Both the position numbers and the translations under genes were made by a program. Below, piece after piece: positions 1-64,000 of a stretch of 64,000 bases of DNA. This DNA comes from an uncultured Prevotella sp. (GTDB lineage: Bacteria; Bacteroidota; Bacteroidia; Bacteroidales; Bacteroidaceae). The notes under the pieces are model-generated. The model saw only the letters and a list, made by a program, of their open reading frames with translations, was not told the DNA's origin and made no database searches. The stretch covers positions 62,001 through 126,000 of the forward strand of contig CAMHTW010000002.1 in the NCBI GenBank assembly GCA_946188165.1. The letters are read 5' to 3'. The stretch's first letter is position 1, and each line of letters starts with the position of its first letter.

Positions 1-104
1 AGCCTTGTATTGCTTCATGCGTGCCTGGAATGCCGGATATTCACCAAACGCCTTGGTGTAGCCGGAAAGGCGGAAAGGTGGAAAGTGAAAGCAGGGGTCT
101 TCAT
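1..104 (-). other. possible edge of a further leftward gene, frame broken
   Basis: The stop TGA of the esterase to the right overlaps an ATG at 102-104 on the minus strand, the arrangement typical of coupled genes. That frame starts MKTPAFTFHLSAFP and stops after about 29 codons. Another minus frame, without a start, reads like coding sequence towards the window edge (GYTKAFGEYPAFQARMKQ). Between them lies a purine microsatellite (gaaaggcggaaaggtggaaa, about 68-95) that could have shifted the frame. Either a broken gene or chance; the missing left flank would decide. Confidence 0.2.
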
Positions 105-1486
105 TTGTAGAGTGATTTAAGGGCGTCGTCGGGTTCTATCTCAATCTTGCTCTCATCGAGCATGGTGCGGTCCAGTCCGAAGACGTCGATGAAGAAATCG
201 TAGACGGCCTGGCGTTTGTTCTCTTTGAAGTCGTGGCGCTCGTTGGGCAGGTGTACGTTGCGCACGTTGTCCTTGGCACCGTAGAAACCGTAGATGCGCT
301 GCAGATATGGAAATTCGAGGGTGGGGACGGTGCTGGTCCAGTCGCCACCGTCGCTGACAATGAGCATGGGTTTGGGGGCCATGACTGCAGCGAGTTCTGC
401 CTCACACGTACCGCCAGCCGCAAGCTGGACGGGTTTGCCGCTTTCACAGGGGCAGCCGCCATCGAAATGCGAGGCCAGATGGACGACAGGGGCTGAGGCA
501 GTGACGCGCTCGTCAAGCAAGGATAGCAACACGGTATGGGTACCGCCGCCGCTACCGCCCATCACGCCTACACGCTTAGGGTCTATGTCCTTGCGATGGG
601 TAAGCATCCAGTCCAGCAGGATATAGCCACACGCTGCCTGATAGACATGGGCACGACTGGTATGATGTGCTGCTTCTCCCACTTCTTTTTCTGATTCACC
701 CCAACCATACAGGTCGAAGTCGACGCACACGGCGCCCATACGAGCCAGCGTACCCAGTCGTTGCTGTTCGTCCTTGCGATAACGGTAGGGCCAGTGACCA
801 TCAGGACAGGCGATGAGGGGGAACCCGACCCTACCCTCTCCCGAGGGAGACCCACCCCTACCCCCTCCCAAATGGGAGGGGAACTTAGAGACTTTCTTTG
901 CGGGGGCATAGATGGTACCGAAGAGGTGCTGACCGGGCGTCAACTCAATGCAGATGTTCTGCGTGGTATAGCCGTCGTGCTTGCGGATTTTCGACAGGAT
1001 GACAGGTCGCTCCAGATTGCCCTTTTTGTCTTTTGTCACGACGCACGAGTCCAGGAATGCGTCCAGTTCCAGCCGTTGGCGCACTTCTTTGCGCAACGTG
1101 TCACGACGAGCCTCCCATTGCTCCTTATTACTATATAAGGATGAGAGCCAGTCGAGCATCATCTTGCCCTCCTGCTCATGGCGGCGCGGATATTCGTACA
1201 GCTTGATTTTATAGAGGTTGCCGTTCTGTTTCCACCAGTTCCAGTCGTAGTACTTACAGATGTTGTCGAGCGTCATCTCTAACGAATAGGGACGCACGCG
1301 GAAATCGGCATAAGGCAGGCGCTTGCCCACGGTATCGACATTCGAATCGAACTTAAACTTCACTCCAAAGCGCTGGCCAACGTCCTTCATCAGGTCGTGG
1401 ACGCTGCGTTCGTAGCGCGTCTCAAACGTCTGTGCCCCAGCCACAGCAGGCAGGATGGCACAAAGTAACAACAGTATCTTCTTCAT
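101..1486 (-). CDS. exported alpha/beta-hydrolase (acetyl-xylan-esterase-like)
   Basis: 461-aa exported hydrolase. The start at 1486 is chosen because MKKILLLLCAILPAVAGAQ is a good signal peptide; an ATG one codon upstream is equally possible. The N-terminal third has no family I can name; the C-terminal two thirds is an alpha/beta-hydrolase of the dienelactone-hydrolase / acetyl xylan esterase type. The nucleophile elbow is GGSGGG with Ser312, and the likely catalytic histidine is His418 in NERHDF. Seen directly: around residues 203-222 the protein contains a Gly/Ser/Pro insert encoded by two units of the CCCCTCCC repeat (822-880), placed just before a conserved-looking IACPDGHWPY stretch. 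Divergent from the esterase at 1579. Substrate is inferred to be an esterified plant glycan or small ester. Confidence 0.72.
   Translation of the reverse strand: MKKILLLLCAILPAVAGAQTFETRYERSVHDLMKDVGQRFGVKFKFDSNVDTVGKRLPYADFRVRPYSLEMTLDNICKYYDWNWWKQNGNLYKIKLYEYPRRHEQEGKMMLDWLSSLYSNKEQWEARRDTLRKEVRQRLELDAFLDSCVVTKDKKGNLERPVILSKIRKHDGYTTQNICIELTPGQHLFGTIYAPAKKVSKFPSHLGGGRGGSPSGEGRVGFPLIACPDGHWPYRYRKDEQQRLGTLARMGAVCVDFDLYGWGESEKEVGEAAHHTSRAHVYQAACGYILLDWMLTHRKDIDPKRVGVMGGSGGGTHTVLLSLLDERVTASAPVVHLASHFDGGCPCESGKPVQLAAGGTCEAELAAVMAPKPMLIVSDGGDWTSTVPTLEFPYLQRIYGFYGAKDNVRNVHLPNERHDFKENKRQAVYDFFIDVFGLDRTMLDESKIEIEPDDALKSLYK
822..880 (-). repeat. G-rich CCCCTCCC repeat, two units, inside a coding sequence
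   Basis: Two adjacent degenerate units of the repeat seen at 35-41 kb: a CCCCTCCC/GGGAGGGG hairpin followed by a G-rich tail when read on the minus strand. They lie in frame within the esterase and encode PSHLGGGRGG and PSGEGRVGF. Orientation relative to the coding strand is the same as in porU, porV and ispF. Confidence 0.8.
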
Positions 1487-1514
1487 CATATAAATAAGAC
1501 TAATTCTTTGCCGT

Positions 1515-1549
1515 TTTGTCGTCATATATGAATTTATTTCGTATCTTTG
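1515..1549 (+). promoter_or_regulatory. promoter of the CE1-like esterase
   Basis: TATCTTTG at 1542-1549 matches the Bacteroidetes -7 box exactly. A TTTG at 1515-1518 could be the upstream element, but the 23-bp gap is longer than the usual 19-21. The start codon follows 29 bp downstream of the -7 box. Confidence 0.6.
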
Positions 1550-1572
1550 CAACATCTAACAATAAAATGTAA

Positions 1573-2823
<1,251 letters not shown>

Positions 2824-2921
2824 CAAACAGTAGCCAACAATCTCATCCTGTATCGTATCCCTTTCAACTCATTGATACATATATGGCAGAGGGGCCGCAT
2901 CTGCAATTATAGTGTATTGCA

Positions 2922-2982
2922 AAAAGAATCGCTACCAATGGATGATAGCGATTCTTGAGTTTGGGTATCGACCTCACAGGGG
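2922..2982 (-). terminator. terminator hairpin, copy A of a 61-bp direct repeat
   Basis: A perfect 11-bp stem (AAGAATCGCTA / TAGCGATTCTT). Read leftward the hairpin is followed by TTTTT, as in an intrinsic terminator. Identical to copy B at 3287-3347 in about 57 of 61 positions, same orientation. Confidence 0.65.
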
Positions 2983-3071
2983 TAGCCCCGTGTTACCGAG
3001 TCGGAAGTAACTCTCACATAAAAACAGGTACGCAGCGAACGCTGCCGACTTTAGCCACGCCCGCCGACAAC

Positions 3072-3093
3072 ATCAGCAGCGGCCGCTGCTGAT
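3072..3093. repeat. 22-bp perfect palindrome
   Basis: ATCAGCAGCGG followed directly by its reverse complement, with no loop. GC-rich in a gene-free stretch; could be a protein-binding site or a cruciform-forming remnant. Confidence 0.7.
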
Positions 3094-3125
3094 AAAAGAC
3101 ACGCTCGCTGCTGACTCGCAAGAGA

Positions 3126-3208
3126 TTGACTCTCTCCCTGCCCAAACGTCACTTACTCCCTGTAAGCGAGTCACTTTCCCCCTGTATCAATGTCACCTTC
3201 ACCCTGTA
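3126..3208 (-). repeat. four-unit array with 22-bp period
   Basis: Read leftward the units fit TACAGGGNGNAAGTGAC plus a 5-bp spacer, at 3192-3208, 3170-3186, 3148-3164 and, more weakly, 3126-3142. The spacing is exactly 22 bp each time, about two DNA helical turns. No surrounding reading frame is evident. Confidence 0.65.
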
Positions 3209-3286
3209 CCTGACGTACTAACAACCTAAAGTCTACATAAATGCTAACACTCCTTAGGTCACAGCGCGCCTCGTGTTACATCAAAC

Positions 3287-3347
3287 AAAAGAATCGCTAC
3301 CAGTGGATGATAGCGATTCTTGAGTTTGGGCGTCAACCTCACAGGGG
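3287..3347 (-). terminator. terminator hairpin, copy B of a 61-bp direct repeat
   Basis: Same 11-bp stem as copy A, followed leftward by TTTTG. It lies 13 bp beyond the stop of the 996-aa gene and is the natural end of the five-gene operon transcribed from about 8549. Confidence 0.7.
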
Positions 3348-3360
3348 ATGAGAAAGTGGA

Positions 3361-6351
3361 TCATTGGAACCGACCTGTTTTCATTTCTATTAAATTATAT
3401 TCTCTAGCTTGGCCCCATGGTGACTTGGTTGCCTTAAGCTTGAACCACCCCTCATGCCCGTCAGTACTCTTCAAGTGGGCCAGTGCACTCATGGTACCAT
3501 CGCCGTTATCCTTAATCATGAACTTGGCTTCGGTCAGATTATCATCGTTGAATTCAATCATGTTATTTGGCGCTTCCCAACCTGCTGACGGGTCAACGAA
3601 AGTACCCAAGCTGACATACAACGTCTCGTTCCCATTGGCCTTCTCTGCCAGGTAATCAATCTCCTTCCCTACCATTTCATCGATGATGTTGAAGATACCT
3701 CCCCAACCGACGGTAGCGTATTCAGGATGTTCCTTGCAGAAGTCGATGTTATATCCGGTACCAGTAGAACCTTTACTCCAATAAGCATAATCTTCCTCAC
3801 CGGTAAGGTCGTATTCCTTTTCGTCTATGACGTACACATTGTCCTTCAGTTTGTCGGCCTTCTTTAGTCCTTCGTCTAAGATTTCGCCACCTTCACCGCC
3901 ACCGTCTTCAGACTTGATTTTGACGGTAGCAGAGCTAATCTTACTCCACGGGTCTGGATCTTTGCCTGCAGTAGAACCGGTGACCTTGCCTTCTGTTGCA
4001 TCATCCTCAGGAGTGAAGGTGATTGCTACGGTACCATCTTGTGCCGTCACACCTGATGTTGGAGCAACAGTACCACCTGTAGCCTCGAATTCTATGGTCT
4101 GTCCACCGAAACCTGTCCATTCGCCAGTCTTAGACGTGTAGCGTTCCAGCTTATAGATGATAGCTACTGTTGTACCCTTTTCAATTTCCTGAGAAGCAGG
4201 CGATGGTGTCAGACGATGATCGATAGCCAAAGCCGTCCAGTCATCAGCCTTAATGCCATCTTCTTCATCGACAGCGGTTCCTTCCTCAGCCTCTTCACCT
4301 TCTGCACCAAGTACTACCTCGGCCTTTACCTTTCCACCCTTCAAGTCGTTCAGCGTGAAGAAAGCACTGACATTTCCGTCCTTATCAGTATAGCCATACT
4401 CATCTTCCAATTCGCCACCTTCAGCCTCGAAGTGTACCAGTACGCCAGGCGCATTGTAGGTCTTGCCCGTCAGGTTGATTTTGTTGGTGACGTGATACTT
4501 CACCTCACGCTTACCATTCATCAGCACTTCCTCTTCTGGTTCGTTGAGCAATTCCATCTCGTCGGGCAGACTGACCAATGGCAGGTCGAATACGTTGATA
4601 GGATCGATGTCTGCCAGTTGCCACTCCCAGAAGAAGAGGTCGAGCGAGAGACCTAATCCAAGGTCAACACCTGTCGAGACGCCTGCATTCCAAGCCACAT
4701 ACTGATTGTCAACCAAACGACCGTCAGCTTCTGCCTTGATATAAGGCTGCGGACTGATGGTTGGGCAGAGTACCTTATAGATACCAATTTCAATCTGAGG
4801 ATAAACAGTGGCACGAGCCTCAGCATGAGCCTTGATGTCCACGTCAGGACCTACCAACTCCAGATTCTTCTCACACTCTGCTATCTTCGAGACAGTATTA
4901 TCCTTGGCATCCCACTCAACACCGTAAGTCACAGTATTAGATGCCTTAATACCCGACGTAATGCTGGCCTCACCAGATGCACCAAGACTAACCTCTGCCA
5001 TGAGGTCGGCACCAACAGAGATATATACGGGTACAGTACCCACCATAAAGGTATATTTAGCACTGAAGACATCCTCCTTCAGCGTCCATTCCTTTTTCCA
5101 TTCCACGGAACTGGAGACGAGATACTTCAACACCATCTCCATGTCGAAGCCTCCCTCAAGAGCAATCTTCAAATGCTGGAGGTCACCCATACGAACCTTC
5201 TCGAATGGAATATCACCAAAGTCGAACGAGAACAGGCCCTTCAGTCCGATGTTGAAATTCAGTTTGTCCCATGAGAGCGACTGCATACCACTTTCCCAAA
5301 GCACAGCACCATCCTGATTATACTCCCAACTGAAGAACTCGTTCTCGAAGTCAACAGGAGCCCTACGTCCTACTGGTTTGTCGGCATTGAATACTTCCAC
5401 ATATTCTTCGCCAGTAAAGATTTCTACCTTTGTTGGCAGATAGACTGGTCTGTCGTCATCTTCTTCTGACGAAGCAGCACGTCGAGGTGCATTTTGTGCA
5501 CCAGCCTCGGTGGCAAGGGTAAACTTTGTATTCTTGAACAGGTTACCCATCTTACCTTCGCGAGTACCGAGAGTAACGGTCTTGCTGCCTTCAGTCGTTT
5601 GTATGTCGTTGATGAGGCGGATGACACGGTCACCATCCTTAGGCAGCAACACGACATCGTATGACCCCATCTCAGGCACCTTATCGGTAAATGTCAGTTT
5701 AGCTTCACCACTTTCTTCGTTGAAACTAACAAGCGTAGTCGTGGTCCAGTCGATGGCAATATAGTGAGAGTCGGTCTTACCCAATTGAACGACCACCAAT
5801 GTATCGCGCATTGCGTCATTAGCCTTGTTGACGAATATAATTTTGCCTTCGCGATTTTCTAAGTTCGGATTCTTAGTGATAGTGAAACGCAGCGAGTCTG
5901 AACCGGAGACAATGCTGTGATAGTTAAGCCATGCGACGGTAGGCTCGTAGTTGTACTCCACATTGGTATTCACCTGGAAAGTAAACAACTCCGATTCGCC
6001 GCCTACGTACACGGTATCGGGGTGAACAAAAAGGAATGAAGGATCGCCCGAGAAACTCGCCACATCATCAAAGGTATAGGTTTTAGACGTAGGCGTTGTT
6101 TCGGTTTGTTCGCCACCACCTTGCCCTGGGTCACCCTGGCCTTGGTTTTCATCTTCCTTGCCCTTGGACTTTTCGGCATTGTCTATAACAGTAAAACCTG
6201 CAGGATTCTGCTGGAAGGTTACGCTTTTCAAAGTACCCACATCGTAGCTGGCTTTATTTCCTTTCTTGTCAACAACGACAAAGGTCTGAGCTGCGGCCAT
6301 CATGCTAATCATGATGAGACATGCTGTAAGGTATATCTTTTTTATATTCAT
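3361..6351 (-). CDS. large exported protein with BACON-like and Ig-like (Big_1) domains
   Basis: 996 aa. Signal peptide MNIKKIYLTACLIMISMMAAAQ. After a short leader domain (TFVVVDKKGN...) comes a Glu/Gly-rich linker (residues about 60-88). A BACON-like beta domain spans about 100-195, with typical spacing of the TVYVGGESELFTF and VAWLNYHS segments. The middle (about 330-610) is unrecognised. An Ig-like Big_1 domain spans about 640-710 (GVLVHFEAEGGELEDEYGYT) and a second Ig-like segment about 735-825. The last 150 residues are unrecognised and lack the T9SS-like tail. Last gene of a tight operon: the 59-aa peptide gene ends 21 bp upstream and a terminator follows. BACON domains are usually thought to bind glycans or keep enzymes off the surface; here the role is unknown. 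Confidence 0.75.
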   Translation of the reverse strand: MNIKKIYLTACLIMISMMAAAQTFVVVDKKGNKASYDVGTLKSVTFQQNPAGFTVIDNAEKSKGKEDENQGQGDPGQGGGEQTETTPTSKTYTFDDVASFSGDPSFLFVHPDTVYVGGESELFTFQVNTNVEYNYEPTVAWLNYHSIVSGSDSLRFTITKNPNLENREGKIIFVNKANDAMRDTLVVVQLGKTDSHYIAIDWTTTTLVSFNEESGEAKLTFTDKVPEMGSYDVVLLPKDGDRVIRLINDIQTTEGSKTVTLGTREGKMGNLFKNTKFTLATEAGAQNAPRRAASSEEDDDRPVYLPTKVEIFTGEEYVEVFNADKPVGRRAPVDFENEFFSWEYNQDGAVLWESGMQSLSWDKLNFNIGLKGLFSFDFGDIPFEKVRMGDLQHLKIALEGGFDMEMVLKYLVSSSVEWKKEWTLKEDVFSAKYTFMVGTVPVYISVGADLMAEVSLGASGEASITSGIKASNTVTYGVEWDAKDNTVSKIAECEKNLELVGPDVDIKAHAEARATVYPQIEIGIYKVLCPTISPQPYIKAEADGRLVDNQYVAWNAGVSTGVDLGLGLSLDLFFWEWQLADIDPINVFDLPLVSLPDEMELLNEPEEEVLMNGKREVKYHVTNKINLTGKTYNAPGVLVHFEAEGGELEDEYGYTDKDGNVSAFFTLNDLKGGKVKAEVVLGAEGEEAEEGTAVDEEDGIKADDWTALAIDHRLTPSPASQEIEKGTTVAIIYKLERYTSKTGEWTGFGGQTIEFEATGGTVAPTSGVTAQDGTVAITFTPEDDATEGKVTGSTAGKDPDPWSKISSATVKIKSEDGGGEGGEILDEGLKKADKLKDNVYVIDEKEYDLTGEEDYAYWSKGSTGTGYNIDFCKEHPEYATVGWGGIFNIIDEMVGKEIDYLAEKANGNETLYVSLGTFVDPSAGWEAPNNMIEFNDDNLTEAKFMIKDNGDGTMSALAHLKSTDGHEGWFKLKATKSPWGQAREYNLIEMKTGRFQ

Positions 6352-6372
6352 AGCTTTATCTTTTAAAGGTTA

Positions 6373-6552
6373 TTACCATGCTCCCTCCCACATATTTACG
6401 AGAGGGTCTTCATCGAAATTGGTTTGCTCTATCTCTTCGTCAAACAAGCCGTCGGCAGATATGGTGTTAACCAAGGAACCGAACAACAAATGTTGCTGAG
6501 TCTTCAGCTTGTAAATCTCCATCGAAGGAGAATAATATAGCTTTTTAGTCAT
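6373..6552 (-). CDS. 59-aa peptide of the KKxYxxP / LLxGS family
   Basis: Small ORF from ATG 6552 to TAA 6373, starting MTKKLYYSPSMEIYKLKTQQ and ending DPLVNMWEGAW. It lies 14 bp after the upstream exported protein and 21 bp before the 996-aa gene, so it is surely co-transcribed. Aligned without gaps to the peptide at 34086-34253, residues 3-26 share KK, Tyr, Pro, Glu, Leu, Gln, LL and GS at the same spacing. No signal peptide by eye: the segment around LLFGSLV is too short to span a membrane. The acidic and Trp-rich tail is variable between the two. Function unknown; a peptide leader with a variable core or a small partner of the large exported neighbours are both possible. Confidence 0.7.
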   Translation of the reverse strand: MTKKLYYSPSMEIYKLKTQQHLLFGSLVNTISADGLFDEEIEQTNFDEDPLVNMWEGAW

Positions 6553-6566
6553 AACAACATCCTCCC

Positions 6567-7538
6567 TTATTTGATGACAATCTTCTTACCGTTCCTGATA
6601 TATACGCCCTTCTTAAGACCAGAGGCTGCAGACACCTTTCGTCCGTTCAGGTCGTACCATACATCATGCTCCATTCTCGATACTTCGGTCTCAACCGACT
6701 GGATAGCGGTAGCCTCGCTGTCAATGTTGGACGTGAATTCAACGGCATTTGCTGCTCCGTTGTGTAAGCGGAAATAGGCACGGAAGCCTTTCATGTAACT
6801 GGCATCGTTGTCAGGCTGGTTAACCACCGAGGGGTGGTAAAACTTGTTGTTGGATCCCAAGAACATCACACTCCAGCTATTGTTTTCGTCGCCTGTAGGA
6901 CCTGTAACTAATGACTTGCCAAATGCCGGGATGAAGTCCACATAGGTCGTGGTGGCTGGTAAAGAGGTCTGGCTGATGGTAACGTCAGAGAAGGACGGAT
7001 TCTTTACCTCGGCAGGAACACTGACCAGATAGGGCTTGCCTGCCTCAATGGCAGTAGCATCGGCAAAGGTCAGCGTCAACTTGTTGCCCGTGAGCGATGA
7101 TCCCGTCAGCTCCTTAAGTTTCGTACCGTCGCCAAAGGCAGTTTTCAGCATATTGGCACTCATGTCAAAGGGTACGGCCAACGTGTTCCAGCTGCCAGCC
7201 TGTAAGGTGCGTTCCAGTTTGATATTACACTTGGCAGCATTCTTCTCCTGCACAGCAAGAGCATTGTCCTCTGTATCCATGAAAATGTACGTGGGCAGGC
7301 TCTTTTCGAAGGTAAACTCCTTTAAATCGGCCAACGACCAAGTATAGTTTACACTACCAGAAGTAATGGTCACGTTACCATTACCGGCGTCATAGGTAAA
7401 CGTTGGCATTTCCTCGAAAGGAATCTCAACATTTGCCGTGTTAGCATCGTTGAACCATACGATAATCTTCGAACCGTCGGCCCATGCGCTCATCCCAAAG
7501 AGAGTGAGCATCAGAAACAAAATAGTTTTTTTCCTCAT
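6567..7538 (-). CDS. exported protein with short T9SS-like C-terminal tail
   Basis: 323 aa. The start at 7538 is chosen for its signal peptide MRKKTILFLMLTLFGMSAWA; an upstream extension of the frame reads through the regulator gene and looks non-coding. The N-terminal part (about 20-95) contains a pattern of alternating charged and aromatic residues; the middle is a beta-rich exported domain of unknown role. The C-terminus reads WYDLNGRKVSAASGLKKGVY and ends GKKIVIK, the short tail found on several exported proteins in this window and typical of Prevotella T9SS-like cargo. Third gene of the operon: 13 bp after the regulator gene and 14 bp before the peptide gene. Confidence 0.72.
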   Translation of the reverse strand: MRKKTILFLMLTLFGMSAWADGSKIIVWFNDANTANVEIPFEEMPTFTYDAGNGNVTITSGSVNYTWSLADLKEFTFEKSLPTYIFMDTEDNALAVQEKNAAKCNIKLERTLQAGSWNTLAVPFDMSANMLKTAFGDGTKLKELTGSSLTGNKLTLTFADATAIEAGKPYLVSVPAEVKNPSFSDVTISQTSLPATTTYVDFIPAFGKSLVTGPTGDENNSWSVMFLGSNNKFYHPSVVNQPDNDASYMKGFRAYFRLHNGAANAVEFTSNIDSEATAIQSVETEVSRMEHDVWYDLNGRKVSAASGLKKGVYIRNGKKIVIK

Positions 7539-7551
7539 AACGTAATAGTGT

Positions 7552-7887
7552 TTATTGGTTAATAATATGTTGTTCGTCTTGAGTGGGAACCTGTTGCGAG
7601 AACAGGCGGCGCAGACCTTCCTCGTAGGCACGCAGGGCTTCGCGGCCCTTGTTGGTGATGCTGCAGGTGGTACGCGAGAAGCGTCCCAAGCCCGACTTCG
7701 ACACATCGATGTAGCCGGCCTCCTTCAGGGTGGTAATCTGTGTGCTGACGTTACCACGGGTAGAGTCGGTAATCTGACAGAGATACATAAAGTCGGCGCT
7801 CTTCAGTGAGTCTAGGGCGACCATGATTTTCAACCGCAGCTCGCTGTGAAGCAAGGGGTTGATGACTTGAAATTTAAAATCATTCAT
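7552..7887 (-). CDS. winged-helix transcriptional regulator (HTH_34-like)
   Basis: 111 aa. Compact winged helix-turn-helix covering nearly the whole protein: the recognition helix lies around STRGNVSTQITTLKEAGYI and the wing around KSGLGRFSRTTCSIT. Ends in a polar Gln-rich tail. Matches the small MarR/ArsR-like family usually annotated as winged helix DNA-binding protein PF13601. Located 30 bp after the membrane protein gene and 13 bp before the exported protein gene. In Bacteroidetes such regulators often pair with a small membrane protein that senses or titrates them; that pairing is inferred here. Likely regulates its own operon. Confidence 0.78.
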   Translation of the reverse strand: MNDFKFQVINPLLHSELRLKIMVALDSLKSADFMYLCQITDSTRGNVSTQITTLKEAGYIDVSKSGLGRFSRTTCSITNKGREALRAYEEGLRRLFSQQVPTQDEQHIINQ

Positions 7888-7917
7888 AAGCTTTATTTTT
7901 TTGAGTCCACTTTATTA

Positions 7918-8514
7918 TTATAACGCGAATCTTTTGTTTCTGACATAACTACGGAACAAATGTCCAGGAATGATGAGGGAAATGGTAACGGTGACGGCAG
8001 TGACCAGTAGCTGCCAAGGCCACAGGTCGTTCTGAAAGAAGAGTGGTACGGCAGAGAGCAGGGAGGCCAGAATGCCACAGATAGTCTTCGGACGGAAATG
8101 CAGGATGATGCCCGTCATGAAGCAGCCCATGCCACAAAGCAGGCTAAGGAAGGCGAAGAAGCATTGTTGGAAAGCATTGGCAAGACCCATAATAGCCCCA
8201 CCGACACAAGAAGCGAAACCAATGAATATCCACATTACCAGAATGATGTTCTGCTCAAGAGTACGACTGTGGGTGCGATCATAGTCCTTATTGAGGAAGT
8301 AGAGCATGAGTGGCGCACCAATCAGGGGTATGCCTGCCCAAAGCCATGCGCACCAGTTTTCATTCCACACCAGGAGGGCGACAAACTCTGCAAGCAAGAC
8401 AATAACCGTAGGATAGCCCCAAGCCAGAAAGAGATTCTCGCCAGTCAGGTCTTGGCGACTCATGACCTCGCCACGCATACGAGTGATAATATCCAATTCC
8501 TCTGCCGTATTCAT
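7918..8514 (-). CDS. integral membrane protein, partner of the winged-helix regulator
   Basis: 198 aa. A short cytoplasmic N-terminus (MNTAEELDIITRMRGEVMSR) is followed by about six hydrophobic segments: roughly residues 30-50, 54-72, 90-110, 112-135, 143-160 and 166-186, and a basic C-terminus (RSYVRNKRFAL). No catalytic motif seen. First gene of the operon, with a Bacteroidetes promoter 35 bp upstream. Its position next to an HTH_34-like regulator suggests a membrane sensor or anti-regulator; this is inference only. Confidence 0.65.
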   Translation of the reverse strand: MNTAEELDIITRMRGEVMSRQDLTGENLFLAWGYPTVIVLLAEFVALLVWNENWCAWLWAGIPLIGAPLMLYFLNKDYDRTHSRTLEQNIILVMWIFIGFASCVGGAIMGLANAFQQCFFAFLSLLCGMGCFMTGIILHFRPKTICGILASLLSAVPLFFQNDLWPWQLLVTAVTVTISLIIPGHLFRSYVRNKRFAL

Positions 8515-8548
8515 AAGGGATTAAGTTTATATTTCAAACAATATAATG

Positions 8549-8579
8549 CAAATATATAGTTTATTTTCTAAACACGCAA
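8549..8579 (-). promoter_or_regulatory. promoter of the 8.5-3.3 kb operon
   Basis: Leftward -7 box TATATTTG (8549-8556) with TTG 20 bp upstream, inside a strongly AT-rich gap between rpsJ and the membrane protein gene. Confidence 0.65.
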
Positions 8580-8623
8580 GAAACATGTTTATCTTTTAAA
8601 CATTATTAAGAACTGGGCACAAC

Positions 8624-8652
8624 GAAAAAGCGTACCCGTTACCGGATACGCT
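8624..8652 (-). terminator. terminator after rpsJ
   Basis: Leftward AGCGTATCCGG-TAA-CGGGTACGCT hairpin followed by TTTTT, about 30 bp after the rpsJ stop. It closes the str operon right behind rpsJ. Confidence 0.8.
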
Positions 8653-8683
8653 ACATACACTATAAGATTGTAGGATAAGGGTA

Positions 8684-8989
8684 TTAGACCTTAATCTCAA
8701 CTTCAACACCGCTGGGAAGTTCGAGCTTCATCAGAGCGTCAACAGTCTTAGCAGTAGAGCTGTAGATGTCAATCAGACGCTTGTAGTCTGACAGCTGGAA
8801 CTGCTCACGAGCCTTCTTGTTAACGAAGGTAGAGCGGTTAACGGTGTAGATACGCTTGTGAGTGGGAAGGGGAATTGGACCGCTAATGATAGCGCCAGTA
8901 GCCTTGACAGCCTTCACAATCTTCTCTGCTGACTTGTCCACGAGTTTGTGGTCGTAGCTCTTCAGCTTAATACGAATTTTCTGACTCAT
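8684..8989 (-). CDS. rpsJ: 30S ribosomal protein S10
   Basis: 101 aa, full length for bacterial S10 ([35 protein letters not shown]). Binds 16S rRNA in the head of the 30S subunit; also acts as NusE in antitermination. Last gene of the str operon, 120 bp after fusA. In most Bacteroidales rplC and the rest of the S10 cluster follow rpsJ directly; here a terminator and an unrelated operon follow. Confidence 0.97.
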
Positions 8990-9109
8990 TGTCTTTTCTC
9001 TTGTTTAAATTGTTAATATTGTTCTCCGCTAAAGAGTCATTTGCTCAGCGGAGTTTGTTATTTGAGTAAGCGAAGAGCGGAAGCAAATTCTCCACTCTTC
9101 ACTCTTCTT

Positions 9110-11239
9110 TTATACGAGGTCTGCGCGGCCCTTAACCTCCTCGAGTACGGCCTTAGCCAAAGCTGAAGACAGAGGAGCGTGGTGGCTGTACTCCATAGAG
9201 CTGGTAGCACGACCAGAAGTGATGGTACGCAGAGCGGTTACATAACCGAACATCTCTGACAGGGGCACCTTAGCCTTAACGACACGGGCACCAGAGCGAG
9301 CCTCTTCCATACCTTCCACCTGACCACGACGCTTGTTCAGGTCACCGATAACGTCACCCATGTTCTCCTCAGGTGTTACCACCTCGAGCTTCATGATGGG
9401 CTCCATCAGTACGGGCTTAGCCTGAGCGCAGACTGCCTTGTAAGCCATCTGGGCAGCGATTTCGAATGACAGCTGGTCAGAGTCAACGGGGTGGAACGAA
9501 CCATCGACAACAGTCACCTTGAGCGAATCCATGGGATAGCCACCGAGGATACCATTCTTCATGGCTGCCTCGAAGCCCTTCTGGATGGAGGGGATGAACT
9601 CCTTGGGAATGTTACCACCCTTCACCTCGTTGATGAACTGCAGACCGCCGTTCTCCTTGATGTCCCAATCGTCGTCCACAGGACCAACGTTGACGATGAT
9701 ATCAGCGAACTTACCGCGACCACCAGACTGCTTCTTGTAAACCTCACGGTAGCCCATAACGGTCTTGGTGATGGCCTCCTTGTAGTTAACCTGAGGCTTA
9801 CCCTGGTTACACTCTACCTTGAACTCACGCTTCAGACGGTCGATGATGATGTCGAGGTGGAGCTCACCCATACCAGAGATAATGGTCTGACCACTCTGCT
9901 CGTCGGTACGTACGGTGAATGTGGGGTCTTCCTCAGCCAACTTAGCCAGACCATTGTCAAGCTTGGCAACGTCAGCCTGAGACTTAGGCTCTACGGCGAT
10001 AGAAATCACAGTGTCGGGGAAGGTCATAGACTCCAGCACGATGGGCTTCTCCTCGTCGCAGAGGGTATCACCAGTGCGGATATCCTTGAAACCTACACCT
10101 GCACCGATATCACCAGCGTCGATAGACTCCATGGGAATTTCCTTGTTAGAGTTCATCTGGAACAGACGACTGATACGCTCCTTCTTGCCCGAACGGGGGT
10201 TGTAAACGTAAGAACCGGCCTTCACGCTACCAGAGTAAACGCGGAAGAATACCAGACGACCCATATAAGGATCGGTAGCAATCTTGAAAGCGAGAGCTGA
10301 AGTAGGCTCGTCCTCGCTGGGTTTGCGACCCTCTTCCTCGTCGGTGCTGGGATTGGTACCCATCACCATCTCCACGTCAACAGGAGCAGGCAGAAAAGCG
10401 CAAACATAGTCGAGCAGAGGCTGAACGCCCTTGTTCTTATAAGAAGAGCCAAGCAGCATAGGCGTGCAAGCCATTGAGATACAACCCTTGCGGATAGCAG
10501 CGATAATCTCGTCCTCAGTAATTGAATCGGGATCGTCGAAGTACTTCTCCATCAGAGCCTCATCGTACTCAGCAGCAGCCTCGAGCAGCTTGTTACGCCA
10601 CTCGTCGCACTCTGCCTGCAGATCAGCGGGAATATCCTCAACATCGTACTCAGCACCCATGGTCTCGTCGTGCCACAGGATAGCCTTCATCTTGATAAGG
10701 TCAACCAGACCCTTGAAGTTCTCCTCAGCACCGATGGGCACCTGAATAACAACAGGGTTAGCACCCAGGATGTCCTTCATCTGCTGAACAGTCTCGAAGA
10801 AGTCAGCACCTGAACGGTCCATCTTGTTAACGTAACCGATACGGGGAACATTGTACTTATCAGCCTGACGCCATACAGTCTCAGACTGGGGCTGAACACC
10901 ATCAGCAGCAGAGTAAGTAGCAACAGCTCCGTCGAGCACACGCAGTGAACGCTCTACCTCAGCGGTAAAGTCCACGTGTCCCGGAGTATCGATCAGGTTG
11001 ATCTTGTACTCCTTGCCGTTCCACTTCCAGTTACAAGTGGTAGCAGCTGAAGTAATAGTGATACCACGCTCCTGCTCCTGGGCCATCCAGTCCATGGTAG
11101 CAGCACCATCGTGCACCTCACCAATCTTGTGCGTCTTACCTGTGTAGAACAGGATACGCTCAGACGTAGTGGTCTTACCGGCATCGATGTGGGCCATGAT
11201 ACCAATATTGCGGGTCAAATGTAAATCGCGATTTGCCAT
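9110..11239 (-). CDS. fusA: translation elongation factor G
   Basis: 709 aa, full length. GTPase motifs are intact: P-loop AHIDAGKTT near residues 17-25, DTPGH near 90, NKMD near 140. Domains II-V follow, with the domain IV/V segments [20 protein letters not shown] and [12 protein letters not shown] near the end. Drives ribosome translocation and, with RRF, recycling. Lies 35 bp after rpsG in the str operon. Nothing unusual. Confidence 0.98.
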
Positions 11240-11274
11240 TTCTTTATCCTTTTAATCTTATTTACCTATAATCA

Positions 11275-11751
11275 TTAGAAACGGAAATGAGCGAATGCAC
11301 GGTTAGCCTCTGCCATACGATGCATATCCTCCTTACGCTTGAAAGCACCACCCTGATTGTTGAAGGCATCCATAATCTCAGCAGCCAACTTGTCGGCCAT
11401 AGACTTACCACTACGCTTGCGGGCGAAGCTAATCATATTCTTCATTGAGATGCTCTCCTTACGGTCGGGACGAATCTCAGTAGGAACCTGGAAGGTAGCA
11501 CCACCGATACGGCGGCTCTTAACCTCTACCTGGGGAGTAATGTTGTCGAGAGCCTGCTTCCAGATTTCCAGAGCTGACTTCTCCTCGTTCTGCATCTTGC
11601 CCTTTACGGTCTCAAGAGCATTGTAGAAAATCTCGTACGAAATAGACTTCTTGCCATCGTACATCAAGTGGTTCACAAACTTCGACACTTTCTTGTCGTT
11701 GAAGACTGGATCGGGAAGGATCACACGCTTCTTTGGTTTTGCTTTTCTCAT
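11275..11751 (-). CDS. rpsG: 30S ribosomal protein S7
   Basis: 158 aa, standard length, basic, with the S7 signature region around [20 protein letters not shown]. Primary 16S rRNA binding protein of the small-subunit head. Second gene of the str operon; 180 bp separate it from rpsL, longer than usual. Confidence 0.97.
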
Positions 11752-11931
11752 TTTTCTTGTTTGAATTAATGTCTGCTTGGGGCTGTTCTTTCTTGTTCTT
11801 CAACGCTCGCTCATGAGCATTTACTCAACCTGTCTTTAACAATTCTCCAGCAAAACGTTTTTTACTTGATTACTTATACCTTATTATTATATAAGGCGGA
11901 GTCCTGTAGGCTTTCTAATCTTCTCCGATTA
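11752..11931 (-). promoter_or_regulatory. structured gap between rpsL and rpsG
   Basis: 180-bp spacer in the str operon. Read leftward it has CGGAG near the rpsL end pairing with CTCCG about 25 bp on, followed by a small CCTTAT/ATAAGG hairpin. Could be a translational control element for rpsG (S7 represses its own operon in other bacteria) or a processing site. No start box of the TAnnTTTG type seen. Confidence 0.3.
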
Positions 11932-12312
11932 TTACTTCTTAGCCTTAGGACGCTTAGCACCGTACTTAGAACGACGCTGTGTACGGCTGGCAACACCAGC
12001 GGTATCAAGCGTACCACGTACGATGTGATAACGTACACCGGGAAGGTCCTTTACACGACCGCCACGAACCAGCACGATGCTGTGCTCCTGCAAGTTGTGT
12101 CCCTCTCCGGGGATGTACGAGTTAACTTCCTTCTGATTAGTCAGACGAACACGGGCTACCTTACGCATAGCCGAATTAGGCTTCTTGGGGGTCGTTGTGT
12201 AGACACGAACGCAAACGCCACGACGCTGAGGACATGAATCCAGAGCGGGTGACTTGCTCTTGTCAACGAGCACCTTTCTGCCTTTTCTTACCAATTGTGA
12301 AATTGTAGGCAT
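11932..12312 (-). CDS. rpsL: 30S ribosomal protein S12
   Basis: 126 aa, full length. Contains the conserved [11 protein letters not shown] start, the [15 protein letters not shown] and [10 protein letters not shown] loops (site of streptomycin-resistance changes; wild-type lysine is present) and [14 protein letters not shown]. Decoding-centre protein of the 30S subunit. First gene of the str operon, with a promoter about 90 bp upstream. Confidence 0.98.
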
Positions 12313-12398
12313 AATTGTTTGTTTTTTAATTAATTATATATTATGTATATGTTATTTATCAGACATAGTACACCCACACTTTGGGCGCTTTTGGGGTG

Positions 12399-12406
12399 CA
12401 AAGGTA
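12399..12406 (-). promoter_or_regulatory. -7 box of the str operon
   Basis: Leftward TACCTTTG, exact match to TAnnTTTG, about 87 bp before the rpsL start. No clear upstream TTG at 19-21 bp. Confidence 0.6.
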
Positions 12407-12445
12407 CAAACTTTTCCTGATTCCACCTAATATATAATAAACAAA

Positions 12446-12487
12446 TAAACGCTTACTTAATGCTTTTTAACATTAAATAAGCGTTTT
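12446..12487 (-). terminator. terminator after the DUF3467 gene
   Basis: Strong AT-rich hairpin: AAACGCTTA-c-TTAATG pairs with CATTAA-a-TAAGCGTTT. Lies about 25 bp after the DUF3467 stop and upstream of the str promoter, so it separates the surface-protein operon from the ribosomal operon. Confidence 0.7.
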
Positions 12488-12510
12488 AACTTTTTTAAAC
12501 TACAGTTTTA

Positions 12511-12822
12511 CTATGCTTCACCCTTACCGACGGGGAAAGGAGCTACCGTTCTTGGCTCTTGTTGGGGTATTTTGATTGGTCCAAACTCCCGCTCATAACG
12601 CACGATGTTTTCCTGCAAAGCACCCAACAGACGTTTGGCATGTTCAGGCGCCAGAATCACACGACTCTTCACCTGTGTCTTTGGCACGCCGGGCAGTACA
12701 CGGGCAAAATCGATGATAAAGTCACTACTTGAATGGGTAATGATAGCAAAGTTGGCATATTCGCCTTGAGCCACCTCTTGAGACAGCTCTATCTGTAGTT
12801 GATTATTCTGATTGTCACTCAT
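12511..12822 (-). CDS. DUF3467 family protein
   Basis: 103 aa soluble protein without signal peptide. The sequence (QLQIELSQEVAQGEYANFAI, IIDFARVLPGVPKTQVKSRV, HAKRLLGALQENI) is typical of DUF3467. In Bacteroidales this family usually sits between rpoC and rpsL; the rpsL side is kept here but rpoBC is missing and two exported proteins stand upstream, 6 bp away. Function unknown; the location near transcription and translation genes elsewhere suggests a housekeeping role. Confidence 0.85.
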   Translation of the reverse strand: MSDNQNNQLQIELSQEVAQGEYANFAIITHSSSDFIIDFARVLPGVPKTQVKSRVILAPEHAKRLLGALQENIVRYEREFGPIKIPQQEPRTVAPFPVGKGEA

Positions 12823-12828
12823 ATGATA

Positions 12829-13467
12829 TTATTGTTCAGGAACAACACGTTCGTTTACAAAGTCGCTAATCTTCTGTGCATATTTCTGCAAAGCAGCCGA
12901 CTCGTTCTTTGAAATTTCAAAAGCTCTGATACGGGCACGGCTGGCAGCATCTTCGTCAACCAGGAAATAGGCCTCAACAGAGATGGTACCATCTTCATTC
13001 TGTTTGGCAACAGTAAAGCTGGGACGCAACTCACCCTTGATTTCTTGCTGAACCTTACCTTCGAAAGCAGCATAGAACTTATCGAACTCTGCTTTATTCT
13101 CAGCAGAATTCAAAGCCATATCAGCAAGTACTCGACCCTTTACCAGCTGACCGGCAGAAGTAGCATAACGGTTAGCGGCACTGTTCTGAGCTGCGGCAAG
13201 AGCCAGATTACGCGATCTTGCCTGAGAATAGCCAGGGATTTCAACCACATTATCTCCTTTTGCCCATAGTTGGGTAAAATGTTGGGTTATCTTGGTCTCA
13301 AGGGTCACTGACGTACCGAAAATTTCGTAGCCTTTCTTCTTGTATTCCTTCATCTTCTTTTTCACCTCCTTCTTAACAGCTTTTGCTTGCTGCTTAGTCA
13401 GTTCCTGGGCATTTGCCATTGGCAACATCATGGTGACTGCCATCAGCATTAATACTAATTTCTTCAT
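12829..13467 (-). CDS. small exported protein, LPP20-like
   Basis: 212 aa. Signal peptide MKKLVLMLMAVTMMLPMANA, then a Lys-rich helical stretch (ELTKQQAKAVKKEVKKKMKE, about 21-50). The segment ARSRNLALAAAQNSAANRYA resembles the LPP20/FlgT-like fold in which an alanine-rich helix follows a beta strand. Ends with a helical region (FEISKNESAALQKYAQKISD). Located 6 bp upstream of the DUF3467 gene and 71 bp after the 613-aa protein gene, which also has an LPP20-like N-terminus, suggesting a pair. Periplasmic or outer-membrane associated; role unknown. Confidence 0.65.
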   Translation of the reverse strand: MKKLVLMLMAVTMMLPMANAQELTKQQAKAVKKEVKKKMKEYKKKGYEIFGTSVTLETKITQHFTQLWAKGDNVVEIPGYSQARSRNLALAAAQNSAANRYATSAGQLVKGRVLADMALNSAENKAEFDKFYAAFEGKVQQEIKGELRPSFTVAKQNEDGTISVEAYFLVDEDAASRARIRAFEISKNESAALQKYAQKISDFVNERVVPEQ

Positions 13468-13538
13468 AATCTTTCTGTTTTTAGTTTTAATTCTTATTAT
13501 CTTTCTAATTTTTAGCTCGTAGCAGCTACGCTACTTGC

Positions 13539-15380
13539 TTAATCAAAGTTTCCACCGTATATCAAACCATAATACGGATCGTCACGCTCGAAATTACCGT
13601 TGATATTAGGATCGCGGTTAGGTTGCCAGGTACGCACCTTGATGACAGGAGCGTCCATCTCATTCAAATCAACCATCAGGAATAAGTAGCCCGTATCACC
13701 ATAGCTCGATGAATAGTAGTCCTGGTGTATCTGGATACCGTAGGTCTCCCCACCCTTGCCCATCTTCTTCACCTCATTATCGGTAAAGCGGATATTAATA
13801 AACTCGTTGCTACCAAAACTCTTTTCCAAATTCTTCAGGTAGGCAGCCTTGTCTAAACGGGTGTACTTCACCATCTCATTATCAATATAGCGCTGGTTCT
13901 CGCCCTTTTTATTGGCATGCTTAGTGACATGCCCTACAATAATGATGGCATCATCGTCGAAAATACTCTGAATATAATCCAGACGCTTCAAGGCGAAGGC
14001 AGTCTTATAGTTCTCAAGGAAGGTCGCTATCACCATACGTACTGAATCGTTCCATGCAGCATCACGGTTAAAGATATCATCACGGGCCGTTTTGTCTAAT
14101 CCAAAGGCTACCGACTCAATCTTCTGATCCTTGTTAAATGTGAACGTTACATCCTCAACAAAGGCACGCTTGTTATTTTTAAACGTAAACTTCATGGGTA
14201 CCGAGCGACAAATGGTGCGATCGCCCAACTGATAGAATTGCAGATTAGGATTGCCAATCACGGTAGCATTGCCATAGTGCACCAGTTTGTCGAACATATT
14301 AAAGCCTTCAGTGGTAAACTGGTCGGCTACCGATGCATAGTTTTTCTGCTTGATGGCATTCACCACCTGGTCGACAGTCTTCGCGAACGTCTTAGGCTGA
14401 GCAACCTGTACTGCATGCGTCGCCATACTCATATTCATGACAGCCTCCTGCAGTACAGCCTGAGCATGTTTCTGCTCCGACTTATTTCCAGAAAGCACTG
14501 TCACCGTTGCCTCCTTGTAATTGACCGTATTAAAGATGTTCATCAACTGCTCAAGTTCTGGGTCCTGACGCATCTGGCTCTTGAACTCATACTCATACTG
14601 GATATTAAACTTATTCGTAGGAGCGCCCGGACGCATTTCTACCTCCATAATACCATCTTTGGCAGAAAAAATGTTGCTATAATTCTGACCATCCCAATAG
14701 TGGAAGTCAAGACTGGTCACTGGCTTGTCCTTATAAGTGAACAGCAAGCTGACATTCTGTCCTTCAATTTTAGTCACCTCTACCTTAATCTGGCTCAGAA
14801 TAGTGCGAATCTGCTCAGGAATCCACATGGTGAGCGGATATTTGACACCATCTTCCGCGAACTTCACCTGAGAAGGATTCTGCAGGCTCTTCAGCAAACA
14901 TGATGCCCAATAATAGTAACGCAGTGCAGCATCAATACGACCATTTTTCTCTGCATTGCGGGCACTATAGACATAGGTGAGCACATTCTCTTCACGTTCT
15001 TTGAAGATTTTCTCCAACTCCGACTTCTTAATATACCTGATGACGGCAGCAGTAGGAGCCTCACTGACAATAACACTCCGCGTATTCTTCAGCGTACCCT
15101 GTGAATAGGTACGTACCACATTCTGTACCGTCGATTGGGCATCGTTGCCCGCAGAGGTATTCACTTCACGTTCGTCAATCACAAAGTCGCTCTCCACCTG
15201 CACTGATATCTTACTCATCAGGTTGGCCAAAGCCTCCTTGTCTGCCTCCTTCATCGTTGTACCATACCCCTGACCCCAGATAAAATCAGCAGTATTCATG
15301 ATGTCATCAGCCTTACTATTCGTCTGAGCCAGTGCCCAGAGTGGTGAGAACATCAACAGGATGAATAATAGTCTTTTCAT
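13539..15380 (-). CDS. exported LPP20-like protein of unknown function
   Basis: 613 aa. The start at 15380 gives signal peptide MKRLLFILLMFSPLWALA; an ATG three codons earlier is possible. Residues about 35-130 resemble the LPP20/FlgT-N fold (GTTMKEADKEALANLMSKIS). A helical TPR-like segment follows (NVLTYVYSARNAEKNGRIDA). The C-terminal part (about 420-610) alternates beta strands with NTF2-like character (FLENYKTAFALKRLDYIQSI). No lipobox, no T9SS-like tail. Transcribed from its own promoter lying inside the terminator of the giant leucine-rich gene. Role unknown; context suggests envelope or surface assembly. Confidence 0.62.
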   Translation of the reverse strand: MKRLLFILLMFSPLWALAQTNSKADDIMNTADFIWGQGYGTTMKEADKEALANLMSKISVQVESDFVIDEREVNTSAGNDAQSTVQNVVRTYSQGTLKNTRSVIVSEAPTAAVIRYIKKSELEKIFKEREENVLTYVYSARNAEKNGRIDAALRYYYWASCLLKSLQNPSQVKFAEDGVKYPLTMWIPEQIRTILSQIKVEVTKIEGQNVSLLFTYKDKPVTSLDFHYWDGQNYSNIFSAKDGIMEVEMRPGAPTNKFNIQYEYEFKSQMRQDPELEQLMNIFNTVNYKEATVTVLSGNKSEQKHAQAVLQEAVMNMSMATHAVQVAQPKTFAKTVDQVVNAIKQKNYASVADQFTTEGFNMFDKLVHYGNATVIGNPNLQFYQLGDRTICRSVPMKFTFKNNKRAFVEDVTFTFNKDQKIESVAFGLDKTARDDIFNRDAAWNDSVRMVIATFLENYKTAFALKRLDYIQSIFDDDAIIIVGHVTKHANKKGENQRYIDNEMVKYTRLDKAAYLKNLEKSFGSNEFINIRFTDNEVKKMGKGGETYGIQIHQDYYSSSYGDTGYLFLMVDLNEMDAPVIKVRTWQPNRDPNINGNFERDDPYYGLIYGGNFD

Positions 15381-15415
15381 CGTTATCATGCATAATCATT
15401 TTGCTCTTTGGGTGG

Positions 15416-15466
15416 CAAAGATAAAGAAAATTGGCGAAACTACCAAGATTTTCGCCAATTTTCTTT
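15416..15466 (-). promoter_or_regulatory. promoter embedded in a terminator hairpin
   Basis: A perfect 17-bp stem (15423-15439 with 15450-15466; arm AAAGAAAATTGGCGAAA) with a 10-nt loop follows the giant leucine-rich gene. The leftward -7 box TATCTTTG (15416-15423) abuts the stem, and the upstream TTG (15444-15446) lies in the loop, 20 bp away. The same bases can therefore stop the upstream transcript and start the downstream one. Confidence 0.7.
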
Positions 15467-15491
15467 AAAATATGTTTATTATCTTTCCACT

Positions 15492-18400
15492 TTAGCGGAT
15501 AACAACCTTGCGTCCATCGTGTAAATAGACACCTTTCTGACTTGGTTTGCTCTGCAACCTACGACCATTCAGATCATACCAGTTCTCACCTCTGTCATCA
15601 GACATCAGACCTCTTACCCCTTCTATGCCCGTCGTACCACTAATTTCCATGACAGGCACAAAGCGGGGAGCAGGACCTTCACCTGTGTGGACGGTATAAG
15701 CCTCGAAAGGACGCACCTCGCGATAGTCGCGCTCGAATACGCTACCCTCCAAGTACTGGTCGCGCGACTCGCCAACGTTGATGGCCCAGACATCCGACGC
15801 CCTACCAATGCTTTGGAAGGCGGGCACCATCTTGATGGTGCTGTCAGCCAATGCCAGCGTCACGGGCTCAGTAACTGGTATCGTCACCTCTTGAGCAGTA
15901 AACGTCACACGTCCGGACAGGTTGAATTCCTCAGCATAATTCACCTCATCGTTAGGCATACTTATAACATAAGGTACGTTAGCCTCAATGGCCGTAGCCT
16001 GTGTCAGTCCGCTGTCACCCAGACGACGCAGCCAGAAATGCTTCGTGCTGGCACTATTGCCAAACGGAGTTATCAAGCCCTGTTTCTCGTGCATAATGGT
16101 CTGTACGGCAAACGGCAGTGCTATCGATTCCCAACCGCGACTGACACCAACAACCGTCTGCTGCTGGAAGTTACGTGTGTAGCTAATCATCTCAGCCTCA
16201 AACTCCTTCGGACAGTAGAAATTGCCATTACCCTCCTTGGTATCCGTCAGCACGATGTTCTTGGCCCGTCCGTTGATAATGATATTATCCCTGTCAGGAG
16301 CCACTGAAGCATCGTTGACATAAATCAGCAGGTTCGGATTGTCAATCGTTGCCAGTACGTCGTCACCCAAAACGAATTCAGGATTCCAAATTATCGCAGT
16401 CAACTGACTGCCGGCAAAGGCGTCATTAACGACTTTCGTCACTTGGAAGTTGATGTTGTTATAGTTAACCTCCTTGGCGATGGAGAGGGTACCCCTGTAC
16501 TTTTCATAGTACGACAACGGGGCAATCACCTCGGCATGAGTAGAGTCGATGGCATGATAGCAGACGCCATCAATGGTGAAGCCACGCATCATATCCTCTA
16601 TCATGTAAACGAAGTGTCTCATCTCATCGTTAGCCTCCATGATTTCCATATCGTCAAAGCGTACTTCAAATCGTTGCTCGTAGTAGCGATAAAACATATC
16701 CTCCATGCGTTTTAGTGTCTCATACACCAATTCCAAAGGAACGTTAGGGTCGCCAATAGCCGCATCACATACTTTCTTTCCCATTTCATGCGTATCCATC
16801 ATTGTCATCCAGCCATCATAGTAGTAGTCATAGACGGCAGGTTTCGATTCCTCCATACCATCCTTAGTGGCTACAGCCTTGATAGTGATGCCCTCTTGAG
16901 GATAGATATATTCCACGTAGCGAGTGCGCAGGTCGTTGATGGTGTCGGAGATGACAGGGCCGAACAACACATTATCTATATAATAGGTGTCGGCCACACT
17001 GCCGAAATTCAGTACAATCTGGTTGGTACTGTCGTTGTCTATCTTCAGCGTAAACTCATATTCTGCCATTTCCTTGCCTATCAGCATTGTGTCGGCAACA
17101 CTGCGGAAATTCGTCATCGTATCGTTCTGACAGTAGAACTCTATCTTTCCTTCACCCGATTCCGAGCGAGCCTGGAAACGTACGGTATAATAGTCGTTCT
17201 TGGTCAGCAACTCATCGAAGCGATAGCCTAACTGTGCAGATTCAGACACGCTGTCCACTCTGCTGGTGAGTTTCAACACATAATTATATCTGTAGTTCTG
17301 GTTATCATAGACTTCCTCTGCCTTAGCCTCCTTCAGGTTGTCGCCCCAAGCCTTCCAGTTGCTGTAGCGTCCCAGACTGCTTGAACTGAAGTTTGTACTT
17401 TCGCCCTCCAGCATACGTCCGTTCATCGTATAGTAAATCTCGGCATCAGGCGTCTCCGTCTCAATCTTTATCGTGTTGTAGTAATAATACTCGCTACTGA
17501 ATGTCGGAGTTATGACGGTATCGGGCACTATTGCCGTTTCATCAAATACAAGGCGAACATAACTCTTATTGCTTTTTTCTGTTCTTTGCCACTGCACAAT
17601 ATTCTCCCGAACATACATCTGAAAGGCTTTTCCGTCTTCATGTACCTCGTTTGACCAATAGTCACCAAAAGGCAGGAAGAAACTATTACCAGCTTTAGTA
17701 GTAATCATCTGACCCTTTACTCCATTCAACTCATGCAACTTATGCTCACATTGAAGAACAATATAACTAAGTTCATTTTCTGTAAATGCCCGATACCCCT
17801 TATCAAGATTCAGGGCCATAAATTCGTCCCATGTATAGGTATCTCCTGCATCTTCAGGATTTTGCGCACCGAGGTTACGGCACATAACTTTAGCACCAGT
17901 GCTCAGTCCAAGGTCTATTAAGTGCGGGTGATTGTCGTCGGAGCAGATGTTTATACTGTCATTTATGTCCGTGAAATAGCCAGGATTAGAGGCGCCTCCG
18001 TCGATGTGAGCGAAAAGATAGTTAGCACGATCTTTATCATATGTAGTACCCCTTCCACCAACCAAGGCTGTACAATCCGTAAACATATGATAACCATAAT
18101 CTGCAGTTACAGAAGCAGTGCTCCATCCGTTGCCAGCATAAATTGTGGTCAGATTATAGCACTGATAGAACATCTGAATCATGTCCTTCACTTTTTCTGT
18201 CTTGAAGCTACTTATATCAAGACTTGTCAGACCAGAACAGTTATTGAACATACTGCCCATATCTGTTACGTTTTCAGTGTTGAACCCCTTAACATCAAGA
18301 CTTGTCAGGCCAGAACAATAATAGAACATCAAATTCATGTTCGTCACATTGTCCGTCTTGAGGTGGCTGACGTCAAGAGTTGTCAACTTTGAACAGCCAT

Positions 18401-21400
18401 AGAACATATTCCTCATATCTGTAACCTTGTCGGTCTTTAGATACTCAAGGCCTTTAATCTCAGTCATTCTAATGCATTCAAAGAACCAATAAGCTGTACT
18501 GGTCAGTGTAGTATCATTGGCAAACGATTCGTCGAACACCGCTGTTGTCAGCGTCGTTCTATTCTCATACCAGGGTTCATAGTTACCTGGACCATACGAC
18601 CCGATAGCAATACCATTACGCTCATTCCTCTTCTCGTCATAATAGAACGTCAGTACAGTATTGTTGTCGCTCAATACTACATACGGCTCTGGATTCACAT
18701 AAGGTGCCGCATTCTTGTCAGTAAAGTAGCCTGGGTTCGACACACCTCCGTCGATGTGGGCGTAAGTATAGTCAATATGGTCTGGGGCATAAACAGTGCC
18801 AGCACCACCAATGAGGTTTGTACAGTTATTGAACAGGCCGTTGCCATTTTCTCCTACACCAGTAGTAGTCCATCCGTCTCCGACATATATCGTTTTCAAT
18901 TTTACACAATTAGAGAACAAATCTCCCATGTTTGACACAAGAGCACTATTGAAACTACTTATGTCGAGACTTGTCAGATTTGGGCAATCAGCAAACATAG
19001 CGTACATCCATCTAACATTGCTGGTATCGAAATTGCTCAAATCAAGGTTCGTCAGGTTGCTTAACCCACAGAACATTTGATTCATACCAACAACCTTTGA
19101 TGTATTAAAACTGCTAACATTCAGACTCTTCAGGCCTTGACAGCTTAAGAACATGCCATACATTTCAGTCACATTAGATGTATTAAAGTTACTTAAGTCA
19201 AGCTCCTCCAAGTTGAAACAGCACTCGAACATCCAACTCATGTTCGTCACATCGTCCGTATGAAGATATTCAATACCATTGATGGTGGCCAGCGAAGAAC
19301 AATTCTCGAACCAGCAAGCAGTGCTCGTTGGCCGATAAGCGTCGAAAGAAACATCGAATACCGCACTTGTTGCAGTACCATAAGGGGAATTGGAATTGTC
19401 AAGAATACTATTATTAATATCCATTCCCCCACGTGACGTCTTCTGGTCATCGTAATAGAACGTAACTGTCAGACTATCCTCGCTTAGCACGGCATACGGT
19501 TCTGCGGTCCCACCTTCTACGATAGCAAGAATAGATTTGAAGTTCTTCCAGCCGCCGGTTGTACTATAAGCCTCTAAACTGGATTGGGGAACATAAAGCG
19601 TAGCCTGTTCATAGCAGTTGTCAGAGAAAGCATTATCAGGAATCTCAACAGGTTCTGGCCTTTCTGATGTAACCTTTTCAAGATAAGTATGAATGAAAGC
19701 ATGCTCACCGATGGCGGCAACAGATTCAGGAATGGTGATTTCATGTAAGTCCCATACTTCCCTAAATGCACTTGAGCCAATGGTTGTCACCGAATTGGGT
19801 ATCACGGTAACAGAAAAACCTTCAAACAGGGTGTTAGTAGCGGTCTCAATGATGGCATTGCAATTATCGCGAGAGTCATATACCTGATTACCTTGTTCTA
19901 CAACGATAGAAGTCAATCCATTGCAATTGAAAGCTCCCAGCATAATTTCCTTGACGTTGGCAGGAATCACAAAGGATGTGACGTTTGACCCTGCAAAGCA
20001 GCTATATCCGATATACTCCAGCGAAGGCGGAAGGTTGATACTACTCAAGTCAGAACTGTTGAATGCCTGAGTTTCTATTCTCGTAACAGTATTAGGCAAT
20101 TCAATAGCAGTCAAACCTTTACACAAAATAAATGCCGCCGTACCGATAATCTCTATCCCGTTTGGCACCGTACTTGTCTTACAACCCATCATAAGTTTGT
20201 TGGTTGCCGTCTCAATGAGAGCATTACAACTGTTACGAGAATCGTACACCTGGTTACCCTCTTCCACAACAATAGATTCCAAATTACTGCAATTATGAAG
20301 GAAATCATAATGAATGCTGGATACTGAACTCGGAATAGTAATAGCTGTCAATCCTGACTGAGCCATCGCTGCTGTAGTAATCTCTGTTACTGTGTTGGGT
20401 ATAACGATAGACGTAACTTGCGTACAGTTGATGAAGGCCTCATAGCCTATTTTTATCACGCGATAACCCTTGGCATATTCCGGGATAGTGATAGTGCCTT
20501 CCACCATGGGGTCATCTACTGCATTAGCGATGTCGGAACTTATCCAGCTGTCAGTATATACCATAGTACCTACCTGACAAGTCTTATCAGCCTCACTGAT
20601 GACTCTATATTTCAACATAATGCCCTCCACCGTCTCTGCCGTAAAGATGTCACCATCGTTATAATTAACCTTTTCTGTGAAGTAGCCTGGGTTCGACACA
20701 CCTCCGTCGATGTGGGCGTAGGAAGCATCAACGTGGTCGGGGTTGTATACAGTACCCATGCCACCGACAAGGTTTGTGCAACCGCTAAACATTAGGATGC
20801 TCTCTATCACTGATGCCGTACTCCAATCGTTGCCAACATAAATCGTCTTCAGCCCAGAACAGCCAATGAACATATAGGTCATGTCTGTCACATTAGACGT
20901 ATTGAAATCACTCAAGTCAAGACTCGTCAGATCTGAACAGCCCCAGAACATACCATACATGTTTGTCACTTTCTCCGTCTTGTAGCTGCTCACGTCAAGG
21001 CTCGTCAGGGCAGAACAGCCCCGGAATACATAACCCATGTCTGTCACATTGGCCGTATTGAAACCACTCAAGTCAAGACTCGTCAGGCTGGAACAGTCAG
21101 CGAACATACTATTCATTCCCGTCACATTAGCCGTATTGAAACCACTCAAGTCAAGACTCGTCAGGCTGGAACAGTCAACGAACATTCCACCCATGTCCTC
21201 AACTTTATCAGTATTGAAACCACTCAAGTCAAGACTCGTCAGACCTGAACAGCCCCAGAACATACAATACATACTCGTCACATTTGCTGTCTTAAAACCA
21301 CTGACATCAAGACTTGTCAGACCTGAACAGTAATAGAACATCCCAGCCATGTCCGTCACATTGTTCGTCTTAAGATTTTCAATACCACTGATGGACGTCA

Positions 21401-23213
21401 ATGCTGAACAGTTTTGGAACCAATAGGCTGTGCTTGTTGGATAGTAGTTGGCAAACGAAGCGTCGAAGACGGCACTTGTTGCTGTTCCATAAGGAGAAGG
21501 AGCATCAACAAGATTACTATTATTAATATTAATGCCCGCGCGTGTAGCCTTCTGGTCATCATAGTAGAATGTCAGCACGGTGTTGCTGTCAGTCAGCACA
21601 GCGTATGGAAGACGTAATGTGTCGCCAATCGCAAGTATATACATGAACTGTTTCCAACCGTCTGTATTCTTATAAGCATCAACACTACCTGTGGGAACAA
21701 AAAGGGGAGCGTTCTGATAGACATACTCAGAGAACACATCATCGGGAATAGCATAAGGATTAACGATTTGGCTGGTTACTGATGTCAGAGCAGCGCTGCC
21801 CATAAAGGCTCTTTCTGATATAGATGTAACACCAGCGGGAATCGTGACAGAAGTCAATCCCGTATTGTTAATTGCATTTGGTCCGAGTTCTGTTACACTT
21901 TCAGGTATGTCAATTTCATGCAGTGACACACATCCCTCTAAAGCACTTTCTCCAATCGTTGTCAAACTCGTTGGGAGTACGATAGAAGTAAGACTTGAAC
22001 AGCCACACAAGACTCTTCTGGAGAGTTCTGTTACACCAGCGGGGATGGTAATTGACGTAAGCTTTTCACATCCTTCGAAAGCGCCACCACCTATGCTTGT
22101 CAAGGTGGAAGGCAGGGTAACTGATGCCAAAGGGCAATCATGGAAACCATAATAGCCTATAGATGTCACTCCTTCTGGTACGATAACCGAAGCAAGATTA
22201 GGACAATTAGAAAATTCTCCTTCGTCGAGAACCGTTAAACCTCTAAAGTATTGTAGTTCGTCGAAACTGGTAATGGTTGTTCCAGAGAATTTCTTACCCA
22301 AGCTTGTTACAGCTGCAGCCTCAACAGTACTCAATTCTCCGTCTCCGTTCGTATCCCAATTATCTATGCAAATCTCCTTTACCTTTGCATCGGCAAATTC
22401 AATAATAGCCGTTCCGTTGGTAAAGTAGCCCGGATTCGCTGTACCGCCGTCGATGTGGGCATAATCTAAGCCACGATGGCTGGTACTGAAAGTAGTACCT
22501 TGACCGCCTACCAGGCTTTGACAGGCATTGAACATCTCGTTGCCAGAAGTGACATTCTCAGTCGTCCAGAGGTCAGAAACGTAGATGGTGGTCAATGCTG
22601 AGCACGACGAGAACATATAATCCATGTTGCTTTTCACATTGGCCGTATTGAACGTACTCAGGTCGAGCGTGGTCAGCGACGAACACCCTAAAAACATATT
22701 AGCCATAGTGGTCACGTTCTCCGTAGAGAAGCCTACCTTTAGGTCGGTCAACGAAGAACAGCCATCAAACATGAAGTTCATCTCCTTGACTTCCGATGTG
22801 TTTAGACTGCTCAGGTCGAGCGTGGTCAGCGACGAACACCCATTGAATGTACTACGCAACGACGTTACGTTGGCTGTGTTTAGGTTGCTGATACCAGTAA
22901 CCTTCGTGAGCCCACTCATCTGATAGAACCACATATTCATGCTCGACAGCCCATCATAGCTGGCAAACGACTCATCGAAGACCACTTCCTTGATGTTCGC
23001 ACGCGATGAATGCCAGCCACGATCACTGGCTGACGTAAACGGTCCGATGCCAAAGTCGCTATCGTTCTTATCCAGATTATAATAAAAGGTAAGAACCAGA
23101 TTATTATTGCCGTCTTCCGCCAAGCGGGCGTATGGCTGAGGATCAGTTGTTCCCTGCCCCCACGACATCAGGGGCAAGAAAGCCAATACTATTGTTAACA
23201 ACCTATTCTTCAT
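15492..23213 (-). CDS. giant BspA-like leucine-rich surface protein with T9SS-like tail
   Basis: 2573 aa. Signal peptide MKNRLLTIVLAFLPLMSWG. Four cassettes begin with PYAVL..., continue through VLTFYYDDQK, a stretch of BspA-type repeats of about 23 residues (MFxGCSSLTTLDLSxFNTxNV), and close with YAHIDGGxxNPGYFT (near residues 253, 833, 1485 and 1736). LRR_5-type repeats fill about 280-530 and 880-1235. From about 1760 a FISUMP-like segment (HLIDLGLSTGAKVMCRNLGA), then chitobiase-C-like motifs (IYYTMNG, TIKAVATKDG) and further beta domains. The end reads WYDLNGRRLQSKPSQKGVYL ... GRKVVIR, the short T9SS-like tail. Probably a cell-surface adhesin. Tight operon: 23 bp after the BACON lipoprotein gene. 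Confidence 0.88.
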   Translation of the reverse strand: MKNRLLTIVLAFLPLMSWGQGTTDPQPYARLAEDGNNNLVLTFYYNLDKNDSDFGIGPFTSASDRGWHSSRANIKEVVFDESFASYDGLSSMNMWFYQMSGLTKVTGISNLNTANVTSLRSTFNGCSSLTTLDLSSLNTSEVKEMNFMFDGCSSLTDLKVGFSTENVTTMANMFLGCSSLTTLDLSTFNTANVKSNMDYMFSSCSALTTIYVSDLWTTENVTSGNEMFNACQSLVGGQGTTFSTSHRGLDYAHIDGGTANPGYFTNGTAIIEFADAKVKEICIDNWDTNGDGELSTVEAAAVTSLGKKFSGTTITSFDELQYFRGLTVLDEGEFSNCPNLASVIVPEGVTSIGYYGFHDCPLASVTLPSTLTSIGGGAFEGCEKLTSITIPAGVTELSRRVLCGCSSLTSIVLPTSLTTIGESALEGCVSLHEIDIPESVTELGPNAINNTGLTSVTIPAGVTSISERAFMGSAALTSVTSQIVNPYAIPDDVFSEYVYQNAPLFVPTGSVDAYKNTDGWKQFMYILAIGDTLRLPYAVLTDSNTVLTFYYDDQKATRAGININNSNLVDAPSPYGTATSAVFDASFANYYPTSTAYWFQNCSALTSISGIENLKTNNVTDMAGMFYYCSGLTSLDVSGFKTANVTSMYCMFWGCSGLTSLDLSGFNTDKVEDMGGMFVDCSSLTSLDLSGFNTANVTGMNSMFADCSSLTSLDLSGFNTANVTDMGYVFRGCSALTSLDVSSYKTEKVTNMYGMFWGCSDLTSLDLSDFNTSNVTDMTYMFIGCSGLKTIYVGNDWSTASVIESILMFSGCTNLVGGMGTVYNPDHVDASYAHIDGGVSNPGYFTEKVNYNDGDIFTAETVEGIMLKYRVISEADKTCQVGTMVYTDSWISSDIANAVDDPMVEGTITIPEYAKGYRVIKIGYEAFINCTQVTSIVIPNTVTEITTAAMAQSGLTAITIPSSVSSIHYDFLHNCSNLESIVVEEGNQVYDSRNSCNALIETATNKLMMGCKTSTVPNGIEIIGTAAFILCKGLTAIELPNTVTRIETQAFNSSDLSSINLPPSLEYIGYSCFAGSNVTSFVIPANVKEIMLGAFNCNGLTSIVVEQGNQVYDSRDNCNAIIETATNTLFEGFSVTVIPNSVTTIGSSAFREVWDLHEITIPESVAAIGEHAFIHTYLEKVTSERPEPVEIPDNAFSDNCYEQATLYVPQSSLEAYSTTGGWKNFKSILAIVEGGTAEPYAVLSEDSLTVTFYYDDQKTSRGGMDINNSILDNSNSPYGTATSAVFDVSFDAYRPTSTACWFENCSSLATINGIEYLHTDDVTNMSWMFECCFNLEELDLSNFNTSNVTEMYGMFLSCQGLKSLNVSSFNTSKVVGMNQMFCGLSNLTNLDLSNFDTSNVRWMYAMFADCPNLTSLDISSFNSALVSNMGDLFSNCVKLKTIYVGDGWTTTGVGENGNGLFNNCTNLIGGAGTVYAPDHIDYTYAHIDGGVSNPGYFTDKNAAPYVNPEPYVVLSDNNTVLTFYYDEKRNERNGIAIGSYGPGNYEPWYENRTTLTTAVFDESFANDTTLTSTAYWFFECIRMTEIKGLEYLKTDKVTDMRNMFYGCSKLTTLDVSHLKTDNVTNMNLMFYYCSGLTSLDVKGFNTENVTDMGSMFNNCSGLTSLDISSFKTEKVKDMIQMFYQCYNLTTIYAGNGWSTASVTADYGYHMFTDCTALVGGRGTTYDKDRANYLFAHIDGGASNPGYFTDINDSINICSDDNHPHLIDLGLSTGAKVMCRNLGAQNPEDAGDTYTWDEFMALNLDKGYRAFTENELSYIVLQCEHKLHELNGVKGQMITTKAGNSFFLPFGDYWSNEVHEDGKAFQMYVRENIVQWQRTEKSNKSYVRLVFDETAIVPDTVITPTFSSEYYYYNTIKIETETPDAEIYYTMNGRMLEGESTNFSSSSLGRYSNWKAWGDNLKEAKAEEVYDNQNYRYNYVLKLTSRVDSVSESAQLGYRFDELLTKNDYYTVRFQARSESGEGKIEFYCQNDTMTNFRSVADTMLIGKEMAEYEFTLKIDNDSTNQIVLNFGSVADTYYIDNVLFGPVISDTINDLRTRYVEYIYPQEGITIKAVATKDGMEESKPAVYDYYYDGWMTMMDTHEMGKKVCDAAIGDPNVPLELVYETLKRMEDMFYRYYEQRFEVRFDDMEIMEANDEMRHFVYMIEDMMRGFTIDGVCYHAIDSTHAEVIAPLSYYEKYRGTLSIAKEVNYNNINFQVTKVVNDAFAGSQLTAIIWNPEFVLGDDVLATIDNPNLLIYVNDASVAPDRDNIIINGRAKNIVLTDTKEGNGNFYCPKEFEAEMISYTRNFQQQTVVGVSRGWESIALPFAVQTIMHEKQGLITPFGNSASTKHFWLRRLGDSGLTQATAIEANVPYVISMPNDEVNYAEEFNLSGRVTFTAQEVTIPVTEPVTLALADSTIKMVPAFQSIGRASDVWAINVGESRDQYLEGSVFERDYREVRPFEAYTVHTGEGPAPRFVPVMEISGTTGIEGVRGLMSDDRGENWYDLNGRRLQSKPSQKGVYLHDGRKVVIR

Positions 23214-23236
23214 AGCACAAACTCATAAGGGTCATA

Positions 23237-24631
23237 TTATCTTTTCGGAGCCAGCGTCGGATCGGGATTGTCGCTCTCGCCAGGCTCATGCTGAGACGAT
23301 GACGTTGTGATGGTAACCACATTAGGCGTATAGACATGTCCCTGCTCTCCTAAAACATAGCCACGGACGTAATAGGTAGTAGACTCCTGAAGATTATCCA
23401 GAGTAGCCAACACACTTCCTGACATGCCACCACGACCTATAGTTACGACTTCAGCATTATCACGTGTAGGCATCTGTTCAGTAGTACTGTACACCAAACC
23501 ATAGTCAGTAACTTCGTTTGTACTGACGAAGCTGAAGCGGAACTCAGCCGACATATTGGAAACATACATGGATGTAAGGTCACCCACTGTCAAGCTATAG
23601 ACAGGCTGTTCCTGTCCGGCATATTGTTCAACCAAAACGACAGCCTGTTGCGGATTCCTTGTACCCGCAACGATAATGATAGCCGTCAGACGATCACGCC
23701 CGGTCCTGTTCTCATCACAGAAAACACGTAACTCACCATTACCAACACCTATTGCGGAATAGTTGTCGTAACCGTGCTGCTCATGTTCCCGCCAATATTC
23801 GTCCTGAGAATTGCCCTCCACATGCAACCACGTCACTGACGAGGGTATGTAGGCCCTCCACTCCGCATTGCTTTCTATCATGACCATGCCTTCACCTCCT
23901 GAAGCGCTAAACTTCTCCATTTGCTCAGGAGCATAGAGGTAAATGTCGGTCATACCCTCTTGTGAGACCTGAATCTCAACAACGTTACCTTCAGAGACAA
24001 CCGAAATGGTGGCTGAACGCGAGGCATCGCTGACGGCCTGGTCAACAGATATTTCCAGCGTCTCAGAGCTTTGTGCAGAGGTACCACCCGATGTCTTGTT
24101 CACGTGAACCCAACTAACACCTGTAGGCATCTGTATCTGCCAGGTGCTGTTGCTTCTGATGGTCAGCGTTTCCACAGTTCTGGTGACATCCTTTGCAGAA
24201 GTTGCATCTGCATTAAATTGGAAACTGGTATTGTTGAGGTTAAGGGCACCTGCAGCAGGTGTCTGGCGTATCGTTACCTTCTGCTTCAGTCCACCATCAG
24301 AAATCAGTGTAAACGTAGCAGTACGGTTTGACTTGGTCTCGTTCTGGTCTGTACCAATGACAAGTGTTCCGTCACCGTCACCCTCACGCGGCTGAACAGA
24401 CAATGCAGCACCAAAGTCGCCAGTATCCAAATCCTGTACCTTCCAATGGCAGTCGGCAGAAACATTCACCACTGTCGTTTCGTCAGTAGCACGTATCTCA
24501 ATGTCGCCACCCAGCACTCGCAGCATTTCCTTGGCGGGTTTCGCAGTAAGTTCATCGTCAGACTTACAGCCTGTCAATCCTGCCACAATAGGCAGGGCAA
24601 CCAGTATAGCGATTATATTTTTTGTCTTCAT
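23237..24631 (-). CDS. BACON-domain lipoprotein
   Basis: 464 aa. Lipoprotein signal with lipobox LTGC (Cys22), followed by KSDDE, so probably an outer-membrane, possibly surface, lipoprotein. At least three BACON-like beta domains: about 40-130, 135-230 and 235-350, each with the strand pattern V..V.. . W... and the segment ATFTLISDGG / ATISVVSEGN. A fibronectin-III-like domain follows (about 360-450, ESTTYYVRGYVLGEQGH). Sits 33 bp after the PEGA gene and 23 bp before the giant leucine-rich gene. Could anchor or present that protein at the surface. Confidence 0.78.
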   Translation of the reverse strand: MKTKNIIAILVALPIVAGLTGCKSDDELTAKPAKEMLRVLGGDIEIRATDETTVVNVSADCHWKVQDLDTGDFGAALSVQPREGDGDGTLVIGTDQNETKSNRTATFTLISDGGLKQKVTIRQTPAAGALNLNNTSFQFNADATSAKDVTRTVETLTIRSNSTWQIQMPTGVSWVHVNKTSGGTSAQSSETLEISVDQAVSDASRSATISVVSEGNVVEIQVSQEGMTDIYLYAPEQMEKFSASGGEGMVMIESNAEWRAYIPSSVTWLHVEGNSQDEYWREHEQHGYDNYSAIGVGNGELRVFCDENRTGRDRLTAIIIVAGTRNPQQAVVLVEQYAGQEQPVYSLTVGDLTSMYVSNMSAEFRFSFVSTNEVTDYGLVYSTTEQMPTRDNAEVVTIGRGGMSGSVLATLDNLQESTTYYVRGYVLGEQGHVYTPNVVTITTSSSQHEPGESDNPDPTLAPKR

Positions 24632-24664
24632 ATCGTTTCTATATTAATATAATTAAGGTGTAGA

Positions 24665-26218
24665 TTAGAAATTGAAGATAACTCCAAGGGTTGCCATGAA
24701 GCCTCCTGCAGAAATGTCACTGTTGTCAACAATACGCGTGAAGTTATCATCCTTGCTGACAGCCACAGATAATGCCGGATTAAAGAAAGCATAGAAGCGC
24801 TCAATCGGTGCAAACACCAGTTTGGCACCTATGCTGACGCAATTGGCAGTAGCGCCGTCCCCATAGGTATTAGTACCTTTCTCTACTGTAGCAGACAAGC
24901 GTTCCATCTCATAACCTAATTGAGGTGTTATACCCAAACGTTCAGTCAGTTCAAACTGATAGCCCGCCTTTAGAGCCAGCGTCGAACGCTTGTAGCTCAT
25001 ACTGCTCAGATAGGTATCATTACCATCGGTAGAGTACCAGTTAACAAAATCAGACTTACCTAATCCGAAGGTATAGCTCAGCTGAAGGTCGATATTCTTA
25101 TAAGTAGCTCCAGCCAATGCCGTGATACCTCCCAGCTGACGGGCAGTATAGCCTGCACCGAAATAGAAAGTCTGGGGCTTGATATACTTCACTCGTTCCA
25201 TTGTAACGGTATCGCGAGTGGTTTCATTATGACGGACAGTATACTCCAGTCCGCTCATGGGAACGTAGCCCTTACGGGCGAGACTGATCTGATAGGTTCC
25301 TACCGGCAGGGTGTTCACCTCAGTGAGGTCAATGGGGTTGTTGCCATTGTAGGTAGCAGTCACGTCACGCGGCTTCGTATAGAGGCCGAGCCTACCGGTA
25401 TGTACGGTGGGCGGCGCAGCCTGAATGCGGTTCTGCTGTTGGGCTACAACGGTAAACGAGGTCTTCTCGGGGTCGCAGTCAGCCTTCTGAGTCTCTACAA
25501 CGTACGTGCCTTCGCGCAATTGGGTCTGCCAGATGCCGTTACCCACGTTTTTTCCCTCAAAGAAGATGTCTGCCTTATTCTCTACCGTCACCGTCACGTC
25601 ACCGAAATGGTCGCTCATGTCGCGCTGTTCCACGTTCACCATCTTGTTCTGTTTCGTATCATCTTCGGTGGTCACCCAAACCTCCATCTCACCTCCATAG
25701 CGGTCCTTCTTGGCTTCAATCTTGTGTTTACCGAAGTTCAGGTACTTATTGTAGATAGGTGCCTGACCAATTGGTTCATTATCCACATAGATGGTAGAGC
25801 CTGCCACCTGCGAGGTAATGTTGGTATAACGGCCGGTACCAATGTCAATGAGCATTTCGTAGGTGCGACCACCTGACACAGGAATAGGATAGAAGAAGTC
25901 GCGCATCACGCCAAAGGCAGGATGCTGGACTATCAGTTTCTGGGCACGACGTGGCACATAGAGCCAAATCTCCCCTGCATGTTCCTCCGTTGCTACTATA
26001 CCCAACGAGCCACCGTCGAAGGTAAAGCCTCGTTCCGGTGTCTGGATTTTGATGAGAGCGGCACGCTCACCGTTCTGGTCCATTTTCTCCGTTCCTCGTG
26101 TATTGGCCGTCAAATCGTTTTCCAGCAATTTGAATTCCACCACTTTCATGCCCTGTGCCATCACTTGCATCGCAACAGTCAGGCAGAAGCAGGTTAGTAC
26201 GAATAGTCTTTTTCTCAT
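24665..26218 (-). CDS. PEGA-domain protein with C-terminal outer-membrane barrel
   Basis: 517 aa. Signal peptide MRKRLFVLTCFCLTVAMQVMA. Residues about 135-215 form a PEGA-like domain (GSTIYVDNEPIGQAPIYNKY, GKHKIEAKKDRYGGEM), and a second (FFEGKNVGNGIWQTQLREGT) and third (ATYNGNNPIDLTEVNTLPVG) follow. From about 345 the protein is made of alternating amphipathic strands and ends in IFNF with a terminal Phe, as expected for an outer-membrane beta-barrel. Organised like known PEGA-plus-barrel proteins that bind or scaffold surface material. Positioned 16 bp after the transglutaminase-like gene. Confidence 0.72.
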   Translation of the reverse strand: MRKRLFVLTCFCLTVAMQVMAQGMKVVEFKLLENDLTANTRGTEKMDQNGERAALIKIQTPERGFTFDGGSLGIVATEEHAGEIWLYVPRRAQKLIVQHPAFGVMRDFFYPIPVSGGRTYEMLIDIGTGRYTNITSQVAGSTIYVDNEPIGQAPIYNKYLNFGKHKIEAKKDRYGGEMEVWVTTEDDTKQNKMVNVEQRDMSDHFGDVTVTVENKADIFFEGKNVGNGIWQTQLREGTYVVETQKADCDPEKTSFTVVAQQQNRIQAAPPTVHTGRLGLYTKPRDVTATYNGNNPIDLTEVNTLPVGTYQISLARKGYVPMSGLEYTVRHNETTRDTVTMERVKYIKPQTFYFGAGYTARQLGGITALAGATYKNIDLQLSYTFGLGKSDFVNWYSTDGNDTYLSSMSYKRSTLALKAGYQFELTERLGITPQLGYEMERLSATVEKGTNTYGDGATANCVSIGAKLVFAPIERFYAFFNPALSVAVSKDDNFTRIVDNSDISAGGFMATLGVIFNF

Positions 26219-26234
26219 TGTATAGTAATTTTAG

Positions 26235-27905
26235 TTATAATCTGTTTAGCAAGATTGCAGTAACGGGCTGGTCTTCCATGCCTGCCATCGTTTCACCAAC
26301 ATGACATCCTATATAAGTCGGATCACAGACAATAAACTTTCGTCCATCAAGCATCACATAGTCACCCTTAACAGGTTCTGTAAAGTTAACAGCCATTGCC
26401 AAATGTCCAGGATAGTAAACCAAAACAACATCCAAGTCTAGCAGATCGCGGACCAGATGTGACAGAAGGATACTACGATCTTCACAGTCACAGTATGGAT
26501 AGAATAGCGTCTCTTCAGCAAAGAAATTGCGGTCATAGCCCCAGACGTTATCGTCATAATTATAGAGGAAACAGTTGGCGTTCTTAATCTTTCCCTCAGT
26601 ATCTATTGCACCATGTATCCACCACAACAACTGCTGAACAGCTGCTTCTTGAGACAATCCCATTAGTTTGGCCTTCATGGGAGGATACAACTGGTCTTTA
26701 ATTCCACTTTCCATTGGCGTATTAGCATACATCGCCCATCGGCTCATAAAGTTATTATTGATAGTCGAAGATGGATAAGTGTCATAAAAATCAATGTAGT
26801 TCTTGTTAGAAGTAATCGTAAACGCGAAGTCCTCGTTATACCTGCTGATAATTGTACGTTGCATGGTAGGATTGTCTGAAAACTGCTGAGATGCTGTAAT
26901 TTGTAGTGACAGCGAACTCTCCTTAGGAAACGATGCCTCACAGATGCCAAAATTTTCTACCTTATCGTCGCTCAACAAAAAGTAACTGTCACCATCTACC
27001 ACATAAAACTGCTTGTTAAAGATGAAATGGCGTGTGGCTGCCAACATATAAAGTTTGTCAGGGGTATGTGCTAAACGCATCTTGTAACCCGACTGTGAAT
27101 AGAGGAAAGCCTGGCAAAGCACAGCTTCGTTGGTATCCTTACCATAGAACTGACTTGTCAGTGCCAACAGCATCTGATAATACGCCCAATCAGAGAAACT
27201 ATGGCGCTTACGTTCTTGCAAACAGTCATAAAGCATATTTTCAAATTGCTGACCTGGAAACACATATTTGATGGCATCTGCCACAGTAGCACTGCTCACG
27301 TTAGGCAGTTTAAATCGACAGTTATCCCCAATGCGCACTTTACATTCAGTACCAAACACATTGAATTCCATATAATCATTTGCTTTCTCCTCACGGGGTT
27401 CGGCAGGGATCTGAGGTTTGGGCTGAGGAATTATCGGCTCGGCCTTGATGACCTCCTCTACCTTTGCCACCACCTGTTTTCGTTTTGCAGGCTTGGATTT
27501 AGATTTAGCCTTCTTGTTGTTTTCCTTTTTGTCTTTGCCAAAAATTTTAACAAACCATGAGGCCGTTTTTTCTTCTGCCCCAGGAGCTAGCTGGGGTTTA
27601 ACCATCTCGTCTTTAGGAGCTGGAACGGCAGGATTGGCCTTATAGTCTTTCCATGCCTTACGCACATAATCGCTATATTTATCTAAGGCTTCCTTACGAA
27701 ACTTGTTATAGTTTTCATACATCTTCTGTCGTTCAGCAGCAAAACCAGGGTCATTATTACCGAAAAAGTCTTCCTTTGTTCCCTTTCCAAAAAAGTCTTC
27801 TTTACTCTCTGAACCAAAGAAGTCGTCTTTATCTTTTTGGGTAATTTGCGCAGATATTGTCAAGCATACCAATGCCAACAACATGAAAATCATTATTTTT
27901 TTCAT
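26235..27905 (-). CDS. exported transglutaminase-like protein with DFFG repeats
   Basis: 556 aa. Signal peptide MKKIMIFMLLALVCLTISA. Directly after it come three 9-residue repeats built on K-(D/E)DFFG (residues about 24-50). A Lys/Pro-rich linker follows (about 95-170). The C-terminal part has a transglutaminase-like papain-fold core with Cys474 (CDCEDRS), His501 (PGHLAMAV) and Asp528 (CDPTY) in the expected order. This family includes proteases and cross-linking enzymes; which of these applies cannot be read from sequence. First gene of the operon that includes the giant leucine-rich protein; a well-formed promoter lies just upstream. It may process or cross-link the surface proteins of the same operon. 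Confidence 0.75.
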   Translation of the reverse strand: MKKIMIFMLLALVCLTISAQITQKDKDDFFGSESKEDFFGKGTKEDFFGNNDPGFAAERQKMYENYNKFRKEALDKYSDYVRKAWKDYKANPAVPAPKDEMVKPQLAPGAEEKTASWFVKIFGKDKKENNKKAKSKSKPAKRKQVVAKVEEVIKAEPIIPQPKPQIPAEPREEKANDYMEFNVFGTECKVRIGDNCRFKLPNVSSATVADAIKYVFPGQQFENMLYDCLQERKRHSFSDWAYYQMLLALTSQFYGKDTNEAVLCQAFLYSQSGYKMRLAHTPDKLYMLAATRHFIFNKQFYVVDGDSYFLLSDDKVENFGICEASFPKESSLSLQITASQQFSDNPTMQRTIISRYNEDFAFTITSNKNYIDFYDTYPSSTINNNFMSRWAMYANTPMESGIKDQLYPPMKAKLMGLSQEAAVQQLLWWIHGAIDTEGKIKNANCFLYNYDDNVWGYDRNFFAEETLFYPYCDCEDRSILLSHLVRDLLDLDVVLVYYPGHLAMAVNFTEPVKGDYVMLDGRKFIVCDPTYIGCHVGETMAGMEDQPVTAILLNRL

Positions 27906-27945
27906 AATATATACGTTTTAGTTTCTAATCAAGTATTCTCGGCGA

Positions 27946-27976
27946 CAAAGATACATATTTTTTTTTAATTCACAAA
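27946..27976 (-). promoter_or_regulatory. promoter of the surface-protein operon
   Basis: Leftward TTTG (27973-27976), 19-bp gap, TATCTTTG (27946-27953): an essentially perfect Bacteroidetes promoter, 41 bp before the transglutaminase-like gene. Confidence 0.8.
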
Positions 27977-27994
27977 CTTTAAGGCAAAAAAACT

Positions 27995-29116
27995 TTATCC
28001 TCCAAGATTCTTCCAATTACGATAGAATGCCGACTGCGAATTAAAGCCTGATCGGGCTGCGACATCCGACTTTAACATATCTGGATTGCGCTCCATCAGT
28101 TGGCGAGCGTAAGCAATACGCTTGTGGTTGACATACTCATTGAACGACATGCCCAATTCCTGTTTCAAGGCCGCCAGGAGGTAGGTACGATTGGTTCCCA
28201 GCCGCTGCACGGCAATATCAAGTCGCAGGTCATGCAGCAGATAGAGCTGTTCCACATTCATCAGTTGTTCAAACTGCTCTGCCAGTGCCTGATAGTCAGG
28301 ACCGTTGGACGTTTCCGACTTCTTCGACGATGCAGCAGGCTCTGAACGTTCCATTTCATAAACATAAGAGCGCGTAGAAAGACCGATCCATCCTATGCTA
28401 AACAAGAGCACAGAGAACAACAGCGAAGGAAGAGCCAATAGTAAGGAACCTTCGAACCACTGACGGCCAATGGCATTGACCAGTACAGAGAATAACGATA
28501 TCACCACCAATAGCCACAACACAATGGTAATGCCACCCAGATGTTTATCTTCGGTATCAGCAAAGATATCTTTCAATTGACGGTTGTAGCGACGTATTTT
28601 CCGAATGCCCGCCACCATGACGCCCAACACCTGAAGACCAAACAGAACATGTGTCACGTCATGAATCCATGCCTGAACCTCAGCCACTCCAGCCAAACCG
28701 TCTCTTGAACCTTCATAAAGATAGGTATTAATAAACCTGTCGATAGCCACAGGCGTCATGCTTGCATACGTTGCCCATACCAGCACTGCTGCAACAAGAG
28801 GCATGCCCAACAACCCTATCATCAGAGGCATACGGGTAGAGATGGGGCGCTTGTCTGTCATTTCACTTATATAAATAAGGTATAAGGGATAGACGGCCAG
28901 ATTGCAACCCACATACACTGTATCACTTAACGGCAACAGGTCGTTAGCATGATGAAAAAAGATGAAGTGACCGCTATACAGCAGCGTTGTTACCAAGGCC
29001 CACAAAGCCAACCAACCCTGAGCGGGGTCATGCCTGCGCAACCAACTAAGCATTAATTCCATTGCAAAGATGGCGCATACCATCATAGGCATTGCTATAA
29101 ATAGTGACTGCATCAT
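27995..29116 (-). CDS. membrane-anchored AraC-family transcriptional regulator
   Basis: 373 aa. About seven hydrophobic segments span residues 1-240 (for example VCAIFAMELMLSW, GWLALWALVTTLLY, IVLWLLVVISLFSVLVNAIG). The C-terminal 100 residues are an AraC-type double helix-turn-helix: LDIAVQRLGTNRTYLLAALK and KSDVAARSGFNSQSAFYRNW. Such proteins bind DNA while tethered to the inner membrane and usually respond to an envelope signal. Start chosen at the ATG (29116) that overlaps the upstream TGA in the sequence gaATGATG, giving translational coupling with the 328-aa gene. Target genes unknown; the neighbouring surface operon is a plausible target. Confidence 0.82.
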   Translation of the reverse strand: MMQSLFIAMPMMVCAIFAMELMLSWLRRHDPAQGWLALWALVTTLLYSGHFIFFHHANDLLPLSDTVYVGCNLAVYPLYLIYISEMTDKRPISTRMPLMIGLLGMPLVAAVLVWATYASMTPVAIDRFINTYLYEGSRDGLAGVAEVQAWIHDVTHVLFGLQVLGVMVAGIRKIRRYNRQLKDIFADTEDKHLGGITIVLWLLVVISLFSVLVNAIGRQWFEGSLLLALPSLLFSVLLFSIGWIGLSTRSYVYEMERSEPAASSKKSETSNGPDYQALAEQFEQLMNVEQLYLLHDLRLDIAVQRLGTNRTYLLAALKQELGMSFNEYVNHKRIAYARQLMERNPDMLKSDVAARSGFNSQSAFYRNWKNLGG

Positions 29117-30099
29117 TCTTCCCAATATTCTATTACACGTTTCTGTAACACGGTGGTTTGCTGGCTCTGACTGCCTTCCTCCCAGTATGAGAGCGTCAGC
29201 GAGTTCGAGGTCCAGTTGCCATAATCATCGCGCGTCAGATATGCGTTGTGCATATTAATCGTCATCACACATGCACCCGTTTTGTCGTACACTTTCTGAT
29301 TCTCCGACATGATCTCGTCCTCGTCATTATAGGTATATTCATTGACATACCGTATATTGGCCGCATTATTCGTCAGTGTACGCTTGACGAGGCGATAACG
29401 GCTGTCGTAGGTATATTCCACATCGCTATGCCCCTCCTTCTCCGTCATGCGAGCACGGCGAAGATAGCCATAACGATCGTATTCACGATTCACCAAGTCC
29501 GGATTCTCCAACTTACCATCTTGAAGGAATCGCAGGAACTGGTCTTCTGCCACGGCATTCTCCGTCACAATCTCCTGCACGGGGCCATGCAGTCCCATCG
29601 CAAAGACATCTTTATAGAATGGCGCCGTCGGATAATAGAACACGCGGATGTCGCGCGACCCGTTCTCGTTGGCCACTTCCGACATCTTCACGCTGCCAAA
29701 GTCATCCATATAGTACCAGGCATCGTCACGCTTGGTAAACGCACCATAGTCCTGCTGCAACTTATACAGGAAATACTGGAAGTTCTTCTCAAACAACGAC
29801 TTCGTACCGTAGGGACCTATCGTGATGTAAGCCGACTCCACGAAACGAGTTTTGGTAGAGATGCTCACCAGCAGCTTAGCCCGTATGCCATAGAACTTGC
29901 CACGATAGTAAAAGTCTTCGCCATCGTCGCTCCTGCCCCACTCTGCAAAATCAGCCTCTGTCAAACGCGTATTCAAGCTGTCAATACTACCCTCCAATGG
30001 TATGCCCATAAACTTTAGGCTACGAGGATCCGTCACTGGCTGTGCGCATAGCACAGTCGTGAACATCAACAACAGCTGAACGAGTAATAGCTTCTTCAT
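29113..30099 (-). CDS. exported protein of unknown function with YD-repeat-like end
   Basis: 328 aa. The start at 30099 gives signal peptide MKKLLLVQLLLMFTTVLCAQ. Residues about 30-190 form an alpha/beta region (FMGIPLEGSIDSLNTRLTEA) seen in small Bacteroidetes exported proteins of unknown function. Residues about 205-290 have YD-repeat-like spacing (REYDRYGYLRRARM, EYTYDSRYRLVKRT, YVNEYTYNDEDEI). Stop codon overlaps the start of the membrane-anchored AraC regulator; the two are one transcription unit, so this protein may be the periplasmic side of that signalling pair. Inference only. Confidence 0.65.
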   Translation of the reverse strand: MKKLLLVQLLLMFTTVLCAQPVTDPRSLKFMGIPLEGSIDSLNTRLTEADFAEWGRSDDGEDFYYRGKFYGIRAKLLVSISTKTRFVESAYITIGPYGTKSLFEKNFQYFLYKLQQDYGAFTKRDDAWYYMDDFGSVKMSEVANENGSRDIRVFYYPTAPFYKDVFAMGLHGPVQEIVTENAVAEDQFLRFLQDGKLENPDLVNREYDRYGYLRRARMTEKEGHSDVEYTYDSRYRLVKRTLTNNAANIRYVNEYTYNDEDEIMSENQKVYDKTGACVMTINMHNAYLTRDDYGNWTSNSLTLSYWEEGSQSQQTTVLQKRVIEYWEE

Positions 30100-31030
30100 C
30101 GCCTGCAAAATTACGAAATAATTTCGAATTACCAAATTTTGGAGCAGCAAATGCAAAGAGAAACTTGTTTTATCTGTACTGCGTCATGACAAGAATGCTT
30201 ACATCAGGATTCAAACAAAAAACTTTGATTGACATACATCATGCAGCCCTCGTCGGGGCACTTTTTTCGTCTAAAATAGGCCTGTTTACTCAAAAAATCA
30301 GGGTGAAAGTGTATTTTTTTCTTAAAATTGTTTGGAAGTTACGAAAAAATGCTTATCTTTGCAGCGAAATTTATGCTATAAATGCGTATTTTCAAACCTG
30401 TCCATGCGTGGGTGGGTATTTAAAAACATCGATGGAACGAGATCTCCGGCCAGTTGTACGGCCAGTCTCGAAAGGACGTTTTCGAACGTTACTGTCTGTA
30501 AAATCAAATCTCGCAAATTTGAATCTACTTGCAGCGGTGATGCAACAGAAAGCGTTCACGTGGGTTGATTTTATATCTCCCTGCGGCCAACATTCCCTTT
30601 ATATATATAATAAGGTGTACCCCGTTCAATAGGAGTGCTATCTTTGCGTATATGAATGGTTATCGTTAGCGTTATCGTTATCGTTTCCTTGGGAATCCTG
30701 CGCCGTGGTGTGAATATATCATCGCTGGCGTGGGCAGGCTTGACGTTGCTTATCCTCAAGTAGGGGCAATGCGAGAGCCTGATTTTAGGGATAAGCGCGA
30801 GAGAGACACACTCCCACGTCTTTTTTGTTTCCATAATTTTGTGGTAAATTGGTAAGGTAAAGGTTCTAACCATGATCCATTAACCCTTAACCATGAACCA
30901 GAACGTAGTGACCAGCAAGGGGAGCTGTTGGCCAGCACACTTTGTGTGTGTTTATGTTGAACCAAAAAGAAACGAAAAAGAGATTTTATTTTTATTTAAT
31001 TCACATTATTAATTTTAAAACAATTCAATT
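30100..31030. other. 931-bp gap with rightward promoter and long leader
   Basis: Contains the rightward promoter at 30331-30361, a second TATCTTTG at 30639-30646 without a clear partner box, a small GGCC...GGCC inverted repeat near 30450-30475, and a run of ttatcg-type repeats (30660-30688). A leftward open frame (30571-30873) looks like chance. No gene I can support. Confidence 0.6.
30331..30361 (+). promoter_or_regulatory. promoter about 670 bp upstream of the 989-aa gene
   Basis: TTTG (30331-30334), 19-bp gap, TATCTTTG (30354-30361). Next rightward gene is the leucine-rich protein at 31031, so its leader would be unusually long, or the promoter drives an RNA of its own. Confidence 0.65.
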
Positions 31031-34000
31031 ATGAGAAAAAATTTTCTTTTATTGATGCTGATGACACTCCTGCCTCTTGCAGGTTTTGCTCAGAGTGCTG
31101 TTGGTCAACAGTTCAACAGCGGCAACTACCGTTACCAGGTAACAAAAGTAATGGTTGGAACTACTCCGGGTGAGGTCACGATGATTGATCGTCGCGAAGG
31201 ACGTGCTGAGAGCGCATTTGTTGACGCAGATGGCAAATTGGACTTCCCAGAGTCTATTACTGTGACTTACGAAGATGAAGTCTACAATTTCAACGTTGCT
31301 GCTATTCTCGCTCCTGCTATGCAGAACCACGCTACAGCAACATCTGTAGAGATTCCGGCTCGTCTAAAGGAGATTCCTGCAAACTGCTTTAATGGTTGTT
31401 CAAACTTGACCAGCATTACTTTCCAGACTGGTTCGCAGATTACGACAATTGGTGTTGGTGCTTTTGCAACTACCCGTATTGCTAATTTCGACTTCTCTCC
31501 CTGCACCAAGCTGTTGGAACTTCCTAATGGCGTGTTTGCTGAAGCTGGTAACTTGACCAACTCCTACATCACAACTATTACGCTTCCTGGTGGTACACAG
31601 TTCAAGCACATCAATGGTGCTCTGCAGTATCTGACTGAGTTGACAACTATCAACAATCTGGAGAACAGTAACCTTCAGGAACTGATTGCCGAAAGCTTTA
31701 AGCAGTGTGCAAAACTGAAGACACTGTCACTGCCTGCAAGCATTAAGTACATTGACAAGATAGCACTGAAGAACTCTGCTATTGAGACACTTACTATTAA
31801 TGTCACCAGCCTACAGTATCTGGGTGGTGGTACGGTAAATCCTGCTGATTGGACTTACGCTGACGCTGCTGCCGCTACTAACATCTATGATGGTGCCAAC
31901 ACACTGAAGAGTCTCACTCTGACAGGTAATCTTGGTGGTAAGATTTGTACAAACGCTTTCTTGGATTGCACCAATATTGGAACTAACACCTCTGACAAGA
32001 AGTTTGACATCAGTGGTTTGAACTTTATTTCTCAGGGTCAGATTCAGACTGACGCCTTCAAAGGTTGTACTAATATTAAGTCTATTACTCTTGGTGATAT
32101 TACCGATAATGGTATGACTGGTCAGTTCACCATTGCTGCTAATGCTTTCAGAAACTGTCCTATCGGTTCTGTTACAATTGGTGACATCAACACTAAGGAC
32201 GCTATTGGTGCTCAGGCATTCCACAATGTTTTGAAGACCGTGACCATCGGTGCCATCAAGGCTGATGACGGTGTGTTCGCAGCAGACGCATTCCACTTTG
32301 GCAACAATTTGGGTAACTGGGTCGTAACATTAGGTTCTGATACGAAAGCTCTGAATGCCAACGTAGTAAGCGTAGGTACTGAACTTATCCCCGCCGGTGC
32401 TTTCGATTTCTCTAATGTTGCAGCTAAACCTGCAGGTACAGCTTGGCCTGTCATCAACATTGGTAAGATTACCTCTAAGGGTGCTATCTTTGATGGTACT
32501 ACTCCTTCTTTTGCTGGTAACAAAATTGAAAAGATGTATTTCAATGGTACCATCATCCAGAATGGTCTTGACGCTTGTCCTGTTGCTGCGGGTGCAAACC
32601 TCACAACAGTAGTGTTCCAGAAGGCTATTGAGACTGGTGGCGTAGGTGCTGCTGCTTTCACGAATGTTGCTGCTTTGGTTAGCTTGACCTTCAATGGTGC
32701 TCTCGCAGAGCTGGCTGTTGCTAATGGTGCATTCCAGGGTTCTGGTATCACAACCGCAGTTGTTCCTGCTTATCGTACTGTTACTTACAATGCTGCTGCT
32801 GCCGATATTTATGACTTGACTGTCAGCCCGTTTGCTCAGCAGGCATTCTATCCTGCTTATGTTGCTGATGCAGCTCTTAATATCACTCTGAATATTCCTA
32901 ATGCTTCAGCTCTGCTTAACCTCATTAAGGAGGGTAAGGTTTACGATCATGTTGATGGATACAACGGAACAGGTGCTGTCACAACTGCAGCTCAGCAGGC
33001 TACTGATATTATCTTTGGCGTATTCTTCCCCGTTGTGATTACTCCTGACTATACTTTCAAGGCTTATCGTAACGAGAACCAGAAGAACGTTGCTTGGGCT
33101 CGTTGGGAACTTGGTGCACGTGTTGATCCTGATGTAACAGGTACTATTAATGCAAATAGTGACTTGGTTATCAAGCGTGTCCAGAACATTGACGGTGCTA
33201 ATGTTAAGGTGACCCTCTATGGTACTTATACTGACGAAGACAATGCTTTGAATGCTTCTACGATTTACATGGTTCCTCTGAAGGTATACGATGGCTACTA
33301 TCATATTCCTGGTGGAAACCACGCAACCTTGATTGCAAAGGTTGAGAAGGCTGGTGGTGCTGAGTTTACCGATGCTGCCAAGGATGTGAAGGTTCGTGTA
33401 TTCGATGGAACTTCTGGTGTAAATCCTGGTACTGGTGCAAATGCATGGCCTGCTTATGCTACTAGTTCTATCTGGCCTGGCCTTGTAAATACTGAGTTGT
33501 TTGTTGCTTCTAACGTTATTACTAACCAGCAGTTGATTGATAAGCATGCTAATGATCTTGTTTCACCTGCAGGTGGATTAGAGGCATGGGGCTACTATCA
33601 TAATGCCGTTGCCGACATCGACATCTATCGTGGTACCTATGGCACTGCTAATCAAGCAATCAAGGAGGATCTGTATATCATGAGCAATCCTGCTAAGTAC
33701 CAGGGCTTCCGTATTGACAAGACTCCTATTACTAAGGAGAATGGTGCTTACATCTACACTGGCTGGTACTACATGCTGCTGAAGCACTACGAGGGTGATG
33801 CCGCTGCTGCTCCTCGTGTAGTATGGTTGGATGCTGATCCTGACACCGATCCTAATACTACAGGCATCTTCGAGATGAAGCAGAGCGTGAAGAGCGACTC
33901 TAAGTATAACAATGCTATGTACAACCTGCAGGGTGTTCGCGTAAATGGTGCTCAGAAGGGTATCTACATCCTGAACGGTAAGAAGTACGTTGTTAAGTAA
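31031..34000 (+). CDS. leucine-rich (LRR_5-type) exported protein with T9SS-like tail
   Basis: 989 aa. Signal peptide MRKNFLLLMLMTLLPLAGFA. Residues about 90-640 consist of BspA/LRR_5-type repeats (IPANCFNGCSNLTSITFQTG; LPASIKYIDKIALKNSAIET), rich in Asn/Ala/Thr. From about 680 a beta-rich region of unknown type. The C-terminus (NAMYNLQGVRVNGAQKGIYI and GKKYVVK) is the short T9SS-like tail. Codon choice differs visibly from neighbours (many GCT/GGT/ACT codons), suggesting high expression or a different history. A 55-aa peptide gene follows after 85 bp. Confidence 0.85.
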   Translation: MRKNFLLLMLMTLLPLAGFAQSAVGQQFNSGNYRYQVTKVMVGTTPGEVTMIDRREGRAESAFVDADGKLDFPESITVTYEDEVYNFNVAAILAPAMQNHATATSVEIPARLKEIPANCFNGCSNLTSITFQTGSQITTIGVGAFATTRIANFDFSPCTKLLELPNGVFAEAGNLTNSYITTITLPGGTQFKHINGALQYLTELTTINNLENSNLQELIAESFKQCAKLKTLSLPASIKYIDKIALKNSAIETLTINVTSLQYLGGGTVNPADWTYADAAAATNIYDGANTLKSLTLTGNLGGKICTNAFLDCTNIGTNTSDKKFDISGLNFISQGQIQTDAFKGCTNIKSITLGDITDNGMTGQFTIAANAFRNCPIGSVTIGDINTKDAIGAQAFHNVLKTVTIGAIKADDGVFAADAFHFGNNLGNWVVTLGSDTKALNANVVSVGTELIPAGAFDFSNVAAKPAGTAWPVINIGKITSKGAIFDGTTPSFAGNKIEKMYFNGTIIQNGLDACPVAAGANLTTVVFQKAIETGGVGAAAFTNVAALVSLTFNGALAELAVANGAFQGSGITTAVVPAYRTVTYNAAAADIYDLTVSPFAQQAFYPAYVADAALNITLNIPNASALLNLIKEGKVYDHVDGYNGTGAVTTAAQQATDIIFGVFFPVVITPDYTFKAYRNENQKNVAWARWELGARVDPDVTGTINANSDLVIKRVQNIDGANVKVTLYGTYTDEDNALNASTIYMVPLKVYDGYYHIPGGNHATLIAKVEKAGGAEFTDAAKDVKVRVFDGTSGVNPGTGANAWPAYATSSIWPGLVNTELFVASNVITNQQLIDKHANDLVSPAGGLEAWGYYHNAVADIDIYRGTYGTANQAIKEDLYIMSNPAKYQGFRIDKTPITKENGAYIYTGWYYMLLKHYEGDAAAAPRVVWLDADPDTDPNTTGIFEMKQSVKSDSKYNNAMYNLQGVRVNGAQKGIYILNGKKYVVK

Positions 34001-34016
34001 TAATATGATATGTTAG

Positions 34017-34046
34017 GCAGGGTGCTGTCAAATAATAGCACCCTGC
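34017..34046 (+). terminator. hairpin after the 989-aa gene
   Basis: GCAGGGTGCT / AGCACCCTGC, perfect 10-bp stem with 10-nt loop, followed by TTTATAAAA. May be a partial terminator before the 55-aa peptide gene, setting a lower level for the peptide. Confidence 0.65.
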
Positions 34047-34085
34047 TTTATAAAACAAAACATGATTTTAAAATTAAAAGAGAAA

Positions 34086-34253
34086 ATGAAAAAGACTTAT
34101 TTTGCTCCCGAGGTGGAGGTTGTTGAGCTGATGGCTCAGGTAGCACTGCTCGCTGGTAGTGGTGTTCCTGGTGGCGAAGGTGGTGGTGATGATGGTGGTT
34201 CAGATGTGAGCACCTCTGATCCTACTGATCCAGGATGGGGCAGTGACTATTAA
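34086..34253 (+). CDS. 55-aa peptide of the KKxYxxP / LLxGS family
   Basis: Starts MKKTYFAPEVEVVELMAQVA and continues to LLAGSG; the rest is Gly/Asp/Ser-rich and ends DPGWGSDY. The start at 34086 was chosen over an ATG eight codons upstream because it aligns with the peptide at 6373-6552 and has a short purine run (aaaagagaaa) just before it. Lies directly downstream of a large exported leucine-rich protein, just as the other copy lies among large exported proteins. No signal peptide or membrane segment. Family role unknown; a precursor with conserved leader and variable acidic core is one reading. Confidence 0.72.
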   Translation: MKKTYFAPEVEVVELMAQVALLAGSGVPGGEGGGDDGGSDVSTSDPTDPGWGSDY

Positions 34254-34293
34254 ATCAACGAAGACAGAAACTCTCTGTTAGAAAGTCTAAACC

Positions 34294-34333
34294 AAGGTGG
34301 GCGTTGGCCTCAATGCCGAGCGCCCACCTTTTT
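34294..34333 (+). terminator. terminator after the 55-aa peptide
   Basis: AAGGTGGGCG / CGCCCACCTT, perfect 10-bp stem with 17-nt loop, followed by TTT. Closes the leucine-rich / peptide unit. Confidence 0.85.
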
Positions 34334-34434
34334 CAAAAAAACGCATAGCTGCCATAAGATGGCACATAGGATGAGCGAAACATCGCTTTGCGACGAAACA
34401 TTTATATAATGTTTTTTAAGTTTAAATTAAATTA

Positions 34435-34680
34435 GTGTTAATGAACAGGCTGGCCAGTTCGTGAGGATAGGACAGCTGAGACATGAAATTAACAAAAAAA
34501 ATCTCAGCTGGTGCCTGCCCGTGACGGGTGAGCGCCAGTTAGCTTTCAGGGAAGCCCTGATGTAACGTAGGAAGAGTTACAAAGAAACGCTGTCAGTGAA
34601 TCAATGAAGGAAGAAGTAAGAGGAAAATGGGATGTTTTGCAACGAAAAACAATAATTAGGTGAGTTTTTCGTTTTATTAA
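34435..34680 (+). ncRNA. candidate structured RNA
   Basis: No reading frame but a series of good hairpins: CAGCTGAGA/TCTCAGCTG (34473-34510, loop of 20), a composite GGTGC..CCCG-TGA-CGGG..GCGCC (34511-34536), TCAGGG-AAG-CCCTGA (34546-34560), GTAAC/GTTAC (34562-34580), and a final AACGAAAAAC / GTTTTTCGTT followed by TTATT (34641-34676), which looks like a terminator. No exact promoter box found; TTTG near 34392 is possible. Does not resemble tmRNA, RNase P RNA or SRP RNA to me. Could alternatively be a leader of the FAH-family gene at 34685. Confidence 0.45.
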
Positions 34681-34684
34681 TAGT

Positions 34685-35302
34685 ATGAAGATATTTGCAG
34701 TAGGCATGAATTATATCCAGCACAATAAAGAGCTGGATGGTGCGTTATATAAACCAGAGAGGCCCGTCATCTTTACCAAGGCCGACTCGGCGTTGTTGAA
34801 GGATGGGAAGCCTTTCTTCATACCCGACTGGAGCAGGCAGGTAGATTATGAGACGGAACTGGTAGTGCGCATCTGCAGGTTGGGCAAAAGCATCCCTGAA
34901 CGCTTTGCACACCGTTATTATGACGCTGTGACTGTGGGCATTGACTTCACAGCACGCGATTGGCAGCGCGAAGCTCGCGAAAAAGGGCAACCTTGGGAGA
35001 TATGCAAAGGGTTCGACGGTTCAGCCGTTATAGGCGACTGGATAGAGAAAGAAAAGTTCCGCGACGTGCAGGCCCTACACTTCCATCTGGATATCAACGG
35101 GCAGACGGTACAGGAAGGCTGTACGAGCGATATGCTCTACAAGATAGACGAGTTGGTGAGCTACATCTCACAGTTCTTTACGTTGAAAACGGGCGATTTG
35201 TTGTATACAGGCACCCCAGTAGGCGTAGGGCCGGTCAAGATCAATGACCACCTGGAAGGGTGGTTGGAGGAGCGGAAGGTGATGGAGTTTAATTGCAAGT
35301 AG
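34685..35302 (+). CDS. fumarylacetoacetate hydrolase (FAH) family protein
   Basis: 205 aa, the short single-domain form of the FAH family. Conserved features: MKIFAVGMNYIQHNKELDGA start, DYETELVVRI (metal-binding glutamates), GIDFTARDWQREAREKGQPW, GFDGSAVIGDW, GDLLYTGTPVGVGPV. Members act as acylpyruvases, isomerases or oxaloacetate decarboxylases with Mg2+ or Mn2+; the substrate is not readable. In Porphyromonas gingivalis the order FAH-porU-porV-ispF is the same, as I recall it, so the neighbourhood is ancestral. Confidence 0.9.
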   Translation: MKIFAVGMNYIQHNKELDGALYKPERPVIFTKADSALLKDGKPFFIPDWSRQVDYETELVVRICRLGKSIPERFAHRYYDAVTVGIDFTARDWQREAREKGQPWEICKGFDGSAVIGDWIEKEKFRDVQALHFHLDINGQTVQEGCTSDMLYKIDELVSYISQFFTLKTGDLLYTGTPVGVGPVKINDHLEGWLEERKVMEFNCK

Positions 35303-35303
35303 A

Positions 35304-35368
35304 AACCCACCCCCGGCCCCTCCCGAACGGGCAACCCACCCCCGACCCCTCCCGTTCGGGAGGGGAGG
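35304..35368 (-). repeat. CCCCTCCC repeats, two units, G-rich strand leftward
   Basis: Two units of the hairpin-plus-G-tail repeat upstream of porU, the first truncated in its hairpin. Inverted relative to the two units inside porU (35470-35541), so the porU start codon lies in the loop between inverted copies. Confidence 0.9.
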
Positions 35369-35397
35369 TGGAATACAAGAGATAAGAGAATAAGAGA

Positions 35398-38300
35398 ATG
35401 AAGAAGAAAAGAGAACTGCAGACAACGATGAGATGGGCACTACTATTGCTCCTCCTCATTGTGGCTACCCTCCCCTCCCGTTCGGGAGGGGTCGGGGGTG
35501 GGTCTCTCCCCTCCCGTTCGGGAGGGGTCGGGGGTGGGTTCTTCTTCAATCTTACGGCTGATGAGGTCAGGATTGACACGCTATTACCTGTCTTCAACTA
35601 TGCCTATCCATTAGATTCTCACTATGCCGACTCCACTTACGAGGTCTCCATTGAGTATCCTGAATTCGTTCCAATGAGCGCGGAGGAGATTGAGCGCTAC
35701 GCTAAAATTAGGAATGAGGAATTAGGAATTAGGAATGAGGAATTAGGAATGAGGAATTATGATTACTCATTAAATTATGGGTTGCCGGAATTACCAAAAA
35801 TTGCCCAATCCATTAGCGTTGAGCGCAAAAAGGGTACGCTACATATTGGCTTTATTCCATTGGTATATCGGGATGGACAATACCAGAAGTTGGTGAGTTT
35901 TAAGCTAGATGTAAGAAGTAAGATGGAAGATGGAAGAAGGAGGGCTTCAGACATCAGACATCAGACATCTGCCGTCTCACGTTATGCAGACAACTCGGTA
36001 TTGCGTTCGGGGTCATGGGCAAAGATTCGGGTACCAGTGACTGGTATCTATCAGTTGACGAGCGATTTGATAAAAAAGGCCGGTTTCAACGACATTAATA
36101 AGGTAAAGGTTTATGGTTATGGAGGTGCCCGTCAGCCTGAGCAGTTGACTGCCGACTACCTGGCAGAAACTGACGACCTGAAAGAGGTACCTACCTGCAC
36201 GGTCAACGGGCGACGTTTCTTCTATGCCGTAGGCCCCGTCTCTTGGGATGCCAACTACCGTCGTATCCGCAACAACTACTCGGACTACGGCTACTATTTC
36301 CTGACAGAGAACGACAGTACTGCGCTGACCATAGAGAAGGATGCCTTCATCAGCAGCTGCTACCCACAGCGCGAGAACTATTGCACACTATACGAAGTAG
36401 ATGACTATGCGTGGTATCATGGTGGACGCAACCTGTATGACGCGACGGAAATCAAGGCCGGGGCATCAAAGACCTACACCATTGCCGCCAAAGGAACCGG
36501 TAACGGACAACTGACCATCGTGCTGTCGGCCATCGACGGCGCCAGCATCACGGTGAGTCTGAACGGTGAATCGTTAGGGACGGTCAACATCATCAAACAA
36601 GGCGAATATGATGCCATGCAGACGGCTTCCCGTAGCTTTTCCGTCAGTAACCTACAGGCCAGCAACACGGTAAGCATCCAGACAAGTGCCACCAGCGGTA
36701 CCACCCGTTTGGACTACATCTCCATCTACTCTGAACAACCTGAAGCCAGTCCCGATTTGGAAAACGGTACCTTTGGCACACCAGAATTCGTACATCGCAT
36801 TACAAACCAGAACCATCATGCCACAGCAGCAACGGATATGGTGATTATCATACCCACCTCACAAAAGCTGCTGAAAGAGGCCCAGCGACTGAAAGTCCTG
36901 CACGAACAGCACGACTCGCTGCGCGTCACCATCGTACCTGCCGACGAGCTCTACAACGAATTCTCGAGTGGTACACCTGATGCCAACGCCTATCGTCGCT
37001 ATATGAAGATGCTCTACGACAGAGCAGAGACAGAAGACGACATGCCCCGCTACCTGTTGTTGATGGGCGACGCGGCATGGGACAACCGTATGCGTACCAG
37101 CGAGTGGGCCAACACATCCGTCGATGACTTCCTGCTATGCTACGAAAGCGAAAACTCATACAGCCATACCAGTTGCTATGTCAGCGATGACTATTTCGGA
37201 CTGTTAGACGACAATGAAGGTGCCAGTCTGCTGACAGAGAAAAGTGATCTTGCCGTAGGACGCATTACGGCACGTACAGCTGAAGATGCGAAGATTGTTG
37301 TCGACAAAATCGACAACTACATCAATAACAAGGAGGCGGCTATCTGGCAGAACACCGTCTGCATGATGGGCGATGACGGCAACCAGAACCGCCACATGGA
37401 AGACGCTGACGCTGTTGCACAACTGGTGGAAACGCAGCATCCTGACATACTGGTCAAGCGTGTCATGTGGGATGCCTTTACCCGTGTAAGTTCGGCAACG
37501 GGCAATCGCTATCCTGACGTGACCCGGCTGATACGTCAGCAGATGGCACAGGGTGCACTGATCATGAACTACTCAGGACACGGACGTGCCGATGCCATCT
37601 CTCACGAATACGTGCTGACCCTGTCTGACTTTAACATCACCTCGTCCATGCGCCTGCCACTTTGGATGACAGCATCGTGCGACATCATGCCCTTTGACGG
37701 ACAAGAGGAGAACATTGGCGAGACGGCTCTGTTCAATGCCCAGGGAGGGGCCATCGCCTTCTTTGGCACCACTCGAACTGTTTACCAACCCCAAAACAGA
37801 CTGATGAACCTGGCATTTACGCGGCAGGTGCTGAGCCTGGACGTGGATGGACTGATGATGCCTATCGGCGAAGCAGTGAGACGGGCAAAGGGGGAACTGG
37901 TAACGACAGGCATCATTGTCGGCTACCAGCCAAACGGCCAACCAATCTGGTCAACTGACAAATCGGAGAACAAACTGCAATACTCCCTCTTAGGTGACCC
38001 TGCCCTGCGTCTGGCTCTACCCACTGCCTCTATTGTCGTTGACAGTATCAACCACACAGCGATTGGTGACGACATACTGACCCTGAAAGCTGGTACAACG
38101 GCAACGATTAGCGGACGTGTGCTGAACAACAGCCTCATGACAGACAGCTGTTTCAATGGCACCGTCAATGCAATGGTGCGCGATGCAAAAGAACAGATTA
38201 TATGTAAGATGAACGACACACCGGAAACTGACGAGCCTTTCATCTACTATGACAGGACGAGCACCATCTTTAACGGAAACGACAGCGTGCGACAGGGACG

Positions 38301-39111
38301 CTTCACCTTTACCTTTGTGGTACCCAAGGACATCGCATACTCCGACCAACAGGGCATCATCAACCTCTTTGCTGTCAACAACACCAAGACCGTCACAGCC
38401 ACCGGTCGTTTCGAACAGTTGGTCATGAACGGCACCAGCGAGGGCAGTGGCAATCAGCAAGGTCCCAGCATCTACTGTTATCTGAACAGCACGGCATTCG
38501 TCAATGGCGGCGACGTGAACACAACGCCTTATTTCGTGGCAGAACTGGCCGATGAGGACGGCATCAATGCGGCAGGCAGCGGTATTGGTCATGACCTGCA
38601 GCTGATTATCGACGGAGAGATGAGCAAGACATACTCGCTGAACGACTATTTCCAGTATGACTTCGGCAGTTATACCAGTGGCAAACTGGGTTACAGCATC
38701 CCTGCACTGGACTATGGCCAGCACCACCTGCTGTTCCGTGCCTGGGACGTGATGAACAACTCGTCGACAGCTGAACTGACATTCAATGTGGTAAAGGGTG
38801 TAGAACCTGTATTCAGCGATATGGACTGCACGCCCAATCCTGCGACGACCAAGACAACGTTCCGCATTATCCACGACCGTGCTAACAGTCCTCTGGATGT
38901 TACTATCGATGTCTATGATATCTCCGGGCGTCACCTGTGGTCGCATAGCGAATCAGGCACCTATCCTCATAACACGCTAACTATCGACTGGGATCTCACG
39001 ACGAATGCAGGGGGGCAGTTGCGTACCGGCGTCTATCTCTATCGGGTCCAGCTGAGCAGTGAAGGCAGCTCGCACGTATCGAAAGCGAAGAAGCTTATAA
39101 TCCTAAAATAA
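35398..39111 (+). CDS. porU: type IX secretion system sortase PorU
   Basis: 1237 aa, gingipain-like C25 protease that cuts T9SS cargo and attaches it to A-LPS at the cell surface. Catalytic dyad His728 (YSGHGRADA) and Cys761 (TASCDIMPF) are intact. The C-terminus carries a T9SS tail-type domain (DVYDISGRHLW ... TGVYLYRVQLSSEG ... KKLIILK). Three in-frame insertions of dispersed repeats are visible: two 12-codon units (LPSRSGGVGGG) right after the hydrophobic signal segment, a triple IRNEELG stretch around residues 103-121, and a stretch KMEDGRRRASDIRHQTS around 177-195. Active-site regions are untouched. Followed by porV after 76 bp. Confidence 0.93.
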   Translation: MKKKRELQTTMRWALLLLLLIVATLPSRSGGVGGGSLPSRSGGVGGGFFFNLTADEVRIDTLLPVFNYAYPLDSHYADSTYEVSIEYPEFVPMSAEEIERYAKIRNEELGIRNEELGMRNYDYSLNYGLPELPKIAQSISVERKKGTLHIGFIPLVYRDGQYQKLVSFKLDVRSKMEDGRRRASDIRHQTSAVSRYADNSVLRSGSWAKIRVPVTGIYQLTSDLIKKAGFNDINKVKVYGYGGARQPEQLTADYLAETDDLKEVPTCTVNGRRFFYAVGPVSWDANYRRIRNNYSDYGYYFLTENDSTALTIEKDAFISSCYPQRENYCTLYEVDDYAWYHGGRNLYDATEIKAGASKTYTIAAKGTGNGQLTIVLSAIDGASITVSLNGESLGTVNIIKQGEYDAMQTASRSFSVSNLQASNTVSIQTSATSGTTRLDYISIYSEQPEASPDLENGTFGTPEFVHRITNQNHHATAATDMVIIIPTSQKLLKEAQRLKVLHEQHDSLRVTIVPADELYNEFSSGTPDANAYRRYMKMLYDRAETEDDMPRYLLLMGDAAWDNRMRTSEWANTSVDDFLLCYESENSYSHTSCYVSDDYFGLLDDNEGASLLTEKSDLAVGRITARTAEDAKIVVDKIDNYINNKEAAIWQNTVCMMGDDGNQNRHMEDADAVAQLVETQHPDILVKRVMWDAFTRVSSATGNRYPDVTRLIRQQMAQGALIMNYSGHGRADAISHEYVLTLSDFNITSSMRLPLWMTASCDIMPFDGQEENIGETALFNAQGGAIAFFGTTRTVYQPQNRLMNLAFTRQVLSLDVDGLMMPIGEAVRRAKGELVTTGIIVGYQPNGQPIWSTDKSENKLQYSLLGDPALRLALPTASIVVDSINHTAIGDDILTLKAGTTATISGRVLNNSLMTDSCFNGTVNAMVRDAKEQIICKMNDTPETDEPFIYYDRTSTIFNGNDSVRQGRFTFTFVVPKDIAYSDQQGIINLFAVNNTKTVTATGRFEQLVMNGTSEGSGNQQGPSIYCYLNSTAFVNGGDVNTTPYFVAELADEDGINAAGSGIGHDLQLIIDGEMSKTYSLNDYFQYDFGSYTSGKLGYSIPALDYGQHHLLFRAWDVMNNSSTAELTFNVVKGVEPVFSDMDCTPNPATTKTTFRIIHDRANSPLDVTIDVYDISGRHLWSHSESGTYPHNTLTIDWDLTTNAGGQLRTGVYLYRVQLSSEGSSHVSKAKKLIILK
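35470..35541 (+). repeat. CCCCTCCC repeats, two 36-bp units inside porU
   Basis: Two head-to-tail 36-bp units, nearly identical, each encoding 12 residues. The G-rich part (GGGAGGGGTCGGGGGTGGG) has four G-tracts with 1-2 nt loops, a standard G-quadruplex pattern. Located at the end of the signal peptide. Confidence 0.95.
35707..35760 (+). repeat. microsatellite inside porU
   Basis: Short tandem of the type aggaatgaggaatt, repeated about three times, in frame, encoding IRNEELG copies. Confidence 0.85.
35926..35985 (+). repeat. second low-complexity insertion inside porU
   Basis: gatggaagatggaagaagg followed by cagacatcagacatcagaca; the latter motif reappears in the tail linkers of the GH13 gene (about 44172-44191) and the giant leucine-rich gene (about 15596-15612). 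Confidence 0.75.
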
Positions 39112-39112
39112 G

Positions 39113-39150
39113 AAACCCACCCCCGACCCCTCCCGAACGGGAGGGGGGTG
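39113..39150 (-). repeat. CCCCTCCC repeat between porU and porV
   Basis: One unit, G-rich strand leftward, starting two bases after the porU stop. Inverted relative to the unit in porV; the porV start lies between them. Confidence 0.9.
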
Positions 39151-39187
39151 ATTAAGAAAGATAAAATAAATAATATATATATTAAAT

Positions 39188-40414
39188 ATGAGAAAAGATA
39201 TGAAAATAAAAAGTGTCAAACTGAAAATAGGCTTAATCCTCTGTATCTTAGCTCCCCTCCCCTGGTGGGGAGGGGTTGGGGTTGGGTATGCTCAGGACTC
39301 CAAGAGCCAGTACCGTCCTATTAACCATGCTGTTATTTCACAGACCATCGCCCCAGATGCCCGTAGTGCAGGTATGGGTGATATCGGTGCGGCCACCGAT
39401 CCGGATGTCAACTCACAGTATTGGAATCCCGCCAAGTATCCGTTCTGTATCAGTAAGGCTGGTGTGGCACTGAACTACACCCCCTGGCTGCGTCAGTTGG
39501 TGAACGATATCGACCTGGCCTACGTAGCCGGCTACTATCGCATCGGCGACTATGCTGCTATCAGTGGTTCGTTGCGTTACTTCTCGTTAGGTGAGGTGTT
39601 TACCTCAATGGAAGAGAACGCGATGACGGTCAAGCCCTACGAGATGTCACTGGACGTCGGTGCCTCACTGATGCTGAGCGAGAAATTCTCGATAGCCGCC
39701 GCACTGCGCTGGCTCTATAGTGACTTGCGCTACGACTATACGGAGAATGCGTCGCCTGCATCGGCCTTTGCTGCCGACCTGGCCTGTTACTATCAGAACT
39801 ATCTGAACATCGGACAGCGCGAATGTCAGTTGGGCTTGGGTATGAATATCTCGAACGTCGGTTCAAAGATCACCTACTTTGGCGATGACCGTTCGCAATT
39901 CCTGCCTGCCAACCTGCGATTAGGTGCCTCGCTGATGATTCCTGTTGATGAGTACAACCGCTTCACGATTGCTGCTGACGCCAACAAGTTGTTAGTACCC
40001 ATGGAACCTACAGAGGAGATGTGGAAGGAGGACGATCCTGACGGTACCAAGTATGGCAGTCTCGAAGCTTATGCCATCGAGAAGTACAATGACGTCAGTT
40101 CTATCTCTGGTATCTTCAAGAGTTTCAACGATGCTCCTGGCGGTTTCAAGGAGGAACTGGAAGAGATTCAATGGAGTGTAGGTGCAGAATATATCTATCA
40201 CGACCAGTTCTCGCTGCGTGCGGGTTATCACCATGAGTCGGAGAACAAGGGTAACCGCACCTACTTCACGGTTGGTGGTGGTTTCCGCATGAACGTCTTT
40301 TCTCTCGACGTTGGTTATGTCATTTCCACAGCCAAGAGCAATCCTCTTGACCAGACGCTGCGTTTCACGCTGGCATTCGACATGGATGGGATTAAGGACC
40401 TCTTTAGGAGGTAG
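39188..40414 (+). CDS. porV: type IX secretion outer-membrane protein PorV (LptO)
   Basis: 408 aa beta-barrel of the FadL-like PorV family: shuttles cargo from the translocon to the PorU attachment complex. Conserved start of the mature part (SQTIAPDARSAGMGDIGAAT, NSQYWNPAKYPF) and barrel strands to the end (LRFTLAFDMDGIKDLF). Signal peptide MRKDMKIKSVKLKIGLILCI continues into LAPLPWWGGVGVGYAQ, where PLPWWGGVGVG is encoded by one unit of the CCCCTCCC repeat (39252-39289), so the cleavage region is repeat-derived. An alternative start four codons later is possible. Same order as in Porphyromonas (porU-porV-ispF). Confidence 0.92.
   Translation: MRKDMKIKSVKLKIGLILCILAPLPWWGGVGVGYAQDSKSQYRPINHAVISQTIAPDARSAGMGDIGAATDPDVNSQYWNPAKYPFCISKAGVALNYTPWLRQLVNDIDLAYVAGYYRIGDYAAISGSLRYFSLGEVFTSMEENAMTVKPYEMSLDVGASLMLSEKFSIAAALRWLYSDLRYDYTENASPASAFAADLACYYQNYLNIGQRECQLGLGMNISNVGSKITYFGDDRSQFLPANLRLGASLMIPVDEYNRFTIAADANKLLVPMEPTEEMWKEDDPDGTKYGSLEAYAIEKYNDVSSISGIFKSFNDAPGGFKEELEEIQWSVGAEYIYHDQFSLRAGYHHESENKGNRTYFTVGGGFRMNVFSLDVGYVISTAKSNPLDQTLRFTLAFDMDGIKDLFRR
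39252..39289 (+). repeat. CCCCTCCC repeat inside the porV signal peptide
   Basis: One unit with an altered loop (CTGGT) and the G-rich tail GGTTGGGGTTGGG; in frame. Confidence 0.9.
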
Positions 40415-40500
40415 CAACCCACCCCCGGCCCCTCCCGAACGGGAGGGGAGGAATGAAAGAGAAACCCACCCCCGGCCCCTCCCGAGCGGGAGGGGAGGTT
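40415..40500 (-). repeat. CCCCTCCC repeats, two units upstream of the DUF559 gene
   Basis: Two units, G-rich strand leftward, starting at the porV stop and ending 26 bp before the DUF559 start. Together with the opposite-facing unit at 40916-40953 they bracket the DUF559 frame. Confidence 0.92.
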
Positions 40501-40526
40501 ATAAGATAATAATAGTATAATTGAAT

Positions 40527-41420
40527 ATGAGAAACAATAGATTTGAGACTACCGATGCTTCGACATACCAACTGTTGTTGGATAAAGCACGAGAGATGAG
40601 ACAGAATCCAACTGAAGCAGAATCTATTCTTTGGAGTTATCTATCGGATAATAAATTGGGCGTTCACTTCCGCAGACAGCATCCTGTCTATGGCTATATC
40701 CCAGACTTTGTCAGTCTGAAGAACCAAATCATTATTGAAATTGACGGTGGATATCACCTTGAGGGTGAACAGCCAGAAAAAGATGCTGAGCGTACCAGAT
40801 ATTTAAATCAAGCAGGTTTTGTCGTCCTTAGATTTACAAATGAAGAAGTACTGTGTGATATAGACAGCGTTTTAGAAGATATTACAGACCTCATAACTAC
40901 CCCCCAAAAATCTGCTCTCCCCTCCTGCACGGGAGGGGTTGGGGGTGGGTTCCGCATAGGAATGGGCTACGATGTCCACCGCCTGGTAGAAGGTCGTGAG
41001 TTATGGATGGGCGGCATCAAACTGGAACACGAGCTGGGCTTGTTAGGACATAGCGATGCCGATGTGCTGATACATGCTATCTGCGACGCCATACTCGGTG
41101 CTGCCAACATGCGCGATATTGGCTATCACTTCCCTGACACCTCGGCAGAAACCGACGGAATGGATAGTAAGATTATCCTTAAGAAAACGATTGAGCTGAT
41201 AGCTACCAAAGGTTACCAATTGGTGAATATCGATGCCACCATCTGTGCTGAACGCCCCAAGATGAACCCGCACATCCCAGAGATGCAGCAGTGCATGGCG
41301 AACGTCATCGGCTGTGATGTAGATGCCATCAGCATCAAGGCTACAACAACCGAAAAGTTGGGCTTTACTGGACGTATGGAGGGGATTAGTGCGTATGCGG
41401 TAGCATTGATAGAGAAATAA
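40527..41420 (+). CDS. ispF: DUF559 nuclease-like domain fused in frame to IspF
   Basis: One 297-aa frame with two unrelated halves. Residues about 1-125: DUF559/Vsr-like endonuclease fold (PTEAESILWSYLSDNKLGVH, RRQHPVYGYIPDFVSLKNQI, EIDGGYHL), with the PD...ExD-type core. Residues about 126-143 are encoded by one CCCCTCCC repeat unit (ALPSCTGGVGGGF). Residues about 144-297: complete 2-C-methyl-D-erythritol 2,4-cyclodiphosphate synthase of the MEP isoprenoid pathway, with metal ligands in GYDVHRL and GLLGHSDADVL and the end TTTEKLGFTGRMEGI. The normal IspF start is missing; the first internal ATG (40963) would remove the first strand. IspF is usually essential, so either the fusion works or an internal start is used. 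Start at ATG 40527. Confidence 0.88.
   Translation: MRNNRFETTDASTYQLLLDKAREMRQNPTEAESILWSYLSDNKLGVHFRRQHPVYGYIPDFVSLKNQIIIEIDGGYHLEGEQPEKDAERTRYLNQAGFVVLRFTNEEVLCDIDSVLEDITDLITTPQKSALPSCTGGVGGGFRIGMGYDVHRLVEGRELWMGGIKLEHELGLLGHSDADVLIHAICDAILGAANMRDIGYHFPDTSAETDGMDSKIILKKTIELIATKGYQLVNIDATICAERPKMNPHIPEMQQCMANVIGCDVDAISIKATTTEKLGFTGRMEGISAYAVALIEK
40916..40953 (+). repeat. CCCCTCCC repeat at the DUF559-IspF junction
   Basis: One unit (loop TGCA), in frame, G-rich tail rightward. It marks the right edge of the inserted DUF559 segment exactly where the conserved IspF sequence begins. Confidence 0.92.
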
Positions 41421-41457
41421 AAAGAACGTTACTACTCATCAACGAGCGGCAACGTTC
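41419..41457 (-). terminator. leftward terminator of the candidate small RNA
   Basis: Leftward GAACGTT...AACGTTC hairpin with inner CTC/GAG pairing, followed by TTTTTATTT. It lies at the ispF stop and may also help end the rightward ispF transcript. Confidence 0.7.
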
Positions 41458-41727
41458 AAAGCCTATGTTTAACTAAAAATCCTTTTCCAATACCAATCCA
41501 GCCTTTCGACTGGAAGTCTGTCCTTCGACAGCATATATAACTAATACTAACCTTTTCGCTTTAAAAAGAAAGTTATGACCGTCTCGCGACGACCACTGTT
41601 ACCCTAACACATTTAAAACTTTCTTATTACCAATAACTAAAAACCTAAAACTATAAATATTACTACTAACCTAAAACAATCTATTAACCATTCTTGACTT
41701 CACTTAGTCAAGTTTTGTCATGTTTGA
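41424..41727 (-). ncRNA. candidate small RNA, about 300 nt
   Basis: Bounded by a leftward promoter (TTG, 20-bp gap, TACCTTTG, 41733-41763) and the terminator at 41419-41457. No reading frame of note. Hairpins along the transcript: CTTGACT/AGTCAAG near the 5' end, CTGTC-GAAG-GACAG and CCAG-TCGAAAGG-CTGG near 41500-41520. This combination of promoter, structure and terminator is what a real RNA gene shows. I do not recognise the family; 6S-like RNA was considered but the overall fold is not visible by eye. Confidence 0.55.
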
Positions 41728-41732
41728 CAATG

Positions 41733-41763
41733 CAAAGGTACAATGTTTTTTATAATAACGCAA
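41733..41763 (-). promoter_or_regulatory. promoter of the candidate small RNA
   Basis: Leftward -7 box TACCTTTG (41733-41740) with TTG 20 bp upstream. No protein gene lies downstream on this strand before ispF's opposite-strand 3' end. Confidence 0.65.
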
Positions 41764-41899
41764 TACTTTTGATGATTTAAGTGTAAAAAAGCACTCTATT
41801 CTTGATTTAAATCAAGTGTTGTGCGCGAAAACATTCAAAATTTATAGATAAGGGATAGCTATCAGGCAGGGATCAAAGAAGAAAAATCGGGGCATTTTC

Positions 41900-41930
41900 T
41901 TGGTTATTCTATCATTTTGCACTACCTTTG
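41900..41930 (+). promoter_or_regulatory. promoter of the GT4 gene, probably leaderless
   Basis: TTG (41900-41902), 20-bp gap, TACCTTTG (41923-41930). The ATG follows only 4 bp after the -7 box, so the mRNA should begin at or next to the start codon. Confidence 0.7.
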
Positions 41931-41934
41931 CACC

Positions 41935-43218
41935 ATGCGAGTACTTATTATTAATACGAGTGAACGTACAGGTGGTGCTGCCGTAGCCGCCAGCCGCCTG
42001 ATGGAGGCCCTCAATCATAACGGTGTCAAAGCCAAGATGCTGGTACGCGACAAGGAAACCACCCATCTTTCTGTCTGCGCACTGCCTCAGACATGGCAAC
42101 TGCGCTGGAATTTCCTGTGGGAGCGTTTCTGCATCTGGCTGTATCTACGCCTGAAACGTGAACATCTGTTTGAGATAGACATCGCCAACTGCGGCACAGA
42201 CATCACCAGTCTGCCAGAATTCAAGGAAGCCGACATCATCCACCTGCATTGGATTAATCAAGGCATGTTGTCGCTGAAAGTCATCCAGAAGATCTTGCAA
42301 AGTGGCAAGCCAGTGGTATGGACGATGCACGATATCTGGCCTGCAACGGCCATTTGTCACCTGACCATGGACTGTCGCCGTTTTGAGACGCAGTGCCAAA
42401 ACTGTCGTCTATTGCCTGGTGGAGGTTCTGCCAATGACCTTTCTGCCCGTATTTGGAAACGAAAACAGCAAATGCTGGAAGGCAAACGCGTGACAATCGT
42501 CACGTGCAGTCAATGGCTGAAAGGTGAGGCACAAAAGAGTGCCCTGCTCAACAGGCAAGATATCACGAGCATTCCCAACCCCATTGACACCCATCGCTAC
42601 CATTCCGCCGATAAGAAAAAAGCGCGTCAGGCGTTAGGACTGCCGTTGGATGGACATATTATTCTATTTGCCTCACAACGGGTCACGAATCCCAACAAAG
42701 GCATGCAATACCTGATTGAAGCCTGCCAGTTGATGGCCAGTGAGCATCCAGACTGTCGTGATCATACATCGGTAGCCATTTTGGGTGGTCATGCTGAGGA
42801 GATAGCCCATCTGCTCCCCTTCCCTACCCACGCCTTAGGCTACGTGAACGACGAACAGCGCATCGTCAACGTTTATAATGCTGCCGATGTCTTTGTACTG
42901 CCATCACTGTCTGAAAATCTGCCCAACACCATCATGGAAGCGATGGCCTGTGGTGTACCCAGTGTAGGATTCCGTGTAGGTGGTATTCCCGAAATGATTG
43001 ATCACATGTCTAATGGCTATGTTGCCAACTACCGTGATGCAGCCGATTTGGCCAAAGGCATACACTATGTGCTTGACGAAGCCAATCAACAATCCTTAAG
43101 CAGCAACTGTCTGCAAAAAGTGGCTCACAACTACTCACAGCAGAGTGTTGCCAAGCGATACATAGACGTCTATGAAACAATAATGAATAAAACAACCAAA
43201 ACAACAAAGACAACATGA
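41935..43218 (+). CDS. glycosyltransferase family 4
   Basis: 427 aa, cytoplasmic GT-B enzyme. N-terminal acceptor domain (MRVLIINTSERTGGAAVAAS, IIHLHWINQGMLS, VVWTMHDIWPATAICH) and C-terminal GT4 donor domain (ILFASQRVTNPNKGMQYLIE, YNAADVFVLPSLSENLPNTI with the EX7E-type glutamates, MEAMACGVPSVGFRVGGIPE). Transfers a sugar from a nucleotide-sugar, probably for surface polysaccharide or O-antigen. The last ten residues ([10 protein letters not shown]) are encoded by one arm of a GTTGTC repeat (43189-43214), and the stop lies in the repeat loop. Forms a pair with the GT2 gene 52 bp downstream. Confidence 0.9.
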   Translation: MRVLIINTSERTGGAAVAASRLMEALNHNGVKAKMLVRDKETTHLSVCALPQTWQLRWNFLWERFCIWLYLRLKREHLFEIDIANCGTDITSLPEFKEADIIHLHWINQGMLSLKVIQKILQSGKPVVWTMHDIWPATAICHLTMDCRRFETQCQNCRLLPGGGSANDLSARIWKRKQQMLEGKRVTIVTCSQWLKGEAQKSALLNRQDITSIPNPIDTHRYHSADKKKARQALGLPLDGHIILFASQRVTNPNKGMQYLIEACQLMASEHPDCRDHTSVAILGGHAEEIAHLLPFPTHALGYVNDEQRIVNVYNAADVFVLPSLSENLPNTIMEAMACGVPSVGFRVGGIPEMIDHMSNGYVANYRDAADLAKGIHYVLDEANQQSLSSNCLQKVAHNYSQQSVAKRYIDVYETIMNKTTKTTKTT

Positions 43219-43260
43219 CATCATAAAAATCAATAGTTGTTTTAGTTGTCCAAGTTGTCT
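43189..43260. repeat. GTTGTC inverted repeat, gene-less copy
   Basis: Left arm 43189-43214 (aaaacaaccaaaacaaca then aagacaac), loop of 21 bp, right arm 43236-43260 (gttgttttagttgtcc then aagttgtct). Sits between two glycosyltransferase genes and supplies the end of the first. Confidence 0.85.
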
Positions 43261-43270
43261 TAAATATAAT

Positions 43271-44056
43271 ATGATACGGTTTTCTGTCGTAACCATTACA
43301 TATAATGCCGAGAAAGTATTGCAACGCACGCTTGACAGTGTACGTTACCAGACCCATGAAGGTGTGGAACACTTAATTGTCGATGGTGCTTCGAAAGACC
43401 AGACGCTGGCGATGGCTGAACAGTACAAACAGCAGAGTGACGCATCAGACAATGGTCATAAGGTCATTATTCAATCAGAGCCTGACCACGGCATTTATGA
43501 CGCCATGAATAAAGGACTGACCCAAGCCTCGGGCGACTACGTGGTATTTTTGAATGCGGGGGACTGCTTTCCTGCTGCTGACACGCTGGAAAAGATAGTC
43601 CATCTGTGCCGTCTCAACGAATATCCAGCCGCTGGACGTCCAGGTGTGCTATATGGCAATACCGACATTGTTGACGATGAGGGGCATTTTCTGCATCCGC
43701 GTCGTTTACAGCCTCCTGCAAAGCTCACATGGAAATCATTCCGTCATGGTATGTTGGTATGCCATCAGGCCTTCTATGCCCGTACGGACATTGCCAAGAA
43801 TACGCAGTACGACACCCGTTACCGTTTCTCGGCCGATGTGGACTGGTGTATCCGCATCATGCGCGAAACCGAACGGATGGGTCTGACACTTTGTAACACA
43901 AAAATGGTGGTAGCCAACTACACAGAGGAAGGAGCTACCACACAGAACCACAGCGAATCGCTGAAGGAACGCTTTCACGTCATGCGCCGTCACTATGGTC
44001 TGTTGACCACTTTGGCCATGCATGCGTGGTTTTTCATTCGTGCGTTCCTAAAATAG
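43271..44056 (+). CDS. glycosyltransferase family 2 (WcaA-like)
   Basis: 261 aa, GT-A fold. Motifs: FSVVTITYNAEKVLQRTLDS, IVDGASKDQT, SEPDHGIYDAMNKGLTQASG, FLNAGDCF, YGNTDIVDD. The DHGIYDAMNKG segment is typical of the colanic-acid/capsule branch. Probably adds a sugar to a lipid-linked polysaccharide precursor with the GT4 partner just upstream. A hydrophobic end (TTLAMHAWFFIRAFL) may touch the membrane. Confidence 0.88.
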   Translation: MIRFSVVTITYNAEKVLQRTLDSVRYQTHEGVEHLIVDGASKDQTLAMAEQYKQQSDASDNGHKVIIQSEPDHGIYDAMNKGLTQASGDYVVFLNAGDCFPAADTLEKIVHLCRLNEYPAAGRPGVLYGNTDIVDDEGHFLHPRRLQPPAKLTWKSFRHGMLVCHQAFYARTDIAKNTQYDTRYRFSADVDWCIRIMRETERMGLTLCNTKMVVANYTEEGATTQNHSESLKERFHVMRRHYGLLTTLAMHAWFFIRAFLK

Positions 44057-44060
44057 TGTA

Positions 44061-45884
44061 TTAAATTATTATTATCTTCCGGCCGTTGACGATATACAAG
44101 CCTTTCTGAGGTCTGCCAGATGATGGCATCTGGCTGATTCTGCGGCCCTGCAAATCATATATCTTATAGCTGCCATCAGACATCTGCCGTCTGACTTCTT
44201 GAATACCTGTCGTCGTCACCACATCCTGCTGTCCGTCTTTGGTGTAGTAGCCGCCATTGGTGAAGACGAGATCATTGGTCTGATTGCCGCCACCGCTGAA
44301 AATGATGTTGTTGGGAGCCGTTGTCTGGGCAGACACCCACTTAAACACCTTGTTACCATTATCAGCCGTACCTATTTGCGTTGCACTGACACCAGGCCAG
44401 CCTGTACCCAAATAATCCTCACCGCCTTTGCCGGTCATCCACGCCCAAGTGAATATCTGGCTGCCCCATGTCACAGGAGCCTCGAAGAAGGCACAGATTT
44501 CGCCTTCACCGACAGTACAGAAGGAAGGCACACCATTGTACACACCATCCTGCGGTTTCTGGTCTTCTTTCAATTCGGGGAACGTGATGTCAGCGGGGTC
44601 AATGCCTTGTACATAGTAAGCATAGTGGTATCCGCTCAGGACCTTCTTCCAATTAGTGTTGGTAGGCGTATAGCTACCCGCCTTGGTACCAACGACACAA
44701 AGCAGTTTCTTACCATTAGTGCCTTCCACCTGCACGGCAAAGTAGTCCTTGATGCTGCCAATAGTGACAGGCTGGCTGACATTCGTGATGCCTACCGCCT
44801 TACGCACAGCCACCATGTTAGCGATTTCCTGCTTGTAGGCCTGCCAGTGTTTCAGGAACACACAGGGCGTACCAGGCATAGCCAGCAGATAGGCATTGGC
44901 TGCCAAGGTGTCCTTGCGGATAGGGTCTTGCTGAGCCGTAGCCGAGCGGTACTCCGTATCATGGTTTTCCACAAAAGTCACAGCATACTGGCGATAGCTA
45001 CCGTTATAATAATTGCCGCTTACCAACGGCCAGTTGCCTTCGTTCTGAGCTGCCAACTTAGTCCAGTCCTGACTGTTGATGGCATTGCGAACAGTATAGC
45101 GGAACTGGAAGTCGAAGGCAGCACTGGTCTTATCCGTGGCATCAATCCAGTTCTTAATCGTATTCGAGCTGTCCCAGCACTCACCTACTGAGAACTGTGG
45201 TTTTGCGTCTTCATTATACATTTTGGTATATGAGCCGCTATAGCCTTTCACCATATCGTAGCGGAAGCCCACATAGCCAAAGTCCTCGAGCAGCATTTTC
45301 AGATAGGCCTTCACGTTGTTCTGCACATTCGCGCTTTTGTGGTCCAAGTCGCGCATGCCACCCCAGTCTTCGCCAGTATCGTTATTGCTGCTGACGCTGA
45401 GTCCCAGTTTGGCGGCCTCCGTCTTAGCCTTACCACCATCATCGTTGGCACAGATGTCCGTCGATTTCAGCTCGTAGGTCACACCCTTGTACTCCTCTTT
45501 TGGGAAATCCACCCAGTTTGAGACATTCTTGCGGTGGTTAATGACAATATCGGCAATGGTGCCAATGCCTTTTGCCTTGAAAGTGGCAATCATCGACTTC
45601 AGCTCTTCTGCTGTTCCGAACGAGCTGTTGTAATTCGAGAACCAATACAGGTCGTCGTATCCCATCGACTGTCCTCCGCAGTTTGCGCTCTGCGGTATCC
45701 ATACCAGGTCGAATGTCGTGGCAAGATTGTCCGACTGTCTTTCAAGTATCGACCATTGGGAATCAGCGTAGCCGTCCCAATAGAACCCTTGCAACATCAC
45801 GCCCCCATACTGTGCGGGCCATCCCTGTGCCATAGCAGTGAAAAGAGAAAAGTGAAAAGTGAAAAGTGCTACCAGCAGGCGCAT
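44061..45884 (-). CDS. GH13 alpha-amylase with T9SS-like tail
   Basis: 607 aa. GH13 catalytic barrel about 25-385, nucleophile Asp210 (GFRYDMVKG), acid/base Glu235 (SVGECWD), stabiliser Asp309 (VENHDTE); hydrolyses alpha-1,4 links of starch. The region after it (about 455-555) resembles a starch-binding beta domain. The end reads YKIYDLQGRRIS ... QKGLYIVNGRKIIII, the short T9SS-like tail. Start at 45884 gives MRLLVALFTFHFSLFTAMAQ, a signal peptide without lipobox, so this is not a SusG-type lipoprotein. Most of that signal peptide is encoded by a gtgaaaa microsatellite. An upstream extension (MTTMTTKRTW) comes from a GTTGTC arm. Converges with the GT2 gene. Confidence 0.88.
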   Translation of the reverse strand: MRLLVALFTFHFSLFTAMAQGWPAQYGGVMLQGFYWDGYADSQWSILERQSDNLATTFDLVWIPQSANCGGQSMGYDDLYWFSNYNSSFGTAEELKSMIATFKAKGIGTIADIVINHRKNVSNWVDFPKEEYKGVTYELKSTDICANDDGGKAKTEAAKLGLSVSSNNDTGEDWGGMRDLDHKSANVQNNVKAYLKMLLEDFGYVGFRYDMVKGYSGSYTKMYNEDAKPQFSVGECWDSSNTIKNWIDATDKTSAAFDFQFRYTVRNAINSQDWTKLAAQNEGNWPLVSGNYYNGSYRQYAVTFVENHDTEYRSATAQQDPIRKDTLAANAYLLAMPGTPCVFLKHWQAYKQEIANMVAVRKAVGITNVSQPVTIGSIKDYFAVQVEGTNGKKLLCVVGTKAGSYTPTNTNWKKVLSGYHYAYYVQGIDPADITFPELKEDQKPQDGVYNGVPSFCTVGEGEICAFFEAPVTWGSQIFTWAWMTGKGGEDYLGTGWPGVSATQIGTADNGNKVFKWVSAQTTAPNNIIFSGGGNQTNDLVFTNGGYYTKDGQQDVVTTTGIQEVRRQMSDGSYKIYDLQGRRISQMPSSGRPQKGLYIVNGRKIIII

Positions 45885-45894
45885 GGTCCACGTT

Positions 45895-45925
45895 CTTTTT
45901 GTTGTCATTGTTGTCATAGTTGTCG
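45895..45925. repeat. GTTGTC repeat, single arm
   Basis: ttgttgtcattgttgtcata then gttgtcg in the 5' leader of the GH13 gene, between promoter and start codon. No matching second arm nearby. Confidence 0.7.
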
Positions 45926-45941
45926 TTTATAAAATATGGTG

Positions 45942-45949
45942 CAAAGATA
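45942..45949 (-). promoter_or_regulatory. -7 box of the GH13 gene
   Basis: Leftward TATCTTTG, 57 bp before the chosen start. The upstream box is not clear. Confidence 0.55.
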
Positions 45950-46061
45950 CAAAGAAAACACATTCTTTGTTCTCCGACCCTCATAGAATATTTTCACTTA
46001 TATGTGCAATCGGTTGCACGAAAGCACCAATACACATAAAAAGAAAAAAGCAAGCCATTTC

Positions 46062-46093
46062 TTTGGCATTTCTATTGTTTTTTCGTAACTTCG
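46062..46093 (+). promoter_or_regulatory. promoter of the GH28 gene
   Basis: TTTG (46062-46065), 20-bp gap, TAACTTCG (46086-46093; one mismatch to TAnnTTTG). The start codon is 35 bp downstream. Confidence 0.6.
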
Positions 46094-46128
46094 CAGCCAA
46101 ATAAAACAAACTACAAAAAAGACTTATT

Positions 46129-47529
46129 ATGAAAACAAAGGTATTATGTGGCGTTCTGCTCATGCTGATTGCTCAAGCAGTTCAGGCAGCAACAAGTGTT
46201 TATAACGTTCGCGACTACGGTGCCAAGGGCGACGGTAAGACACTGGACCATATTGCCATTAACAAGGCCATCGAGGCGGCAAATGCCGACGGTGGCGGAC
46301 AGGTCGTATTGTCGGCAGGCACGTACCTCTGTGGCAGCATCCGCATGAAGAGCAATGTTGACTTGCACTTGACAGCAGGTGCCAGAATCCTGGCCGCACC
46401 AGCTTCGATGAAGGTCTACGATGAGAGCGAGGTGTTTGGTGCTCCGGAATACCAAGACGGCGGGCACACATACTTCCATAACTCGCTGATATGGGCAGAA
46501 GGTCAACAGAATGTCAGCATCACGGGACGCGGCATGATTGACGGTGAGGGCCTGACCAAGAAGGACACTGAGAAAGCCGGCAACGTGCAAGGGGGCAGTA
46601 TCGGCACCGGCGACAAGGCCATTGCCCTGAAGCTGTGCCGCAACGTCACCATCCGCGACATCACCATCTACCGTGGCGGCCACTTCGCCATCATTGTGAC
46701 AGGCTGCGACATTGGCACCATCGACAATGTGACCATCGACACTAACCGCGATGGCATCGACATCGACTGCTGCAAATACTTCACTGTCAGCAACACAAAG
46801 GTGAACACACCCAACGACGACGCTATCGTGCTGAAGAGTTCGTATGCCTTGAAGCGTCCCGTGCTCTGCGAACATATCCTCATCACCAACTGCATCGTGA
46901 CGGGCTACAAACTGGGCACCTTCCTTGACGGCACCTACGTGCCAGAGAAAGTGAACTGGGTGTGCGGACGCATCAAACTGGGCACGGAGTCGAACGGCGG
47001 CTATCGCAACATCACCATATCGAACTGCTCGTGCATGTGGAGCAGCGGACTGGCCTTCGAGGAGGTTGACCAGGGACGCATGGAGAACATCGTCGTCACC
47101 AACATCTCCTTGAGTCACGTCCATCACTACCCCATCTACATCACCACAGGCTGTCGCAACCGTGGACCGAAGGAGCGCACGGACGTATCCTCGGCACGTG
47201 ACATATATATCAGTAATGTGGTGGCGGACGACTGCGACTCGCTGGCAAGCATCATCATCACCGGCATGGAGGGCGAGCCCATCCGCAACGTGTCGCTGTC
47301 GGACATCCGCATCCAGTATCGTGGTGGCGGCAAGAAGGTCAGCAAGCCATACCGCGAGCAGGGCACCAACTATCCTGAACCACGTTGGGCTGGTCCAACA
47401 CCCGCCTACGGCCTCTTTGCCCGCCACGTCGATGGTTTGCAACTGCGCAACGTCAAGTTTGAGCTGATGCGTCCTGATGAACGTCCCGACATCATCCTTG
47501 AGGACGTAAAAAACTACGATTCAAAATAG
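46129..47529 (+). CDS. GH28 polygalacturonase-like enzyme
   Basis: 466 aa. Signal peptide MKTKVLCGVLLMLIAQAVQA, then a right-handed parallel beta-helix: YNVRDYGAKGDGKTLDHIAI is the classical start. Active-site region NTPNDDAIVLKS with Asp230/Asp231, the DGIDIDCC turn just before, and RIKLGTES further on, equivalent to the RIK motif of pectinases. Hydrolyses galacturonan or rhamnogalacturonan oligosaccharides, probably in the periplasm. Single gene; not functionally tied to the starch genes. Confidence 0.9.
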   Translation: MKTKVLCGVLLMLIAQAVQAATSVYNVRDYGAKGDGKTLDHIAINKAIEAANADGGGQVVLSAGTYLCGSIRMKSNVDLHLTAGARILAAPASMKVYDESEVFGAPEYQDGGHTYFHNSLIWAEGQQNVSITGRGMIDGEGLTKKDTEKAGNVQGGSIGTGDKAIALKLCRNVTIRDITIYRGGHFAIIVTGCDIGTIDNVTIDTNRDGIDIDCCKYFTVSNTKVNTPNDDAIVLKSSYALKRPVLCEHILITNCIVTGYKLGTFLDGTYVPEKVNWVCGRIKLGTESNGGYRNITISNCSCMWSSGLAFEEVDQGRMENIVVTNISLSHVHHYPIYITTGCRNRGPKERTDVSSARDIYISNVVADDCDSLASIIITGMEGEPIRNVSLSDIRIQYRGGGKKVSKPYREQGTNYPEPRWAGPTPAYGLFARHVDGLQLRNVKFELMRPDERPDIILEDVKNYDSK

Positions 47530-47615
47530 CCATATTAATAGTTTGTCCAACCTGACAAATACATTTTGAGAATAACAAAAGCAGTACATATCAGTAAGAC
47601 GAAGATAAAGCCTAA

Positions 47616-47953
47616 CACCTCTAACACCTCTAACACCCAAAACTGCGTCCGAAGGGCTATTCCTTCGGGCGCAAGGTATAGTACGAAATGCGCATTTTGC
47701 GCAGTGCCGTTACGTTTGTGGTCTCGTTGATGAGGCCTTTGCGGTTGAATGTTGTCTTTTTCTTCATTTTTCGTTTAGTTTTTATGAAGTTCAACATCAT
47801 TTTCCCGAATGGAGGCGCCGTTCATCTGAACGGAGGCGCCGTTTGAAAATTTAGAGCCGCCATTTTTTCAAACGGGGCCGCCATTTTTTCAAACGGGGCC
47901 TCCGTTTTCCTGGGTTTCGGTCCCATTTTTGGGTGTTAGAGGTGTTAGAGGTG
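47616..47953. mobile_element. MITE-like element with 27-bp terminal inverted repeats
   Basis: Perfect 27-bp inverted repeats at 47616-47642 and 47927-47953, themselves built from cacctctaa repeats. Inside: the 36-aa frame, a hairpin with 11-bp arms (47645-47672), a CGCCGTTC-ATCT-GAACGG inverted repeat (47816-47833), and a 21-bp tandem (ccgccattttttcaaacgg, at 47857 and 47878). No transposase, so a non-autonomous element is the natural reading. No target-site duplication recognised. Confidence 0.6.
47657..47767 (-). CDS. 36-aa ORF inside the inverted-repeat element
   Basis: Begins MKKKTTFNRKGLINETTNVT and ends TLRPKE. Basic, no signal peptide, no known family. The stop lies in the loop of the GC-rich hairpin at 47645-47672. 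A real gene only if related elements conserve the frame. Confidence 0.35.
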   Translation of the reverse strand: MKKKTTFNRKGLINETTNVTALRKMRISYYTLRPKE

Positions 47954-48082
47954 TCGGCCCTTTTTCTTGGTGCAAAGTTAGCAGATGGTTCGCGTGTGCA
48001 CAATAGTTTTTATGATGGCTGACCATTAACAATCGTTAACCGCCTTTGCAAATGACATTTGTACGCTGGGGGACAATAGAAA

Positions 48083-48112
48083 CAGGCGGGCACCATTGCT
48101 GATGTCCGCCTG
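48083..48112 (-). terminator. terminator of the susCDEF operon
   Basis: Leftward CAGGCGG...CCGCCTG hairpin followed by TTTC, about 22 bp after the SusF stop. Confidence 0.7.
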
Positions 48113-48134
48113 AATTAGATTGTGAAAAGATGAA

Positions 48135-49532
48135 TTACTCTACTGTACAGTAAATCGTCTCAGAAGTCTTGCGCGTAGGATAGAGTTTAATGGTAGAACC
48201 AGCAACACCAATGTTCTTACCATTGGCAACCAAGTCATTAATTTTGGCAGAAGGCTCTGCACTATCATTAGATCCGAGATTGATAGCCCAATCTGCATTG
48301 ACACGGAACTTCCAACCATTAGCAGTAACACCTGCTCCAGTAGCCTCGAAGCAATAGTCAGTAGCATTCCACGTCATTTCGACATCACCACTCCAGCCAT
48401 TGAAGTCACCGATGATACCCATCTTAGTAACCTTAATAGCATTAAGTGTGTTAGCACTGAGGTCTAATGTCACATAGTAAACGCCCTCGCCAGCAGAAGC
48501 CTTAATGTTGTCACTACCTTTCTCGAAATCGCCAGTAATGGCGGTCAAGTTATTGCTGTTAAGCTGACTGTCATCAGCCCAGTCACCTGCACGCTTTTGG
48601 AACTTGAACTCCAAACCCCAACCGTTAGGATCGGCCACATAGACATAGCCGGTGTACACTCCCTCACCCTGTGAGGCCAACTTCTGGTCAGAACTTGCCC
48701 ATCCGTCTGTTGCTCCGATGAAGAACACGAACGGATCGAAAGAAAGTGCTGAATAGCTCCAAGTCTGATCAAGCATATCGAAGGTCAGATCGTAGAACTT
48801 TGCACCAGCAACAGCCTTAATAACAAAATTACCACCATCGTTGTTGTACTTGAACTTACCTTCTTCGCCAGCAGCCAGACACTTGCTCCAGTCGCCACCG
48901 ATACCTGACTCAGGCGTCATCTTGAACTCTACGTTTGAGCCGTCCTCAGGAGCAGCAATACGACAAGTATAGACAGGATTCTCGTAAGGATCGCTACCGT
49001 CGTTGGTCAGTTTGTAGGTCTTGTCGGTGTTATCCCAGCCATTGAGCGTACCTGTGAGGTAATAAGCTGCCTCAATCTCAGGTGCATTCGGGATGACACT
49101 CAAAGTCGTGTTGCCAACAGCCTTGAAGGTCTGACCACCTACTTTAACATAGCCAGAGACATCCATAGGGATATCACGTTTGACAGGACGCTGGCCATAG
49201 AGGGCATACACGGCTGTTTCAAGAGCTGCCTTAGGAACATTACCCTTGGCATCAACCGCAAACTCTGCTTTACTATCACTGCCTTCCGGACCATAAGCAA
49301 CAACCTGATAGGTCGTTTCTGCTTCATCCTCGATAGTAATCGTAGGTGAGAAAATCTGAATGGTATCAGCAGTAACCGTAGCCAGGTCAATGGTACCAAC
49401 AGGGTTGATACTCATAGACATGCTCTTGGCTGCCTCTGGGTCGTTCTTAAACGGATTGGCCCAGTCTTTAAAATCCTCGGTACAGCTCACTGCAAGGAGA
49501 GCTAAACCAATTGTATATAATACTTTCTTCAT
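48135..49532 (-). CDS. susF: SusF-like starch-binding outer-membrane lipoprotein
   Basis: 465 aa. Lipobox LAVSC (Cys17) followed by TEDFKDWANPF. N-terminal Ig-like domain (about 40-145), then three starch-binding domains of the SusE/F type, with YYLTGTLNGWDNTDKTYKLT, FVFFIGATDGWASSDQKLAS and MGIIGDFNGWSGDVEMTWNA at their starts; the Trp-rich strands are typical. Binds starch at the cell surface and helps SusC/D. Last gene of susCDEF, 19 bp after susE, followed by a terminator. Confidence 0.85.
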   Translation of the reverse strand: MKKVLYTIGLALLAVSCTEDFKDWANPFKNDPEAAKSMSMSINPVGTIDLATVTADTIQIFSPTITIEDEAETTYQVVAYGPEGSDSKAEFAVDAKGNVPKAALETAVYALYGQRPVKRDIPMDVSGYVKVGGQTFKAVGNTTLSVIPNAPEIEAAYYLTGTLNGWDNTDKTYKLTNDGSDPYENPVYTCRIAAPEDGSNVEFKMTPESGIGGDWSKCLAAGEEGKFKYNNDGGNFVIKAVAGAKFYDLTFDMLDQTWSYSALSFDPFVFFIGATDGWASSDQKLASQGEGVYTGYVYVADPNGWGLEFKFQKRAGDWADDSQLNSNNLTAITGDFEKGSDNIKASAGEGVYYVTLDLSANTLNAIKVTKMGIIGDFNGWSGDVEMTWNATDYCFEATGAGVTANGWKFRVNADWAINLGSNDSAEPSAKINDLVANGKNIGVAGSTIKLYPTRKTSETIYCTVE

Positions 49533-49551
49533 AATTACACGTCGTTAAAAA

Positions 49552-50667
49552 TTACTCGATAACTACCTTATGATTGCCTGCATAAGAGATGTAGAGCTTA
49601 TAGGTGTGCGTACCACCATCGCTGTTCAGGTTAGCACCATCCTGCTCCAGATTGTCCTCAGAGCCACCCCAGTTGATAGCCCAGTCATGGTTAGCACGGA
49701 ACTTGTACTCGCCAGTCACCTCGCTTGTGGTGCACTCCCAGTAGCCGCCGTCAGCATTGTAGGTCATCTCTACGTCGCCAGCCCAGTCGTTGAAGCCGCC
49801 AATAATACTGATGTTCGTGATGGGAACGATGTTCCAAGTCATCTCAACAATGTTTACATTCACCTGATAGAAACCAGCAGGCTGTGCTTCATCGGGGAAG
49901 CTCTTACCAGGATCGTTACAATCCTCCTCACCGTCAACAACAAGCGTACCATAAGCACCAGCAGGATCCTGACCCCAGTCACCATCCCAATTGTCGGCAT
50001 TGGGCTTGAACTTGAAGCCACCGTCGAGCCAGTAGAAGCCCTGGTAGATACCATCCAGTGCAGGACTGCGGAGCTCATGGGATGTCTTCCATTCACTCTC
50101 GTTACCAATCTCATAGATGAACTCCGGATAAGTCACAGGAGCAACCTGCAAGTTAGGCACAACGACGATGTTCACTGTGTTAGAGTAGATGGCTACTGCA
50201 CCCGTATTCTTCGTCTTTGCAGAAGCACGGATTACCATAGTTTGTGTAGCAGGTGCCTTACCCTCTTCCCAGTTACCCATCTTATTGAGGGCATCAGCCA
50301 GTATGTTGCAAGGAATAGCCCCTTTGCCTCCAGTAAAGACTGTAGGCAAAACAACATAATTTGGAATAGTAGCACCGGTTTCATCGGCATCAGCCTCTTC
50401 AACAGAAACTGTGAAGTTACCATCGATAGAAGCTTCCAATTGGAAATCAGCCTCCACGGGGAATCCGTAATTAGGCGAAGACCATGTAAAAGGTATCTCA
50501 GTCGATGTTGCCAGATCTACTGGTACCGTAGAATAGGCTGGTGTATTCAGCACGAATGTGGTCGGCTGTCCCAGCACAGGGTTGGAGTCATTGTCATCCT
50601 TACACGAAGTAAAGAGCGACAAACCAACGACAGCCAACAGTATTGTGGATTTGAATATTGTCTTCAT
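49552..50667 (-). CDS. susE: SusE-like starch-binding outer-membrane lipoprotein
   Basis: 371 aa. The start at 50667 gives MKTIFKSTILLAVVGLSLFT and lipobox TSC. N-terminal SusE Ig-like domain (VLNTPAYSTVPVDLATSTEI), a Thr/Val-rich second Ig-like region to about 185, then two starch-binding domains ending with ISIIGGFNDWAGDVEMTYNA. Supports substrate capture for SusC/D. The gap to susD holds a short aattataaattat microsatellite (50677-50703). Confidence 0.85.
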   Translation of the reverse strand: MKTIFKSTILLAVVGLSLFTSCKDDNDSNPVLGQPTTFVLNTPAYSTVPVDLATSTEIPFTWSSPNYGFPVEADFQLEASIDGNFTVSVEEADADETGATIPNYVVLPTVFTGGKGAIPCNILADALNKMGNWEEGKAPATQTMVIRASAKTKNTGAVAIYSNTVNIVVVPNLQVAPVTYPEFIYEIGNESEWKTSHELRSPALDGIYQGFYWLDGGFKFKPNADNWDGDWGQDPAGAYGTLVVDGEEDCNDPGKSFPDEAQPAGFYQVNVNIVEMTWNIVPITNISIIGGFNDWAGDVEMTYNADGGYWECTTSEVTGEYKFRANHDWAINWGGSEDNLEQDGANLNSDGGTHTYKLYISYAGNHKVVIE

Positions 50668-50718
50668 AATTTTCAATTATAAATTATCAATTATAAATTA
50701 TCTACTTTCGACTATCAA

Positions 50719-52332
50719 CTATCTACTGTATCCTGGATTCTGTACATTGCCATAGGTAGACAACTGAGAAGCTGGAATAGCATAGATGTTCTTGTAGGCT
50801 TCAAAGTTACGGCCATTGTAGGTGCCGCCCTTCCACTGCCAGATATAGTCGGTATCGCCACCGAACTTGCCAAAACGGATGAGGTCCACACGACGGCGTC
50901 CTTCAAAGTAGAACTCGCGAGCCCACTCATCGAGAATCTCGTCCAACGCATAATTAGCCTTGGTAGAGGCGTGAGCGCGTAAACGCAGTGCATTGATAGC
51001 ATTGGCACCTTCGGCATTGGTGGCACCTCCGTTGATACGGGCTTGAGCCTCTGCATAAGTCAGGTAGGCTTCAGCAGCACGGAAGAAGAAGAAGTCTGCA
51101 TCCATAAACGTCGCATCGTGGCCGATTGAGCCGTCAGTCTTGAAGTTGACAAACTTGGCTACGGCATAACCATTCTTAAAGGTAGCACGGTCGAGGTTAT
51201 TTATCTCGCGGCCAATACCGTCGAAGATGGCACGGTCATCACCTGCGGCAATAGTCATCTGATAGGAAGCCAACTGAGGTGCATCCAGATTCGGGAAGAA
51301 CTTCTGAATCAGATTAGGGCGTGTACGGTTACCACCCCACACCTGACCAGAGAGTCCGTTCGTGGCATCAAGATCATTGGGGTTGGCGTGCATGTCACTG
51401 TCGAAGCTACCAGCGCAGAGGAACTGCGTAGTACCCCATGAAGTGGTCAGCAAACCATCCTGAAGAATAGGGAAGATAGCCTCGTAGGCAGCATCAGTCT
51501 CACCATTATCACCCATAAAGAGCATCTGATAAGCACTCCAACCGTTGACACCGTTAGTATTCAGCTTATAGGGAGAGTCCATGACCTTCTTGGCATACTC
51601 AGCAGCCTTAGCCCACTGAGCCGTACCTGTATATACCTCTGCATTCAGGTATAGGCGTGAGAGCAGAATCCATGCTGCGGCCTTGTCCACACGGCCATAG
51701 CCGGCATCAGACGATTTCTTGGGTTTGGCCTCAGACAGATTCGGTTCTACATTAGTGGTAAGCTCATTCACCAGCCAGTCATAAATTTCCTGACGGCTAT
51801 AGATGACGGGATCGCCTAATGTCTCTGCAAAAGGAACACGTCCAAAGGCATCCATCAGCAGATAGTAGTTGAGTGCACGGATAAAGCGGACTTCAGCCGT
51901 CATCGTTGCATCGTGACCAGAGGCAACGGTCAGATACTGGTTACAATAGGTAATACCTGTGGTAAGGCGGGCGAAATAACCATTGAGCATCGGATGAGAC
52001 TCGTCGTAGGTATTAAAGCATGACTGCTCAATACCATCGTCGCCCCAGCCGTTAATAGCCTCGTCTGTAGGAAGTTCATTAGCATTCCACATTTGACGAA
52101 TGTAACCAGATGTACCACCATCGATACCGTCGATATCGCAGTCACCGTTAGCACCGCCATTTCCCGCCATTGCGATGTTTGCATAGCATTTGTTGAAAAG
52201 GCCTTCAACGTTCATTTCTGTTGACATGTTAGGATCCAGTGGCTCAACATCCAAGTCACCTGTACAAGATGTCACACCTAACGTCAGCAGGAAGGCTGCT
52301 GCGGGAATCAAATTCTTATATATTTTTTTCAT
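50719..52332 (-). CDS. susD: SusD-like starch-binding lipoprotein
   Basis: 537 aa, RagB/SusD family. Lipobox VTSC followed by TGDLDVEPLDPN, the usual SusD start. TPR-rich helical fold (FNKCYANIAMAGNGGANGDC, EVRFIRALNYYLLMDAFGRV, AAWILLSRLYLNAEVYTGTA) and the conserved end (EWAREFYFEGRRRVDLIRFG). Caps SusC and delivers malto-oligosaccharides to it. Located 28 bp after susC. Confidence 0.92.
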   Translation of the reverse strand: MKKIYKNLIPAAAFLLTLGVTSCTGDLDVEPLDPNMSTEMNVEGLFNKCYANIAMAGNGGANGDCDIDGIDGGTSGYIRQMWNANELPTDEAINGWGDDGIEQSCFNTYDESHPMLNGYFARLTTGITYCNQYLTVASGHDATMTAEVRFIRALNYYLLMDAFGRVPFAETLGDPVIYSRQEIYDWLVNELTTNVEPNLSEAKPKKSSDAGYGRVDKAAAWILLSRLYLNAEVYTGTAQWAKAAEYAKKVMDSPYKLNTNGVNGWSAYQMLFMGDNGETDAAYEAIFPILQDGLLTTSWGTTQFLCAGSFDSDMHANPNDLDATNGLSGQVWGGNRTRPNLIQKFFPNLDAPQLASYQMTIAAGDDRAIFDGIGREINNLDRATFKNGYAVAKFVNFKTDGSIGHDATFMDADFFFFRAAEAYLTYAEAQARINGGATNAEGANAINALRLRAHASTKANYALDEILDEWAREFYFEGRRRVDLIRFGKFGGDTDYIWQWKGGTYNGRNFEAYKNIYAIPASQLSTYGNVQNPGYSR

Positions 52333-52360
52333 GACTTATTATACTTATATGATTGTTGAC

Positions 52361-55300
52361 TTAGAAATTCAAGTTCAAACCAAAGATTACAGAGATGGGG
52401 CGAGGATACATGTTGCTGTCGAAACCGTTGGCTACCTCAGGATCCAAACCCTTATACTTCGTAATAGTAAACACGTTGTTCACAGTTGCATATACACGTC
52501 CGCCCAGCGCATTGAACAGATTAGAGAAACTGTAACCAAGCGTTATGTTGTCACACTTCAGGAAAGAAGCGTTGTGAACATAGTAGTCAGAGAGTTGAGA
52601 GGTAATCTGGTAAGTCTGCCAGTTGCGATCAACAGCCTCGTACGAATAGTTGTTCATATAGAGCAGTGAGCTCTTCCATACCTCAGTCGGATTGACATTG
52701 GCCATGCCTTGCTCATTGTTGTTATATACATAATTGTCGAAGCTGGCGCGGAACGACATACCCAAATCCCAATTCTTATACTCAACACGTGTTGAGAGGC
52801 CCATAGTTACAGGAGCTGCCGGGCTCTTGTAGAAATACTTGTCAGCCTGAGTAATCTGGCCGTCTCCATTACGGTCAACCACCACATTCTCCAGCGGTTT
52901 TCCGTTCTGGTCGTATGCCTGCTGGAACACATAGAATGAATTGATGGGGTGACCAACCTGCTGATACTCCAGATAACGGTCGGTACCAATCTTGATGCCC
53001 GTATTGGGAACAGGCGAACCGTCCTCAGAAACACCACTCAGGTCAGTGATTTCATTCTTATTATAGGTAATGTTGTAATCAAGTACCCAATACCAATCTT
53101 TGGTCTGGACAGCCTTCCAACTGATGCTTGCCTCAATACCCTTGTTCTCCAGTTCACCAATGTTCTGCCAAGCTTGGTTACGGAAGGCAGACAGTGCTTT
53201 TGTGGGAGCATAGTTTAACAAGTCGGTGGTCTTGCGATAATAGTAGTCGATAGATCCGGACAGGCGCTGATTCATGATACCCCAGTCAAATCCAATGTTG
53301 GTCGTGGTAGTAGTCTCCCATTTCAGATTTGGCGTGTAGTTGTCCGGGCGATAGAGTACGCCATCGCCAGTAACGGGATAGAAGCCGTTGGTACCCGTAT
53401 TCTTAGAATAGGTTGGAATCCAGCTGTAGTCAGGCACGGCACCAGCCTGCTGGCCAGTCTTACCCCAGCCAAGACGGAGTTTCAGATCAGAGAACACCTT
53501 AGAATCTCTAAGGAACCCTTCCTCGTTGATTTTCCATGCGAAAGCAAAAGAGGGGAATGTAGCCCAGTGCTCCTTGAAACGGCTCGAACCATCACGGCGT
53601 ACAGTAGCGGTCAGATAGTAACGGTCAAGCAGGGTGTAGTTGGCACGTCCGAAGAATGACACCAGATAGCTGTCGGTACGGAAGTGGTAGGGCGTGTGGG
53701 GACGCTCATTGACAGTAGGATCCGTTGTGGGATCTTTCCATTTGGGACTCGTTGAAGGATAATAGCCAATATAGTCGTTCTTGACATCCCTCCAAAAATG
53801 CTGCCACTCATAACCGGCCATCACGTCAACATGGTGAATCTTAGCAAAATCCTTGAAATACTGAGCGTATGCTGAGAACTGCAGATTACGCTTCAAGATT
53901 TTCTCATCACCAAAGCTTCCATAATAAATGGAACCTGTGTACCAAGGCTGATTATTCGTATATTGTTTACCTTCAGAAACATCAGCACCCATAGTAACGT
54001 GGAGACGCAAATCTTCAAAGCCGTGAATCTTATAGTCAATATCGGCACTTCCTACGAACGAACGACTCTTGGCGTATTCATCACGTCCATTGAGCAAAGC
54101 CACTGGGTTAGGCATGTTGGCAACACCATTGTAAGTGTATGGCCAAGCAGTGTCACCGTCGTAATTTGCAGCCACAGGCCACTGGAAATAGCCGCCGAAA
54201 TTGCTCAGCGTCTTCTGGAGGTCATTGCCCAACAACTCTTTGTGATATTCAGATGTGAAATTGTTCGGATCCTGCGTGGGGTCGAAGTAAACGGCTGCAC
54301 CAACAGCAGCACCGTCAGCATACTGGGTCTTGGCATACATACCCTTGGCATTCAAGTTCAGGTTCAGGTGGTCATCAAAGAATGAAGGATTGAGGTTCAA
54401 AGCAGCTGTGACACGCTTGAAGTCAGAGGTTTTGATGATACCCTGCTGATCTGTATAACCTACAGAAACACGATAAGGGAGATTCTTGAAGGCTCCAGAC
54501 ACCGTGAGATTGTGGTCATGGCTGAAAGCAGTACGATAGATTTCATCCTGCCAGTCCGTATTTGCTGTACCAAGTGCCTTGTAAGGAATACTTTCCGTTC
54601 CATACATATTCTTAATAAAGGCACGATATTCATCGCCATTCATCACGTCAAGAGACTTCTGACGCATACTGATGGTAGCGCTACCGGCATAAGAGATTGT
54701 GGGCTTAGTGTTCTTACGGCCCTTCTTGGTTGTGATAATGATGACACCATTAGAACCACGGCTACCATAGATAGCAGTAGCAGAAGCATCCTTCAAAACG
54801 TTGAAAGACTCAATGTCCTGCGGATTGATCATAGAAAGGGGGTTGGAAAGACCCTTCACACCTTCGTTATCCATTGCCAGACCATCAATTACAATCAACG
54901 GGTCATTAGAGGCATTCAGTGATGAACCACCACGAATACGAATCTGAGCACCACTACCTGGAGCACCATCGTTACTGATAATGTTGACACCGGCAACCTT
55001 ACCAGCCAACATATCTTGCGGATTGACCACAAGACCCTTGTTCTTACTGTCAGGTTTCAAAGCTGATACCGATCCTGTCAGGTCACTTTTCTTCACCTGA
55101 CCGTAACCGATAACCACCACTTCATTCAGCACAGCATTGTCTTCCTGTAGTACGATTTCTACAGAAGGAGCAGCTTTAACTGTGGCATCTTGATAACCGA
55201 TGTAGCTGACAACGATGTCAGCACCTGCATTAGCCTTCAGCGTGAAGTTACCGTCGAAGTCCGTAATGGTAGCAGTCTGCGTGTTCGCTACACGTACGGT

Positions 55301-55444
55301 GGCACCGATGATAGGTTCACCCTGAGCATCCTTAACATGGCCTTTCACGTCCATTTGCGCGAAGGCTCCTACCGATAGGAACAGTCCTAACATGAGGACC
55401 AGCATCCTAAAAGGCATCTTAATGTTTACCTGCTTCATCTTCAT
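52361..55444 (-). CDS. susC: SusC-like TonB-dependent outer-membrane transporter
   Basis: 1027 aa, full length. Signal peptide about 1-29. CarboxypepD_reg-like domain (about 32-115: VKGHVKDAQGEPIIGATVRV), TonB box region, plug domain (about 125-240: GYGQVKKSDLTGSVSALKPD, RIRGGSSLNASNDPLIVIDG, YGSRGSNGVIIITTKKG), then the 22-stranded barrel to the terminal Phe (IFGLNLNF). Imports starch oligosaccharides with SusD using TonB-ExbBD energy. First gene of the leftward operon; a -7 box and the palindromic operator lie upstream. Confidence 0.94.
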   Translation of the reverse strand: MKMKQVNIKMPFRMLVLMLGLFLSVGAFAQMDVKGHVKDAQGEPIIGATVRVANTQTATITDFDGNFTLKANAGADIVVSYIGYQDATVKAAPSVEIVLQEDNAVLNEVVVIGYGQVKKSDLTGSVSALKPDSKNKGLVVNPQDMLAGKVAGVNIISNDGAPGSGAQIRIRGGSSLNASNDPLIVIDGLAMDNEGVKGLSNPLSMINPQDIESFNVLKDASATAIYGSRGSNGVIIITTKKGRKNTKPTISYAGSATISMRQKSLDVMNGDEYRAFIKNMYGTESIPYKALGTANTDWQDEIYRTAFSHDHNLTVSGAFKNLPYRVSVGYTDQQGIIKTSDFKRVTAALNLNPSFFDDHLNLNLNAKGMYAKTQYADGAAVGAAVYFDPTQDPNNFTSEYHKELLGNDLQKTLSNFGGYFQWPVAANYDGDTAWPYTYNGVANMPNPVALLNGRDEYAKSRSFVGSADIDYKIHGFEDLRLHVTMGADVSEGKQYTNNQPWYTGSIYYGSFGDEKILKRNLQFSAYAQYFKDFAKIHHVDVMAGYEWQHFWRDVKNDYIGYYPSTSPKWKDPTTDPTVNERPHTPYHFRTDSYLVSFFGRANYTLLDRYYLTATVRRDGSSRFKEHWATFPSFAFAWKINEEGFLRDSKVFSDLKLRLGWGKTGQQAGAVPDYSWIPTYSKNTGTNGFYPVTGDGVLYRPDNYTPNLKWETTTTTNIGFDWGIMNQRLSGSIDYYYRKTTDLLNYAPTKALSAFRNQAWQNIGELENKGIEASISWKAVQTKDWYWVLDYNITYNKNEITDLSGVSEDGSPVPNTGIKIGTDRYLEYQQVGHPINSFYVFQQAYDQNGKPLENVVVDRNGDGQITQADKYFYKSPAAPVTMGLSTRVEYKNWDLGMSFRASFDNYVYNNNEQGMANVNPTEVWKSSLLYMNNYSYEAVDRNWQTYQITSQLSDYYVHNASFLKCDNITLGYSFSNLFNALGGRVYATVNNVFTITKYKGLDPEVANGFDSNMYPRPISVIFGLNLNF

Positions 55445-55517
55445 TTTATTAAAGTTACTAGTTATAAAAATTTGGTCTTAAGTATATTCGAATTAACGAA
55501 ATGATTTAAATCTGCTG

Positions 55518-55525
55518 CAAAAGTA
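55518..55525 (-). promoter_or_regulatory. -7 box of the susCDEF operon
   Basis: Leftward TACTTTTG, matching TAnnTTTG, 73 bp before the susC start. No clear TTTG 19-21 bp upstream, which would fit a promoter that needs an activator. Confidence 0.6.
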
Positions 55526-55577
55526 AAGATTATTTCGTTACGTTATACTTTTTTAGGGTATAAAACGTTATATAGTT

Positions 55578-55595
55578 AATGCAAACGTTTGCATT
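55578..55595. promoter_or_regulatory. palindromic LacI-family operator
   Basis: AATGCAAACGTTTGCATT, perfect 18-bp palindrome with a central CG, the form bound by LacI-family regulators. It lies 52 bp upstream of the susC -7 box and 80 bp before the lacI start, so one site could control both directions. Confidence 0.75.
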
Positions 55596-55647
55596 GTGTT
55601 TTATTAACAAATAAGGTATTAAAAGAACAGCATGACAAACTTTTCCA

Positions 55648-55655
55648 TAACTTTG
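55648..55655 (+). promoter_or_regulatory. -7 box of the LacI-family regulator gene
   Basis: TAACTTTG, exact match to TAnnTTTG, 20 bp before the start codon. Confidence 0.6.
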
Positions 55656-55675
55656 CATGCATAACTAACAACTGA

Positions 55676-56701
55676 ATGAAAGAAACAGCCCCATTAACGA
55701 TGAAGGACATTGCCCGCGAGCTTGGTATCTCCGTGGCAACCGTGTCGCGAGCCCTGAAGGACTCACCTCGCATCTCGGCAGAACGTCGGGCTGCCATTCA
55801 GCAGTATGCTCGTGAACACAATTTCACTCCAAACGTGATAGCTGAGTCGCTACGTCATTCCAGGATTAAGCCGCAAAAGGTGATTGGCGTCATCATCCCT
55901 GAATTCACCCATTTTTACTTCTCGTCAGTACTGGCTGGCATCGAGGAAGAAGCATCGGCACACGGCTATCGCATCATGGTAGCGCAGAGCAACGAGCAGT
56001 ATGAGCGTGAGGTCAGGATCTGCCAGTCGTTCTACGAGAACAAGGTATGCGGCATCATCGTCAGTCAGGCCAAGGACACGCATCAGTATGATCATTTCCA
56101 GCGAATGATGGATGCAGGTCTGCCTCTTGTATTCTATGATAGAATATGTACGGGCGTGAATGCAAGCCGTGTGGTGGTTGATGACTATATGGGAGCTTAT
56201 AATGCTGTGACTTACCTGATAGAGACAGGATGCCGCAATATTGCCTTCTATGGTGCAGCCATGAATCTGGAGATATCGAAGAACCGCTTTAACGGTTACA
56301 AGGATGCACTGCTGAAACACGGACTGACTTACGATGAAGGACTGACCTATATCTGTGACAATCGTGCCGATGCAGAAGCCATTACCCCGGAGATTCTGAA
56401 AAGTGAGCCAAGACCTGACGGATTCTTTGCCGTCAACGACGACACGGCCATCGGTATTCTCTATACGGCCAAACGTATGGGATTCAACGTTCCTAACGAC
56501 ATCAGCATCTGCGGATTCACCAACGGACAACGGGCTGTAGCCTGCGACCCGATGCTGACTACCGTAGAACAGCGTGGCATGAAGGTGGGCGAAGAGGCTG
56601 TCGATATCTTAATAAACCAAGTAGAGGGTATTATTCCCCGAGACAAGCCTCAGCGTCGCGTCGTCCGTACCAGACTTGTTATTCGCGGTACTACAAAATA
56701 A
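55676..56701 (+). CDS. LacI-family transcriptional regulator of the starch locus
   Basis: 341 aa, full length. N-terminal HTH (MKDIARELGISVATVSRALK, hinge helix NVIAESLRHSR at about 53-63) and a periplasmic-binding-protein-like sensor domain (VIGVIIPEFTHFYFSSVLAG, FYDRICTGVNASRVVVDDYM, DGFFAVNDDTAIGILYTAKR). Probably binds maltose or a malto-oligosaccharide and controls both susCDEF and the rightward genes through the palindrome at 55578. Differs from the B. thetaiotaomicron sus locus, which uses SusR. Followed by the GxxExxY gene after 35 bp. Confidence 0.9.
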   Translation: MKETAPLTMKDIARELGISVATVSRALKDSPRISAERRAAIQQYAREHNFTPNVIAESLRHSRIKPQKVIGVIIPEFTHFYFSSVLAGIEEEASAHGYRIMVAQSNEQYEREVRICQSFYENKVCGIIVSQAKDTHQYDHFQRMMDAGLPLVFYDRICTGVNASRVVVDDYMGAYNAVTYLIETGCRNIAFYGAAMNLEISKNRFNGYKDALLKHGLTYDEGLTYICDNRADAEAITPEILKSEPRPDGFFAVNDDTAIGILYTAKRMGFNVPNDISICGFTNGQRAVACDPMLTTVEQRGMKVGEEAVDILINQVEGIIPRDKPQRRVVRTRLVIRGTTK

Positions 56702-56703
56702 AT

Positions 56704-56731
56704 AAAAGACAACTTGAACAACTAAGACAAC
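56704..56731. repeat. GTTGTC repeat, left arm of the GxxExxY element
   Basis: aaaagacaacttgaacaact then aagacaac, starting two bases after the lacI stop and ending 5 bp before the GxxExxY start. Complement of the right arm at 57189-57215. Confidence 0.85.
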
Positions 56732-56736
56732 TTTCA

Positions 56737-57177
56737 ATGGATGAAATAATTGACACAAAGAAATATAAGGCACATATTTACGATGTGATAGGTGCTATTC
56801 ATGAAGTCCATAAGGAATTAGGCCCTGGACTTAATGAGTACTGTTATCAAGAAGGCATGCAGATGCAGTTGCAAGAGCAGGGCATTCCTTTTAAGCGTGA
56901 ATTATCCTTCCATCCAACTTACCATGGGAAACCCATGGAATCACTTTATAGAGTAGATTTTTTATGTAAAGATGATATTATTGTAGAGTGTAAGTCTGTC
57001 AACGAACTGATAAACAATCATAGGGCTCAATTATTTAATTATATGCGCCTACTAAAGAGTTCATGTGGCATTCTTGTCAATTTTGCGCCTTCATTCGCTA
57101 CGATAGAACGGTATTTCTATAATGATAATGCTAAAGTTATATTCAATGTCGATGGCAAAGTAATACAATTTTTATAA
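56737..57177 (+). CDS. GxxExxY protein (PD-(D/E)XK-like)
   Basis: 146 aa, complete. Matches the GxxExxY family: IYDVIGAIHEVHKELGPGLN, EYCYQEGMQMQLQEQGIPF, and the core YRVDFLCKDDIIVECKSVNE containing the D...ExK arrangement of PD-(D/E)XK nucleases. End: HRAQLFNYMRLLKSSCGILV, SFATIERYFY. Function is unknown; nuclease activity is inferred from the fold. The gene is the only one between lacI and the sugar transporter not related to starch and is bracketed closely by inverted GTTGTC arms, so it looks like an insertion into the sus operon. Confidence 0.88.
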   Translation: MDEIIDTKKYKAHIYDVIGAIHEVHKELGPGLNEYCYQEGMQMQLQEQGIPFKRELSFHPTYHGKPMESLYRVDFLCKDDIIVECKSVNELINNHRAQLFNYMRLLKSSCGILVNFAPSFATIERYFYNDNAKVIFNVDGKVIQFL

Positions 57178-57188
57178 TTATTCTCATA

Positions 57189-57215
57189 GTTGTTTAAGTT
57201 GTCTAAGTTGTCTTT
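57189..57215. repeat. GTTGTC repeat, right arm of the GxxExxY element
   Basis: gttgtttaagttgtctaagt then tgtcttt, 12 bp after the GxxExxY stop and 15 bp before the transporter gene. Confidence 0.85.
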
Positions 57216-57229
57216 AATTAAAATATTAT

Positions 57230-58558
57230 ATGATGAAACAAAAACCGAATTTACCTTTTTGGAATCTCTGGAACCTGAGTTTCGGATTCTTTGGCGTACA
57301 GATTGCCTATGCCCTGCAGTCGGCTAACATCTCGCGTATCTTTGCGACACTGGGTGCCGACCCGCATAGCCTAAGCTATTTCTGGATATTGCCACCGCTG
57401 ATGGGTATCCTTGTGCAACCGATTGTCGGAACACTGAGTGACAAGACCTGGACACGCTGGGGCCGTCGCATACCTTACCTGTTTGTCGGTGCTGCTGTCG
57501 CCGTATTAGTAATGTGCCTGTTGCCCAACTCCGGTTCGTTCGGACTGACCATTGGTGCAGCCCTTATCTTCGGACTTGTGGCGCTGATGTTCCTCGACAC
57601 GAGTATCAATATGGCTATGCAACCCTTCAAGATGCTGGTTGGCGACATGGTAAACGAGGAGCAGAAAGCTAAAGCATACAGTATCCAGTCGTTCCTCTGC
57701 AATGCCGGTAGTGTAGTGGGCTATGTCTTCCCCTATGTCTTTGCCTTTGTTGGTATCAGCAATGTGGCTGCCAAGGGCGTCATTCCCGATAGCGTCATCT
57801 GGTCGTTCTATATCGGTGCTGCTATTCTGATTGGCTGCGTTATCTATACTACGCTAAAGGTCAAGGAATGGAATCCACAGGAGTATGCAGAATATAATGG
57901 AAGCCTCACTACCGACTCCTCTCCGAAGGGCGAGGGGAGTGAAGACAAATCCGATTGGATTTCATTACTTCGCAAGGCGCCTTCGGCTTTCTGGAAGGTG
58001 GGCTTGGTACAGTTCTTCTGCTGGGTAGCTTTCATGTATATGTGGACATACACTGCCGGCACCATTGCCGACACCGTATGGAACACCACTGATACTGCCA
58101 GCAAGAACTATCAGGACGCTGCCGACTGGGTAGGTATTCTTTTTGCCGTTCAGGCTATCGGTTCGGTGGTATGGGCTGCCGTCCTGACGCAGTTTAAGAA
58201 CGCTAAGTTTGCCTACGCCCTTAGTCTTATCTTAGGTGGTGTAGGCTTTGCGATGGTACCTTTCATCCACGACCAGTATCTGCTCTTCGTACCCTTCATC
58301 CTGATTGGATGTGCTTGGGCTGCCATGCTGGCCATGCCGTTTGCCTTGGTTACCAATGCCCTGCAGGGCTACGGTCATATGGGTGCCTATCTGGGATTAT
58401 TTAATGGCACCATCTGTGTACCGCAGATTATTGCTGCAGCTCTTGGTGGTACCATCCTCACACTGGTTGGTTCTGCACAGAGCACAATGATGCTGGTTGC
58501 CGGTATCAGTCTGCTCATCGGCGCCGCATGCGTGACGATTATAAAGGTAAAAAAGTAA
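57230..58558 (+). CDS. MFS sugar transporter (SLC45-like, maltose/malto-oligosaccharide)
   Basis: 442 aa with about 12 transmembrane helices. Start LPFWNLWNLSFGFFGVQIAY and the GTLSDKTWTRWGRRIPYLF loop are typical of the GPH/SLC45-like transporters in Bacteroidetes sus loci. Moves oligosaccharides from periplasm to cytoplasm, to be used by MalQ. In the central cytoplasmic loop (about residues 222-240) the segment LTTDSSPKGEGSEDK is encoded by a short hairpin repeat (57916-57939); the loop tolerates it. An alternative ATG is the second codon. Confidence 0.85.
   Translation: MMKQKPNLPFWNLWNLSFGFFGVQIAYALQSANISRIFATLGADPHSLSYFWILPPLMGILVQPIVGTLSDKTWTRWGRRIPYLFVGAAVAVLVMCLLPNSGSFGLTIGAALIFGLVALMFLDTSINMAMQPFKMLVGDMVNEEQKAKAYSIQSFLCNAGSVVGYVFPYVFAFVGISNVAAKGVIPDSVIWSFYIGAAILIGCVIYTTLKVKEWNPQEYAEYNGSLTTDSSPKGEGSEDKSDWISLLRKAPSAFWKVGLVQFFCWVAFMYMWTYTAGTIADTVWNTTDTASKNYQDAADWVGILFAVQAIGSVVWAAVLTQFKNAKFAYALSLILGGVGFAMVPFIHDQYLLFVPFILIGCAWAAMLAMPFALVTNALQGYGHMGAYLGLFNGTICVPQIIAAALGGTILTLVGSAQSTMMLVAGISLLIGAACVTIIKVKK
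57916..57939 (+). repeat. short hairpin repeat inside the transporter gene
   Basis: CTCCTCTCC-gaa-GGGCGAGGGGAG, related in form to the CCCCTCCC family but lacking the G-rich tail. In frame, in a hydrophilic loop. Confidence 0.6.
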
Positions 58559-58589
58559 AAAGGTAAAAAAATAAAAACACGATATAACG

Positions 58590-61004
58590 ATGAAAATACT
58601 ATTCAATGTAGAATATCAGACCACCTTTGGTGAAGACCTGGTGTTGAACATCCTTTCTGACGAAGCCTCGAAGACATCAAAGCATAAGATGACCACACTC
58701 GACGGCACGCACTGGTTTGTAGAGTTGACAAAAAATCTGAAGCCCGGCACGTATATCGACTACTATTACAGTCTGATGCGTGGCGATGAAGAGGCACGCC
58801 ATGAATGGCTTGTAGAGCCTCACCGTCTGGAGTTTGCTGCCGAAAAAGGAATACGCTATACGGTGTATGACCATTGGATTGACATTCCAGAGGATGCCTA
58901 TCTATATAGTTCGGCTTTTACCGACTGTGTAATGGCCAATCAGCGTGAGCTTAGTACAACGACAGAGTACCTGCGCACGGTACGACTCAAGGTTCGTGCC
59001 CCCCAGCTTCGTATCGGCGAGCAATTAGGTATTGTAGGGGCTGGCGATGCACTCGGCAACTGGGATGTCAACCAGGCACTGCCCATGTTCGAACATGAAT
59101 ATCACGAATGGGTCATCAGTCTGGATGCTGCATCATTACCCCAGACCTTCGAATTCAAATTCGTGATGCTGGGCATTGATGAGCCTGTATGGGAGGAATG
59201 CGGAAACCGCACTGTATCGCTGACCGAGATAGCCGACAATGAAGTGATTGTCTACGAGCTATCACAAGCCAACTTCCCTCTCTATCCCTGGAAGGGAGCC
59301 GGTACAGTGATTCCTATCTTCTCGCTGCGTAGTGAGGGCTCATTTGGTGTGGGCGATTTCGGTGACCTGAAACTGATGATTGAGTGGGCCGACAAGACCA
59401 ACCAGCGTGTTCTTCAGGTATTGCCCATCAACGACACCAATATGACACACACATGGCAGGACAGCTATCCGTATAACTCGATTAGCATCTATGCCCTGCA
59501 TCCACAATATACCGACCTTAGACAGTTACCAGAAATCAAAGATGAAAAACAGAGAACACACTTCGAAAAGTTGCGTCAAGAGCTGAACGCACTGCCTCAG
59601 ATTGACTATGAACGTATGTTCAGTGCCAAACTGGAGTATTTGCAAGTACTGTTCGCTCAAGAAGGGGCAGCAGTGAAACGTACTGCTGCCTACAAGCAGT
59701 TCTGTAAGGATAACGAGCAGTGGCTGAAGCCTTACGCAGAGTTCTGCTACTATCGTGACCTCTACGGAACAGCAGAGTTCCCAACATGGCCCAAGGCTCT
59801 GCCTAAGCCTGACAAGAAAGTGACCGACTTCTGGTATTACGTACAGTACAATCTTGACCGTCAGATGCATGCCGCCCATAAGTATGCCCGCGAGCATCGT
59901 GTCATCCTGAAGGGCGACATCCCCATCGGTATCAGCCGTGACGGTGTCGAGGCATGGGTAGAACCCAAGTACTTCAACCTGAATGGTCAGGCTGGTGCCC
60001 CACCCGATTCGTTCTCTGCCGACGGTCAGAACTGGGGCTTCCCCACGTACAACTGGGACGAGATGCTGAAAGACGGCTGCCAGTGGTGGGTACGCCGTTT
60101 CCGCAAGATGGCACAGTACTTCGATGCTTACCGTATCGACCATGTGTTAGGCTTCTTCCGTATCTGGGAGATTCCTGTGCCAGAGAAATCTGGTCTGGAA
60201 GGACAGTTTGTACCAGCCTTAGGTCTGAGTCGTGAAGAGATAGAGGGTTATGGCATCTATGGTCACGACGACCTCTTCTTGGTTGACCATAAGCGTAAGG
60301 ACCGCTGGCATCCGCGTATTGCCGTACAGTATCAGGCGCCTTACGAAAAGCTGAACGAGGGTGAGAAGGCTAACTTCAACCGCTTGTATAACGACTACTT
60401 CTATCGTCGCAATAACCAGTTCTGGTATCAGGAGGCTATGAAGAAGCTGCCTCGTCTGACGCAGGCTACCCGCATGCTCTGCTGTGCCGAGGACCTCGGT
60501 ATGGTACCTGACTGTGTGCCCTGGGTCATGAACGAGCTGCGCATCCTGTCACTCGAAATCCAGTCAATGCCTAAGGATGACAAGGTTCGTTTCGGTCATC
60601 TCAGTCGCAATCCTTATCGTTCGGTATGTACCATTTCCACACATGACATGCCTACGCTGCGTCAGTGGTGGGACGAGGATGAGGAACGCACACAGGCCTA
60701 CTACAACACCATGCTCTATCGTGGTGGTGCAGCCCCTCATCCACTCCCCGGTTGGTTGGCTAAGGACATCGTAAGCCGTCATCTCACGTCGCCCTCCATG
60801 CTTTGTCTGCTGTCGCTGCAGGACTGGCTCTCCATCGACGAGCGTCTGCGTCTGCCCGACCAGAATGCCGAGCGTATCAACATCCCCGCTAATCCCCGCC
60901 ATTACTGGCGCTACCGCATGCACCTCACCATCGAGCAACTGCTCAAGGAGGATGACTTCAATGAAACCGTCAAGACATTAATATTGCAGAGTGGCAGAAA
61001 ATAA
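58590..61004 (+). CDS. malQ: 4-alpha-glucanotransferase (GH77) with two CBM20 domains
   Basis: 804 aa. Two N-terminal CBM20-like starch-binding domains (about 1-110 and 130-235: LRIGEQLGIVGAGDALGNWD), then a GH77 amylomaltase domain. Catalytic residues: nucleophile Asp517 (YRIDHVLGFF), acid/base Glu634 (CCAEDLGMVP); conserved GTVIPIFSLRSEGSFGVGDF near 245 and THDMPTLRQWW near 690. No signal peptide: cytoplasmic. Rearranges imported malto-oligosaccharides and frees glucose. Follows the transporter gene at 31 bp. Confidence 0.93.
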   Translation: MKILFNVEYQTTFGEDLVLNILSDEASKTSKHKMTTLDGTHWFVELTKNLKPGTYIDYYYSLMRGDEEARHEWLVEPHRLEFAAEKGIRYTVYDHWIDIPEDAYLYSSAFTDCVMANQRELSTTTEYLRTVRLKVRAPQLRIGEQLGIVGAGDALGNWDVNQALPMFEHEYHEWVISLDAASLPQTFEFKFVMLGIDEPVWEECGNRTVSLTEIADNEVIVYELSQANFPLYPWKGAGTVIPIFSLRSEGSFGVGDFGDLKLMIEWADKTNQRVLQVLPINDTNMTHTWQDSYPYNSISIYALHPQYTDLRQLPEIKDEKQRTHFEKLRQELNALPQIDYERMFSAKLEYLQVLFAQEGAAVKRTAAYKQFCKDNEQWLKPYAEFCYYRDLYGTAEFPTWPKALPKPDKKVTDFWYYVQYNLDRQMHAAHKYAREHRVILKGDIPIGISRDGVEAWVEPKYFNLNGQAGAPPDSFSADGQNWGFPTYNWDEMLKDGCQWWVRRFRKMAQYFDAYRIDHVLGFFRIWEIPVPEKSGLEGQFVPALGLSREEIEGYGIYGHDDLFLVDHKRKDRWHPRIAVQYQAPYEKLNEGEKANFNRLYNDYFYRRNNQFWYQEAMKKLPRLTQATRMLCCAEDLGMVPDCVPWVMNELRILSLEIQSMPKDDKVRFGHLSRNPYRSVCTISTHDMPTLRQWWDEDEERTQAYYNTMLYRGGAAPHPLPGWLAKDIVSRHLTSPSMLCLLSLQDWLSIDERLRLPDQNAERINIPANPRHYWRYRMHLTIEQLLKEDDFNETVKTLILQSGRK

Positions 61005-63471
<2,467 letters not shown>

Positions 63472-63472
63472 T

Positions 63473-63510
63473 AAAAAATGCTGGACGCGCAAAGCATCCA
63501 GCATTTTTTT
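63473..63510 (+). terminator. terminator after the GH97 gene
   Basis: AATGCTGGA / TCCAGCATT stem with an 11-nt loop followed by TTTTTTT, two bases after the stop codon. Confidence 0.9.
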
Positions 63511-63608
63511 GTTCTTACTTCTACTTGTTATACGACAAGTTCTGGAAAATATCTCGCATTATCCTGAACTTTTTTTCTTTTTGGTTACAAAAGTACAAAA
63601 AAATATTG

Positions 63609-63616
63609 TATCTTTG
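63609..63616 (+). promoter_or_regulatory. -7 box of the GH36-like gene
   Basis: TATCTTTG, 27 bp before the start. A TTTG lies 25 bp upstream of it, a longer gap than usual. Confidence 0.55.
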
Positions 63617-63643
63617 CAAAAGGAACAGAAAACCATCCCATAT

Positions 63644-64000
63644 ATGAAGAAAACAATACTTCTCGGAATGCTCTTGGCCGTATCCGTGTCGATGCAGGCT
63701 AAGCGAGTGACCATTCATACCAAGAACACGACAATGGTGCTCGATGTGGAAAACGGCAAACAGCCACAGTATGTCTATTATGGCGCTAAACTCAGCGACT
63801 ATGATCTGGCCCATCTGCAATCGCCTCGCAATGGCCGCATGGATGCCTATCCTGCCTATGGCATGAACTGTCCGGCTGAGGCAGCCCTCGCCATGAAGCA
63901 TGCCGATGGCAATCTGTCAACGGAGATGATGGTCAGAGGTGAGTGGAGAGAGGTGAGAGGCGAGAAATATGTGACGACTATCATCCCTTTGGCTGATCCT
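63644..64000 (+). CDS. GH36-like alpha-galactosidase, 5' end only
   Basis: First 119 residues, running off the window. Signal peptide MKKTILLGMLLAVSVSMQA, then the N-terminal beta-sandwich of GH36 (TIHTKNTTMVLDVENGKQPQ, VYYGAKLSDYDL, YPAYGMNCPAEAALAMKHAD). No catalytic residues are in view. A GAG/GTG-rich purine stretch (63936-63966) encodes VRGEWREVRGE and may be another microsatellite insertion. Likely releases galactose from raffinose-type or galactomannan side chains. Confidence 0.7.
   Translation, partial: MKKTILLGMLLAVSVSMQAKRVTIHTKNTTMVLDVENGKQPQYVYYGAKLSDYDLAHLQSPRNGRMDAYPAYGMNCPAEAALAMKHADGNLSTEMMVRGEWREVRGEKYVTTIIPLADP

Follow-up and report, generated by a model that had tools for sequence, protein, structure and literature searches.

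A 64,000-nucleotide stretch of an uncultured Prevotella sp. contig (CAMHTW010000002.1; hereafter the window) encodes two elements with a single layout, in which a small gene lies between inverted repeat arms and similar arms without a gene occur nearby, at the place where the first-pass annotation had described it. We favor, with a probability of roughly 0.55, the interpretation that gene and arms together form a REPIN-like mobile hairpin in which a candidate PD-(D/E)XK nuclease replaces the HUH transposase, recognizing and copying its own arms. Because the same pairing turns up in numerous relatives and in other bacterial phyla, each nuclease is likely the engine by which its own repeat spreads.

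Each nuclease gene is housed in the loop of a repeat hairpin that also exists without a gene. The nuclease may bind the folded arms, either single-stranded or as a cruciform, and nick or cut there, and the hairpin would then be copied through repair or strand transfer. The gene-less doublets would be non-autonomous copies mobilized in trans.

Elements in the window

The elements occupy the gaps between LacI and MFS genes and between PorV and IspF genes; none is in an rRNA gene (Table 1). The DUF559 (PF04480) arms are 35 nt long and 89% complementary, and the end of the arm takes the place of the ispF start codon that is present in DUF559-free relatives. The arms of the GxxExxY gene are 32 nt long and 84% complementary. 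Additional C-rich copies without a gene were identified near position 862 and at 35317-35366, and a lone GTTGTC arm at about 45889-45930. By informal comparison, the 17 TYYGYG arms in the genome from which the window derives appear unlike the arms of its two resident genes.

Table 1. Positions of arms, genes and gene-less hairpins in the window.
Feature	Position	Strand	Evidence
C-rich hairpins (two), in frame, close to the N-terminus of the C25-peptidase (PorU-like) ORF (..LPSRSGGVGGG..)	35472..35530	+	ORF reading; Pfam
C-rich gene-less hairpin 3' of C25-peptidase (PorU-like) gene	39111..39157	+	repeat family D2; Pfam
C-rich hairpin, in frame, close to PorV N-terminus	39254..39287	+	ORF reading; Pfam PorV 4e-64
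C-rich gene-less hairpin immediately 5' of DUF559 element	40413..40459	+	repeat family D2
Upstream C-rich arm of DUF559 element: REP-like palindrome with outward CCCACCCCC tail	40463..40497	+	inverted repeat I3
DUF559 coding region (Vsr/EDxHD-type PD-(D/E)XK); ORF opens at 40521, domain about 40581-40892	40521..40904	+	Pfam 3.6e-34; matches 3hrl, 3r3p
Downstream C-rich arm; in-frame reading ..LPSCTGGVGGGF; fuses DUF559 to IspF with no stop	40917..40951	+	inverted repeat, ORF list
IspF (YgbB) portion of read-through ORF	40962..41420	+	Pfam YgbB 4e-67; comparison with relatives
GTTGTC gene-less hairpin; left arm codes for C-terminus of upstream glycosyltransferase ORF	43201..43265	+	ORF reading; Pfam
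Upstream GxxExxY arm, 9-bp units of AGACAACTT type	56701..56732	+	inverted repeat I8
GxxExxY gene (PDDEXK_3, PF13366)	56737..57177	+	Pfam 9.8e-33
Downstream GxxExxY arm, GTTGTCNNN units	57188..57219	+	inverted repeat I8
GTTGTC gene-less hairpin, tandem copy 1 of 2	61011..61075	+	sequence reading
GTTGTC gene-less hairpin, tandem copy 2 of 2	61097..61161	+	sequence reading

The proteins

Catalytic residues of PD-(D/E)XK nucleases (acidic residues plus lysine, or a His/Asp variant) are kept in both families. D62, E73, D75 and H79 are invariant among 37 DUF559 sequences, as are D74, E84 and K86 among 64 aligned GxxExxY sequences, and the GxxExxY gene is under constraint. DUF559 matches the catalytic domain of the homing endonuclease I-Bth0305I (3r3p) by sequence (6e-6) and by fold (E 8.9e-5, TM 0.77 on target), while GxxExxY resembles Cas4, with SSO0001 as its closest match. 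The first-pass annotation considered the two families unrelated, which was too strong. Their D..E-x-(D/K) cores align (hhalign profile-profile, probability 82%), and they are therefore different families of one nuclease superfamily.

A third family, PF05635 (the IVS protein, a four-helix bundle that is not a nuclease), was found in the same layout (27 of 30). The small nuclease that had been proposed as the shared feature thus holds for DUF559 and GxxExxY, but 'nuclease' is not the common denominator.

Repeat copies without a gene

Neighboring gene-less repeats are organized as doublets like those of REPINs: 35 of 48 pairs have their arms pointing out and one has them pointing in. At the places listed, the respective values are 17 and 0 for 24 C-rich pairs and 18 and 1 for 24 9-bp pairs. 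Beside DUF559, the tails point outward at 15 upstream and 13 downstream flanks and inward at 3 and 8. The GTTGTC repeat occurs in 11 genomes, two of which have a GTTGTC-armed gene, and one of 30 GTTGTC places adjoins the gene. Gene-less 9-bp arms resemble those of the resident gene above chance in three of the seven genomes compared (G045, G042 and G075) and match them no better than chance in the other four (G028, G032, G097 and G136). The inward tails, the few GTTGTC repeats with a gene of their kind and the four non-matching genomes all weigh against the favored interpretation, as do the dissimilar TYYGYG arms and, below, the unresolved target-site duplication, the inherited look of the same-site insertions, the weaker arms beyond the genus and the repeat-rich genomes lacking the gene.

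These copies bear on an alternative that we consider rather unlikely, in which the hairpins spread by other means and the nuclease gene cuts gene-less copies and enters their existing loops via repair. Consistent with this are the structural proximity of DUF559 to I-Bth0305I, the arms common to gene-less and gene-bearing pairs, the many single arms present without a gene, and the loops of the gene-less copies that were read, which are 20-69 nt long and contain no gene. However, from genome to genome the arms change in sequence together with the protein, more than with the genome, which would be unexpected for unlinked, pre-existing hairpins unless recognition is strict; physical linkage alone could explain this co-variation. 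The same intergenic sites are known in occupied and empty versions, and most empty relatives at the LacI-MFS and PorV-IspF gaps, contrary to expectation for pre-existing hairpins, lack a hairpin of the inserted class, although some keep fragments of it (L252, L275 and L278; L331 and L335). No clear target-site duplication was found at the nearest empty site (L248), which has 12 bp in common at the left junction.

DUF559 within host proteins

DUF559 is encoded in frame within host proteins, including LeuRS and MetH, at 15 of 60 loci, and at a further nine of the 60 the reading continues into the next gene. The reading frame can stay open through the DUF559 arms, and the elements therefore sit 5' of, or within, coding genes without introducing a stop. 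Also identified was the C-rich repeat in frame within ispF in five genomes. No splicing or intein domain was present among the Pfam matches of nine DUF559 host proteins, and there was no Rfam match in the 34-62 kb portion of the window. In pairs of LeuRS or MetH proteins with the insertion at the same site, the DUF559 portions are 64-70% identical and the hosts 67-85%. Judged from these sequences, the same-site insertions look inherited, and the identities do not bear out a transfer of DUF559 more recent than the host at shared sites. For the in-frame DUF559 insertions we infer a homing-like origin.

It is improbable that the elements act at the RNA level, with RNase III excising the stem from transcripts so that insertion is harmless and the nuclease is only cargo. 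This is how intervening sequences (IVS) of 23S rRNA behave, which have complementary borders and are removed by RNase III (PMC4990558), and the IVS protein itself is the third family in the layout. Against this, the DUF559 insert keeps the reading frame across both arms in LeuRS and MetH, a property that excision of the stem and rejoining of the transcript would make unnecessary, and the nuclease residues are invariant.

Distribution of the layout

Arms with a score of at least 13 surround 27 of 31 DUF559 loci in the same genus and 106 of 143 GxxExxY ORFs (140 loci); several elements lie at the ends of contigs in draft assemblies. Shifted-window controls had arms in 0 of 61 cases for DUF559 (from the 31 loci) and 2 of 113 for GxxExxY (from 59 of the 140 loci), and mismatched upstream and downstream pairs from 59 loci in 18 of 472. 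The proposal of an architecture that is convergent across families is borne out, and the layout is general and broader than first suggested. Beyond the genus DUF559 arms are weaker, being present at 9 of 16 loci where the gene stands alone and at 4 of 13 where it is internal, and they were identified at 7 of 11 sampled loci outside Bacteroidota. Presence of any 9-bp arm showed no difference in the phylum sample (18/60 vs 10/58, p 0.13).

Inverted repeats of other origin, such as terminators or recombination debris, could have trapped small genes between them, and the arms do fall in short gaps between genes, a setting in which hairpins resembling terminators are expected. We disfavor this explanation as very improbable: random trapping would predict neither that three particular protein families each come with a distinct class of arm nor that shifted windows are almost devoid of arms.

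Repeat and gene counts

Across 150 genomes of the same genus, with phylogeny ignored, C-rich repeats rise with DUF559 counts (rho 0.56, p 9e-14), as do 9-bp arms with GxxExxY counts (rho 0.46, p 4e-9). The association between DUF559 and 9-bp arms is -0.03 with GxxExxY held constant, and that between GxxExxY and C-rich repeats is 0.34 with DUF559 controlled. The refuting outcome named in the first-pass annotation, a copy number independent of the nuclease, was thus not seen for either expected pair, but the tie is not strict: C-rich repeats also go with GxxExxY counts, and, for the two families, 8 and 14 genomes have five or more arms yet no gene. That Y1_Tnp-family HUH transposases spread the repeats, with the nuclease genes as bystanders, is highly improbable: Y1_Tnp is encoded in 88 of the 150 genomes and has a partial correlation of 0.22 with 9-bp arms (p 0.007), but it does not follow the C-rich repeats (partial -0.02), and controlling for it leaves nuclease correlations of 0.40 between GxxExxY and 9-bp arms and 0.47 between DUF559 and C-rich repeats.

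Relationship to known systems

The first-pass annotation knew of no described system with such a pairing, yet REPIN/RAYT and the 23S rRNA IVS are close analogues. REPIN/RAYT (REPtron) systems comprise short palindromes, arranged genome-wide as closely spaced inverted doublets, and a linked gene flanked by them (PMC3116915); co-evolution of TnpA-REP and REP has been described (PMC8266576). The short palindromes, the inverted doublets and the linked gene whose flanks carry the repeat are found here too. In contrast to the HUH Y1 transposase (PF01797) of REPIN/RAYT, the protein here is a PD-(D/E)XK nuclease or four-helix-bundle protein (Pfam assigns the window genes to PF04480 and PF13366, not to Y1). 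Also distinct are the GxxExxY arms, which are tandem 8-9 bp units, and the DUF559 elements that are in frame within proteins.

The 23S rRNA IVS with its S23 protein has a small ORF in a hairpin stem, and that protein family is the third one here. The elements described here differ in that they lie between or within protein genes, exist also in gene-less form and encode nucleases in two of the three families; the window ORFs belong to PF04480 and PF13366, and S23/PF05635 occurs only in the third family. DUF559 shares a catalytic domain with the EDxHD/Vsr-like I-Bth0305I, but no intron or intein was found in the Rfam (34-62 kb) and Pfam (nine hosts) searches, and its flanks are repeats that also occur alone. 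Rickettsia palindromic elements are palindromic repeats in frame within protein genes, as is the C-rich repeat in ispF, PorU-like and PorV genes; here, however, the repeat has a linked nuclease gene, which can be in frame as well. VsrA of Caulobacter, a Vsr-like protein, also has a DUF559 domain, but the portions of its account on DUF559, Vsr-like and repeat interpret it as likely acting in mismatch repair linked to cytosine methylation, and they mention no flanking repeat arms.

Implications

The sharing of the layout by PF05635 and the presence of DUF559 in frame within host proteins are new here. We tentatively suggest that these elements represent a new mobile-element class, hairpins with putative stand-alone PD-(D/E)XK engines and a parallel four-helix-bundle line. 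Such a class would explain two widespread kinds of short repeat that lack a known enzyme, the C-rich palindromes and the hairpins of 8-9 bp tandem units, and its DUF559 branch would be unspliced, in frame and part of host housekeeping enzymes including LeuRS, IspF and MetH. Untagged palindromic repeats are known from several bacteria, and to our knowledge no enzyme has been identified for them. Candidate enzymes can now be named for two repeat classes, and the question becomes open to experiment using synthetic hairpins and the small proteins themselves. Should the interpretation be correct, DUF559, GxxExxY and the IVS protein family would have a joint role, and a mobile element would be able to reside within housekeeping proteins without splicing.

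Two nuclease genes in repeat hairpins

We identified a DUF559 gene (PF04480) and a GxxExxY gene (PF13366), each between inverted repeats, and both repeat classes also occur as gene-less copies within the same window. This confirms there the layout described for two families by the first-pass annotation. No recognised gene was found in the loop of an additional arm pair. Pfam neighbours are a C25 peptidase (PorU-like), PorV, YgbB (IspF), LacI, MFS and a glycosyltransferase. The source assembly is 3.4 Mb, and the named relatives retrieved with one window protein are Prevotella, Prevotellaceae and close genera.

Repeat hairpins located in the window
Feature	Position	Description
DUF559 gene with inverted C-rich arms	40463-40951	each arm a palindrome with tail
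GxxExxY gene with inverted arms	56701-57219	arm of three 9-bp units, core GTTGTC
Additional 9-bp-unit arm pair (CTAACACCT)	47612-47954	262-nt loop, many small palindromes
C-rich hairpin, C25-peptidase (PorU-like) gene	35472-35530	in frame near N-terminus
C-rich hairpin, PorV gene	39254-39287	in frame near N-terminus

Arms of GxxExxY genes usually repeat an 8- or 9-bp unit two to four times in tandem, with a core that varies by locus (TCTGTG, TCCGTG, TTCGTG, TCTGCG, GTTGTC and others). DUF559 arms are C-rich. Beside the gene, the arm tail is directed away from it in 15 upstream and 13 downstream flanks, and towards it in 3 and 8. Among the matches listed (140 C-rich sites in 8 genomes, 144 9-bp sites in 10), neighbours at most 250 bp apart are arranged arms-out in 17/24 C-rich and 18/24 9-bp cases and arms-in in 0/24 and 1/24, the remainder being same-direction. 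This count leaves aside the listed sites of genomes G080, G008 and G028 (10 C-rich sites, zero neighbours) and G077, G146 and G054 (6 9-bp sites, one same-direction pair). REPINs show this arrangement (PMC3116915).

Recurrence of the layout

PF13366 is present in 96/150 same-genus and 60/118 Bacteroidota genomes, and PF04480 in 87/150 and 61/118. At an arm score of at least 13, inverted arms flank 106 of 143 GxxExxY ORFs (140 loci, best-scoring among the matches listed) and 27 of 31 same-genus DUF559 loci. Shifted control windows gave arms in 2/113 (GxxExxY, 59 of its loci) and 0/61 (DUF559), and combining the upstream flank of one locus with the downstream flank of another gave 18/472 pairs. 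Across Bacteroidota, 29 more DUF559 loci gave 9/16 (stand-alone) and 4/13 (within longer ORFs) at the same threshold.

Outside the genus, we took 16 of the 46 plasmid and chromid records listed by tblastn. C-rich inverted arms (score at least 17) are present at 7/11 DUF559 loci (three Deinococcus, Azospirillum, Sphingobium, Pseudanabaena and Picosynechococcus); two Synechocystis loci carry the repeat on the upstream side only, and the Novosphingobium and Sinorhizobium loci fall below this threshold. Two of five GxxExxY loci pass, those of Bernardetia (a Bacteroidota member) and Sphingomonas (GC-rich units). The Treponema locus has a perfect 11-bp inverted pair, and no passing arms were found at the Gemmatirosa and Persicobacter loci. 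Mismatched controls at the same threshold gave 0/75 for GxxExxY, 0/55 for DUF559 against the other family and 6/110 within DUF559, a family with mutually similar C-rich arms.

Occupied and empty sites

Among 80 relatives retrieved around the MFS gene, LacI lies upstream in 78, with a gap of at most 140 bp in 60 of these. The gap holds GxxExxY elements in seven relatives, five with GTTGTC arms and two with CACGGA-type arms (the gene is shortened in one of the two), PF05635 genes in five, and gene-less C-rich or other repeats in others. In the nearest relative by flank nucleotide identity (L248) the gap is 12 bp, as against 531 in the window; the second nearest (L246) holds a GTTGTC-armed GxxExxY gene. 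At loci L243, L266, L238 and L264 the gap contains further short repeats, built on different units (CTATAGTT, ACTAG) and with no gene.

PorV-IspF spacing is 12-153 bp without DUF559 in 28/30 loci, with a C-rich remnant in two (L331, L335); the other two are the window's own locus and one without a PorV hit. No target duplication was readable.

DUF559 inside host proteins

In the window, the reading frame continues through the downstream arm into IspF, which has lost the start codon present in relatives, as at loci L044 and L046; the fusion occurs in 8/140 genomes with ispF. A C-rich repeat lies in frame at one position inside ispF in five genomes (L391-L395), four of them without a nuclease gene there; the fifth (L392) also carries a DUF559 fusion.

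The 60 DUF559 loci comprise 36 stand-alone genes, 9 that continue into the following ORF and 15 embedded in a longer one. Among the hosts, Pfam recognises LeuRS (L425 and L445, with different insertion sites), MetH (L436, L441), HsdR (L428), HsdM (L433), a helicase and an ABC protein; those of L427, L448 and L450 were assigned by similarity to these. In the leucyl-tRNA synthetase and methionine synthase hosts (L425, L427, L448, L445, L436, L441), DUF559 sits in frame between arm-derived linkers (e.g., TPSLREG..LSLGEGKGG). Alignment to a solved LeuRS stops at residue 236 and resumes at 240, with a skip in the query from 300 to 461; for MetH the skip is from 752 to 772 in the target and from 463 to 628 in the query. 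At shared sites DUF559 is no more conserved than its host, so these insertions look old and inherited.

At three loci (L453, L454, L455) a GxxExxY domain without arms is N-terminal to a DEAD-box helicase, presumably RecQ-like, in one 883-aa frame.

Correspondence between protein and repeat

Across 89 loci from 63 genomes, arm 6-mer sharing is 0.273 when a locus is compared with its nearest protein from a different genome, 0.056 between paralogues in one genome and 0.052 for random loci; 46 paired cases favour the nearest protein elsewhere in 35 and the same-genome paralogue in 9, with 2 tied. Linkage alone could explain this co-variation.

Evidence for a match in trans is mixed. Seven genomes had both listed 9-bp arms and retrieved resident loci; after gene-adjacent arms were taken out (G045 2/22, G042 7/13, G075 1/21, G028 1/8), gene-less arms among those listed matched the arms of resident genes in three (p 0.0005, 0.007, 0.0005) and lacked such a match in four. 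A GTTGTC-armed gene was found in 2/11 genomes with the GTTGTC repeat (among 26 retrieved rows, one gene counted twice), and the same arm pattern in 1/85 rows from elsewhere.

The expectation that repeat copy number depends on nuclease presence holds in part. In 150 same-genus genomes, not corrected for phylogeny, DUF559 count correlates with C-rich repeats (rho 0.56) and GxxExxY count with 9-bp arms (rho 0.46), and DUF559 does not track 9-bp arms. However, GxxExxY also tracks C-rich repeats (partial 0.34), and at least 5 arms occur without the matching gene in 8 genomes (9-bp, no GxxExxY) and 14 (C-rich, no DUF559). In the former (G026, G081 and six others) GxxExxY may have been lost, be missing from the draft or have been replaced; three stretches of G081 (L396-L398) contain no inverted pair enclosing a gene. 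After control for the RAYT-type transposase Y1_Tnp, the likewise uncorrected correlations are 0.47 (DUF559/C-rich) and 0.40 (GxxExxY/9-bp), and Y1_Tnp itself keeps 0.22 with 9-bp arms. In 118 Bacteroidota, again uncorrected, GxxExxY correlates with 9-bp arms (rho 0.24), and at least 3 such arms occur in 12/60 genomes with the gene versus 1/58 without (p 0.002); the difference for any 9-bp arm (18/60 versus 10/58, p 0.13) is not significant.

Interpretation and a third family

The anatomy, recurrence, co-variation, constraint and empty sites are observed, and we read the DUF559 and GxxExxY elements as mobile, REPIN-like hairpins whose engine would be the nuclease. The nuclease would recognise its arms and cut there, the hairpin would be copied, and gene-less copies would be mobilised. 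The main alternatives are homing of the nuclease gene into existing hairpins and an IVS-like life at the RNA level.

In some relatives the LacI-MFS gap is filled by another gene between other arms, identified by Pfam as PF05635, the 23S rRNA intervening-sequence protein (L247, L257, L279, L295); a decayed copy (L307) matches under the Pfam cut-off. PF05635 is present in 87/100 same-genus genomes, and 27/30 loci have inverted arms (control 1/55). These are of the inverted tandem-unit type at the five gap loci, which lie between two protein genes, and at L357-L386. Each protein family goes with its arm class. What these elements share is therefore the placing of a small gene within a repeat hairpin; the nuclease as such is not the common principle, since PF05635 fits the layout too.
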